Assembly: GCF_037975245.1 (NCBI RefSeq)
Contig: NC_092570.1
Location: 12,625,001 to 12,689,000 of the forward strand
Length of the DNA: 64,000 bases
Source: Apostichopus japonicus
Lineage: Eukaryota; Echinodermata; Holothuroidea; Aspidochirotida; Stichopodidae
Direction of reading: 5' to 3'
The first letter of the stretch is position 1. Every line of letters starts with the position of its first letter. Shown here piece after piece: positions 1 to 64,000 of the stretch. Below the pieces are notes generated by a model. The model was not told where the DNA came from and did not search any database. It saw only the letters and a program-made list of their open reading frames with translations. The position numbers and the translations under genes are program-made.

Positions 1-3000
1 TCAATTTGTAATCTGTTTTGTGTTCATTACAATTCATTACTAGTTGTTTATTTGCTAACAATGACGTCATTAATAATACTAATAATAAAAAAATAATAAT
101 AAAAGCAGCATACGCAACGATCGCACAGGGGAAATTCTTTATAATTCCAAAGATGGTAGTATATAAACAAAACATTTTACATCCAAACACTTTGTAAGCT
201 AATATGAAAGATTTGTTAATATCTGAGAAGGCCCTGTCAAATTCAAAGTAAAAACTTTTGAGCTTGTCTGTGATTTTCTGCAATTAAGTTTAGTCAAACA
301 AGTCAACAATTGATTACGACACTGAGGCAACTTCTCTCACGTTATCACCAAAATGAGCGTTAATGAGTGAGAAATTAAATAATTTAATTCAACTTCTCAA
401 TATTTGTTTCCTGGATCTTCTTCTTAAAGTATCAATCAAAGTTTGAAGCAAATTAAAAAATCTCAATGCCTTTGATTTTTATATTTGAAAAATGAGACAT
501 GCCTGACCAACATCTACATTCATATACAAATTCATATAACAACAATTAAAATTATAAAGCAATAAAATTTAGCACCGAAATGTTTCCATGATAGGCAGTT
601 AAATAGGTGATGTAATGTCAATACACGGTTATCGTGCCAAGCTGTCATGAAACGGTTATCGTGCCAAGCTGCCATGCATGTAAATAAAATGTAATGTAAT
701 ACAATGTGTAAAAATAAATGCGAACACAGTCTAGGGCTCCAATCCTTCAAAACTCCTTTGTAAAATCAGAAACGTTCTTGACCCCGGAAATAGCCGTTCT
801 ACATATTTGTGTTTGGCGATGGTCTAAACTATCAAGTTTGCAGGTGGTCGGCGGAAAAGCACGTGCCGAGATTTCCAATCACCTAACATTCGAGGGCATT
901 CGGATATATATTCAGAACTATTCCATAATTAATTCGGGCCTTTCTCTTATTCTTTCAATCTATAGGTTCTCACAAACAGTTTCTGGTCTCATAAAAATAG
1001 TCATTGTTTAAAAAAAGTATCCATACATAGATTTTTAAATGGCTCTCTCTGGCTTATAGAAGGAGGACGATACGGCTTACAAACGCCCTTGAATAAATTA
1101 TGTTGCTAGTGTGCGTATATATGTATTAGTTTCGTTCTGTGAGAGGAAACGTCTAACATATTGACTATAGACTGGCGAGGCTTCTCGAGATGTTATCAGC
1201 GTTCCGTATTCGACATTTAAAATACCAATTAAACTTGACTGATATGTGATGTAAAGAAAACTACAGCTGTCTTGTACGTTTAAGCTTAATTGTTAATGCT
1301 AACGCTTTAGAATTATAAGTGCACTTTAAACTTGACATTTGAACTTACTTGGACAAAATGGAAGCAATTATAAGGAGAGGCAAATTGCAGGTGTCCTTGT
1401 AAAATGGTAAAAATGCTATTTGATATCTCATTAAGGTCTTCTTTTTTTTTCGTGTTTTTGCTTTTTGCTCCTGAAAAATTGAGTTAATAATCTGATATAC
1501 CCATTTTCCTCGTCAGTTGCGTCACCCTACCCCCCTCCCCCCCCTCCCCCTCCGAAATAAAATACGATACACACACAAACGCTGAAATTGATGACCGTAT
1601 ATAGATACATTATATGTGTTTATTATTTTAAGGGTAAATTGTGGGTTGAAAACACAGTTATAACACTGCACTGTTTACCAGGCTTCCCTGTATAAAGTAC
1701 CTGTTCCACCCCCTCTATCGTGACGTCATTTATTATTAACGTCAATGATCGCCAAGGATAGAGGTGACTTTCAAATTATTTTTGTCCCCGATCGAATCTT
1801 GAATGATACATGGTCTCCATTTAGAAGTTTACGTAATGTCCCATCTTTTCATGCATACGAGTGATTTCACTCGAAGCTGTTTGTTCCTTTCAGATCAAAC
1901 CAATCAACGTAAAAAGGCAACACACTCTTACAGTTAAGGTAAACAACGTCTTCTGAGAGAGATTTGGAAAACAAAGCGTTTGTTATCCAACTACAATTAT
2001 TATTATTTATTTCTAACGAACAAGGGGGACACATTTTTATATTTCCCAATTTCAAGCGTGGTTGATGACTTGTGTGGTGAAACTTGGCACAGCAGAAATT
2101 AAACCTCGAAGTTTCCATTCATGCCATTTTAATCTGCAAAGTGTTGGTTCGAATCAGGGATGGACTTGATATGACGGGAAGCAGTGAAATTATGTATCCA
2201 ATACACGGGTCGCAAGTACCTACTATACGTACCCCCTGTGACAAAATGGGCGCAATTAAAACAGCATATGAGATATAATCAAAGATCAGAAAGTACTAAA
2301 AGTTGTTAATTTGGAATATCATACCACAAATAGGAGCGAATATGACTATATGTAAAATGCTAAAACTGCATGCATATTCTTGTGTTTCATTACTAAATGC
2401 CTGTAAGGTTTCTCGGGCCGTATTAATTACGTTCGAATGCCTTCTCATTGGCCGCCATCGCTTACACTTTCAATAAAACTTCTGAAGGTTCTGAGGTGAA
2501 TAGTCTAACATCTGTACATTTTTGTTTCATGTCAGTATCTTTTAGATTGATTATCAAAGTACTTATCTAAGTAAATATGCTTTACTAAAGAGAGCAAATA
2601 ATCAAATATGCCGAGATAAATATCCCTCACACAATACACTGGAGCATAACCACAAAACAACGTCAATGAACATATTGTTTCAATCTTTCAATTGTTATTC
2701 CTTGACCGTTTTGGTCCTGCAGCCCATAATATCGACGGTGTCCGTCTGACTATAGAAACAAATATACAGAGAATCTCATATTCTACTTTCGGAAAGAAGT
2801 AGATAACAGATTTGCGTGCTAAAGTTTTGACATGTCTGATTGTATATGTACATATCAAGGTTGGATTAAATTACAATACTGAAAAGATTGGATTAAATTA
2901 ACAATACTGAAAAAAACAAATGGAATGATCAAATATAAAATAATTGTGTTGTTTAATGCAAGTTATTAACATTTGATATGTTTTATAAATTACAAAAGAA

Positions 3001-4018
3001 TTTTGAAGAAAACTTAAAGATTTGAACTGATTTGCAGGTATACCAGTTTTAGAAGATTAAGTGTCCGGAACTAGACTCTCAGTTATAAAACTATATCTTG
3101 ACGTCTATTGGCCCATTTATTAAGGAGTTTGTTATAATTTCTTTATTACAGTTAATTGACCCAAACTACGAGGTGTTGTAGCTTATATGAACACGTGGTC
3201 TCTGATCATAATGTTTTACAAGTTTTGGGCTCATCTGTATTTGTGTATGTCATGTAATATATAATATCCAATAGAATATCGCTAGTACTATTAGGTACGC
3301 TACACCATGTGTATGTATACATGTATCATCGTCCATGCAATATCACATAAACGTTTGTCACATAAACATATGATTACATGAGTACACATGAGAAGAATTG
3401 GTCTTAAACACTTTCCTACAATATGTACTTGATGCATATCTGTTTAAACTTATAAGTCTAACACCCTGAATACAGGTAGCAAGAGTGATACCAACTGCCT
3501 AAAAGCAGAACAAGCCACTTTCGGACACTGTTTCCTTTATATGTTACCATGCTTCCATACTCGCGGTGATGTCAGAGGGGTGGGGAAGGGGGTGGCTACA
3601 GTGGGGGATTTGAAGCAACTGTAGATCGTTTTATTGTTCGCGGAGTAGTCGAGACAAGTGTTGTCAATGAGTGAAGAGTTTTGGAAATACTATAAGACAG
3701 TTTGAGAATCTCTTAGCAATATATGTGAAATATTGATGATTGAAGCAGCGTTGAATGGTCAACTTGTCTGCTATCAGTCAATGGGTAAATGCTACAAGAC
3801 AGACCATATTGGTGTATGTCAAGGCAGAATTTGTTTAGGGTATGCTATCTACGCGCAGGACAACTACAAACGGTTCTGGAGGAGGGTATTTGGTGGCGTG
3901 CTCTAAACTCAGCACTCAAAACCATCTGGAGAATGATCACCGCTACAGACACGTTCAGTAATTGGAGGGCAATGCAAACATGAAGTCACTAGAGAAGCGA
4001 GGAAGTCAAATGGGACTA
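1..4018. other. Intergenic, no gene recognised
   Basis: AT-rich non-coding sequence. The open frames here are short, lack signal peptides, plausible splice sites or recognisable domains, and I do not support any as genes. A tRNA B-box-like string (ggttcgaatca) sits near 2143 without a convincing A box upstream. A pyrimidine-rich C run lies near 1530-1555. Confidence 0.6.
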
Positions 4019-4830
4019 AGAGTGTGGGGACTTGTATATGAAAGGATTTAGACCAGAGTGTGGGGACATGTATATAGGAAAGGATTAGACCAGAGTGTGG
4101 GGACATGTATAGGAAAGGATAGACCAGAGTGTGGGGACATGTATAGGAAAGGATAGACCAGAGTGTGGGGATATGTAGAGGAAAGGATATACCAGAGTGT
4201 GGGGACATGTATATAGGAAAGGATTAGACCAGAGTGTGGGGACATCTATAGGAAAGGATAGACCAGAGTGTGGGGACATGTAGAGGAAAGGGTAGACCAG
4301 AGTGTGGGGACATGAATAGGAAAGGATTAGACCAGAGTGTGGGGACATGTATAGGAAAGGATAGACCAGAGTGTGGGGACATGTTTAGGAAAGGATTAGA
4401 CCAGAGAGTGCATGGGGACATCTATAGGAAAGGATATACCAGAGTGTGGGGACATGTATATAGGAAAGGATCAGGGTTAGACCAGAGTGTGGGGACATTT
4501 ATAGGAAAGGATAGACCAGAGTGTGGGGACATGTAGAGGAAAGGGTAGACCAGAGAGTGCATGGGGACATCTATAGGAAAGGATAGACCAGAGTGTGGGG
4601 ACATGTATATAGGAAAGGATTAGACCAGAGTGTGGGGACATTTATAGGAAAGGATAGACCAGAGTGTGGGGACATGAATAGGAAAGGATAGACCACAGTG
4701 TGGGGTCATATAGGAAAGGATTAGACCAGAGTGTGGGGACATTTATAGGAAAGGATAGACCAGAGTGTGGGGACATGAATAGGAAAGGATAGACCACAGT
4801 GTGGGGTCATATAGGAAAGGATAAGACCAG
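4019..4830. repeat. 34-37 bp minisatellite, about 22 copies
   Basis: A tandem array whose unit begins accagagtgtggggacat and ends with an aggaaaggat motif. Copies vary in length (34-37 bp) through small insertions such as tata or an extra t. Some carry variants (gtgcatggggacatc, cacagtgtggggtcat), and these variants recur in pairs, which suggests higher-order duplication. The open frames across it (such as Met-Ser-Pro-His-Ser-Gly repeats on the minus strand) are by-products of the repeat. Confidence 0.95.
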
Positions 4831-5925
4831 GGACTGGATTAAGAGGGGTTGATCGGGATGAAGTGGAGTTGGGGATAGGATTGGAACCGAGGTTGGTATA
4901 GGGATGGAGTGGGGACAGGATATGATGAGATCGGCACACGGCAGAAGAAGGATTTAATGAAGATGAAGTAGGGACTAGCTTTCAGAGTTCAGAGTATAGA
5001 GTTAACTGACGCAAAGTGTAAGTAACTAAATGCTTCCTTGACAATCGACGTGTTGAGTTGAGACTCGATGTATAAAGAGGTGACGTTCACTGATACAATA
5101 TAGGATGATAACTAAACTCAGTGGGGTTAGAGTTAGGGAGGTAGGGTGGGGGGGGGGAGGGGGTTGGTATTAGAGTTATGTAAGGTATCCTTCTGCAATG
5201 AGATGGCATATTATCCGGTGACATTCTTACACAATGCTGTCCACCCACCTCCTGTGCAAATGGTTATTCCATTTTATATCAACTTAAAAATTTGTATTTG
5301 ATTCTTCTCTGAATGATACCATCAAGGTTAGGTTCGCTTAGTACTTGAGAGACAATGAACTAACTATTACAGTACACAATTCCACGTATTTATATGCGTG
5401 GGATGCAAGATACAACGGTATACCCTGGATATTCCGCTGGTAGTTAGACCCATTTATATAAGATTATTGTTTTATTTTGCTTTATATATTTTAACCACGA
5501 AAGCAAACAATAAACATAATCGACTTTACATTTTAGAAGAAGTGTAAATTTCATAGGTTCAAGCAAGATATGTGAGGTTTGTTTACGAACTCTAACCTTT
5601 TTGGATGGCGTGCATTGAACACACTTTAGCTTATCACGTCATCTCTAGTAACCTTTTACTATTTGATCTCTTGTCTGCAATTAAAGGAGCCTTCGGTACC
5701 AGTTGCATTATACCAAGCGCAACACATCTGTCAGATTAAGTTCCACAAACTCAATTCGTTTGTTATCCGTCCAAACCACGGCAAAGGTCAAACGTCATAT
5801 TGCTTTATGTACAGTGGAATAATATAAGCAAGGTCTTTATATGAGTTGGCCGGATACCCAAACAAGTAACTTTTGACAACTGTAAAAGGAGCAAAAACGA
5901 TATATGGGATTTTATCCCAAAGTGC
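4831..5925. other. Intergenic, no gene recognised
   Basis: Unique AT-rich sequence with a G-run at 5148-5163. I see no exon-like open frame, RNA gene or mobile element. Confidence 0.5.
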
Positions 5926-6185
5926 GGGAGGGGAGGGGAGGGGAGGGGAGGGGAGGGGAGGGGAGGGGAGGGGAGGGGAGGGGAGGGGAGGGGAGGGGAG
6001 GGGAGGGGAGGGGAGGGGAGGGGAGGGGAGGGGAGGGGAGGGGAGGGGAGGGGAGGGGAGGGGAGGGGAGGGGAGGGGAGGGGAGGGGAGGGGAGGGGAG
6101 GGGAGGGGAGGGGAGGGGAGGGGAGGGGAGGGGAGGGGAGGGGAGGGGAGGGGAGGGGAGGGGAGGGGAGGGGAGGGGAGGGAGG
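5926..6185. repeat. (GGGGA)n microsatellite, about 52 copies
   Basis: An essentially perfect pentamer array, G-rich on the plus strand and pure C/T on the minus strand. It should be able to form G-quadruplex and triplex structures. The Gly/Glu/Arg-rich and Pro/Ser-rich open frames over it are artefacts. The length may be unreliable in an assembly. Confidence 0.97.
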
Positions 6186-7359
6186 TGGTACCCTAAGCAG
6201 TATGTGGGACGAGAAAAGGGAGAGGAACGGTGAGTACATTGCCATCATTCGGTCGTATTCGCCAATCAATGGTTATATAATATATTCACTTTGCCACTTA
6301 CGAAATCAATCCGATACCTCTATTATTGAGTGCCCTAACACGTACGTATTCGTAAATTAACATAAATTATAAAAATGCATCATGCTGAATAACACAGTCA
6401 AAATAACGTTATTTTCAGTTGGTTCCCTGAAGCCACGTGATTATGATGATTGAATGCCTATACAGCGAATTTTCGAAGAATTTAATGAGGATGGATTCGT
6501 CCAGAGCAATAAAAGTATGACGTCATAGGACGCTATAAACTATGACCTTTATGTTGCCTACACCTAAACTTACACTGAGTACTGATAAATTACAAGAGTT
6601 CAAGATTTTCAGTTATTTGCTAAAAGGACTCACCAGCGATCTGAGCTGTAAGCCAGTCGTCCACCCACATGTTATGGTCTCTGTCTTGTATTTATTAAAG
6701 GCAGCAGCATGGCTGTATTACATTGACTTATCACCAGAGTTAGTTGGGTTAGGTTAGTTAGGCTATACTGGCAATGAACCATAATATTAATATGGCGTTT
6801 TCTTTGTGTCCGTACTGAGGGAAATTGGTTGGTAGTACATTAACAGATGAAGACAAGAAAACTAATGGCTTTCGACTCCATTACGACTCATTGCATACGC
6901 TTCCTTAAGGTTTGCTTGAAAAGTATGAATATCTTGTGATTTCAAACATATATCATTAATGCAAAAAAAGATAACAGTAAAAGCTCTCCTTCCAACTTAA
7001 ATAATAATAAGAACATATATGCTGCAAATTCTGAATGTTTTATTTTTATGGACAAAATAGTGTTGTCAACAACTATAAAATAACACATGTTATGTATCGG
7101 ATTTTGTGTGCCTTTAACATTCCTGTGGACTCTACTTCTAAGAACATATGGTAGTCTGTCGTTAATATTGTACGTATCTATCACCATAGACGATTCAAAT
7201 GAATCCAGATAGTATATATGATGGAAATGAGCAAGGAAGGTAGCATTGGTGTCGATGTGAGACAACTGGCTACTCGTCACTGGCTACACCATAACGGGGA
7301 GGAACTACATTGTCTCTGTTACCCGGATTCTTTTAAAGAATGGCGGCATGGTTTGGCTG
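6186..7359. other. Intergenic, no gene recognised
   Basis: No supported gene. Short open frames on both strands have no recognisable domain, signal peptide or splice context. Confidence 0.5.
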
Positions 7360-7745
7360 ACGAAGGAAGAGGGAGAGGAGATGAGAAGGAGGGGAGAGGA
7401 GAGAGAGAGGAGAGGGAGAGGGGAGAGGGAGGGGAGGGGATATGAGAAGGAGTGGAGAGGAGGGGGAGAGGAGAGAAAGGAGAGGGGAGAGGGAGGGAAT
7501 ATGAGAAGGAGGGGAGAGGAGAGGGAGAGGAGAGGGGAGGAAAGGGGAGAGGGAGGGGAGATGAGAGGGAGGGGGAGAGGAGGGGGAGATGAGAGGGAGA
7601 GGAGAGGAGAGGGGAGAGGGAGGGGATAGGAGAGGGAGGGGATAGGAGAGGGAGGGACGAGGAGAGGGAGGGGAGAGGTGAGGAAGGGGAGAGGAGAGGA
7701 GAGACGGAAGGAAGGAAGGGGACGGAAGGGGACGGAAGGGGACGT
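7360..7745. repeat. Purine-rich GA/GGGA minisatellite
   Basis: About 385 bp of nearly pure purine built from gggagagg, ggagaggag and gatgagaggg modules, ending in three ggaaggggac units at 7705-7744. It is polypyrimidine on the minus strand and a candidate triplex-forming tract. The two open frames over it are composition artefacts. Confidence 0.92.
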
Positions 7746-8290
7746 CCGAAAGTATCGTTAAAATCAATCTTTTATTCATGATTTCCCCGAATCACTTTAA
7801 TGCTATAAAATAGAACAGTAACTCAAGCCAGAGTCTGGGAATTAGAAAAGAAATTTACGTTTCTTATCTCACAGATAATGTGGTGTAAATAATAAAAATG
7901 AATGTAATACAGTATTATAATTATACCTTTCGCAGATCTCTTACTTAAACTTCAAAAGTTGGCAGATGCAAATTATAATTACCATCGAAAATTCTTACGC
8001 TCATGCGGTGCAGTGGAACCATCCATGTAGCCGATTGTATTTTCCGAGCATGTGGGCACTATGTACCATTAATCATAACTTATAACCCATAACTTATGGG
8101 CCTATTTACACTATTGTCTGTCTCTTACAAGATTCGAACCCTGAGCGTATGAAGCTTGTAGGTAGCATGCATATAATAAACCAACAATCCTTTAATAAAA
8201 AGAATGAGAACTACGCGTTAATTACTGTCATGGTGATTATCATCGACACTTGTTGTACTTCAGCCCTGATTTAGTTGCTAATCAAACAAA
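7746..8290. other. Intergenic, upstream of gene A
   Basis: Non-coding. On the minus strand at about 8129-8139 there is a consensus tRNA B-box (gggttcgaatc), but no matching A box or acceptor stem, so it is at most a SINE remnant. Confidence 0.45.
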
Positions 8291-8295
8291 TCTCA

Positions 8296-8301
8296 TATAA
8301 A
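8296..8301 (+). promoter_or_regulatory. Candidate TATA box of gene A
   Basis: The TATAAA in the context catataaagag lies about 145 bp before the ATG at 8446. That would place transcription start near 8326 with a leader of about 120 nt. The spacing resembles that of gene B, whose TATA box lies 135 bp before its ATG. No initiator was verified. Confidence 0.4.
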
Positions 8302-8445
8302 GAGAAAAGCAAATGTCTTTATATCAACATTTTCATTGAAATTTTGAACGGGCGTGACAAGCATCTATTGTTCGTCTATGAGCGAAGAATAAAGGAAAAG
8401 GCACACTTTTGTGTTTGGTAGTCCGTTTCACTTGACAATACCAAA

Positions 8446-11400
8446 ATGAAAATTTGTCTGACTTACGTGGTTTTTTCGCTCTGTCTTGCTGTTCATGTAT
8501 ATGGTTTCCCTGTTGGGCAGCCATCGAAGCAAGAGAACAGGGAGAATGGCCAACGGGTGGCAGGAATCGCCAAGAAAAATGACCATGCTGACTTACTGGT
8601 GAGTCTTTCACAGTTACATGGAACTTAGAGGCCAGTCTGTGTTCTGTTATCATCGGACCGAATTTCACTGATTTGTGAAATTGACAATAACTGTTAAATA
8701 TAAACTAAAGGTCAAATTGATTCAATTTACAGAATGAGATCATCTTTAAATAGGTACTTGTCGATCATATTTACTGCAACCGACAGATTTGTCAAACTTT
8801 AATAATACAGCCAATTAATGACCTTTCCCCAACTCTCTCTCTCTTTGTCTACCTTTGTAAATGAATAATTATTGTATTCATCCCGTCGCCAAGGATAATT
8901 AATGAATTCATTGGTTCTTACAATATTCCAATTGGTTTTAAATTTATTTTCGAGTTTAACTTAAAGTGTAATGATCTTACAGAATACATTATGTACATTG
9001 CTAAGTGTTCGGCAAACTTAAAGGAGACTTAGCAAGTGAAGAAAAATGAAACATCACTTGATGGTATCAACTTACATTGACAACAGTTCAATGTTTATGT
9101 CGCCATGGCAACATAGCAAACAGTATCTAAAACTTGACAATATTTGCTGACAAGTGTATTGTTAATTTTTATATTTTAATTAAACTTCGCCAGCAGTTTT
9201 CGATATCAAGCCATATCTTTTTCAATATATAGTTCGATAAAAGGCGCCAAGCCGTCATACTACGCTAACAAGAAATTTAGTTAAACGTCGGACAAATGTC
9301 CGTGATCAAGCAAGGATTGTAACGTAAAACGGTTAAATGAAAAGAGACATATATACTGAACAGATGCATCAGGCCCTTCCTTCATCCCCACCTTACGCCC
9401 CTCCCCACCCCCTCGCGAAACCTAGTTTATGTACCCATCGACTTGCTGAGCACGTCAGTATCACGTGAAGGTATATAAACATTGCTGTTACTATATATGA
9501 ACCAGATATTAATTAGCGTAAATATCTGACATTTCAAAATACTATTCATTTCGAACTATACGAGTAGCTTACAAACTTTCTTCGTCAATTGCGATCAGTT
9601 TACTTAAATAAGTTAGTAAAATATGCAAATATAACCTTTTGATGTAGTTTTATCAATTGAAGGTGAATTATGGAAAAGAATCAATTATTGTCTTATTATT
9701 GTCTTAATTAATCACATGATTCAAAGAGCAAGAAAAGAAAACCTTGTCGGTATTTCTGTTTTTATATGAGATGACATTTGTGAATTGAAGAACTTAATTC
9801 ATTGCTTTGATATATGGGAACTTCAAGTGATATCGAAGACGTAAACTAATGCAATCAACAAAGGAAGCTCAATGCAAAATTAAAATATAATGAATAAAAG
9901 AAAACATTAAATTAGTAGGGCAATAAGTAATGTAATTAGTAATGACACTCGAAGGAGCATCTTAGTAGAAAAGGGGAAGTTCTATATTTTATTATTATTA
10001 ATATTATGATCTATTTGTGATATAGTTTTACTACAATATTTTTTCGTTATTTCTTCTTCCACTGTTGGAAGCATCCCCAAACCTCCTTGTGATGTTGGTT
10101 TGTTGATTAGACCCACATCCCGTTGTGTAAGTAATGCATATAGTTCAAATGTGCAATGATACTTTTGGTTTAGTCCTTTAAACAAGCATGAGAATAAACA
10201 CACGCCCACAGACAAACACAAATAATAACAAAACCACCTAAATATATGCAGTGAATGAGTTATCCAGGGAAAGAGTTACCGTATTCTTATAGGACCAACC
10301 ACCCCATTCTAAGAAAATATAAAAGTAAGAGAAAGGCTATATTCCTTGGTTGTGTAACATTATCCATTGTCTGCACTTTTCTCTTAGGCTATGTTAACAG
10401 CATCGTTAATCGTTTAATAATATGATATCGAATGATGTAAAAGGTAATTTGGCAGTTTGTTGAGAATGTGGTATTAGTATAACATGTAAATGTAGGACAG
10501 GGTTTAAGTGTATACTTGGTAGTGTTATTGTTGTGGTGAATAGTGTGATACATACAAGTAACTAGTTTGTGATCCAGTGAAGTGAACCAATTAATGAAGA
10601 AATAATACCCTAGCTCCACTCTCAGTCTACGACAGTGATAACCATTCATAACAGTAATGTACAGACAATGAAAACTATTGTAATGTATTCTCTTCTCAAA
10701 TTGCTGTATTGATCATACATTATAATTTCTCTTTTTGATTTATAGAACCAACTACAAATGGCTTTAGCTGAACGGAAGAGCACCAAAAAAGGTTGGGGAT
10801 GGGGTGGTGGAGGAGGAGGTGGTGGAGGAGGTGGCGGTGGAGGTGGTGGAGGTGGTGGAGGAGGTGGTGGAGGTGGAGGAGGCGGTGGAGGAGGCGGTGG
10901 AGGAGGCGGTGGAGGAGGTGGTGGAGGCGGTGGAGGAGGTAATACAGGAGGCGGTGGAGGTGGTGGAGGTGGAGGAGGTGGTGGTAATACGGGAGGAGGT
11001 GGAGGTGGTGGAGGCGGTGGAGGAGGAGGTAATACAGGAGGCGGTGGTGGCGGTGGTGGTGGAGGAGGAGGTGGTGGTGGTGGAGGAGGAGGTAATACAG
11101 GAGGCGGTGGAGGTGGTGGCGGGGGAGGAGGGGGTAATACAGGAGGAGGTGGAGGAGGTGGTGGTGGTGGGGGAGGTGGTGGTGGTGGTGGTGGAGGAGG
11201 TAATACAGGGGGCGGTGGTGGAGGAGGAGGAGGCGGAGGTGGTGGAGGAGGAGGTAATACAGGAGGCGGTGGAGGAGGTGGTGGTGGCGGTGGTGGAGGT
11301 GGTGGAGGTGGTGGTAATACAGGAGGAGGTGGAGGTGGTGGAGGCGGGGGTGGAGGAGGTAATACAGGGGGAGGTGGAGGAGGTGGTGGTGGTGGAGGAG

Positions 11401-12008
11401 GTGGTGGTGGTGGAGGCGGTGGAGGAGGTAATACAGGGGGCGGTGGTGGAGGTGGAGGCGGAGGTGGTGGAGGAGGAGGTAATACAGGAGGCGGTGGAGG
11501 AGGTGGTGGTGGCGGTGGTGGAGGTGGTGGAGGTGGTGGCGGTGGAGGCGGTGGAGGTGGTGGTGGAGGAGGAGAAGGGGGTGGAGGAGGTGGACACGAT
11601 GACAGTAGTGATAGCAGCCATAGTCTCAGTGATAGTAGCCACAGTCACGGCAAGAGCAGCCACAGTCACGGCAAGAGCAGCCACAGTCACAGCAAGCACA
11701 GCCATGGTCACAGCAAGAGCAGCCATGGTCACAGCAAAGGCAGCCACAGTCACAGCAAGAGCAGCCACAGTCACAGCAAGCACAGCCACGGTCACAGCAA
11801 GAGCAGCCACAGTCACAGCAAAGGTGGTAAAAGTAAACACCATGGAAGCAGTAGCAGTGGTAGCAGAAGTAGGAGAGCTGATGATATGAGTAGTTTACAC
11901 GGTTGTCAAGGACACCGTCATATGGGAGATGGAGGACATATCAACAAGAAGATGACTCTAGCTGATGTACTTGAGAAGAGACAGCCTGTGCATGCACCTC
12001 AACTATGA
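8446..12008 (+). CDS. Gene A: secreted polyglycine / Ser-His-Lys repeat protein (two exons)
   Basis: I model join(8446..8598,10746..12008), 471 residues. Exon 1 (51 codons) encodes a signal peptide (Met-Lys, then hydrophobic LTYVVFSLCLAVHVYG) and a polar segment. It ends at a good donor, ctg|gtgagt, in phase 0. Exon 2 follows tttgatttatag| and opens in phase 0 with NQLQMALAERKSTKK and a GWGWG patch. Residues about 72-334 are almost pure glycine, cut into blocks by eleven Asn-Thr-Gly spacers. Then come nine Ser-His-Lys heptads and a non-repetitive tail of about 40 residues with one Cys, ending in LADVLEKRQPVHAPQL and TGA. The 1263 bp exon has no frame break. The composition resembles silk or adhesive matrix proteins. 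I recognise no named family, and function is inferred. Gene B lies downstream on the same strand. Confidence 0.88.
8599..10745 (+). other. Intron of gene A
   Basis: A 2147 bp intron bounded by gtgagt and tttatag. It is AT-rich. I see no repeat array, RNA gene or nested gene in it. Confidence 0.75.
10790..11594 (+). repeat. Polyglycine-coding tract of gene A
   Basis: GGN-codon tract with eleven aatac(a/g)gg spacers (Asn-Thr-Gly) at roughly 45-70 bp intervals. Glycine codons are a mixture of GGA, GGT and GGC with few GGG, so the DNA is not a simple microsatellite. Because GGN reversed gives NCC, the opposite strand is also open for hundreds of codons, which creates long spurious antisense frames. 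Confidence 0.93.
11634..11822 (+). repeat. 21 bp (heptad) Ser-His-Lys repeat, nine copies
   Basis: Nine consecutive 21 bp units with consensus agcagccacagtcacagcaa plus g, encoding [S/H/G]SH[S/G]H[S/G]K heptads. His at positions 3 and 5 alternates with small residues and one Lys closes each unit. Such His spacing is compatible with zinc, copper or nickel binding, which is not shown here. Confidence 0.93.
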
Positions 12009-12082
12009 AGTATTCTTTTTACCGTCCAGTCAAATTTGCATTAGTTAATTCACATAGAATTATTATCACTTTACAACACAAT

Positions 12083-12088
12083 AATAAA
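12083..12088 (+). terminator. Candidate polyadenylation signal of gene A
   Basis: AATAAA 75 bp after the TGA stop of gene A. Confidence 0.5.
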
Positions 12089-13901
12089 TATGTTAATATG
12101 TAAGCCTACATTATACGAGGATATTAAATATTCTAACGAGTATTTGTCAGATTAAGTGAAGCATTTTCCGCTTGCAAATGTTGTAACTCTGTATACCAAC
12201 ATTTATGTTAACTTGTTAGTTATCATTTTTACCACTTGCTTAAGGAACAGGCGGGAAAACGTGTTCATGCATAGTGATGTGATGATCGATCGATATAAAC
12301 CTTATAATTGATCGATATTACTGCGATGACGTCACGATTACATTAAGAACATGTTTCATTAAGTTAACCAGTTCTATAGAGGACGTAAACCTCTATAACA
12401 TTCACTCATTATTCCTTTTATCGTTCACCTCCAGTTCCCCCTAATCTTCACATATCTGAAACATAAGTGTCCCTTTTTTACCCTCTCTGAATGAAAAATT
12501 CTGAAGACACTACACATTATTACGTAATTAATAAAATACATTAAAATATTGTTAAGAGGCGGTTTTGCGTATTTTTCTTATCTTTATAAGCTATTTTCAA
12601 AATAATGACATTTCACTTTATGAATTTGAAGACATCATGTTTTCCAATATTCCAACTGTTTATTTACGCGTTGTATATATCCAAGACAAGTGATATAGGT
12701 CTAATTAATGTAAATTTATGACATGAATATGTATACATACAAATAGGAAATAAGGGGAAAAGAGTTAGTCCTATAGAAGTTCAGTGGTGTACCTGAATCT
12801 ATATCGAACTTTGAAATGAATTATTCTAATATTTCATTAATTAGGAGTGATTTAGCTCATTTCATTAATTTGCATGTCATACATATTTACACATGCGCAG
12901 ATGGGAACGGCTACGGCTAACCGAATTGGTGAACGCATTGGATAATGGTCATCAAAATATTCTGGGATAGTGGCATTTCAGTTCAAGAATTAATATTGGT
13001 GAAGCATACACAGGTTAATTAACTCTTTCAATATTTATTACCCGAGAAACCTCTATAGTGATTCAATTTGACGGTTTTATTGAGTCCTTCATTTTGTCTT
13101 ACGTATACGAAACGTTTGCTACAGGGCTCTACATCACTTTCTCTTATACATCTTACCTCTCACATGATCTTGATCTTTCAATGTTTTCCTTTGTACTTGG
13201 TTTGTCCTTTCATGATCATTGCTCCAATATATACAATACTTAATCAAAATCATGTTGTTTTTCCATTATTTCTCCATAAATATTGTACAAAGAGTGAATA
13301 ATTTGATTTCGTTATTATATCTATTTTCTTGAATGCTTCGGCAAAGGGTTCGGAGCAAAGAGCAGACGTGATCGACATATCTTTCCTATACCGATCGTTC
13401 CATTGACAAATAAAGAGAGATAGAGGGTGGGGGTGGGGGTACATTATGGAGGTCTCCACATGTTTAGGAGGCGGAAGGACAAAGTGTCGCTTGATTCCGT
13501 GCACTGCTACCACCATTGCTTTGTAAAGGGAGTTCTTTATCAAATCCGCGTCCCCATGTAGAGTAGCATACAGTATAACTCGTCATGGATAATTCAGTCG
13601 TAGACTGAAAGGCAGCTTTAGGACCAATAACTTGACTGGCACCTGCAACCTGTCACTATTCGTGAAATGGAGAGGCGGATTGGAGACGGGGGTCGGGGGG
13701 GGGCTAGCGGTGGTAGGGGCACAACAAAACCAATTACAACACAACTACATAGCAATATGCATATGGATGCGAGTGCTACCCTGCGTAAAATGAGCAAACG
13801 TTTGAGAATGAGTGAGCACTTTTTTTGTACTTTCTACAATATTTGATAGCAATACATAAATTTCGACTTAAAAAAGAGTAGCTATTATTCAACAACGAAA
13901 T
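12089..13901. other. Intergenic between gene A and the orphan signal exon
   Basis: AT-rich, with short G-runs (13430-13440, 13690-13705). The open frames at 13058-13301 (+) and 13250-13543 (-) lack domain or splice support and are not called. Confidence 0.5.
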
Positions 13902-13994
13902 ATGAGATTTCGTCTCATTATTTTTTTCTTCGTTGCATATGCATCACTCACATCACGTCATTGGGCAAGCCAAGCCGAAGGTCATTCACATGAA
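13902..13994 (+). CDS. Orphan signal-peptide exon (31 codons)
   Basis: ATG opens a 93 bp exon encoding a basic Met-Arg-Phe-Arg start, a hydrophobic core (LIIFFFVAYASL) and a His/Ser-containing end (EGHSHE). It stops in phase 0 at a strong donor, gaa|gtaagt. Size, phase and character match the first exons of genes A to E. It lies 433 bp upstream of the gene B signal exon on the same strand, and I find no separate second exon for it. It may be an alternative first exon of gene B, spliced to 22702, or the remnant of a deleted paralogue. RNA evidence would settle which. Confidence 0.55.
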
Positions 13995-14291
13995 GTAAGT
14001 ATTTAATGCCAACATTGCATGAGAAGAGAAAACTGTTCATAATGTATTTCTAGAAGTTGACTTTTAAAATCTGTTTGTTTAATTGTTCATCAATGAACTC
14101 ACTTATTGATCGTATAAACTTTAATTTGCTTAGGGCGGTCAACTTCTACTTTACATATGAAATGGCCTACAAGTCAATTATAAGTCTAATCTGTCATATT
14201 TATATTACTACTATAGAGCAATAAATCTTACTGAAATGTCAATTCTAACTTGTTTGGAAAGCACTTATACTATGGGCAGCCGAAGATATGA

Positions 14292-14299
14292 TATAAATA
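14292..14299 (+). promoter_or_regulatory. Candidate TATA box of gene B
   Basis: TATAAATA in the context gatataaatacaag, 135 bp before the gene B ATG. Transcription would start near 14325. It lies between the two signal-peptide exons, so each may have its own promoter. Confidence 0.5.
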
Positions 14300-14426
14300 C
14301 AAGAGTAAGTCAGTTGTCTGGCTAAGACTTGTCCAGGTATATCTCGTGGATAGGTTATACAGACTGAATAGAACTGTTGTAACCGACAAATTTTGTGGGC
14401 TCTCTTCTTGAAGGACCGTCGGCAAT

Positions 14427-16465
14427 ATGAAGGGTACTTTGGTTTGCTGCGTGCTGTTCTTGGTCGTTTACAGCACCCACGGAGCACCCCTTGAGCGCAA
14501 TAAGAGGGATGATACTCTCATTGAGAAGGTAAATTTCTATATTAATGAACTACATGGGTTTCTAATAAAACATAAATTATATCATTAATGTTTGATGCAT
14601 TTTAGGTACTGTATAGTATAGTAAGGGAATACAAGTTTGTTGTACCATGGCCTGAAACCTAATTAGGTTTAACTGTACTTAGATGAGAGAGACAAAACCT
14701 CATTCTCATATGTTTCTTACAGTGATGCGTATATCTATGATAACTGCTCAAACAAATTCTAAATACTAAATCGTGATTCTCTCGTGAGTTCAAACCAAAG
14801 TTCAATACCCATATCTTTATCTAAAAGCTGTTATTTCATATTTTGTACAATTTGTGAAATCATATTATGTAGTGCAGGGGGCACAACCGATTGGTTGCCT
14901 TTAAAAGTTCATAATTTCAAGATGAAATAAACATTGGTGTTAATGATGTTTGTTAAACATTGGCCGAACATTTCGACAATTTCTTTGACAGCTATTGTGA
15001 AACAACACTGCTTTTTTTTACGAAAGTTAACATTGTTACTGATTAAGAACAACCGCTAAATTTTCAAGGAGTACTTGTTGTTGTGACGCTGAGAATTGTT
15101 CAAGTCTTCTGTCCTGTTTGTCGAGAACATAATGAGTCTGATGTCTCCTACATCATTGAATATTTAGCTATTTGAAGGTTTATTCTTTACTGCCGTAGTA
15201 GTTTCGGATATAACGCTTTGACGCGGAGAAGGCGTATAATCAAACGGTCATTCGATCGTGGGAGTATGTGTACATTAATATTAACTGCAAGGTCCTTCAT
15301 TAGCTTACTTAAATAATTTAACCAATAGCAAAGAGGAACCGATGAGATTCATACTATAAGTTGAAATTGTGGTTGTCATAAATGGCATAGGCACTCACGC
15401 GTTTTTTATGGGCAGATTCTTCATATAAGTGAAGAACGCCCCCCCCCCGATTGGTTTTACACAATAGCCAGCGTGACATCTCTGCCCTAGTTAAGAAGGT
15501 GGTTATAGCTGTGCTAACAGTTCATATTGTAGAACACTGTAGTTCTACCGACAGACTGTGTTAACATATAGGCATAATAACCAACATCATCGCCTAGTCA
15601 AATTCGTCATTTTTTAACCACTCGTTTCGGAAATTCGAACAAACTAGAACAAGGGCTATACATCAGCATCGCTCCCAAAATATGCTAGCAAGTCAAATAT
15701 TGGTCACTTGTGACGAGTAGTTTAGCATAATAATCAATTAATGTTTTGTTCATTGTGACACGTCATTATACAACTGAACACAATCTGTCAATAATTTTGA
15801 AGGTCGGAGGAGCCTCCAGGAAAGCATCCACTTTTGAGATATTTTCGAAATTTAACGATCTTAAGATATAGTGGTCATCACTAATTGCCTGCAGCATCAC
15901 GTTGATTACTAGATATTTTTACTTTTGTATACTAGCACCCCCTCCCCTCCGTCCCATCCACCCCTTCTATTGCTGCCAACATTTAAAGTATTCGCTCTAA
16001 GAGCTCGCCGTGGGTACATTATTTAATGATAATCTGAGATTATTGATCTTTCGTTGCAATTTTCAAAGAGATTATCCATTACTTATTTCCATGACTCTAA
16101 GATGGTGCAGTATTTCGAGTTAAAAGTTTAATACACAACTATATGTTTAATGTTGGTAGTCTGTACAGAGAGCAACCAGCAACTTCCTTTACCGTAATTA
16201 GATTCCACATTATAACATTACAAAGTACAGCTGTAAGGTACCAACTATAGCTTTACAATATTTGCTCTTGTCGTATAAAACCATGACACCAACATACCAC
16301 GCATGCGCATAGCCAATGACTCATGAATGATGTTATGCTTAGATGCCGTGACTAGACTCATGCATAGTATACCTATGTTAATAGGGGCACAGTTCACCCT
16401 AAAATAAGCTCCTAAAGAAATGTCACAAATGATCGATATATATATATATATACATAATTATATAT

Positions 16466-16510
<45 letters not shown>

Positions 16511-19500
16511 ATAGGTCGCTCTTAGTACCATTAATTTTCACTGGAGTGGGTGCTTCAGCCATGCTGTGGGGGGGGGCAGCGGGTGGGGGGGGGGGCTGGT
16601 AGAAGGGATACAGATCGATGTGATTCTGCTTCTTAAAGGATGACTTTAGGAAGAAGTTTAGTTTTCATATGTTAATTTGTATGTCTTCATATGTTTTCAT
16701 ATAGTCTCCATATATGTTATCATATAGTCTTCATATGTTTTCATATAATCTTCATATGTTAACTCCTCTGTAACAATCTTAATAAGATCTTTTTTTCTTC
16801 TTTGTGGCATGGATGCATGTCAATTAACACAAAGTGATCAAAGTTCTTTGTCAATCAAAATAAAACACGGAAACTTCTTCACAACTATTTTCATGTTACT
16901 TCTTAATGCTCTTCTTCGTCTTATTGACTGTTCTCTCGTGCGATCAATAATGAGCAGAAAACATAAAAGATGTCCATTACCAAGTTGAATTAATGTCATC
17001 ACAGCGTGAAGAAATTACAAGATAAAGTAATATTTCAATCATTAAATTTAATATTTAACATGCAGCTGCCTCTTGCTCAGATGAATTCAAAATGTACGGT
17101 ACAGTTGAATTATAGTTCAGCCACGTACTAACGGATTTATATCTCAACTACAGCGACAGCTTCTGACGAGATGTTTTATGCAGCCTACACTTTTTGCTGA
17201 AAAGTTCGAAATCCTTCGGGTGTGCAATATAGATATGATGAATGGAACTATCGTCTTTTCATGTACAACGTACTGCGTGCGTATAATTTTATATGCTACT
17301 ATGGTATAACGGTTGTGTTCTTGGCTACAGGGAAACAACGTGTACAATCTAGACGAAATATATTCAGGAATCTCTCAGAATCAGTTGAAATTTGTCATCC
17401 CATATTTAATTTATTAGAAATGTAGTACGCCCTCTTTCACTAAACCCCTCTTCATACCAGTTGCGTATAAAGTACTTCAAAGTGGGGGGGGGGGGGGGAA
17501 CATATACAACCCAACGCGCTCAACCCTCAATGTTTAACATATGAGCTGAATCTTTCGTTGTAGGGCCAGAGGCGAACGAAGGATTTTAAAAAGGAGGGGG
17601 ACTGTTGTGTGGTCTTGAGGTCGACTCCTATATAAAGGTGGGAGGGAGGGGGTGGGGACCACAAAGAAGTTAAGAGGTCAAAAGGGGCATTCTGATTCTT
17701 ATTTAGACTATAAATCAGGTCTTTATTAGAATATCTAAACTTAAGTTTCCCCGACTGTGTAATGTAGGTGGGTGAACGTTTGTGGAATGGATCAGAGGAG
17801 AATGAAGGATTTTATGAAGGAGAGGGACTGTTCTGGGGTTATTTCTATGAAGGGGGTCTGGGGATCCTTCCCCAGAAAAATAGCAAACTTTTAAATGTGA
17901 AAATGATTCACTCTGAGTCATACTGAGACTATAAACTATAGGTCCATATAAGTAGCTCTATTGGCAGGATTGTGCTAATAAATAATAATAAACTTCAGCG
18001 TTACCCCGAAGGACTTGTGCGTGTGGGGTGGGGAGGGGGATCCCACAGAAAGTAATATTCAAATTGAACATAAGGAGGCTTATTGAGACTATAAGTTAGG
18101 TCTTTATAAGTAGCTCTAAACGGAAAGTTGTTCTATTTAATAATAAAAAAAAAATCAAAATTTACCCGGACTGATTAAGCTAGGGGCCGGAATCTTTATG
18201 GGTGACCTGTGACGAACGAATTATTTTATAAAGGAGGTATACTATTCTGGGTCATTGAAGTCTAGACAATGTATGGGGGTTTTGGGTCCTCCTCCAGAAT
18301 TCTTTTTTAAATATTCAGACGTCGAATTCTGATGCATGTTTAGACTACAAATCAGGTCGATATAAGTAGCCATAAACGTAAGGTTTTATTAACAAGTACC
18401 TGAAAAAAGGGAAGGATACATCGGTAGTAACGGTTCAAATCTTCCCCGGCTGAATGCCAACATCCCCCCACTGAACCACCCCCCCCCCTCACTAACTGTC
18501 GGAGGTGGGGGCTGGCCAAATACCATATTGCTTAGGGCATTGAAGTTATTCCACCAATAGTTACTTCATGTAAAGCCATATGAGATGCAAATGTGTCTTC
18601 TTTTTTTTCTTTATAGGGTCTAAGGATATTTGACAATGAGAATAATTTTGGTTTCTTCTGAACGGGTCCTTAGGTTTCTTTAATTTAAGTACAACCAGTT
18701 GGTTTGGTACAAGGTCAAGGGCTATTAACTGTCTTTCTTCGCATCAGACCATTCAAGGATACGTGTACATTAAAGTTAAATAGCGCCAATAGTTATTAAT
18801 AACACCCTCTGTCTTAAGTGTATCGCAGTAACGTAAAGCTAATGATGATATATAAATCACACACATAGGGTACAGTTACACATGCAACACTTAAGAATGC
18901 ATGTTCCGAGATGCTGATTTGCACATTAAAAATCAAGCGGATATTTTAAGCATTGTCATTAGTATATGGAAGGCTATAGGCCTACTTAGCTAATTGCGAC
19001 CTGTTTGCAATCAATAAAAGAAACTTGATATCCTTCTCATGGACACTCTGTGGAAGTTGCTTGAGTGACCCTGTGTAGCGGAATATGGGATGTTACTTTA
19101 TTAAAGGCTAACAGCTGCTTTAACGATTAGTTTGTATTATGCACACATTTGAGGCAAGTGTGAATTTCGTTTCTCTTTCTCGCCGCATTGACTGATTTTA
19201 ACAATTAAATGGGAACATCCAATAAAAAAAGCCCTCAGCTATTTTTGGACTGACAACACCTGTCTATTACCATAAACATGGAAAAAAGAAGTTGGAATAA
19301 CCTTTCAAGGAAAAAATGTCACGCGAAACGTCCGTAATGCCATTATGAACAATCAAAGAAAAGTCTTCCGCATGACTGGAAAGAAGGAGAGAAACGAAGA
19401 AGAGGCAGCAAGCAGGAAAAAGAAGAATGTGATTGTGATTACAAAGAATATAAAACTTGACACAGCAAGAACTCAAGGTCGCATATTTTACACCATCGGT

Positions 19501-22500
19501 CGGCAAACCCACCAAGACCCACCAGATCCCCAGCACCCTGCATGATCACCCTTGAAAACTTAACCAAGGCCCACCAGATCCCCATTCCTCAGATCTCGAT
19601 GGTCAGGATGCTTGTAGATTAGATTGGACTATGGATTTGATATTTAAAAGAATTTACATCGGCAAGACTCCGAAAACTATATATATCTCTCCAACAGCTG
19701 AAAAATCACGTGACCTACTAAAACTTTTCTCTAAAAAAAAAAATCCATTCAGTTCTTAACAGGAATATAAACAAGGTTTTTTTTAAGTTACTTATTTGTT
19801 TGATTCGAGACAGCTATTTAAGAAGAACTAGTCATTTCAAGAACACCTCGCCCCCCCCCATCCGCCCCCTCGTCCTTTCTACTTCTCGTTTCACAGCATT
19901 TCGGAGCCAAATTCTTGTTATTTTAGTATTAATATTTACTATTCATCATTATGTAGCAAGCAACTTCCAAGATGTTAAGGTTTTCTATCTTTACAAAATC
20001 ATTACCGGTATTTGATATAAGAAGCAGAAAAAACTGACAAAACATTGGAAATGATGAATCAAAGAATGGATTCTACTCTAAGTAGATTATCCTGCTGGTA
20101 CAAGCCTGGCCCTCACCATTACCTCATCCGACATAAGCGGTGGAAAGTAATCGGGTGGATGGATCCAATGGCTGGGGTACTGCACCTCCCCCCCCCCCCC
20201 CCTCACAGTTCTAACCTCTCACAAACTTTCAAAGTAGTTATTATAGCATATACAAAACATAGAGTTTAGACCTAACTGTAGACATAACCTATACAGTATA
20301 TAGTCTTATACAGTATATAGTCTTACTATGCCTCGCAATACAGCCTTTGACGTCTACAATTTCCTTGGGACCGTACCCACCAGATTCACCCACATGTCAG
20401 TTGGCTAAGGACCACAAGGCGAACGTCTATGGCAAGCCATGTGGGACAAACACCGCATAATATATCCGCGTATTAATTCGAATATATACGCGTATTAATT
20501 CAAATACACATGTGTTGTACAAGTTTCGCTTTTTGAAGCGATCTCGCGAGCCCGCCAAAACATTTATCGTTGGTATATGTACACAGCAAGAGCGGAAATG
20601 TTTTTTCGCATGTATATTCTAATTAATCCGTGCATATATTGGATTTAATCTCCATATGTATTTTATTTAATACGTGTATATATTCGAATTAATACGTGTA
20701 TATATTCGAATTAATACGTGTATATATTCGAATTAATACGTGGATATATTCGAATTAATACGCGGATATATTTAAGCCATATGATTGGCTCATAATATAT
20801 ACGCGTATATATTACAATTAATACGCGTATAAATTCCAATTTATACGCGGATATATTATGCAGTGTTTGTCCCATATGGCTTGCCATAAACGTCCACCTC
20901 CTCTTATAAAATCTTGAATCTGCTCCAAGCGATCACCAGACTTTTATGTACCATCCTTTTACTTCACAACACTCGTAGTAGGTTCGGCCAACTACCGACT
21001 TCTCTTTCTTTAATCTCAGATGAAGGCAAAGTGGCTTCAGGAGGTTGTTGTATATAGGTTAATGAATAAAATTGACAACTGGTTATACAACACGCACCTT
21101 TAATCAGAGTTAATAAAAAAGAAGCGAAGGAACAAGTTAAGTTAACAAATGAGAATCAGGACTTATCCCTCCATAGAATTCTATATATATATGTATGTAT
21201 GTCAGAATATCATTAATTGAGCAAATAACCTGTAAACAGCCTTTTTCTAAAATTGTCTTGACATTAAGTTGGCCACTTTTTGTTGTTGTACAGTAAACAC
21301 TTGATGTACTGCTAAACTCAAGAGTAACATTTTTTTAAATTTTTCTTATCTTCATATTTCCGTTACCCTGCCTGTGTGCGTGTGTGTGGATGGAATTACC
21401 CTAGAGGATGCGAAAGGGAGGTGGGTGGGGGAAGGGTGAGGTGAGAGGTTTAAACGGAAGCCTAATTCACAGGCAGGTAGGTATTCCGCATTTTGTTCTT
21501 CTTTGTATCAATTCGGTTATAATTGATTTACAACAAATCCAAATAGCAATATTGAACACTCTTGTATGTGTGTATGTGCGTGTGTTTTTATTGTGTGTGT
21601 GTTTGTGTGTAAAAAAGCTGCATTTGGAAATGACAGCCCTCGGTGTATACCGCAGAGGGAAGGGGTGTTATGATGGTTACGCCAATTGAGTGTCACAATA
21701 AGGACCTCTGATCACGTGGAAGGTCATTAACCTGTCTGTATTCTGTGCATGTTTTTGTCTCTTCTGTTACTATTACTTGTCATTTAGCCTTTGAAGAAGA
21801 TCCTGCTAGGATCGAAACGTCAGGCCAACTTACTTTTACACATTCTCTTACACAGGCTCTCTAGTGGATAAGCAGTTTGCTAACAGTTTTATTTTATTTT
21901 GACTTTAAAGTTATAAATGTGTATACCCTATGATTGGGGATATGATTGGGGATATGTTAGTTGCATGATTCCCGGTGATTTGATGTCCAGGCAGACGGAA
22001 TTTTATAACCAGATCAACAGCTTACAGTGTTTTCACCGATATTCTCTACGAAGTTGTAAACTTTTCTTTTCGTCTAAATCTGTAAATTATTCGGTAAAAA
22101 CTTGATGAGTGACAACGGCTTCTACCATGATATTAACGATACTAATAATAATGTAGGCTTGGTATGATAGTATGTTGATTTTGTTATTAAACCAAGTTGC
22201 ATTTCTGCACGAATGTATTTGATAGAGACATCGTCATGCTGTAAACGCAGTCAGTGGATTTGAGATTGCTGATCACAAGTCTTATATTTGCTAAATCAAA
22301 CTTTATTCTCTGTGGAATGTGATAAATAGCTTTTGTGACGACGAAACTTGCTTTTCCCGTAGATAATGCTAACCAATTGATCTGATATCAAGGGTGAGGT
22401 AATGACAGTTTACAAGAACCATAGCAGTGCCTCATGAGGGATTTAAATATGTTTATAGTGACACTCCTGACTCCCTGTAAAACCTACACACACAAGGCAT

Positions 22501-23535
22501 AAATGTAAACGTCAGATCTACTTCATAGTTCCTACGTACTATAATTTCATACGAAACAATGACCACAATACCCAAAAAAGCTAATCACAAACGAACGGCA
22601 AAATAGCAGCTTTCTCATACGACATAATTTGGTTCTAAAATGAATCACAGGTGAAAATAACCTAGTTTGTTATTGATAACTATTCAATATATTTTTGACA
22701 GGCTCTATCGGTAGTGGATGACAAGGAAATCGACAATGGCAAAGTAGAGGAAGACAAAAAGTTCTGGAACTTCTGGAATCACTACGGTGGAGGAGGCGGT
22801 GGAGGTGGAGGAGGTGGAGGAGGCGGAGGAGGCGGAGGAGGCGGAGGAGGCGGTGGAGGCGGAGGAGGCGGAGGAGGCGGTGGAGGCGGAGGAGGCGGTG
22901 GAGGTGGTGGCGGAAACAACAACGGTGGAGGCGGAGGTGGAGGCGGAGGCGGCGGTGGTGGCGGTGGTGGCGGTGGTGGCGGCGGTGGCGGCGGTGGAGG
23001 TGGAGGTGGAGGTGGAGGCGGAGGCGGAGGTGGAGGAAACAACGGCGGTGGAGGTGGAGGCGGAGGCGGAGGTGGAGGAAACAACGGCGGTGGGGGTGGA
23101 GGTGGAGGCGGAGGTGGAGGAAACACCGGTGGTGGTGGTGGTGGCGGAGGAGGAGGTGGAGGCGGGGGTGGAGGAAACAACGACGGTGGAGGTGGCGGAG
23201 GAGGTGGAGGCGGAGGTGGAGGAAACACCGGTGGTGGTGGTGGCGGAGGAGGAGGAGGAGGAGGTGGAGGCGGAGGCGGAGGCGGAGGTGGAGGAAACAA
23301 CGGCGGTGGAGGTGGAGGTGGAGGTGGAGGCGGAGGTGGAGGAAACAACGGTGGTGGTGGTGGCGGAGGAGGTGGAGGCGGAGGTGGAGGAAACACCGGT
23401 GGTGGTGGTGGAGGTGGAGGTGGGGGAGGCGGTGGTGGTGGTGGTGGAGGCGGCGGTGGAGGTGGTGGAGGAGGAGGAAACAACGGAGGTTGCACAGGAA
23501 ATGGTGGAGGTGGTGGAGGTGGCGGCGGCGGTGGC

Positions 23536-23567
<32 letters not shown>

Positions 23568-23934
23568 TGGTGGTGGTGGTGGCGGCGGTGGTGGTGGTGG
23601 TGGTGGAAATGGAGGTGGGGATGTTGGATGGGGTGGCGGACGAAAGCCAATTAAGTTTCGTCCTCCGTTCAATTGGATTGGTCGGAGCAGTAGCAGCAGT
23701 GACAGCAGCAGTCGTAGTAGCAGCCACAGTAAGCATAGCAAAAGCAGAAAGAGCAGTAAGAGTAAGAGTAGAAAAGGACACAAACACAGCCATAGCCATA
23801 GCAAACATAGTGGAAGCAAGAGCAAGCATGGGAAGCGAAAACATCGCCATGGTAACCGAGGTTCATGGAGTCGCGAAGAAGTTCTCCTTGATACTTTGAT
23901 GACGAAAAAGATCGCTGTTCAGAATGAAGTTTAA
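14427..23934 (+). CDS. Gene B: secreted polyglycine / Ser-Lys-His protein (two exons)
   Basis: I model join(14427..14528,22702..23934), 444 residues. Exon 1 (34 codons) encodes a signal peptide (LVCCVLFLVVYSTHG, then APL and a basic-acidic stretch) and ends aag|gtaaat in phase 0. Exon 2 follows atttttgacag| in phase 0 with a charged segment and an aromatic patch FWNFWNHY. Residues about 63-337 are polyglycine broken by NN, NNN, NT and NND spacers and one short Cys-containing NNGGCTGN. A GWGGGRKPIKFRPPFNW patch and a Ser/Lys/His-rich cationic region of about 60 residues follow. The tail includes REEVLLDTLMTKKIAVQ, similar in pattern to the gene A tail. Exon 2 has no ATG near its start, so an upstream exon is required. 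The 8.2 kb intron makes the exon pairing an inference, and the exon at 13902 is the alternative. Confidence 0.75.
14529..16435 (+). other. Gene B intron, 5' part
   Basis: AT-rich intron sequence without supported features, apart from a short C-run at 15438-15447 and a pyrimidine-rich patch near 15940-15970. Confidence 0.5.
16436..16507. repeat. (TA)n microsatellite
   Basis: About 70 bp of TA dinucleotides with a few interruptions (tacataatta, taaata), inside the gene B intron. Confidence 0.95.
16675..16762. repeat. Short tandem repeat, tcatatgtttt / tcatatagtct
   Basis: Alternating 10-11 bp units based on tcatatgttt, tcatatagtc and tcatataatc. Confidence 0.8.
17540..18460. repeat. Degenerate ~220-240 bp tandem repeat, about four copies
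   Basis: Two landmarks recur in order. One is gacgaacgaa..ttttataaaggag (near 17570, 17790, 18210). The other is gagactataa..aggtctttataagtagctctaaac (near 17705, 17925, 18090, 18345). Copies differ by many substitutions and indels, so the array is old. It lies inside the gene B intron. Confidence 0.75.
18461..20416 (+). other. Gene B intron, middle part
   Basis: No supported gene. C/G homopolymer runs lie at 18478-18490, 19851-19860 and 20191-20202. Short open frames at 19267-20269 on both strands show no domain or splice support. A duplicated cccaccagatccccag motif occurs at 19517 and 19570. Confidence 0.45.
20417..20899. mobile_element. Foldback MITE-like element, ~483 bp
   Basis: The ends form an imperfect terminal inverted repeat of about 60 bp: the left side contains ggcaagccatgtgggacaaa and the right side reads ggcaagccatatgggacaaa on the other strand, continuing through the nearly palindromic ataatatatccgcgtat. 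The interior holds five 22 bp units (20672-20766, core ttcgaattaatacg). No open frame for a transposase is present and I could not fix a target duplication. The superfamily is unassigned. Confidence 0.8.
20672..20766. repeat. 22 bp palindromic repeat, five copies
   Basis: Units of atattcgaattaatacgtgt plus at. Each contains the self-complementary ttcgaa and attaat cores. It forms the centre of the foldback element. Confidence 0.88.
21761..21903 (+). mobile_element. Dispersed repeat with hairpin gatcctgctaggatc, copy 1
   Basis: Shares about 140 bp with copies at 35596-35736 (+) and 53112-53215 (-), including the hairpin gatcctgctaggatc followed by gaaacgtcagg, then ctctagtggataagcag and a T-rich end. 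The layout (TTGAAGA, a 6 bp stem with a 3 nt loop, GAAA) resembles a hammerhead ribozyme core with one position changed. This would fit a Penelope-like retroelement terminus, an assignment I infer only. Confidence 0.6.
22786..23615 (+). repeat. Polyglycine-coding tract of gene B
   Basis: GGN codons with ggaaacaac (Gly-Asn-Asn) and ggaaacacc (Gly-Asn-Thr) spacers every 40-70 bp. GGA, GGT and GGC are mixed. A (ggtggc)n run at 23520-23600 is the most homogeneous part. Long minus-strand Pro/His/Ala-rich frames here are shadows. Confidence 0.93.
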
Positions 23935-24138
23935 AACCTTTCGACGAAATATTTTACGTACCCTAGACAACGGTTAACATATTTCATACATTTTACTCGT
24001 AGCGTTAAAGGTTACAAGTTCATTTTTAGAATATATGATTGTTATATATACGGTATATGCATTAATGTATGGATAGATAATATATCAGCACTGTACTTAT
24101 GAATTTCAAAGTTCCAAGTATGTTAGTAATGTTACGTA

Positions 24139-24144
24139 ATTAAA
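24139..24144 (+). terminator. Candidate polyadenylation signal of gene B
   Basis: ATTAAA 205 bp after the gene B stop. A second ATTAAA lies at 24209-24214. The choice between them is open. Confidence 0.35.
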
Positions 24145-24214
24145 CTTCGTATTTTATCTTCCCATTTTATCGAACGGCTCCTGCTGTTTACACAATCCTG
24201 TATCTGATATTAAA

Positions 24215-26510
24215 GTTACATTGTCATCATCGCAGATGCCCTCGCAGATTACGAATATATATATATATATATATTAAACTGGCCCACTTGTTTGCACGAA
24301 AAAGTATTTGGCCCTCAAATGTCCCCTACGCCCATGTCTCTCCTCACATTTAAATAAGGTCCGGATAATTTTATGTAAGATAGGGCTGATAGAAGAATTT
24401 GTTATAGTAACCAAACGTCACGTATATCTATTGTAGGTCTTTGTAATACAAGTTTGACACTATTTGAAATTCACAACCTTTCTTGTTTAATGTCAGTGAC
24501 ACATAATAATGAAAATAAAGAATAGCGAGATAGTCAGCATTCATTTGTACAGGGACATATAGCATCATTCATTGGGTCTATACACCCGGTCCAAATATTT
24601 CCGGCCAACTATACCCGCTTAAGAGTTAACAATGATGCTGGAATATTGATTCATATAAAAATATCACGTTGTTTATGCATGTCTTGTTATTCCAAAGAGT
24701 TGACATTTTTTTCGTAACTGTTTGCGGTCCACTTTTATAATGTATTTGTAACATGAATGTAGACGTAAAGGCAGCTGTTGTATATATCGACAATAGTGAG
24801 TGTGTATTACTTAACATGTGTTTAAAAAGCTAGCTTGAACTGTTATTTCCTCTCGAATTCTTGCATGTTCTCCGTCACCAATGATGAAATCACTTTATCC
24901 ATCAATATATCAGTACTGACAGGGATGGCGAAATGAATTTGTCAGTGTGTGGGAAGTTGGCACCGTGTAGTATATGGAAACTATTATATATATATCCTTT
25001 TATCCAGTATAGGACAAGTTACAGAGTAATTAGACTGAAACAGGTAGAATTTGTCATGAATAATAAATGGTAGGTTCATCATCATCATCATCTTCCTGTT
25101 AATTAATGTATTTTTTCACTCTGGTCTTATCTATCTCACACAGTCGCGCGTACCGATTGGCAGGTAGGTACAGAATGCGTGCGGAATATAGCGTGTAGTG
25201 TTTTAAAAGTTGATTTGTGCAGTCTTTAAATATTCATGAAGCGCAGAGAAATATGAGATTAAGCAAATTCATTTTCTTGACGTGGGTTCTAAACATAAAC
25301 TTAAAGTTTTGGGTTAAGACATTGAAGAAAGTAAAAACAGCCAACACAACGTCCTGTCGAGTACCAAATGTTCGCTTGATGGCTGTAATAGAGCTGCCTA
25401 GTATTTTGAACATTTTCATTGTTTTTTTCAGCATACCCGAAGTAAAAAAAAAAGACAGGATGATCATTAAAGTAACATTAATGAGTATTGTTCGTTGCCC
25501 ATATTCTTTAGAATGTATGGACGGAGATGAATGAAAAAAATCTGTCACGCTTTTCAGCCTTTTGGCCTACATACATATTAATGTCATACAGGCATATGGA
25601 ACTCCGACCTATACCGTATGATTAGTGTTATGAAGTATATTATATCAGGTAGTCATGGTCACATGATGGCGGTGATGATATTACAAAAAAAAAATATATA
25701 TATCTGAAAAAGCCAAGGAAGTACAGAAAAAAATACCGACCGTCATTCAATATTTCTTGGCACATTACGGGGAAATCCAACATAAAGTCATTATTTTCAA
25801 AACCTTTCAAGATTCTGATTTTTGGATCCCACTGTCGTTATTGCAGGATCAACTCCCACCGTCACGCGATCACAGGTTTAAGTTTAAACATATAGGTCAA
25901 AATATTCCAATTTGTTCTTAATTCTGAATTTTATACATAGGAAGAGGAAAACCACACCCTGACAAACTGATGGTATTCCTTTGGAGCCGGGGATACACAT
26001 ATATTGTATAACTTCAAACACAAGTGGCGACTTGAGCGACACACACTTATCAAAAGCCCCCCCCCACACCCCTCCCCTTCTGCCAACCCGACGAACTATC
26101 TCCAAAAATAGGTGTGCATGCAACGAGCACTGTTTTGTGCTTGGTGATTCATTAATACTTGACCGTGTTATTATATAACGACCGGTATTAACCAGCCCTT
26201 GTTATGGAGGAAAGTGGAAAGAAGATATTGCCCATTTTATGACTAAAATAAGAGTCTTAATTATACTTCTCATTTGATCTCTGCGCATGTCAGATGATGT
26301 CGATTCTACCAGCCAATGCAAGGAGTTCATTTCATAGTCACCGCGGTGTCTGCCTTCCAAGACATGCTCACACGTTATGTATAGTTTAGCTTAGTAGGCT
26401 AGGAAGCCTACAGAAGCTCATATGAAACCATATTCATGTCATGGCCCTGGCTATATCAAGTCTTATCTGCTTCGCAATGGTGAACGCAATTGTTTTCGAA
26501 ACCACTTAAA
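24215..26510. other. Intergenic, no gene recognised
   Basis: Contains (TA)n at 24258-24275 and a catcatcatc run at 25078-25092. The 105-codon (+) and 104-codon (-) overlapping frames at 25217-25548 lack signal peptide, domain or splice support and are not called. Confidence 0.45.
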
Positions 26511-26511
26511 G

Positions 26512-26588
26512 AACAAAACCAAGGATTGGAACCTGGAATCCTATGATTATGGGGTGGATACCCTAACCGCTACACCCCGTCTTCACCA
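26512..26588 (-). repeat. tRNA-like sequence, likely SINE head
   Basis: On the minus strand a Pol III A-box-like tagcggttaggg is followed about 30 nt later by a B-box ggttccaatcc, with ccataat (CAT in the anticodon position) between them. The acceptor ends do not pair and the anticodon stem is disturbed, so this is a tRNA-derived SINE or tRNA pseudogene rather than a working tRNA. Confidence 0.55.
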
Positions 26589-27060
26589 TATAATATGTGT
26601 ATATTGTGCCCTACGAACGGTTAGAAATTTTGCCCCAATTGGAATAGACCCGACACATTCGTGAGTGTTGTACGATTCAAGAACAATCCTTCGTTAGTTA
26701 CCACGGTAACGTTTACGCAAGAGGAAACGGATCATGAGCTGACATCAAAGAACTATTTGTTTTGACATAATCTTTCAAGTGAATGTAAATCCAGTATTTT
26801 AAATTTTGGTGTACACCCCTCCCCACCCCCCCCCCCAAAAATTAAAAAATAATAATCATAAGTGTTGTGGCTTGAGTACATTTCTTTAATTTTGCTAAAA
26901 CCTGTAAGTTTCTAATGCCCTTGTCTTGTTGGTCTTTTTTTTTAATTTGCTCTTTATTGCCTTTGACATTAAAAGTGCATTTCAATAATTGATGACTTGA
27001 ATTAACAACAGTATATCATAAAAAATACCTTAATATTAAAAGTGAAATAAGTAAAAACCA
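26589..27060. other. Intergenic, no gene recognised
   Basis: AT-rich, with a C-run at 26827-26837 and T-run near 26936. No coding support. Confidence 0.4.
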
Positions 27061-27099
27061 TGGAAACCAGTATTTTCTTCTAAATACCTTCTGATAATG

Positions 27100-30000
27100 A
27101 TTTTGGCGCAACACATTTTGTGTAAACCAAAGTACTCTTTCAAATAATTATGCAAACCATTAACCATAATGGTATACTCTTAGCTATCTTACAATCAAAG
27201 ATAAACTTTTTTTCATTATTAAAATCATAACTTAATTAAGTTCACGAGCGCAATATTCCCAAACAGAAAAACAGAAGCATCACTGAAATCTACTTGAATG
27301 CCCGCTTTGTCAAGAACATTATGAAAATATTCCCAGATTCTTTGTGCAAATTTGCAACGAAAAAGCAGATGTTGAATCGATTCGGTGCAAATTAAGCAAA
27401 ATGTGCACATACATATATAGAGATACCATTGTTATGGTGTGAAGATTCTTGCTTGTGGGGATAATTCTATGACGTAATTGATACTGAAACCACCGAATAG
27501 AATCATCATTGTACAAATGAACGGAATTCCAAGACTACTTTGTAATGTGAACAGTCTCATCCCATTTGAAATAAGATTTACTGGGGGCCGCAAACAGCTT
27601 TAGCCTCTTTTGGACAGGTGAACTGATTTACATGTTAAATAACCACCAGTCAGTAGCATATTTTACAAAATATTAATAAGATTTTACAAATATTGATCTA
27701 TGTTATTGTTGACCTTATTCCAAGTAGTTTTTATAAGCATTCATTACGCCTTGATACTCCAGAAATAGAGTAGTTTACGAAAATTTTCTCGATAAAAGGC
27801 ACCATCATTGATAAGATAAATTCCACAACAAATCCATTGCTGATAAACAATTGGCTTGTTATAAACTTGAATCGTGCTATTATTCCAAATTGGTTGACAA
27901 AAAAATAAAGAAATCTTGTATTTAGGATAACAATTCAAATTTAACAGATAATAGTACGTTGCTTTTAAGACATCCCGCCAGAAATAATTTCGTAATTAGC
28001 TTGATAAAATAGTCACCGTTATTTGCAAAATCATCAATATTTGATTTTATATTTCTTCCGAATATCGCCAACAAAACTGACACTTTGGTTTTACCACAAA
28101 CGTGCAATAATATAGTAACTTTTAAAGTCAAACAATACATCGAGAAGTCAACCATCCCAAGACCCCCCCCCCCTCCCCATAGAAATACGTTTGAATAATT
28201 TGATTACGACTGATTATGTCTGGCTTATTTTGTCCAAGCAAATCTAAAAAGTGAACTTTTATCTTTCGAAATGGAGTTATTTGTAGACATGGGAAGTGAT
28301 AAACGAAAGTAATGAAATTATGGTAAAAGAAGTGATTTTACAACTGTGATCCGCCCCAAGAACAGTAAGGATAAGCTTGATCCACAAATTAGTTAGGACA
28401 TTCATGATTAAATTGCTTTATAATCATTCTTATCAAGATGTCAGAATTAAAAAGATTTCCAAGCAAGACCAAAATCATCGACACTAATCCATATACTCTC
28501 TGAGTAGACTCTTTGGACACGTTGAATTTTATTCACAAGAAATTTCTACCTTTTACAATCAGTCTTCTCTTTTAATGAAGGAGTAAGAAATAATTTGACC
28601 TCCTATATTCATCAGAAAAGTTTCAAAGGTTGATAACCGATATTACATGGGATGTTATTCCTATGAATATTTAACAAGGTATCATCATCCATACGGCAAA
28701 AGCAAGCATACTCAATAATATTTTGGTCAATAATATCTTTCACAATATTTTTATAACAGTCATCACTATGTAGTTACAATCTAACTTAGCCCAAAGGATG
28801 GATTTATCATAGAGTGGTCAGTTCTGTAAACATCAGTAATTGAAACATCAGCAACTGTGTTGAAAAGCCCAGAGGAAAACCAAAAAGATATCAAGTCTAC
28901 ACTGTTTTTGCGGATATTTCTGCCGCCAAGTATTTTGATTTTAGGTAGGATGAAAAAAAGACCAAGCATCAAGCAGATCGAGGTCCTTCATTAGATTCAG
29001 AACAACCTACCCAGACTTAGTGTTATTGGTATGCGTGTAATTGAAGCTATCCAAATCAGTCTTAAGCACAACATTCTAGTCACCGACTACAATAGAATGA
29101 GAGGTATGGAAAACTTCAATTATGCTTTGTACCTGATTGAACGATACAGGTGTATCAGTATTAGGGACGTAAAGAACAACAAGCGTGATTGAATAATGAC
29201 ATATTTCAATAACAACAGCAATTCAATTGCCATCTGAACTGCAATGAACATGGCTAATGTTTAAGTTAATATTATCATTTAAACGTAAGTCAACATCTCT
29301 GGAAGTATTAGTAACAGGGACAATAAAACCATTTCTACCCATGCATTGTATCAATCATACTGGAACCTCAATGAACATATTGAAGGCAATGAACATGACT
29401 GCCTCTTGTTTTGAAATAATCGAACACATATCTTCTTTAACATGCATTATGAAGGAGTCCCCTACAATTTAAAGATAAACAATTATTTCAACCGCCATTT
29501 AAACATTGCATTTATCACCTACTTTATTAAGTAAGGAATTATATTTTGTAAAGGATAATGACAAGAACCTCTTAACAAATTAATGATAAACAACACAAAC
29601 ACAAACATATATGAAAGCGTAGTTTACAGCTGCTTGCTGACGTATCACCGGTTTTTGTCTTGAAAACCTGCAGGCTTCCCTAACGTTAGTGGAGACATCG
29701 TCTGTTATGGAAGTCTTTGCCCCTTAATACAAACTACCTTTTGCTTTCATTCCTGCAAAGTTAAAAACATTTCCTATATTATTGAATAGTAGAAATTTCA
29801 CGTGAATTGGGCGCGGTTTTGTTTTCTGCGCTATAGGTGCTCGTCCAGGGGTCCATATGAGCTCGTTCTATTTCCACATTCTCAACCCCATCAGGTTGGC
29901 TAGATTATCAGCTTTAAAAATGTCTTCACATATTTCAATAACGGCTTCTGGCACACCATTGCTGTTGATATGTTCTCCAAATCTTCTATATTTGTTTTTT

Positions 30001-30115
30001 AATAAACGCTCCGAATCGCTTACACTTTCCTTAAGAGATTCAACGCCATTTTGTTGCTTCCTGATTTTATTGTTGAATTTTAGAGACAATTATGGCTCTA
30101 TGGTAATTAAAAAAT
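27100..30115 (-). mobile_element. Decayed L1/Tx1-type LINE retrotransposon
   Basis: Read on the minus strand, fragments follow LINE order. At 30089-29780 there is an ORF1-like coiled-coil segment, then after a frameshift an NVEIERAH..KPRPIHVKF pattern typical of L1 ORF1 proteins. At 29460-28790 there is an apurinic-endonuclease-like part with a GDWN box and an ending SITDVYRTDHSMI. At 28155-27744 there are the late RT-associated stretches GLGMVDFS and QPIWNNSTIQV. At 27516-27225 there is a C-terminal part with IRWFQYQLRHRIIPT and a CxxC..H..C knuckle. Many stops and frameshifts show it is dead. The clade call rests on these motifs and the boundaries are approximate. Confidence 0.75.
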
Positions 30116-30397
30116 AATAATTGTTAATTACCTATGGGCTTACCACGGAAGGCGATACTGCTGTGACGTCATGTTTCAAAGGTGAAAGAAGTAAACTATT
30201 TGTCAAAGTGCAGTAACTATAATGACGTCACAAACTATTCTGTGATATACCACCCAAACAGTAGGAAGAAAAGAAAAAACAATGGTTATCTTAATATTTT
30301 AACTAATCAATGAAAGACGACAACATTGACAAGGAAATTTAATCGCAGTTTTATTCTATATCTGTATCGAAAATTACTCTTTCAAAACAATGTAAAA

Positions 30398-30568
30398 TTA
30401 CAATCTTGTAAGCGCCACAATTAGAACACAGATATGCAAACTGTGTGAGATAGATGCTTCATGTATGGTCATGTCCTCTGTTAGTGTTTTTTCAGAACAG
30501 TCTTGAGCACAATCAGTGTTTAGCAAGCAAAGGCAAACAATAACAAAACAGGTCAACATAAAGTTCAT
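30398..30568 (-). CDS. Possible small secreted/membrane protein, unrecognised
   Basis: A 56-codon minus-strand frame opens with MNFMLTCFVIVCLCLL, a plausible signal peptide. It continues with a short polar segment containing one Cys and ends with a hydrophobic stretch (LHICVLIVAL). The two hydrophobic ends could mean a signal plus a GPI or membrane tail, or pure chance. The frame is open upstream to 30646. I see no splice partner, no paralogue and no polyadenylation signal. Treat as a weak candidate. Confidence 0.2.
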   Translation of the reverse strand: MNFMLTCFVIVCLCLLNTDCAQDCSEKTLTEDMTIHEASISHSLHICVLIVALTRL

Positions 30569-30983
30569 ATCGACACTTGAATCAAGTTGAATGTCACAAC
30601 TTCTCATCGTAAATGTTTCTTCATTACACCTGTGCTTTGCAAACAAATTGAGCCTAACGTTAGGGCCTACATCTATTATAAAGTCAAAGAATCGTGTTTG
30701 CTATTAGGCTACCTCCTTGAAAGCCTGCATTTATAAATACAGCTATACGATAACGGATGCATAGATGTGATAGAACTTAAGCACGGCACACTGCTCCCGC
30801 CATTAACAAACAATGTAACATTCACATAGATGATTGGAGTGATTATATTACTCAGGTATAGATAAATCAACATTTTTATGATGGATTAGTTTACCCTATT
30901 GTTATTCCCGGTTTGAAGGGGTGAATGCAGTGTATCTCCGCCAAATACACACTATGTTCAACTAATGTTCAATTTCATGGTAC

Positions 30984-31077
<94 letters not shown>

Positions 31078-32211
31078 TAATTATTATAAAAAGATGCAAA
31101 CTAAGGTCTATGATTTTCACTCAATATTCGAAGTATTTTGTGTTCTTGTTCACTCTTTTGCTGAAGATTCACGTATGTAACATAAATTACCGTGTAAATA
31201 CATTACTCCAAAAAATATCCATTAAATACTATTTGAGATCTGTGTTGTTTGGGAGATTATGAAATTTACAGCTGCATTTCACGTTTGGTTTGTAACTGTG
31301 GTTGTAGTCGGTGATGTCGAATGGCAATTTGGATCTGAAACCTTTCCTATCCTTACTCTTTGTTATTTACCTTTATAAATTTAAGATGAATTCTTCGCAA
31401 TGTTGACACTAAAACAGGTGCCATCTTTAGGTCATGTTTAAAGCTTCAATATATTAAATAAAGTTAAAGCGTTACAGTTATTGAGCACAAACACTAGCAA
31501 CCCTTATACTAACTATGTTTGATTTATTTATGATTGCTTGTAGCGGGCGAAGTCACAATTTAATTGAACCTAATTCTCTTCTAACAGGTTTAACCAGATA
31601 TAAATACTTCTGTTCCGTCTTCCATAATTTTATGACATCCATCATCGCCAAACACGTGATGACACCCTTTGTCTGGAAAATGGAAAATATTTTCAAATTA
31701 ACATAACAAAAGATATGGTCTATACGATTAAACTACGGCGAACCTTAAAATGACAAGCAGGGTTTTATTCCTCTTCAAGAAATGCAATAACTGATAGAGA
31801 ATTTTAAGACAATGTCACTATTCAAAATGACATATATCTCGCCAATTGTACAGTATACAGATTAGTCGCTCAAGTATATCAAGATTATAAACAAACTAAA
31901 TTAAATTTATCCAGAATCTACTAGGTCCAACCTATTAATGTGAAATGTTCGAGTGAATGAGCAGTTACATGCCACATAACAATGAAAAAGTAAAGATAGC
32001 CATAATAAACAATAACAATTACAGATGTTTGTCGTAGTCAAAGAAAATTAATTTTAAATGAAACTAATTCTATAAGAAGGATAAAACGGTGTGTGATTTC
32101 ATCTCTTCTTAGTTTAGTGAGAATTCATCAGAGCTAAAATACTATCCAAATTATCACTCTCTAACTCAATAAGTGACTTTTGCTCTTATTCAATTAAGTT
32201 TAGGTCACGCA
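30569..32211. other. Intergenic with (TA)n tract
   Basis: Apart from the (TA)n array at 30988-31071 I see no supported feature. A 63-codon plus frame at 31515 lacks support. Confidence 0.45.
30988..31071. repeat. (TA)n microsatellite
   Basis: About 84 bp of uninterrupted TA dinucleotide. The Tyr-Ile frame across it is spurious. Confidence 0.97.
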
Positions 32212-32217
32212 TTTATT
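32212..32217 (-). terminator. Candidate polyadenylation signal of gene E
   Basis: AATAAA on the minus strand, about 60 bp after the in-frame TAG at 32277-32279. It supports reading gene E as a complete short gene ending in exon 2. Confidence 0.5.
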
Positions 32218-32276
32218 ACAATACCGATATACCGATACCGAATTCCTAAATCTGTGAAGAAAATGTAGAATTAAAA

Positions 32277-35084
32277 CTAACCTCCAATAAATCCATCTTC
32301 CTTCAGATTCTCTACCTTACTTTCTCTAACAAGGGTGTCTAATCCCCTCAAACCGAGAGACAACTCAGGTTCTTGCTTCACAGACGATTCTTGCCTCTGT
32401 TTAAATATGGCAGGCAAAGCGTCAAACAGCCTCTGTATTATCAGTTCATCCCTCTTAGCACGGACCTATACGGCAATGAAATAGCTTAGTAAAGATAGTA
32501 TACTAGCATAGTAACATATATAGCTAATTACATCATACTGTAATGTTCCTTATCCTAGTCGGTATGTTCTGTATAGGTGTTTACATATGTAAATTACTGA
32601 CATGACCACGTCTAACACATTCTTTGATTGATCCATGTCAGCTCCCTGCTCGGATAAGTTTTAAGTAAGTTACATTCAACTGAGCTAGCTTCAAAAGGAT
32701 TTTTTGGTTAGTTCGTGCCATGTTATGCACAAGAATATGATTTCTATGGGTGTCTTTGAAGATTTGTCGAAAAGTGTTCGATACAATGAACCACCAAACA
32801 TATCATTATGGTATTAGAGGCCTCGGCCTTGACTGGATTAAAAGCTATCTTTCGCACAGAGTACAATTTACAACTTTTAACAATGTAGATTCCGAGACGA
32901 CGAATTCTGTTGGTGTTCTATACAAGGATCTATTTTAGGGTCGTTATACTAGTTATCATTTATGTCGATGATAAACATGAAGTATCAGAGAAATGTTCCA
33001 CTATATCTTGTTTGCTTATGATACTAATATTTTCTTCACTGGCCATAATGTTATTGTATTGAAAGACACAATTTGTCAGGAACCTACACAATTATATGCT
33101 TTTTTCTCTGCCGATAAACTTCCTCTTAATGTGTATTAGGACTAATTATATTGTTTTAACAATAATGATAGCAACATTGATAACGTGACATTTGATACAT
33201 CAATGGATGGAAAATATATTAAAAGAGTAGATTATACAACGATTAATCTTGTGTAGTAATTCATTGATGTTAGTTTTCTTTTTTCTTTTGGGGAAAACTA
33301 TTTGTAAAAAGTTTGTTTAATATGAGTTAAAAGTCTATTTTGTTATAACTGTTTATAGGACAACATGCACTGGAAAATCCTACATACGTATTTTTATACT
33401 AATATTGGCTAACTCTTGTCATTCCCTTGGTCCAATGAGGCCAAAATGCAAAATACAGAGTGTTTTAAGCTTTAAGAAGTCACAAGGCAGAAAACCGGTA
33501 GGCCTATATGGTTTGCCGGGGGGGGGGGGGGGGAGGGAATTCCTATAAGAAATGCCGTCTTCTTACTTTTTCCACTTGCCACTTGCATTATCGAAATTTC
33601 AAATTGGCGTTTTATATCGAAATTTCAAATCGCTCCGAGAAATTTGAACTTTTCAATTTCGATTTTATTTTTATCTTTAAATTTGGCTATTTTCTTACAA
33701 TTTTGACTTTATGCTAAGTTGTCACCTGTTTTTTTTGGCCACATTACGACCATTTGGTATCAAAATTTCAAGCATTTGCTCACTATATTATCTTCCCTTG
33801 GAACTTTGTTGATGACAGTAAATCGAATTTAGGAACAAGTCGAAGTTTGGACATTTCATTTCGAACTTTCGACTGTGAAAATGATGACTATTTTACCTCA
33901 ACATTATGACCCGTCAATTTTGTCATCATAAACAGAGAGGGAGGGGGGGGGGGGGAGCTGACAACCTCCGTTAATGTTTGGGGGTATTGCCAAGAAGAAA
34001 TTTCTTCTAGTGAGGACATTTGATTTGCATAATGAATATTCAAATTGCCTAAAATGCATACACCTATAGTTATTTGGACACAATTGTAAATAGTCATCAA
34101 GTGAATACGTTGAAGCAGTGCATCTGCATACGAAAGTGTTTGTGTATCATTTGAAAGTTTTCGAAATTCGTTCTTACATAGCTTGGCCTGTTTGGTCAAC
34201 GGTTGGAAAACTCGTACCCGATCTGTAAAGGACACCCTGCGACACTTAGACTACATTCAAAACCTTCGTAATATACCACCAAACATAATAAAGGTATACG
34301 GTACTGTGTACAAATGTGTATATATGTGTACATATGTGCAAATATGTGTACATATGTGCAAATATGTGTACATATGTGCAAATATGTGTACATATGTGTA
34401 CAAATGTGTATATATGTGTAAATGTGTGTACATATTTGTACATATGTGTACATATATGTACACATTATGTACACATATGTACACACATTTACACATATAT
34501 ACACATATATACACATATGTACACATATGTACACATATTTGCACATATGTACACATATTTGCACATATGTACACAATGGTCCTAATTCTCGCGGCTTCAA
34601 TGTAGCTATATGTGCATGGATGACCGTAGTATAAACTTAGGATCTGTCATGTTATGCTAGTCATGACAGATTACAACGTCCGTCTACTGGCAGCTAGCTA
34701 TGTATTATAGTTTTAGATGATTAATTATTCATTAAGAAATTGAATTGAAATTAAGGTCATCAGTATTGTCTTCAAATATGCTAGAAATACCCAAAACAGA
34801 AATCAGCGAGGCACGGTCAAGCTTTAACACCTGTTCTAATCCCTTGGCGAATTTCTAGATTTGTTCACCTCGATATTTGTCAACTCTCGGAGGACTTTTG
34901 ACATGGAGAGAGTTCTATAGCTTTGGAACTTGTAAATTCACCACTGCTAGGTATTGCCGTGTTTTAGCAAAGAGGAACCTTGTAATTTCATCCTTACCTG
35001 GATTCCACCATCTTCTTCCGATATTGGAGAACATTGGGTGACGACAAATCCAAGAAGAAATACGTAAATTAAGCGGACGTCCAT
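32277..35084 (-). CDS. Gene E: short secreted protein related to the N-terminal part of genes C and D (two exons)
   Basis: I model complement(join(32277..32465,34998..35084)), 91 residues. Exon 1 (29 codons) encodes a signal peptide (VRLIYVFLLGFVVTQCS) and an acidic end, with a consensus donor cag|gtaagg in phase 0. Exon 2 follows gccgtatag| and opens VRAKRDELIIQRLFDAL, like the starts of gene C exon 2 (VLKERQERLVAKL) and gene D exon 2 (VSVDRRAEDVITSLL). It reads through GFIGG to TAG. The end is ambiguous: GGAG|GTTAGT is also a possible phase-1 donor at the same relative place as the gene D exon 2 donor, which would remove this stop. I find no glycine-rich exon downstream, and AATAAA follows, so I favour the short form. 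There is one Cys and dibasic KR. A processed peptide precursor cannot be excluded. Confidence 0.6.
32745..33185 (+). mobile_element. LINE reverse-transcriptase relic (Jockey/CR1-type)
   Basis: A plus-strand fragment encodes VFDTMNHQTYHYGIRGLGL followed by WIKSYLSHRVQFTTFNNVDS, the usual RT segment between the KAFDTVNH and GVPQGS motifs. It then has an eroded YQGSILG, and, after frameshifts, FAYDTNIFFTGHN (the F(A/V)DD box, here with Tyr in place of the first Asp) and ADKLPLNV. It sits in the gene E intron on the opposite strand and is non-functional. Confidence 0.75.
34306..34575. repeat. 12-mer array that inverts at its centre (foldback)
   Basis: The left part is tandem gtgtacatatgtgcaaatat-type units. 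From about 34458 the same units run as reverse complement (tacacatatgtacacatatt). The strand would fold into a hairpin with arms of more than 100 bp. Its Met-Tyr-Thr-Tyr/Cys-Val-His frames on both strands are artefacts. It lies in the gene E intron. Confidence 0.93.
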
Positions 35085-35274
35085 GGTCCCTTTGACAACT
35101 TCGCTGAATACTGATTCCTGATTGAAACTTGGCTGTACCGCAAGCCTATACCTGTAGGAGCGTAATATATGAATAAACGGGATGGACTGTCCATCTGACC
35201 TGTACACAATTGATTGTTGTCTTAAGGTCGGTACAACTCTATCCATTAATCAGGGCAAACATATTTCTGTGTAG

Positions 35275-35281
35275 TTATATA
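35275..35281 (-). promoter_or_regulatory. Candidate TATA box of gene E
   Basis: TATATAA on the minus strand about 190 bp before the gene E ATG. Confidence 0.3.
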
Positions 35282-35528
35282 AAGCACTTGACATTTTATG
35301 TTGACAACGTAAACCAGACTGGTTGACGCTTGTTGTCCATAGGTTAATTTATTTCAACTTATACACTTGTAACTATTCAAGCTCATTGAATCACACATCG
35401 TAACGTTTATTTTTTCCAACATGGAAAACGTGTAGAAAAGAAGAGCGAATGAAGGAGAAAAATCTACAGATTAAGTTAAATATATAGAAATGTAACTGGA
35501 AAAATAATATATAAATGAATAGTATTTG
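35282..35528. other. Intergenic upstream of gene E
   Basis: No feature seen beyond the candidate promoter. Confidence 0.4.
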
Positions 35529-35752
35529 GATTTTCTTTTATGTGTAAAAGTAAGTTGGCCTGACGTTTCGATCCTAGCAGTATCTTCTTCTTGTTCCTTC
35601 TGTTACTGTTACTTGTCATTTAGCCTTTGAAGAAGATCCTGCTAGGATCTAAACGTCAGGCAAACTTACTTTTACACATTCTCCTACACAGGCTCTCTAG
35701 TGGATAAGCAGTTCACTAACAGTTTTATTTGATTTTGATTTTCTTTTATGTG
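35529..35752. mobile_element. 192 bp insertion with 16 bp target duplication (hairpin repeat, copy 2)
   Basis: Identical 16 bp direct repeats gattttcttttatgtg flank the insert (35529-35544 and 35737-35752). Inside, a partial inverted copy (35545-35590, ending in the hairpin gatcctagcagta) is joined head to head to a fuller direct copy (35596-35736) of the dispersed family seen at 21761 and 53112. A variable-length target duplication plus partial inverted duplication is typical of Penelope-like elements. That class is inferred. Confidence 0.7.
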
Positions 35753-39214
<3,462 letters not shown>

Positions 39215-39533
39215 GAGAGGCGGAGAGGCGGAGATGCGGAGAGGCGGAGAGGTGGATAGGTGGAGAGGCAGAGAGGCCCAGAGGCAGAGAGGCAGAGAGG
39301 CCCAGAGGCAGAGAGGCAGAGAGGCAGAGGGGCAGAGAGGCAGAGAGGCAGAGAGGCCCAGAGGCAGAGAAACAGATGCGGAGAGGTGGAGGGGCAGAGA
39401 GGCGGAGAGGCGGAGAGGCAGAGAGGCAGAGAGGCCCAGAGGCAGAGAGGCAGAGAGGCCCAGAGGCAGAGAGGCCCAGAGGCAGAGAGGCAGAGAGGCA
39501 GAGAGGCAGAGAGGCAGAGAGGCAGAGAGGCAG
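39215..39533. repeat. 9 bp satellite ggcagagag, about 35 copies
   Basis: Tandem nonamer with variants ggcggagag and ggcccagag that recur in blocks. All three frames are open for Arg/Glu/Gly or Leu/Ser/Pro repeats. These are artefacts. Confidence 0.95.
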
Positions 39534-39584
39534 CAGTTAACAGAGGGGCGAGGACAATAAGGATGGGATTAAAGTGGGAAGGGT

Positions 39585-40772
39585 CAGTGGCGGCGGAACC
39601 GGGGGGGGGGCTTGGGGGCTTAGCCCCACCAATGAACAAGTTGAGGGGGCAAATGCATGATAAGCCCCCCAATATTTACCAAGGCTCCGAAACGTGCATC
39701 TGCCCATTTTTCAATGCATACTTGTCGATCTGTCCGATGCACACGTATACTATATAGGTGTAATAATTTTAGTAAATGCTGTGGGACCCTCGGCCCGTCC
39801 CCTGGCTATAGACCACATTGTCACCCTAACCGCGTCTTCACGCCCCGTGAAAAGTGGAAGCAGTGAGTGTGAGTACCGGTAAGCGCAACACAACTTCGTC
39901 TTAGGCCAATGACTTGCCTCATTTCATTCTACATTGAGGAAATCTAATCTCTGTTCTGAAAGAATTGCAGTCGATACGAGGGTATAAAACAATGGGATAG
40001 TGGGATGGTGGTGGTCTGGGTAAGGAATCACAAAAGGGGTGGGGTTGGAGTGGTGGGGAGCAGGGCGAACATGGGGGGGGGGTTAGGTGCGGAGCATTGC
40101 AGCCAGAGCATTCAAACGATATGATTATTGATTGTCTGCACAGCCTCATCGAATATAAGTGTTTTAAATAATAGTGTAATAAGCTAGACGCTACACTCAT
40201 CAACATTTGCGTTTACACTACGAGTACACGCAAGGCGTGGAACATGGCTCTATGTTTAAACGCAATCAATTATTAAACGAACAAAAACACAATATTAGCA
40301 TTTCACCTGTACTGTATAGGGTACATGCATTCGTGACAGTGCTTGGTTTATAGAAATTTGTTGGCAACTGCACATGGTTTTGGAATAACCCATTTGTTGA
40401 CATTGTTTTTTCTTATGACATTTATTTAATTATTGCATTTAATTGCAAGTAGTAATTTACTACACTCAAAAACGTCTTTGCGAGTACACTACGAGTAATA
40501 GCTACTCTATTATAACACCATCGGATATACCAATTACAATGTTTTTACAGATTTTTATGTGCAATCTGAGAAATTGCAGGCTTGAGACCCATATTTTGGG
40601 GCTAGATATTCGCAGCATAAAACACTCGGGAAGTGCCGTTTCCGGCCATCTGGGGGTTTGAAAAACCCAAAATTTTCTTGTACGCTCCGCGCCAACTGAT
40701 GGTGGCGCTCCGCTTAGATAGTCTCCACACATTAGCCCCCCCCCCAATAATTTTCCCGTTCCGCCGCGCCTG
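39585..40772. mobile_element. hAT-type non-autonomous element with 8 bp target duplication
   Basis: The element starts cagtggcggcggaaccgg and ends so that its reverse complement reads caggcgcggcggaacggg (15 of 18 match). Perfect 8 bp direct repeats ggaagggt flank it (39577-39584 and 40773-40780). TIRs opening with CAG and 8 bp duplications are the hAT signature. The 1188 bp interior has no transposase frame. G-runs next to both ends belong to the element. Confidence 0.85.
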
Positions 40773-40780
40773 GGAAGGGT

Positions 40781-42943
40781 ACGACAGTTCAAACTGAAAT
40801 CAAATCAGAAGTAAAGAGGTCAAAGTCCAAAAGCGAGGATGTGTGGGTGGCAGAAAAGAAAGAACTCAGGTATAAGGCAAAGTAAAGTTCGAGAGACAAC
40901 ATCCTTATAGAAACAACAGTTTCACGTTTGCGGAAAGTTGAGGCAATGTCTCTGGATCGGAAACTTTACTTTTCATCTGTAAAATATCGGGACTCTTTGT
41001 ACCTTTCCCCTCCTGCTACTGTATAGGGGTCCAAGAAGTAAACGCTCAAATGCATAACATGTGCTTGTCTTCATTTACGAGGCGGGGGGGGGGGGGTTAA
41101 GGGTGGAGTAGGGCCAGATGGTTGGGGAGATGGATGGGTCACATATTCGTTTTACTTCAAACACGTGTTTTTGTGCCCTCTCTGGTTTCTCCCCCCAAAA
41201 TAATGGTATTTCCTGAAGACAATCACTTTATCTACTCCTTCCGTACAATGTGGTAATAATGTTTTTTACCTCAAACAAGAATAAAGTCTAAAAATGAGAG
41301 AGATTCAACTTATTAGCTGCAAATCTAATTTATCTGAAGTCTTAAGGAAACCAAACATGATAAGTAAAATTAACAGAAGAAAAACTGTGGACATTAAATA
41401 GACAGAAATGATACCTATAAAGTAGATCCGATTGTGTCATATACCGACCACACTTAACTAGCCCAAAACGCTATCCAGCTGCATGTTTCGTTCAATACGT
41501 TTTGCTATGTGACTGCCAGAGAATCATTTCATAAAGTACTTATTTGTAAATCACGAGCTTTAACTCATTAAAGACATAGCGACATGTACAAAATAAATAA
41601 AAGGGAGATATGTTGTCATATAGTCAGGATTTGATCTTTAAAGGCAGAGAAAACATAAACATCTTTGTTACGATATAGGGTATTTATGCTAAGATGGATA
41701 ATTACATCTTCCCTGATCCCGACTGTCTTCCATCATTAATTGCAGACAGTTTATAAATCGTCGAGTCAGTAAACTTATGCAACTCCAAGAAAAATCACGA
41801 TGTGTGCATTCACTAGCAGACGACAGATGATAAGTATAACACCACATCTACATTAAATGGCGGGAAACGACACAGCTAATTCCATTTATTGCTAAACTAG
41901 AGAAATTGAATACACAGTTGCGCAAAGGCATACCTCTTAAAATCGATATATTGATTATATCTGGTCAATGTATAGTATCTAGCAATTTTATATAGCAATT
42001 TGACTGGACGAAATATTGGGAGAAAAAAATATATAAATTTTAGTCATCAGAGAATAATATAAGTATCATTTCATTTCAAATCATAAAGTTTAATTTACAA
42101 AGGGAACAAAAGGCAGCAAATTTGGATAAGGAATGTTTATGAAATGAATTTTGAGAATTAAAATTCAAATCAAATTAATACTTGTTCATTAGATAGTAGT
42201 ATTTCAACTTATGCTCACATTACTATAGCACTGTTGCTTGAAAGATTGAAACTAAGAGATTTCATCCACAGGACATTTTTATAGGAAGAACGTTAAAAGG
42301 AATGAAAAAATTAACATAAATACGTATTCGTTTAATAAATTATTGCATGCGCTAATTATCTACATTTGAATACAGAAGTTAGCTAGATAATATCTCACTT
42401 TCTGAAAATATATTTCATAATAAATTAAGCATGATCACGAAACGTCCTATTGCAACATCGGGGGTTTGGGAGTATTAGAGAACAGCGCCATAAATAGATA
42501 CTTCTAACGATACGTATAATGTTCTATTAATGAATTCAAAGCAAACACCACACTCATTTATAAAATTAACCATGTAACACCCTCACGTCTTTCAACCGTT
42601 AGTAAAACATAGTCATTTTGTGTGTTTATTTATTTATAATTATGAAGAGAAATTAAAGTGTTTGCATTTACTTTAGATATAATAGTAAACAAAAAATGAA
42701 GACATTTCTTAAATGAAATAATAGTGCTGATACCGATATGCCTTCAATTCACAAATCACAATTTCTGTTTTGGATGATAGTAAAAGTTATTTAGCTATTT
42801 AGCCTATGTATTTGTTTTGAAGAAGAGGAAACTAGTCTATTCACCAAACAATTGTAAAAACACAGAACGTTTGAGTACTTATCAGACAGTTACAAAGGAA
42901 AGCATATTGTAAAGTCTAGTTTAATTACTATCGTTTCACATCA
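40781..42943. other. Intergenic, 3' of gene D
   Basis: AT-rich, with a G-run at 41082-41095. No exon-like frame. Possible minus-strand ATTAAA for gene D at 42920-42925, only about 20 bp after its stop. Confidence 0.4.
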
Positions 42944-45900
42944 TTATTGTGTACTCTTATCATTTGACAATACATTTCTTTCCGCTCTCCTTCGAAGAAC
43001 TGACTGACGACTTATGAAGCTATTCCAGTGGATTTCAGCTTCCCTTTCAACATGATTTCCTCGTTCGTGAATCTTAAATAGATCACATCCATGACCGGGA
43101 TATTTATTGCCAGGCTCAACTGTTGTCTGTTTCAAAGGAAGAGTAAATATTGGCGGGAATGTCGATGCTTTTGGTGTTGGATTCTTAATATCACTACCAC
43201 CGTCCGAAGTTGCTACTGTTGTCTCAAGTACGTTTGTGATTTGCATCTTCGTGGTGGGAACTGTAGTCGGCAACTTCGTCGTCGGCACGGTTGTGGTGGG
43301 TACTGTTGTCGGCACCTTCGTCGTCGGCACGGTTGTAGTCGGTACTGTAGTCGGCAACTTCGTCGTCGGCACGGTTGTAGTCGGTACTGTAGTCGGTACC
43401 TTCGTCGTCGGAACGGTTGTGGTGGGTACTGTAGTCGGTACCTTCGTCGTTTGCACGGTTGTGGTGGGAACTGTAGTCGGCAACTTCGTCGTCGGCACGG
43501 TTGTGGTGGGTACTGTTGTCGGCACCTTCGTCGTCGGCACGGTTGTGGTCGGTACTGTAGTCGGTACCTTCGTCGTTTGCACGGTTGTAGTCGGTACTGT
43601 AGTCGGCAACTTCGTCGTCGGCACGGTTGTGGTGGGTACTGTTGTCGGCACCTTCGTCGTCGGCACGGTTGTGGTCGGTACTGTAGTCGGCACCTTCGTC
43701 GTCGGCGGCACGGTTGTAGTCGGTACTGTAGTCGGTACCTTCGTCGTCGGAACGGTTGTGGTGGGTACTGTAGTCGGTACCTTCGTCGTTTGCACGGTTG
43801 TGATGGGAACTGTAGTCGGCAACTTCGTCGTCGGCACGGTTGTGGTCGGTACTGTTGTCGGCACCTTCGTCGTCGGCACGGTTGTGGTCGGTACTGTAGT
43901 CGGCACCTTCGTCGTCGGCGGCACGGTTGTAGTCGGTACTGTAGTCGGTACCTTCGTCGTCGGCACGATTGTGGTGGGTACTGTAGTCGGAACCTTCGTC
44001 GTCGGCACGGTTGTGGTCGGTACTGTAGTCGGCACCTTCGTCGTCGGCACGGTTGTGGTGGGTACTGTAGTGGCTACTTTAGTCGTTGGAGCACCTCCTC
44101 CACCTCCTCCTCCTCCACCTCCTCCTCCACCTCCTCCACCTCCTCCACCTCCTCCTCCTCCTCCTCCTCCACCTCCTCCTCCACCTCCTCCTCCACCTCC
44201 TCCACCTCCTCCACCTCCTCCACCTCCACCTCCTCCACCACCACCTCCTCCTCCAATTTCTTCACCTCCACCTCCTCCTCCACCACCACCTCCTCCTCCA
44301 CCACCTCCTCCTCCTCCACCACCTCCTCCACCTCCTCCTCCTCCACCTCCTCCTCCTCCTCCACCTCCTCCACCTCCACCACCTCCACCACCTCCTCCTC
44401 CGCCTCCACCTCCACCTCCCCCTCCACCTCCTCCGCCTCCCCAGCTTGTGCTACCGCTTCCACTTTCTTTGCTACTCTTTCCTCCGCTATGGTCATGGCT
44501 CTTCCCATGACTGTGACTCTTGCTCCCACTTTCCTTGCTGCCTTTACTGCCGCTATGGTCATGGCTCTTCCCATGGCTGTGACTCTTGCTCCCACTTTCC
44601 TTGCTGCCTTTACTGCCGCTATGGTCATGGCTCTTCCCATGACTGTGACTCTTGCTCCCACTTTCCTTGCTGCCTTTACTGCCGCTATGGTCATGGCTCT
44701 TTCCATGGCTGTGACTCTTGCTCCCACTTTCCTTGCTGCCTTTACTGCCGCTATGGTCATGGCTCTTCCCATGGCTGTGACTCTTGCTACCACTTTTCTT
44801 GCTACTCTTGCCACCGCTCTTTCCTTTACTGCTCTTTCCACCGCTCTTTCCTTTGCTCTTTCCACCGCTCTTTCCTTTACTGCTCTTTCCACCGCTCTTT
44901 CCTTTACTGCTCTTTCCACCGCTCTTTCCTTTGCTCTTTCCACCGCTCTTTCCTTTGCTCTTTCCACCGCTCTTTCCTTTGCTCTTTTTACCACTTTTGC
45001 CTCCACTTTTACTTCCGCTGCCGCTCTTACTTTTTCCTCTCTTGAAGGCATCTAAATCTAACAGTAAAAAAGATGATCGAAATTGTTATAATAGCGAACT
45101 CTCCATGTTTAATTTGGTTCGAAGTCTTAAAAGGTGCTTACGTACAGTACACTTTCGTATCTATATAGAGATTGAATACTTAATACATATATCTTGCAAC
45201 GCAGTCATATGCGTATTAATTCAATGTAATACCAGTATTAATACTTGTCAGTATGATTGACTGATTAAATGCGCGCATATATTCAATTTAATACGTGTAT
45301 GTTATAATTTATTTATACGATCATAATTATAAACAATGTGATCTTAGTGCTTGGTTATGAATTGTTTAGGAGTATGTATTCAATTAATTCCGCGTATATA
45401 TTCGCATATATATAAGTGTTTAATAACTTGTCACAAGACCCTCCATATAGATCGCCAATTCATTGTATTAACCGATTGACGACGACACATTGTATCAAAT
45501 GGCTTGACAATAATGCGATGCTTTTTACTTTCCTATGAAAGTAGCTCGATTGACTAGAACGAACTGTAGTATGTACCAACCTGCTTCACTCTCCACAGCT
45601 TCTAATCCACTGTAGCCCCGTTTGCTGTCCTCTAATGCCGCAAGAAGACTTGTGATGACATCTTCTGCCCTTCTGTCGACGCTTACCTGAGAGAAGAAGA
45701 AGAAACAACAAATGCATGCAGGTTTCCTAATGCATGAGGTACAGAGGTTTCCTAATGCATGCAGTATAGAGGTTTTATAATGCATGAGGTATAGAGGTTT
45801 TATAATGCATGAGGTACAGAGGTTTCCTAATGCATGAGGTATATATAGGTTTCCTAATGCATGAGGTATATATAGGTTTCCTAATGCATGAGGTACAGAG

Positions 45901-47498
45901 GTTTCCTAATGCATGGGTTATAGAGGTTTCCTAAAACATGATGTATATATAGGTTTCCTAATGCATGGGATATAGAGGTTTATGAGGTCGAACGTTTCAA
46001 GTTGAAGTTTTTTTTTTCAAGGGCGCAACGAATGGAGGAGTCCGGTGTTTTTAGCGGGAAACTTCGCTACAGCTTTACTTAAAAAATCAACCCATCAACT
46101 CCAACAATCGTATACTTGGATTTGAGCAGTGATTTCCCGTTCGTATGTATTATTCTATTCTCAATGTGTGAAGAGCAAAAAAAAAAAGGGGGGTGGGAAG
46201 AAAAGGCAGAATAGGGGGGAAAAAAGTACTAATAATGTTTCTATAGTATATCCTAGTTCAAAATATTCAAGTTTAAAATATTTAAATTTGTGAAAGGCTA
46301 CAATCGATGATGACGTCAGTTCCTCTGTGCATATCTAAGTTTAATCCATTGATTCCTAAATTTGAATAATTCTAGCAAGACATGAACCATTGGATGACTT
46401 AAAGTATAGCATTTTATTTGTAATACATTGTACACAGTTTATTGAAGATCGTAAAATTCTTGGTGGTCCTATTGAATGCCTTGTGATTTGCCTGAGGAAC
46501 TGAGCCAATGGTCTGTGTTAGACTATGTATTCCAGCCACTTTAGTCGATAAGCCACAGAAATGTCATAAAGTTGATGATAGTTCAAAAGTTAAAAGTGAT
46601 AGAAAATAAAACATATAACAGTGCTTTTTAACCGTCTACAGAAGATCAAAGTAAATTTAATGCCTATCGAATCCCACAAGTGGTAAGTCAACTCTGTTAC
46701 CCCATGGGGCAATCTTGGATGTTATGTCGAATCGTTAAGTCTGTTTAATTACCAAATCCCACCAGAGGTAAGTCAAATATGTTACCCATGAAGCAATCTT
46801 GGATATTATATCCCATCGTTAGGTCTCGTTAAGCTTTATCATGAAATCCCACCAGGGGTAAGTCAACTATGTTACCCCATGGGGCAATCTTGGATGTTAT
46901 GAAGCAATCTTGCATGATATGAATCAATCTTGGATGTTATATCCCATCGTTAGGTCCCTTTTATCACGAATCAGGATATATTAACCATATGTTAACACAT
47001 TTTCCGTTTCGTTTTGTTTCTTTTCTTTGCTCTATTTTTTTCTTCACAGCTACATGACATATTTAATGTTTGAACTTGACTGTACTGAGGGTTTATAATT
47101 ATATGAAACTGTGGAGCATCCGAAAACTTTCAAAGTTTCTACATATTTCATTTATGAAGGCTTTAGTGATATGTTAAGATGGGGTCAATAGGTCACATAA
47201 GTCTCACATAAGTCTCACATAAGTCTCACTTAAAACATGGATCATGGTACGATGGGTAGTATTCACTCTGATGTTCCACAACCTATCCCTATCTCCTCCC
47301 TCTCCCCTCCATCTCCCCTCCCTCTCCCTCCCTCTTCCCTCCTCCTCCTCATCCGCCTCCTCCTACAAACCCAATCCCTTTGTAATATCTTACCTCGTGG
47401 TCGGTTTCTTCATTGTCTTCCTCGTCTTGAGCCAGCGGCGCGGCCGTAGCGGCCAATAGCAGACAGGTCAATAATAATAATATCCGTAGCGATTCCAT
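42944..47498 (-). CDS. Gene D: secreted chimeric Ser-His-Lys / polyglycine / mucin-like protein (three exons)
   Basis: I model complement(join(42944..45057,45581..45686,47394..47498)), 774 residues. Exon 1 (35 codons) encodes a signal peptide (LRILLLLTCLLLAATA, then APL) and an acidic tail, with donor gag|gtaaga in phase 0. Exon 2, after cttcttctctcag|, encodes VSVDRRAEDVITSLLAALED.. and ends gcag|gttggt in phase 1. Exon 3 opens in phase 1 (DLDAFKRGKSKSG) and runs 703 codons without a break: Lys/Ser/Gly repeats (~71-151), five 22-residue Ser-His-Asp-Lys repeats (~152-261), polyglycine with one EEIG insert (~262-394), twenty 14-residue Pro-Thr-Thr-Val repeats (~395-677), and a non-repetitive basic C-terminus with one Cys. 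The Thr/Pro block is a likely O-glycosylation domain. The gttggt donor is weak and two acceptors (45057 or 45051) are possible. A Glu-rich overlapping frame with ATG at 45050 is rejected. Confidence 0.75.
43240..44089 (-). repeat. 42 bp repeat coding Pro-Thr-Thr-Val units, about 20 copies
   Basis: Each 42 bp unit encodes 14 residues, consensus PTTKVPTTVPTTTV, with K/L and P/Q variants that recur every two to four copies (higher-order duplication). Two copies carry an extra Pro codon without loss of frame. Threonine makes up over 40% of residues, as in mucin domains. Confidence 0.93.
44090..44450 (-). repeat. Polyglycine-coding tract of gene D
   Basis: GGA/GGT-rich codons on the minus strand, from SWGGGG to GGGAPTTK, with one EEIG interruption near 44255. 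It is in frame with both neighbouring repeat domains, so all three lie in one exon. Confidence 0.9.
44488..44817 (-). repeat. 66 bp repeat coding Ser-His-Asp-Lys units, five copies
   Basis: Exact 66 bp spacing (plus-strand atggtcatgg at 44488, 44554, 44620, 44686, 44752). Each unit encodes 22 residues built from SGSKGSKESGSK and SHSHGKSHDH. Copies differ at few bases, which suggests recent duplication or gene conversion. Confidence 0.95.
44818..45030 (-). repeat. Lys/Ser/Gly repeat region of gene D
   Basis: Alternating 15 and 21 bp modules encode KSGGKSKGK-type units directly after the exon 3 start. This gives a strongly cationic, low-complexity segment. Plus-strand Ala-Leu-Ser-Phe frames are shadows. 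Confidence 0.85.
45205..45420. repeat. Possible relative of the 20417 foldback element
   Basis: Several attcaatttaatacgtgta and ttaattccgcgtatatattc strings resemble the interior of the 20417-20899 element, but no clear terminal inverted repeat is visible. It spans gene D intron 2. Confidence 0.35.
45711..45985. repeat. 25 bp minisatellite, about 11 copies
   Basis: Unit ggtttcctaatgcatgaggt plus acaga, with variants (tatag, tatatata, ttttataatgcatg). It begins about 25 bp upstream of the gene D exon 2 acceptor, inside intron 1. Confidence 0.93.
46668..46970. repeat. ~87 bp tandem repeat, three copies
   Basis: Copies start aatcccaccag(g/a)ggtaagtc at about 46668, 46755 and 46842, and contain ggggcaatcttggatgttat. 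The last copy has an internal partial triplication of caatcttg(g/c)atg. It lies in gene D intron 1. Confidence 0.88.
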
Positions 47499-47528
47499 CC
47501 TACGGCTTCGCTGGACAAACCAGCTAGA

Positions 47529-47534
47529 TTTATA
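47529..47534 (-). promoter_or_regulatory. Candidate TATA box of gene D
   Basis: TATAAA on the minus strand, but only 31 bp before the ATG, which would leave a leader of a few bases. An acceptor-like tttttttcttcag ends near 47587, so an upstream 5' UTR exon is the alternative. Confidence 0.3.
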
Positions 47535-47539
47535 CTATG

Positions 47540-48118
47540 GTATACTCCTCGATGCGTACAAATCAAGGGTTCCTCCCGTGTCCGACTGAAGAAAAAAACA
47601 AGACAATATTTCTAAACCGTCCGTTTTGGTATACCGGTAGTCGACTTACGTGGGGGCATATTAACAAGAGATAGCACGCACTGAGAAGTTACTATGTAAA
47701 TTCCAACACCAACGCATTATGTGATGTCAACGGACACGAAATACCAAAGGTTGACTTTATTGACATGACGGTGTACCTCTGAGCTTAACTACACTGATTG
47801 TAAGTGGAGTCAAGAATACTCGTCTTACTCCTCTAGGTTAAATCTTTACAATGTGTAAATACAATTACAGATCGTAAGCAAATAGTCCACAGGAGAACAA
47901 TTAGTAACATCAATCAAAAGGGATCAAGTTTAAAAGCATGTCTATCAAGCAACATTTGCGTACATCCATGTAACTTCAGTTTTCTTGTGTCGTTTTCAAT
48001 ACGTGACATTAAAGTACATTTTAAAGTACATTAAGTACAGTTTTTCTTACTACTTTTCTCGTACCATTTCGAATATGTAAATATATACATATATCCATAC
48101 GTTATATGCAACTCCATG
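47540..48118. other. Intergenic upstream of gene D
   Basis: No gene seen. Confidence 0.4.
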
Positions 48119-48481
48119 CTCTAGAACAGGGGTTCCCTAACTGGGGTCCATGAACCCCCAGGGGTGCGTGAGTCCAGCCCAGGGGGTTCATGAGACGTTT
48201 GTGAAAGTCAAACTAGAGTACTTTTTGTTGAATTAAACTCTGATATATCATATAATTTAGTAATGTACAAAAGTCGTATCTATCGACAGACTCTTTTCGC
48301 GCCCCATACGCATATGTTGCCATAGTAGTACCGTACCGTGCATCTTTTACGAAGCACTGTAATGTGTATTATAGTATAATAATGACTCAGATCGTGTCTC
48401 GAAAAGTTGGGGGTTCGTGAACAACTCTGACATCCACAGGGGGTTCGTGGGGGATAATGTTAGGGAAACCCTGCTCTAGAA
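48119..48481. mobile_element. hAT-type MITE with 8 bp target duplication
   Basis: The 347 bp element (48127-48473) begins caggggttccctaac and its other end reads cagggtttccctaac on the opposite strand (14 of 15 match). It is flanked by perfect 8 bp repeats ctctagaa at 48119-48126 and 48474-48481. Subterminal ggggttcatga/gggttcgtg motifs also occur in opposite orientations. There is no coding capacity. Confidence 0.9.
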
Positions 48482-51400
48482 CATTGTCCCCTGTTTCTTG
48501 GTCACAAGTCACGTGGTCATAGTTTGTGCACTTTGTAATAAACTAAAACATGTTACAATTTTTTTCTGAAGTAATTGGTATTTCGATCTGTTTTTTCACT
48601 GGAACAAAAATAAATTGTCTGATTTTCGAAGCTGCCATGTTATATATGCTTTTTTTAACCGAGTTTGTTTGTCAACTTTTCTAGCCTTTTTGACAAAACA
48701 TAAATAACAAATGTAGCCGATTTACTTGTACCAAATATTTTAAGCGAAAGGACAAAAAGAACTTTTCAAACATGGATGACTTAATGTCAAAATCTGATAT
48801 CTTCCTGGATGTACATTGGAGACAGACAGTATAACAATCTAACTGTCATCAAATAGACGTTTCTCGGTAAATTGGAACAGGAACTTTATCGCGTGAGAAG
48901 GTTCCTGCATTACAATTATGTTATGCCTTGGTTTGTCATTTTTGACTCCTGATAACTAAACCAGGTGTCTAACAAATTTAATCTATCGCCTTTGTTCTAT
49001 TTTATTTTATTTGAAATAAGACGTGAACAATGTAGATGGAAAGATCTATACTGCATTGTTCCTGAATTAATTAGAAACATAAAGGAATGGTCGCCTCTGT
49101 TCTTTTCTTGTCGACGTCAGAACGCCCTCCCGCCCCCCCACCCCCTTCTGCGTACGTCACTGAATAATACTTTGAAGACTACTATATCTTAGTATCCTGT
49201 TGACTTCTTCAATCAAATCCTAAATGTCGCTCATGAGATAGAAATTGGAAGTTGATTCGTTTCTTATCGAGGTTAGCAGGTTTAATTCAACTTATTCGAA
49301 TGACGAACGTATTTCTAAATGTGTCACTCTACATTTTGACTTTAGATTGGGCCCAGTGCCAACTTTTACTAAAGGCGGCGCTGTTGAGATTATACGATAC
49401 TAATGAACATGAGTGCATTCAGAGTCTGATGCACCATTTTAGAGAAGAAAGTTAAATTCAAATTTTGAAGAACAGTTACAAGTTTGTGCGTATCAAGGAC
49501 GTCTCGCTGGTTTGCGTCAGGTCTTTGTTACAAAAATAAAAATATGAAAATGATGCAGCCTGCACTGTGGGTTCTGCACACCTAGGCCACACCCGCGACG
49601 CCCCCCCCCCCCCCCTCTTGCTGGCTCGTTCATTTCATTCCCAGCCAAGTATAACTCCTTCATTAGAAATATCCTGCAATAAACACATCTGCTCTATAAT
49701 ATATTTCGGCGACGAGAAGTTAACGAATTACCATAAACTTTCCCGGTTTTGCTAGGAGTAGCCGGTTTTGCTGGGAGTACCCCGGTTTGCTGGAAATGTG
49801 AAGATCTCATTTTTCCCTTTCTTCTACAGTGTGATCAGTGTTTGGTCGCGCGTATGTTTTTTTGACCTGTGTTGGGAGCGTAGAGAAAATCCAATTATGG
49901 TGTTTCTGGCAATAATTGTATAAAATTGTTAAAACCCAGAACGTATTTTGATTTCTCTTTTTTAGTTTTATCTGAATTTTTTTGTTTTATCTGCCCAAAT
50001 CGTTCCCTTTTTTCTAATCTCCTCATTTAAGGGATGGATTTTTTTTTCTAAATCACCCTACTTTTGTGAAAGATAAGTTTGGCAATGTAAAGAAAGCTTT
50101 CGGCAAAAGAAGTATTGATTTATGCTTACTCGGTATAGCCTTCTCGTTACCTATAAGTAGAACAGTTATTTACCTCAAATATATAGATATGTGACGGAAG
50201 TATCGTATTGCGTTCCCTCACCACCCCACCTCCTCATACCCGGCTCAACTTGCCAAATATTAAAGTATACCTAGCTTAAAGTTTAAATTACCCTATCAAA
50301 TGTGTATTCCGTGAAAATGAGTAAGCATTGTTTTATTAATGTATACTTCTTCTAGTAAACAAAATGGCGCCTGTATGACATATGAGTCCCATGAAATCCC
50401 GAGGCGTCCCTCTTTATATAGGTTTCAGTGCTTAGCGAGTTTATTTTCTTTATCGCAGATAGTGCTTTACCAAACTAATGTGAATCTATTGACGTTATCC
50501 TGCAATTCAGACGTTTGTAATGACTACAATCGTATTTGGAATCAACTCTTTCTATTTATTCCTTGAAAGCTAGTCAAAAGAGTTCATATAGACTGTAGTC
50601 TTTGTTTTTTAAGACTTCCAATAAATAAATACTCGCTTACAGACTGCTCAAAATATCCTCTTAGCCTATACTCAGGTCGTTTTGATAAGCCGTTCAGAGA
50701 TGTAACCTATGTAATATAACCCTTGACCAGCAAATACTTTAATATCATCAGCGTGTGTTTTCTTTGTCAAGTGTGTACTCTACTGCAGGATACAGAATGT
50801 ACTCCATTAAGAAGAACTATCAGATGAATGTAAAGAACAAGACAGAGGTGACATTAATTGGTATGTGTTTCACATGTTGTATCTGCTTGATCACCACAGC
50901 CTCCTAGCCTCTACAGTTTCTATAGATGTCCGCTGTGCGGTATATCACGTCAATTGGTCTGTCAGTGGTGGTTTTAATGAAGATGAGTGACAGTGTCTAC
51001 TGATTCTTATCAAAAGTCTTAAAAGTAAGAAACAAGGTATATCAGCTGAGAGTTACTATCAGCAGGCTACGACTTGAAAGGGTTTGTTTTTTTCTTCAAA
51101 AAATGTCCATGTTTTACGTCAACTCTCTTGATGTCTTGTTTTCAGTCTAAATAATCATTTTCTCAACAATTTTACCGGACAAATGCTTCCATCTGTACAG
51201 ATTATAGCCAAATTATGTTAGAATAAAATTCATAGCCTATAAACACAATGTAAAACAGTGAGAGAATTTTTACCTTGATGCTATAAATCTGTGGTAATTA
51301 GTTAATCTCTTGGATCTTTCATGTCTTCATGATCCTTCTTTGTTCTTTTTCCAGTATTTGTAATTAATTGTCTGATTACATTGTTTTCTCATTAGTCCTT

Positions 51401-51874
51401 TGTCTCGTTATATTAGAGGAGCTATATTTTTGTTAGGTGATCTACAGTTAATTAATTGTAGTATCTCCTTTTACAAAACTATTTTTTTTTCTGTTACCAA
51501 AGGGCAAGAAATGAAACGAATCATAACAAAACAAAATAATGTGCCCTATCTTACAGTACAAATGTTTTGCGTTTGCTTGTATCAGATACCGGAAGTACAT
51601 AACCGGGAATTTCGATATGCGCATACGTATCAGTTTGATTCATGAAATGCTGATGATAAGCTGATGGAGAAATAGAATACCTCAAATTAAAGTGTCGTTC
51701 AGATATTAAGACTTATATGAGACATATACTGATTTGGAATACTGAACGCTTTGGTAACGTGTTTGATGCTAATGTCAAAAGCTATCTTAGCGACAAATAT
51801 ATTGGAATAAGAAATAAACGCGTATATCATATCAACACGTCACTGTAGTTCAAACTGATATCGGATAATGTTTT
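48482..51874. other. Intergenic, no gene recognised
   Basis: A candidate transposon-end relic (cagtgacgtacgcagaaggg on the minus strand) lies at 49145-49164 next to a C-run, without a partner end. C-rich tract at 49599-49616. Three short gccggttttgctgg(g/a)ag repeats at 49743-49795. Several 60-80 codon frames lack support. Confidence 0.45.
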
Positions 51875-52150
51875 AACCTGATCATTGGCAATGACATGTT
51901 GATCACTACTTGATATTGGCAATGACATGTTGATTAATAATTTATGGTCAGTCACGAGTTGATCAATATTTTATATTAGCAATAACATTTTGATCAATAC
52001 TTTATTGGCTATGACATGTTGATCAATACTTTAAGGTCAATCCCATTTGATTTGAATCAATACTTTATTGGCAATCACATGTTGTTGAATACTGCATTAG
52101 CAATCACATGTTGATCAATATTTTATTGGCAATGACGCGTTCATCAATTT
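51875..52150. repeat. ~30 bp repeat, about nine copies
   Basis: Degenerate units of ttgatcaatactttattggc plus aatgacatg, from 51880 to 52150, with copies of differing length. Confidence 0.85.
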
Positions 52151-52678
52151 GATAACATCGTTCATGGTCCAGTTAGCTTCTTACTTCAGAGAAATTCATA
52201 TCTGGTTGGAAGCTAAATATGCTATGGAATGTGCTAAAGAGTGATCGGGTTTATTACAAATCACCTCTCTGCTGATTATTTTATATGTCTGAATATTCCC
52301 AAAATATTTGTTATAAACTCCTGAATGTGGACAGATGAGGCTACATAACGTCAAGAACTGTATAGTGGCCCTTAGAAGTAACCTTACAAAAAAACGATAA
52401 ACAATTTTTCAAACAATTTTTCAAAGTATGAGAACGCTAATATTGCGTTTGACAGAGAAACGATTTATTAATCGTTTAGTATGGATATTTCAAATATAGT
52501 TTGTTCAGTAACGAACGTGACGTCATCTGGGCAAATGTAGATTACAACATAACCCACGTTGCATACAGTTCCGACAGTAGTCACAACCTTAACCGCGATT
52601 GAATACAGATTAATTTTTCCTTAAGTTTTCGGTGAAATTTCTTATAAATTAGAAATGTTTAAAAAAATCGTTAAGCCG

Positions 52679-52879
52679 TCATCTATGTAGGCCTAGTGCA
52701 TGGGTGATTTCGTGGTCTTTGTGTAACACAAGGTTAGCTTCAACAGCAGACTCTTCGTTGTTTACATTGCGCTGTCCAGCTCGAATGCGAAGAATGTGGT
52801 AGGCTATATTGTTAGGTTTACAATCGGACAAAATTTCTATGAATGCTAAGCTTCCCGGTACTACATTCTGCTCTGCCAT
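52679..52879 (-). other. Unassigned 66-codon open frame
   Basis: The minus-strand frame MAEQNVVPGSLAFIEILSD.. has ordinary composition and no repeats. I see no signal peptide, domain, or splice partner. It could be a relic of a coding sequence or chance. Confidence 0.15.
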
Positions 52880-53111
52880 CGATTCCGCAATGTTTCACCT
52901 TTCGATATTGCAATACTTTTCAAGTAATATTAAGAAGCTTCCTTTATTGTAAATGTGATCCGTGAATTTCATTTCAGCGATTTCGAAAAACGGTTTATTA
53001 AATGTGGTTTAAGTGTATTTTGTGCAATGCTATGTACGTACCAACTGGCCAACTAGGCATTGTATGATGTACGTTCGCGATGTGTACGTAATATATAAAA
53101 GGATAAATCAA

Positions 53112-53245
53112 ATAAAATAAAACTGTTAGCAAACTGCTTATCCACTAGAGCCTGTGTAAGAGAAAGTGTAAAAGTAAGTTGGCCTGACGTTTCGATCCTA
53201 GCAGGATTTTCTTCAAAAGCCAAGCCATTGAAGAAGATACTATAT
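53112..53245 (-). mobile_element. Dispersed hairpin repeat, copy 3
   Basis: A minus-strand copy of the family at 21761. It contains ctgcttatccactagag and the hairpin with cgatcctagcagga, followed head to head by a short opposite-strand stub (ccattgaagaagata). The junction between inverted copies resembles the one at 35590. Confidence 0.6.
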
Positions 53246-53473
53246 TAACATTGCCAGATTTTCTGTATAAATAAACCAAAAGATATACAAATTAAGAAAG
53301 AAACAGAAATGGCAAAATCCAAAGGAAGTACCGTGGTTACAACTATATTTGGTTATGACATCAGTTAACACTTTAACATATACTTTCTATCAAATTGAGA
53401 ATTACACTTTGTACAAATTAAGTCTAGAGTAATCTATACTAATTGTTAATATACGGATCCATGATGAAACATC

Positions 53474-56400
53474 CTAGCGACCAAACCAATGTCGCCATCC
53501 ACCACCTCCCCCTCCACCTCCTCCTCCACCTCCTCCTCCTCCACCTCCTCCTCCACCTCCTCCTCCTCCTCCACCTCCTCCTCCTCCTCCTCCACCTCCG
53601 CCTCCGCCTCCTCCTCCTCCTCCACCTCCTCCTCCTCCACCTCCACCTCCACCGCCTCCACCACCACGTTCTATCACCAGTTCCTTTTTGTCACAATCTT
53701 TTGGATTTTTGCCACCTCCTCCAGCACCCCCTCCACCGTTCCCTCCTCCTCCACCACCACCGCCTCCACCATTGTTACCGCCTCCACCTCCTCCGCCTCC
53801 TCCTTTTCCGCCATTGTTTCCACCTCCACCGCCCCCTCCACCGCCACCGCCTTTCCCGCCATTGTTACCGCCTCCACCGCCCCCTCCACCGCCTCCAACT
53901 TTTCCGCCATTGTTTCCACCTCCACCACCACCGCCTCCGCCTCCTCCTCTTCCACCATTGTTTCCACCTCCACCGCCCCCTCCACCGCCACCGCCTTTCC
54001 CGCCATTGTTACCGCCTCCACCTCCACCTCCACCGCCTCCAACTTTTCCGCCATTGTTTCCACCTCCACCACCACCGCCTCCGCCTCCTCCTCTTCCACC
54101 ATTGTTTCCACCTCCACCGCCCCCTCCACCGCCACCACCTTTCCCGCCATTGTTACCGCCTCCACCTCCACCTCCACCGCCTCCAACTTTTCCGCCATTG
54201 TTTCCACCTCCACCACCACCGCCTCCGCCTCCTCCTCTTCCACCATTGTTTCCACCTCCACCGCCTCCTCCACCGCCACCCGCCTTTCCCGCCATTGTTA
54301 CCGCCTCCACCTCCACCTCCACCTCCACCGCCTCCAACTTTTCCGCCATTGTTTCCACCTCCACCTCCACCGCCTCCGCCTCCTCCTTTGTTACCTCCAT
54401 TGTTACCTCCTCCACCGCCACCTCCACCACCGTTATTACCGCCGCCGCCTCCTCCTCCACCACCTCCTCCTTTGTTACCACCATTGTTACCTCCTCCCCC
54501 ACCTCCACCTCCTCCATTGTTGCCTCCTCCTCCACCTCCTCCTCCACCTCCTTTGTTCCCTCCATTGTTACCCCCCTCCACCGCCGCCACCGCCGCCATT
54601 GTTACCTCCTCCTCCACCACCACCACCTCCTCCTCCCCCGCCTCCGTTATTACCACCGCCTCCTCCTCCACCACCTCCTCCTGTGTTACCACCGTTGTTA
54701 CCTCCTCCTCCACCACCGCCTCCTCCCCCGCCTCCGTTATTACCTCCACCTCCTCCGCCACCCCATCCTCCCCAACCCCCAGTCCAATCTTTCCAATTAT
54801 TCCAACCACCACCGCCACCTCCACCGCCGTTGTTGCCGCCACCGCCTCCGCCTCCTCCGCCTCCTCCTCCTCCTCCGCCGCCACCTCCTCCTCCTCCTCC
54901 TCCTCCACCGCCTCCGTTGTTGCCTCCTTTATTTCCGCATTTGTTGCATTTACCGCGTTCATCAAGATCTTCAGTGAGCTTTGCAACCAGTCTTTCCTGC
55001 CTCTCCTTAAGGACCTGATGAGTGAAAAGAAAGTATGATTTTCAATACGAGGCACTCAGTTAATGTTTTAGATTTGGTTATCATACCATTGTTCATTAAA
55101 AAATAAAATTATGAGCCCTCAACATCATTGTCGCTGGTCGATGGATGTCAATGGATCGATGGATCAAAATTAAACATTTTCCGTCCAAACAAACGTAAAA
55201 AATTGCCAGTAATTCCGATACAGAATGTGTGTACACTTTCAAAACTGTGAAATTTACATTTTTTTCACTGGTGTGCTTTAACAAGTTACAAGTAGATCAA
55301 AGCAAACGGTTGCATTCGAAACTTATTTCCCTCGCCATCTAGTACGTTGGATTAAACACCGTTTGTTACATGTGTGGTCCTACAGACCCCGTCAGTCACA
55401 CAATTAGTGTTTACTATAAACATTTATGAAATAAATGAGTTCAAATTGTCTCTGCAAATGACTGGTGTGTCTGATTATAGAACTAGCTAGTTTATTAAGT
55501 TGATTCTAGTCACAACATTCTCTCTATGGATAGTGACCTCATTACTTTTTGAATCGCGTACAATGTACAAATTAGTCTGACGACTGAATGAATTATTGCA
55601 TATTCATGCCTCTTTCGTCACTATAACAGAGCAACGTGTTAACGTTAAACATTAATATGATACAAGTATGAAATATTTAAAAAATGTCGATAAAATTATG
55701 CTAGGTCTACGTTGGCAGAATCGCAAATTAAAATTAGAACTCGAGTGACTTGTTCATTTTTATCCAAAAGTCAGAAAGTTAATCACTAAAGAGGGAATTA
55801 TTTTATGCATCACTTTAATCTTGGGGGGGGGGGGGAGGTGGGTGTATCCTAAACTGTTAATACGGTATTGCTCATCTCTGCTATACATATGCCTTAACCG
55901 TGCTGGCATACAGTGTAGCCTATATATACATTCTGACGTAATGCGACCAAAGCTATCTCGGGAAACCATTTTGGATGTGAGTTGCTGGTTCTCTTATTTT
56001 CAATTTCCATTTCAATGTAAATTTCAAGGTTTTTTGGGGGGAGCTGTACTTCAACGAATTAGGAAATATCTCCAAATTGGGCTTCAACATATATGAACTT
56101 ACTCTGTTTTAAATTGAACGATATCATTATGGAATTGACAAGTTCATAATTCCATATTAATGAGTCAAGACACGGGGGAATTATTTATTAGACATATTTG
56201 ACAGGAGGTGTACATGAGATGTAGCACCGACTCTAATTCACTTTTCACTTCTTAGATTGAAACTGCAGTCAAAAACAAATCTTCATCTAACACCTAGACC
56301 CTATATGCAGTTAACCTACTTTATTCCCTTCTAACATGACTTAAAATAAAGTCCTATTTTTTTGTTCTTAACCACGTGGACATTACTTATGTTGGATGGG

Positions 56401-59400
56401 CTATTGCATGTGGTTAAGAATTAGGTCAGTAAGCACCTAGCTAGGAAAGATAATCACACGAAGAGTGATTAGAGGATGACGTCAGGCAGAAAATTAATAT
56501 TTGTATATTAATATTTGCTTGTTGCAGACCTTATAAAGACTAAACGCTAGTATCAGTTCAGGCTGTATTTATATACCACACTTGACTGCCAGAAATGACC
56601 TTTTGAATGTCTGAGATCGGTCAATTAAATTGGCTGGAGTATTTAGTCTAACACACAGTCCATTAGGTCAATTCCTCAGAAGATAAATACACCAAACTCA
56701 AAAAGGAAAAAAAAAATGTTTATAGCCTCAGGTAACATGTTTGGCATATACATTACGAATTTGTTATGGACGAATTCTGTTTAATGTCATCTAAGGGTGC
56801 ATGTTATATTGTTCACTTGAAGCTGAACGAACGTATTTTTAGCTGAGTAACGGTCAACTATAAAACAATTAACATTAACCGTTGAGCCTGCACCGAGGAG
56901 CACGTGATCATTATTATCAATATTGCGTTAAGGAAACATTTCAGAAAGTTAACATAGTTTAAAGTTGGTTATCTTGAAAACCGGAGCAGCCATATTGAAA
57001 CGTTAATAATACTCACATATTTCTCTTTTTTTTTTTGGACTATCACTAAAATGTAGCCCTTAAATTCAGCCCTAAAGTTATTGTTTCAGTAACATCTTCA
57101 ACATCATTGTTATCACAATGATACAGAACAGTAAACAGATTTGTTAGTGTATAACAATTAAATGCATGTGACGAAAACACCCGCAAAACCATTTTGCACT
57201 TGTAACCCTTGATTGAAGCATATATGAGGAAGCCAGATTACACGAGCACTGTATTTGTATTAACCAATTCTCTTTGTTTTCATTAAATACAATCGATTAA
57301 TATGTAAACCAAATTTTCACATTGCTGAAATTTTGGGTTTTAAATACCTCGCAATAATATTTACCGTTAACAATGTCACACCATAACCGGGGGAGGCTGA
57401 AATTATTTATTTTAATTATAAAGTTTTATTATCGAGTAGAATATGATTATGCCATTTATATACTCAGACCGAGCCAGCCACTTAAAGTATTTGTTCTTAG
57501 CATACATTTCCTGTACGTGATTAAATAGACAGCGAGTCGACCTGTTGTGATTCTTGTAGTGTTTTTTTGTTCAATGTTAATCGATAGGCTTACTCAGACG
57601 CAATATTCGTTTGACTACAACCCATATATTAGCTTTAAGTAATACATAACACTGTACAAAAACACAGTGTAGTATACACTTTTTCAATTGCATCTATTTT
57701 CACCTGTGTAAAAACTGGTGAATTCGGGTTGTTTATTATTGCGTAATTGTTGAATGAAAAACCCTTGTTATGTCGGGCCCTGTGTTTTATATGTTAAGTA
57801 ACCCTTGCGATAAACTTGCTATATACTCTTGCAACTGATAATCTGTAGAATTATCTTAACAAATGCCGAACATTCTGGACGAGACATTCGACATTTGTTG
57901 CGACATTAACGTCACTTAAATGTTATGTTCTCACGAAATTTGCGAGAAGGAACGCTGCAAACACAAAAATTGATTTTGATAATTTCGTAGAATTTGAAAC
58001 CATCGCGACTATATATACACGTCCAGGTGGAATTTCTATTCCGCTTTGTGAAATGACCCTTAAACATAAGAGGCTCATCAATCAAATTGACTGGACTACT
58101 TAGTCTACCACACAGATCCAAATTAAAGCAGCGTTTTGAGTTTATTTTGATCAATATTTTGCTGCTGTTCAGTACTAAAATATCAAATTACTAGATCTTC
58201 ACTGAATAGCTCGACTAGCCAAGATTTTGTTTCAGATAGTGGAGTACACGTTCAATTGTTTTAAATAAATTTCCATGTAGTGTTAAACCGTGCTTACTAT
58301 GCCACTATGAAAAGTGTACGGACGAGAACAATGTCCATAATTGAATAAATATCTTTTATTACCTTCTGATGAACCTGCGTTTGGTGGAAAAAGGAATAAC
58401 CAGGAAAGCGTCTTAGCTTTACAAATTAAAATCTTATTTTGTGCAATCATTGTAAGGTTTGGAAAAATTGCTGAACAAACTAAAAAACGCTGCTTTAAGG
58501 AAAACTTGAGACTTTAACGGTGTACTGTAACATGTTTACACTGTATACAATCTTGTCATGTACACAAATCGTATGGGATTTCATCCATTGGTGCTTGGCT
58601 GTTCATATGAAGTTAAACAAACATTTTCGGTTGAGTTCAAAGAATTGATTTACATAAATTGTAAAAGATGAAGCGACGCCATCCTCGAATTAACCTTCCA
58701 GACATTTGACACATTTTAATGGTGCATTTTTTGATAACAGAATTAGCTATATAGAATATTTACTTCCACTCAAAGGAGGGTGGGTGGGGTGGTGTGGGGT
58801 GGGGGGGGGTGATGACTTATCAATCTAAAGTCGTCTTTTAGGAGGCAGTGGGCCATCTTATTGAAGTAATAAGTTGCATAAAATCATAAAGAAAATAATC
58901 TTTTATATAGTTACTGAAGCATATGATACTCTTTAGTTCAAGCTCCGAGCTCCGAGCTGAGAGCTTTGCGCTTTTCTTCAAGTTTGTTCAAGTAGCTAAT
59001 CTATAGTACTGCGTACATGTTTATACCAGACAGGCATAGGACTTTCACCGTAATGATTTGATACCCGAGGTCACTACGTCCTAGTAGTTTGGTACTGTAA
59101 CAAAGAGCTATTGAAAGTTCTGACAAGTTTTAGCTTTTTAGACCTAATTCTAACATCAAGTTTGTAAAGTTATTTTACGTAAATTATATGTTACTGAAAT
59201 CAAAGACTCAATCGAGCTGTTTGACTTCTTAAATGTCCGGTAAACATTTAACTTTCTCTGTACAAACATTCTTAACATATTGAGTACAAATCTACTAATA
59301 CTAACTATGATATCTTTAGCTATTTTTAACGTCTAAGTACCGGTCAGTCTCTTAAGTCTATTGATTGAAACTTCCATCTATAGGCCATTATAGTTCTGGA

Positions 59401-59721
59401 CAATCGCTTTGTAAGTAGTGACGAGATCATAAATAATTATTATTGAAAAATAACAAAAATAACAAAAAATTAACGTCAATTATCTTGTATTTAAATTTTG
59501 TCGCCCAGACACAATTTGTCTTGACCATGAAATGAGTATAAAATAGATGAAATTTATGCGAAGATTGATTCTAAACCTTTAGTTTATAATGAGAGAATAG
59601 AATGGCCCACCTCGTCTTTCTCGGTTTCATCGTCCAATTCCCTCTTAGCCAATGGTGCAGAGAGGGAGACGGTGACGAACACCACCAGAAGGGCCAGCAC
59701 CAATACAAGTAGACGGGCCAT
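53474..59721 (-). CDS. Gene C: secreted polyglycine / Asn-Gly-Lys protein, interrupted by two 1 bp insertions (two exons)
   Basis: Exons are complement(59611..59721) and complement(53474..55014). Exon 1 (37 codons) starts at MARLLVLVLALLVVF, has an SAPL junction and an acidic end, and leaves by a weak donor gag|gtgggc in phase 0. Exon 2 follows cttttcactcatcag| with VLKERQERLVAKL, a CNKC pair, then polyglycine. A patch WNNWKDWTGGWGGW lies at ~54817-54762, a long NNGG[K/R] array follows, then a spacer KNPKDCDKKELVIER (53711-53667), a further glycine run and the end WRHWFGR. Two extra C residues break the frame: in the C6 run 54571-54576 (giving TAA at 54570-54568) and near 54279-54281. With both discounted the protein would have about 549 residues. 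Base-calling errors in homopolymers or real pseudogenisation are both possible. An upstream in-frame ATG at 59838 lacks signal character. Confidence 0.7.
53760..54330 (-). repeat. 144 bp higher-order repeat in gene C
   Basis: Three polyglycine modules ending NNGGKV, NNGGK and NNGGR together form a 144 bp unit. The plus-strand marker ctttcccgcc occurs at 53851, 53995, 54139 and 54284: spacings of 144, 144 and 145. The odd base is the second frameshift. Confidence 0.92.
54568..54576 (-). other. Frameshift and in-frame stop in gene C
   Basis: A run of six C on the plus strand (54571-54576) shifts the glycine frame. The next codon on the minus strand becomes TAA instead of GGT-AAC. Five C would restore the Gly-Asn-Asn pattern seen elsewhere. 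Translation as written would end near residue 186. Confidence 0.75.
55015..59610 (-). other. Intron of gene C
   Basis: 4.6 kb, AT-rich, with G-runs at 55825-55836 and 58800-58810. A 14 bp inverted repeat ttcttaaccacgtg / catgtggttaagaa at 56365-56420 could form a hairpin. No gene seen in it. Confidence 0.6.
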
Positions 59722-59876
59722 CTTGTCGTGGACCATGGATCGATTCCAAGGCGCCTGATTAAGATTCAGTTGTGTCACCGACGATTTGATAAGAATGTTT
59801 CTTTCAGTTGGTCCGGAATTGGCTGTAGCTTCAACCATCTACCTCCTTATAGAAATAAATATTACCAAGCCAGCCG

Positions 59877-59883
59877 TATTTAA
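59877..59883 (-). promoter_or_regulatory. Possible TATA-like element of gene C
   Basis: TTAAATA on the minus strand about 158 bp before the MARLL start, at a distance like that in genes A and B. Confidence 0.3.
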
Positions 59884-62690
59884 GGCCCTGTCGTTAGTTT
59901 ACAATTCGTATAAACGTTATCAGCTAAACATCTTTTTATTATCGTTATAAAAAAACATAAAATGGACTTGATATTGAAATATTGACATACAGTCTAAGAT
60001 ATCTCAGTCAAGTAGATGTGGTTTACCTTTCTGGGTTTTTTTATGAGGTGTTAAATAGCAGAGGGTTAACGGGAATTATGCGTAGGAGGACACGCTCACC
60101 AAACAAGATGATTAATGTAGGCTAACATAACTGTTTCACGTACAATTGAAGCGGTGGGGGGTATCAAAAATCGAACCATTATATGATCAACGTATTGTAA
60201 AAATTTGAAAGAAAAAATTTGAAGGAAAATGACAGAAAGGTTTTCTGCTGCATTCTGTAAGTTAATTATTATTCAAATGGAGTTCCTATGAAAACTATTT
60301 GTTTGTAAAGGAAATGAAAGGGTAGCCAATACATCTCACGAGGTTAGATTAAGAAACATTAGTTAGAGAGAGATGAATATTCAGAAGGGGCGGAGCTTAT
60401 CTCTAGTTCAGGAACTCGAACAAATTAAATTTATCACTAGCTTAATATCAGGTAATGAAAACGACAGTTGTATTTCATCTGAATCACGACCTTGTTTTAA
60501 TCTTTCATAATTACCCCATATATCATGTGCTTTGATCATCATCATAAAACACAAACAAGTATGACATGTAAGAAATCAGAATTTCAATATTTATGGTGTA
60601 TTAATGAGCATTAAACATCAATGGTCACGTGGTCAACGGAGATTATAGGCAAAGTTTGGCGAAATTTGCGCGGAAAAATATGCCAAAAACCTCTCATATG
60701 CCGTAAATCGGTGGACTTCAACGTTGCTGGGTGTAGGCATAGGCAAGGGTATGGGCACGAGAGAATGGTCAGGTGTCACATTTCAAGAACCAACAACTGT
60801 TCTTATGGTTATGAAAAAATCTCAGATGATAATGCGATCATATTAAATAACGCTAAATGTTAAAGGTCAATGAGGTCAATGTAGTTCAAACTTGATGGGT
60901 CAGCATGCATGCATGAATATGTGCCTTTTGGACTGATGACATGGCAGAGGTCACATCACGAATCTGTATGTGTGTGTGGAGGGGGGGGGGGGGGATGTCT
61001 ACAACTCGTTGTATTGCCTACTTGTTGTTTGATTTGCTTTCGAAGGGGGCGTCTAGTTTTATCATTTTATCATTTATTTGCGCAATTTTGATGATTTAAA
61101 GTAGAGCAATATTCTTACTTACTTTCATTGTTTATTTATGCTTTCCTTTACAACACGTGAGTTTTACCCATTGATATTATTCCCTATAACGTCATATACC
61201 ACGCTATGAATGGATTCATATATCAATAATAATACTTACTTTAATTCCACAATTAAATAAAAAAAATGATACTTAATCCAAGCATGGGAAAGGGTATAGT
61301 TTTACCTTTTATTATTGATTCGTGCATGAAGAAATAAAATCAAAATGATTTTATCATTTCTTTTTGTCTCAAATAAAATAATAATAGGATAAGTCAAACT
61401 TACGAGAAAGTCAGACTGTGGTGGGAAAACTATGAAATCCTTGCATCTGCATGACGTCAACAGTTCCAGCTTGATGCATGGAACGTGCAACTGGTTACCC
61501 TACGTAAAGGTTACAAAACTAGAGAGTATTCATTCATTCTATTGCACATTAAACATACTTATCTCCCATGTTGTACACGACAAACATTGCTGAGCATCTA
61601 TCGCGATTGAATATTTAAATTTCCTGTAGCAAAGTACACAATAAAAGGTCACGTCATAAAACGTCAAGTGATATGCAATCTACTTTGCTTACGAAAAGAA
61701 AAATAATAAGAGTTCTGTTTATACATCTGGCTTGGCAGTTCATGACTCTCTTCGCAAAAAAATTGTCACGTCAGGATAGTTTCAGGATAATCTCTTCAGG
61801 TATCTGGTAACTATTCGAAATGTCGGTATAAAATAAGACTTTTGTTCAACCTTAATCGACCTGCAGTGGACTATATCGACATAAAGTATAATTAAACGCC
61901 ACCCATATAGATTATTATGTAAAATCGACAAATACAATTGAAATCGTTGCATAGTAATCTCTATCATTATATGACAATTTAAATTATTATAAAGTCATTT
62001 TCAATCGTGATATGTCAAATTTAAATTGTTTTCATTCCTGAATAAAAAATATAGTTACTATTAGCGTAATGATTGATAGCGCTTTGCAAACATTCGCATT
62101 GAAACAAGAAACGTTCAAAAAATCAATGATATGGATCGATTTGGACTGATAATCAAATGTCGATATTAATTAGTAGATGTTATATTATCATCGGTAACGT
62201 ATACACCCAATTTTTCCACTACCGCCTACCCTCCCCCCCCCCCCCCCCTTCCCATCTCGAACCAAGGAATACTCATCACACTGCAAGGATTTAAATTAGG
62301 AATTTGATCCTCACAATTTTCTCATAACAACAGAAAAACAACAGTATGATATTCATAGCCAGCAATGTTGTTCTTTAATAACGTTATTTCCAGAGCATTC
62401 TAGGTGGTAGGGAGGTGCCTGGTTCTCCCACTAAACCCCTTCCCTCCCCCTTCCAGCTTCATATGGAACTCGAATCCAGCAAAAGAATATTGTAATCGAC
62501 GTTGTAACGTATCAAAAAGCTACTAATGTTTGTGTTATGAATCGCTAGTGTACACTGACCCAATTACCGTCTCAAAGTTTGCATTTTTATACCTCATTTT
62601 TCCAAAAATGGAGATGTTATGACACCTTGACTTGAAGATAACTTTGATTATACTACGAATCGTGTGCAATGCAATGCAATTATTATTATT
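59884..62690. other. Intergenic upstream of gene C
   Basis: No gene supported. G-run at 60980-60994 and C-run at 62233-62248. A perfect donor-like ctc|gtaagt on the minus strand at about 61396 ends a frame that has no signal peptide. It could belong to an untranslated exon. Confidence 0.45.
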
Positions 62691-62772
62691 ATTATTTTAC
62701 CAAATTTATATAGCGCTCTTTTCATGCTTATGCATGTTCAAGAGCGTTTAACAATGACAAAAAAAAAATGAC
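62691..62772. repeat. Dispersed repeat end with tatatagcgctctt motif
   Basis: attatt repeats followed by tttatatagcgctcttttca and, inverted 30 bp on, aagagcgtttaacaatgaca. The pairing gcgctctt / aagagcgt and this wording are typical of an interspersed repeat tail common in marine invertebrate genomes. I cannot name the family. Confidence 0.45.
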
Positions 62773-63015
62773 AAAACTCTTAAAATATGAATATGAAGAA
62801 TAAAATTGACACAGCTTAAATATTATATAAAAAAATATATTAATATATAAGCGAAAGAATAATTTTAAAAATAATATAGATTTACAGTGAAAATCCTAAA
62901 AAAAAAAATAGTTTTAAGTAAATTCAAGTAACAAACTGACAAAATCCCTTTAAATATGAATACGAAAAATAAAATGGACGCAGCTTGAAAATTAATTTAA
63001 AAATATAAATGTATC
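62764..63015. repeat. Imperfect ~165 bp direct duplication
   Basis: Two similar segments (62773-62850 and 62938-63012) share gacaaaa(c/t)..taaatatgaata and aataaaat(t/g)gac(a/g)cagctt. Confidence 0.65.
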
Positions 63016-64000
63016 TATTGGACTATTCACAACCTTGTACTGAAAAGTATTAGTATAATATCCCGCAAGAAATGCATTTTTGATCATCTGTACTACATCA
63101 AGGTATAGAACATAAATTAAAAACAAGGAAATGAAGACAAATAAATTATCTCAATTTCATATGCTCGTCCATATTGCTGTTGGTCTATAGTTATATGTGA
63201 ACGTGTATAAACTCCAGCACAGATGGCGTAGAAATTGGATAGATTTAAAGCGATTTAAAAGATTGATCTGATTCTCTGAAGCATGATGGGGTTACTAAAC
63301 CAGAATAACGTTTTTTTTATTTTCTAAGGGAGGTTCCTATTGACAGTAAATGAAAAAAAAGAGAGAATAAAAAAACGTGGTCAGAAAAGTTGACTACCAT
63401 GATAGTAGAGATCACCAATTGTCGCGCAATTTGCAAAATATATTAGAGCAGTTGCAAATATTTGCGGCGTTGTATCAAATAACTAGTACCGTACACCTCA
63501 ATATAAAGGGTTCGTTGTCGAGTAGTGTCAGGAACGTAGCCGGAAGGGGGGGGGGGGCAATAGGAACTCCTCCCCCTTTCAGTGTCGAAAAAATGTTAAA
63601 ACCTATTCTTTTTTTTTGCATGGCATTTTGCCAGTGCTCTTTTGATCTTGAATACTCGTCAGCTCCGTTAACTCGATTATAATCGTAGTAACATTCAGGC
63701 CTACTGATTCAGCTACTTAGTTTGGCAGATGCAATTAGCTAAATTTAGCCTATAGCCTATTAAAAGCCTACAGTTGGCCACTGCGTAATAAAATACATAT
63801 AGCCTACCTAACCGTACTCGATGGAGTGTAACGAACCGTATGCACAACGACGACGACAACGTGCGTTCTCATCCTTTATGATTCGTCATAAGTTGTTGCA
63901 CGAACAGCATGTTATGAAGCTAAGCTAGCAATCGTACGTGATACGCGCTTCCTATAAATAGTTATTACACTGCTAAATATGAAAGTTTATATTGTCCATC
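63016..64000. other. Intergenic, window end
   Basis: No gene. A G-run with the flanking text gtcaggaacgtagccggaag (63529-63548) looks like a DNA transposon end, but no partner end is in view. Confidence 0.4.

Follow-up and report, generated by a model that had tools for sequence, protein, structure and literature searches.

A cluster of candidate secreted polyglycine genes in the sea cucumber Apostichopus japonicus

Introduction

Does a stretch of the Apostichopus japonicus genome in which several genes appear to encode long, almost uninterrupted glycine chains specify secreted proteins, and if so, what kind of material could such chains form? The stretch that we analysed, hereafter the window, spans 64 kb and, from sequence analysis, holds the five genes A and B (forward strand) and E, D and C (reverse strand) together with an orphan exon (Table 1). 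Work on human polyG disease describes long pure polyglycine as a biophysical outlier (PMC13383697), and the A. japonicus "glycine-rich protein" PIK60693.1 is described as having a collagen triple-helix domain (PMC7599334). Among the literature matches listed, neither the titles nor the beginnings of the abstracts mention the present genes by name.

Results

The first-pass annotation described a cluster of paralogous polyglycine genes, and the cluster is real as sequence, with four of the five genes bearing glycine, as counted there, and E lacking a glycine array; the frame of D, the spacers and array length of C and the exon counts had to be corrected. The models of A, B and C are open after splicing, with GT..AG junctions and a first exon that ends in phase 0; C and E require a third exon. 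Low-complexity sequence accounts for the greater part of A, B and C, and over the last exon of each only one of the six frames, the glycine frame, is free of stops, the exons having been delimited by that very frame. The array of B comprises 274 codons, 249 of them for Gly (longest pure run, 43), and that of C 116 codons, 113 of them for Gly, arranged in two runs of 59 and 54. Hence, array lengths of 130-430 residues, as first given, slightly overstate C, and Asn-based spacers are confined to A, B (N-N/N-T) and D, the runs of C being split by the single spacer EEI. The second exon of D had been read as a single open frame, which did not hold: its Gly pieces lie in three successive frames, the reading being interrupted near 54577 and again near 54279, and therefore the frame entered from exon 1 stops after approximately 185 aa as sequenced. 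The three-exon model of E, in turn, matches an A. japonicus protein at NCBI with 100% identity across its 117 aa, which confirms both the gene model and the species; E is the only member identical to an annotated protein. No N-glycosylation sequon was found in the A, B and C proteins. Rfam and tRNA scans of the whole window yielded no match, and a Pfam search of ten other window ORFs gave three weak matches, none above the cut-off.

Table 1. Positions of the genes, exons and repeats within the window.
Feature	Position	Strand	Basis
Gene A, 471 aa, two exons	8446-8598, 10746-12008	+	open spliced model
A exon 1: predicted signal peptide and pro-segment, phase-0 donor CTG/GTGAGT (cut at /)	8446-8598	+	
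A exon 2: helix-like segment, GWGWG, glycine array, Ser/His/Lys repeats, Cys-containing tail, stop	10746-12008	+	
A glycine array: 264 codons, 241 Gly, longest run 46, 11 Asn-Thr spacers, 75-codon unit	10806-11594 (limits approximate)	+	tandem-repeat scan
A Ser/His/Lys repeat, 21 bp x 10	11613-11821	+	tandem-repeat scan
Orphan signal-peptide-like exon, 31 aa, donor GAA/GTAAGT (cut at /), no partner exon assigned	13902-13994	+	exon scan
Gene B, 444 aa, presumed exon pairing	14427-14528, 22702-23934	+	open spliced model
B exon 1: predicted signal peptide, APLERNKRDD with RxKR site	14427-14528	+	
B exon 2: acidic helix-like segment, FWNFWNHY, glycine array, Ser/His/Lys/Arg tail	22702-23934	+	
Gene E, 117 aa, three exons, no glycine array	35084-34998, 32465-32282, 31672-31590	-	
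Gene C, 774 aa, three exons	47498-47394, 45686-45581, 45057-42944	-	open spliced model
C exon 1: predicted signal peptide, APLAQDEED	47394-47498	-	
C exon 2: basic site and helix-like segment, phase-1 donor	45581-45686	-	
C exon 3: Lys/Ser/Gly and Ser/His/Lys repeats, Gly runs, mucin-like PTT block, Cys-containing tail	42944-45057	-	
C mucin-like block, 42 bp x 19.8	43251-44086	-	tandem-repeat scan
D exon 1: predicted signal peptide, APLAKRELDDE, donor GAG/GTGGGC (cut at /)	59611-59721	-	
D exon 2: helix-like segment, glycine array with N-N spacers, Trp patches; broken as sequenced	53474-55014	-	

A coordinate-free scan of both strands for an ATG, a hydrophobic core and a phase-0 donor returned six matches in the 64 kb, namely the already proposed first exons of A, E and C and exons at 14427, 13902 and 31110. 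We infer that the match at 14427 is the first exon of B, while that at 31110 probably arose by chance. The first exon of D was missed because its donor scored below the cut; its signal-peptide-like N-terminus was recognised by eye, those of A, B, C and E by the hydrophobic-core scan. Full RxKR sites are present in B (RNKR) and E (RAKR), the latter also ending in a short tail with two Cys, and the sites of A, C and D are dibasic only (KK in A). A signal-like ORF near 58002, within the intron of D, was set aside, since it is preceded by a TATA-like stretch at a distance of just some 15 bases and its translation at the coordinates listed came out of frame. TATA-like motifs were also listed upstream of the first exons, but since such motifs are frequent in AT-rich DNA, and that of C lies just 36 bases from the ATG, they were left unused.

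Along with the stop-free glycine frame, the codon-position pattern and the codon-run statistics of the arrays indicate more than a chance arrangement. All four third bases are used among the 603 Gly codons of A, B and C (241 + 249 + 113), and, Asn/Thr spacers aside, positions 1-2 remain GG as position 3 varies: one-position departures at positions 1-2 amount to one codon in A, two in B and two in C, a count that leaves out codons differing at both positions (the Asn/Thr spacers and the one Ile of C). In a control array taken as non-coding (7372-7703), all five positions of the period vary (0.60-0.67 modal), and in another (39191-39533) five of the eight period positions do. The arrays show no signature of single-codon slippage. 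The longest run of a single Gly codon is 6-7, and codon identity at lag 1, counted over all Gly codons of the exon (for D, of the last piece), was 0.39 observed against 0.39 expected in A, 0.29 against 0.34 in B, 0.44 against 0.42 in C and 0.23 against 0.34 in D. The best lags were 75 codons in A (0.55) and 48 in D (0.70), whereas B peaked at lag 2 (0.47, expected 0.34) and C at lag 6 (0.59, expected 0.42), and D also showed an elevated value at lag 2 (0.45, expected 0.34); thus, short-unit expansion contributed in B, C and D. As free third positions are common to both strands, an antisense poly-Pro reading was weighed as well, and was rejected: each antisense frame contains at least two stops in the second exon of A and of B, and at least four in exon 3 of C. 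Spacer variants, used as a strand test, told the two readings apart in neither A nor B and only mildly in D, where 24 of 29 spacers share one string in the Gly frame, compared to 18 of 29 in the antisense.

That these proteins fit no known family exactly, as first proposed, was borne out by the Pfam, NCBIfam and PDB tests made. Pfam searches with eight N- and C-terminal pieces, from which the arrays were mostly excluded, gave no match above the cut-off and no silk domain; the N-terminal piece of D reached 21.0 bits against PF07172 (Glycine rich protein family), under the cut-off of 30. NCBIfam gave no match for E or for the exons of A and B. Sequence comparison of B exon 2 with the PDB produced seven matches up to E=10, the best two being "Tet4 Variant" chains (5.4e-6) at residues 24-54, a stretch in which the Gly array starts; we judge the match to be probably compositional. 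For E, one 112-aa PDB chain (A339) was returned at E=0.1 (best domain 0.32), a relation that we judged to be chance, and AlphaFold prediction from the single sequence was uninformative (mean pLDDT 41.7), so that no claim is built on its fold. In a set of 5.8 billion proteins, residues 1-72 of A and 1-82 of C found no protein at E<=10, and E, among five candidates, found only itself at E<=1; hence, the genes are without known relatives, and neither A nor C is known to be annotated.

The proposed paralogy is suggested mainly by the shared architecture; residues lend it no more than moderate support, and their similarity among the genes is weak. Three of ten N-terminal pairs surpassed shuffles at p<=0.05 (A-C 0.012, B-E 0.024, C-D 0.003), as did one of six tail pairs (A-C 0.031), Cys-containing tails being present in E, C and A. 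Anchoring on introns gave p=0.004 for D-E, 0.29 for C-D, 0.49 for C-E and 0.031 for the three together, and anchoring all five genes on the basic site gave p=0.083; these anchors were picked after inspection, and none of the p-values is corrected for multiple testing.

Discussion

Given the clustering of signal-peptide-like exons and their association with low-complexity glycine domains, which are the part of the initial extracellular-material reading that stood, extracellular material is the most economical reading of the locus. We give an even chance to the possibility that A, B and C, which are open, and the cluster with them encode secretory precursors of an extracellular, possibly adhesive, matrix. 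The genes would be transcribed and translated and their products would enter the secretory pathway, where some precursors may be cleaved at their basic sites, such as RNKR of B and RAKR of E, and the proteins would be deposited outside the cells. The glycine chains could then associate via backbone hydrogen bonds, in polyglycine-I sheets or by polyglycine-II helix packing, with Asn-Thr/Asn-Asn spacers interrupting the runs; the aromatic patches and His/Lys/Ser blocks may form cross-links or serve as binding sites for metal or sulphated glycans, water may be retained by the mucin block of C, and the end product would be a cohesive extracellular matrix, mucus or adhesive. Self-assembly of glycine-rich chains has precedents, since polyG fibrils are reported to pack into ribbons in a disease model (PMC13383697) and Gly-rich PPII bundles to occur in diverse proteins (PMC8409303).

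Possibly, the functional unit is a small secreted peptide of the E type (signal peptide, basic site, short helix and Cys tail), the arrays being passenger expansions of little function. E, the member with an annotated counterpart, does without an array, the full RxKR sites of E and B, the Cys-containing tails and the A-C tail pair fit such a unit, the array of D is spread over three frames, and the lags of 2 and 6 in B, C and D agree with expansion by repeat instability. However, the absence of single-codon slippage, the retention of GG with a free third base in three separate genes and the dominance of the low-complexity part in A, B and C make us consider passenger arrays rather unlikely. 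Neuropeptide- or antimicrobial-like precursors, from which basic sites would free bioactive peptides, would accord with the signal peptides and RNKR/RAKR sites of B and E and with the short two-Cys tail of E, but they seem quite improbable given that none of the eight pieces exceeded the Pfam cut-off, that A, B and C are mostly low-complexity and that A, C and D have dibasic sites only. We likewise attach little probability to GGN repeats that are decaying or were never translated, lying beside chance signal-peptide ORFs, because, although D has two frame breaks and GGN arrays are open in so many frames that openness alone is little proof, the scan of both strands gave just six candidates, three of them the proposed exons of A, C and E, the frame stays open through the unique tails of A, B and C, the codon-position pattern is kept and E is annotated.

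If the cluster does encode an extracellular matrix, it can be set beside several known systems. Among matrix proteins, the Pinctada shell framework protein MSI60 is described as containing poly-Gly and poly-Ala blocks, and MSI31 and the shematrins as having silk- or fibroin-like domains (PMC3091754). The likeness lies in the matrix role and in the poly-Gly blocks of MSI60, from which the cluster genes are set apart, by description, in having no poly-Ala, Gly runs of 43-59, Asn spacers and Ser/His/Lys blocks, and in belonging to another phylum. To our knowledge, the Stichopodidae, the family of A. japonicus, have no Cuvierian organs. The outer-layer proteins of these organs in Holothuria leucospilota (COOLPs; Hl-25083, Hl-25084, Hl-25088 and Hl-30757) are likewise holothurian, repetitive and material-forming, and are presented as having no functional domain and no orthologue in other marine species (PMC12472103). 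Compared by description, they differ in being mainly of intramolecular beta-sheet and in coming from Cuvierian tubules (PMC12472103).

The flanks of mussel byssus preCols are reported to resemble silk and elastin (PMC6477608). As Gly-rich extracellular fibre proteins, spider silks and these preCol flanking domains resemble the cluster genes, but no poly-Ala or collagen triplets were seen in A, B and C and no Pfam silk domain in the N- and C-terminal pieces. Silk arrays grow by large units, and preCol ends are His-rich. In the snow flea antifreeze protein, the phage S16-type adhesin tip and Obg, glycine chains are described as packed by backbone hydrogen bonds (PMC8409303), which for the cluster genes would be no more than a guess; in these Gly-rich PPII or polyglycine-II bundles the folds are compact and the runs short, the phage tip having stretches of six and seven consecutive Gly, whereas the present runs reach 59. 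Long homopolymeric glycine chains are also reported for the polyG proteins of NOTCH2NLC GGC expansions (PMC13383697), which accumulate inside cells and derive from GGC repeats, unlike the cluster genes with their predicted signal peptides and mixed Gly codons.

More speculatively, and with considerably less confidence than in a matrix as such, we propose that the locus may encode a natural extracellular material of near-pure polyglycine, which would be a structural principle new to animal secretions: through their backbone hydrogen bonds, runs of up to 59 Gly, with Asn-Thr/Asn-Asn spacers between them and cationic Ser/His/Lys and mucin blocks at their flanks, would take the place of the poly-Ala or beta-crystallites of silks, and the secretory pathway would handle chains that aggregate intracellularly in human polyG disease. 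If true, the cluster would offer a testable natural system for making, solubilising and assembling polyglycine chains and a candidate component of sea cucumber secretion, and current protein sets, in which the N-terminal searches with A and C came back empty, may miss such genes. Gly content is 55.6% in A and 59.7% in B, and the net charge (K+R-D-E) is +14 in A, +17 in B and +48 in C.

Gene models and relatedness

The window belongs to the nuclear genome of the Japanese sea cucumber Apostichopus japonicus and holds five clustered genes with signal-peptide-like first exons (A and B on the forward strand; E, D and C on the reverse), of which A to D carry near-pure polyglycine arrays. The spliced model of gene E, built from splice signals, matches an NCBI entry, 'uncharacterized protein [Apostichopus japonicus]', at 117/117 residues; this identity provides a check on the kind of exon reading applied to its neighbours. 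The models of A, B and C are open over 471, 444 and 774 aa, respectively; A and B have two exons each, and C and E are alike in having three, with the second intron in phase 1. When both strands were scanned, with no coordinates supplied, for sites combining an ATG with a hydrophobic core and a phase-0 donor, six places emerged. Three of these were first exons identified beforehand (those of A, E and C); the others lie at 14427, 13902 and 31110. We take 14427 as the first exon of B and 31110 as a chance match; we infer that the former is joined to the glycine exon across an 8.2-kb intron, and the orphan exon at 13902 could be an alternative to it. The scan did not pick up the first exon of D, since its donor (GAG|GTGGGC) falls under the score threshold.

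The first-pass annotation had described a cluster of paralogous secreted polyglycine proteins, a candidate fibre, adhesive or matrix locus. Our comparisons suggest that A-E are likely paralogues: the common architecture, the clustering and an xP[LIV] start speak for this part of the claim, while residue similarity is modest (shuffle tests gave p<=0.05 in 3/10 N-terminal and 1/6 tail pairs). With anchors picked after inspection, intron-anchored alignment yielded p=0.004 for D-E, 0.29 for C-D, 0.49 for C-E and 0.031 for the three together; with all five genes and the basic site as anchor, likewise picked after inspection, p was 0.083. The residues after the signal peptide (cleavage placed by eye) are APL in B, C and D, SPI in E and FPV in A; a basic site comes next (RNKR in B, RAKR in E, dibasic only in A, C and D), with a short helix-like stretch downstream of it in all five genes. 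Protein searches were made with E, C and A as queries against subjects within the tool's length window. For E, the identical A. japonicus protein was the only match at E<=1; the N-termini of C and A shared words with 517 and 18 candidates, respectively, of which none reached E<=10. Within the searched length range there is no protein with the A or C N-terminus, which falls short of meaning that none exists.

Glycine arrays

Because GGN repeats leave many frames open, openness by itself is weak evidence of coding. Three lines of evidence favour glycine as the product of the arrays. If codons changed at positions 1 and 2 together (the Asn/Thr spacers and one Ile) are set aside, departures at these positions affect only 1, 2 and 2 codons in A, B and C, and position 3 uses all four bases; of two comparison arrays in the window, presumed non-coding, one varies at 5/5 and the other at 5/8 period positions. 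Moreover, in the last exon of each of A, B and C the glycine frame is the sole one of six without stops, the exons themselves being bounded by that frame. Finally, the arrays are not codon homopolymers: the longest repeat of one glycine codon is 6-7, and lag-1 codon identity does not exceed expectation in A, B and D, and in C it does so only just (0.44 vs 0.42). GGG, at 12/603 glycine codons across the A, B and C arrays, is almost absent.

Codon-lag peaks at 75 codons in A and 48 in D show that these two arrays grew by large units. The best lag is 2 in B (identity 0.47 vs 0.34 expected) and 6 in C (0.59 vs 0.42), and lag 2 is also raised in D (0.45 vs 0.34); hence, short units contributed as well, and this repetition in B, C and D counts against a clean picture.

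Features of the polyglycine cluster, with positions counted within the window
Feature	Position	Strand	Description
Array of A	10806-11594	+	264 codons, 241 Gly; 11 Asn-Thr spacers; longest pure run 46
Array of B	22786-23618	+	274 codons, 249 Gly; Asn-Asn and Asn-Thr spacers; longest pure run 43
Array of C	44092-44440	-	116 codons, 113 Gly; single Glu-Glu-Ile spacer; longest pure run 59
Array of D		-	also long; pieces in three successive frames, breaks near 54577 and 54279
First exon of D	59721-59611	-	
Orphan signal-peptide-like exon	13902-13994	+	0.5 kb upstream of B exon 1; good phase-0 donor
Dispersed repeat	21752-21906		B's intron
Dispersed repeat	35540-35749		upstream of E
Dispersed repeat	53095-53223		downstream of D
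GGGAG array	5926-6182		perfect, 51.4 copies, 100%
Satellite	4019-4830		34-bp unit, 23.1 copies, 86% matches

Possible function

Ser/His/Lys repeats adjoin the arrays in A, B and C, whose proteins are net cationic and contain no N-glycosylation sequon. Aromatic patches occur in A (GWGWG), B (FWNFWNHY) and D (WNNWKDW and WRHWFGR), and C has a mucin-like PTT block (42-bp unit, 19.8 copies). We favour the view that the products, if transcribed, translated and secreted, would form a hydrated, cohesive extracellular matrix or adhesive. The precursors would be secreted and processed, whereupon the glycine runs may associate through their backbone; spacers, aromatic patches, cationic blocks and the mucin block would tune solubility and cross-linking. 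Disease-related polyglycine is described as forming branched fibrils of ~5 nm that pack into ribbons (PMC13383697), and several proteins as containing Gly-rich PPII bundles (PMC8409303). This literature supports the capacity of such chains to assemble, and only that. A. japonicus is not known to have Cuvierian tubules. Functionally, the nearest counterparts are proteins from the outer layer of these tubules in Holothuria, described as repetitive (PMC12472103), and the oyster framework protein MSI60, to which PMC3091754 ascribes poly-Gly blocks.

Other repeats

Besides the tandem arrays, the window contains a dispersed repeat of ~115-155 bp, its copies 89-95% alike. A ~50-bp element at 46492-46543 matches 56626-56679 on the opposite strand (81%), and 56621-56662 matches 58078-58120 (86%); the copies at 56621-56679 and 58078-58120 lie in D's intron, ahead of TATA-like stretches.
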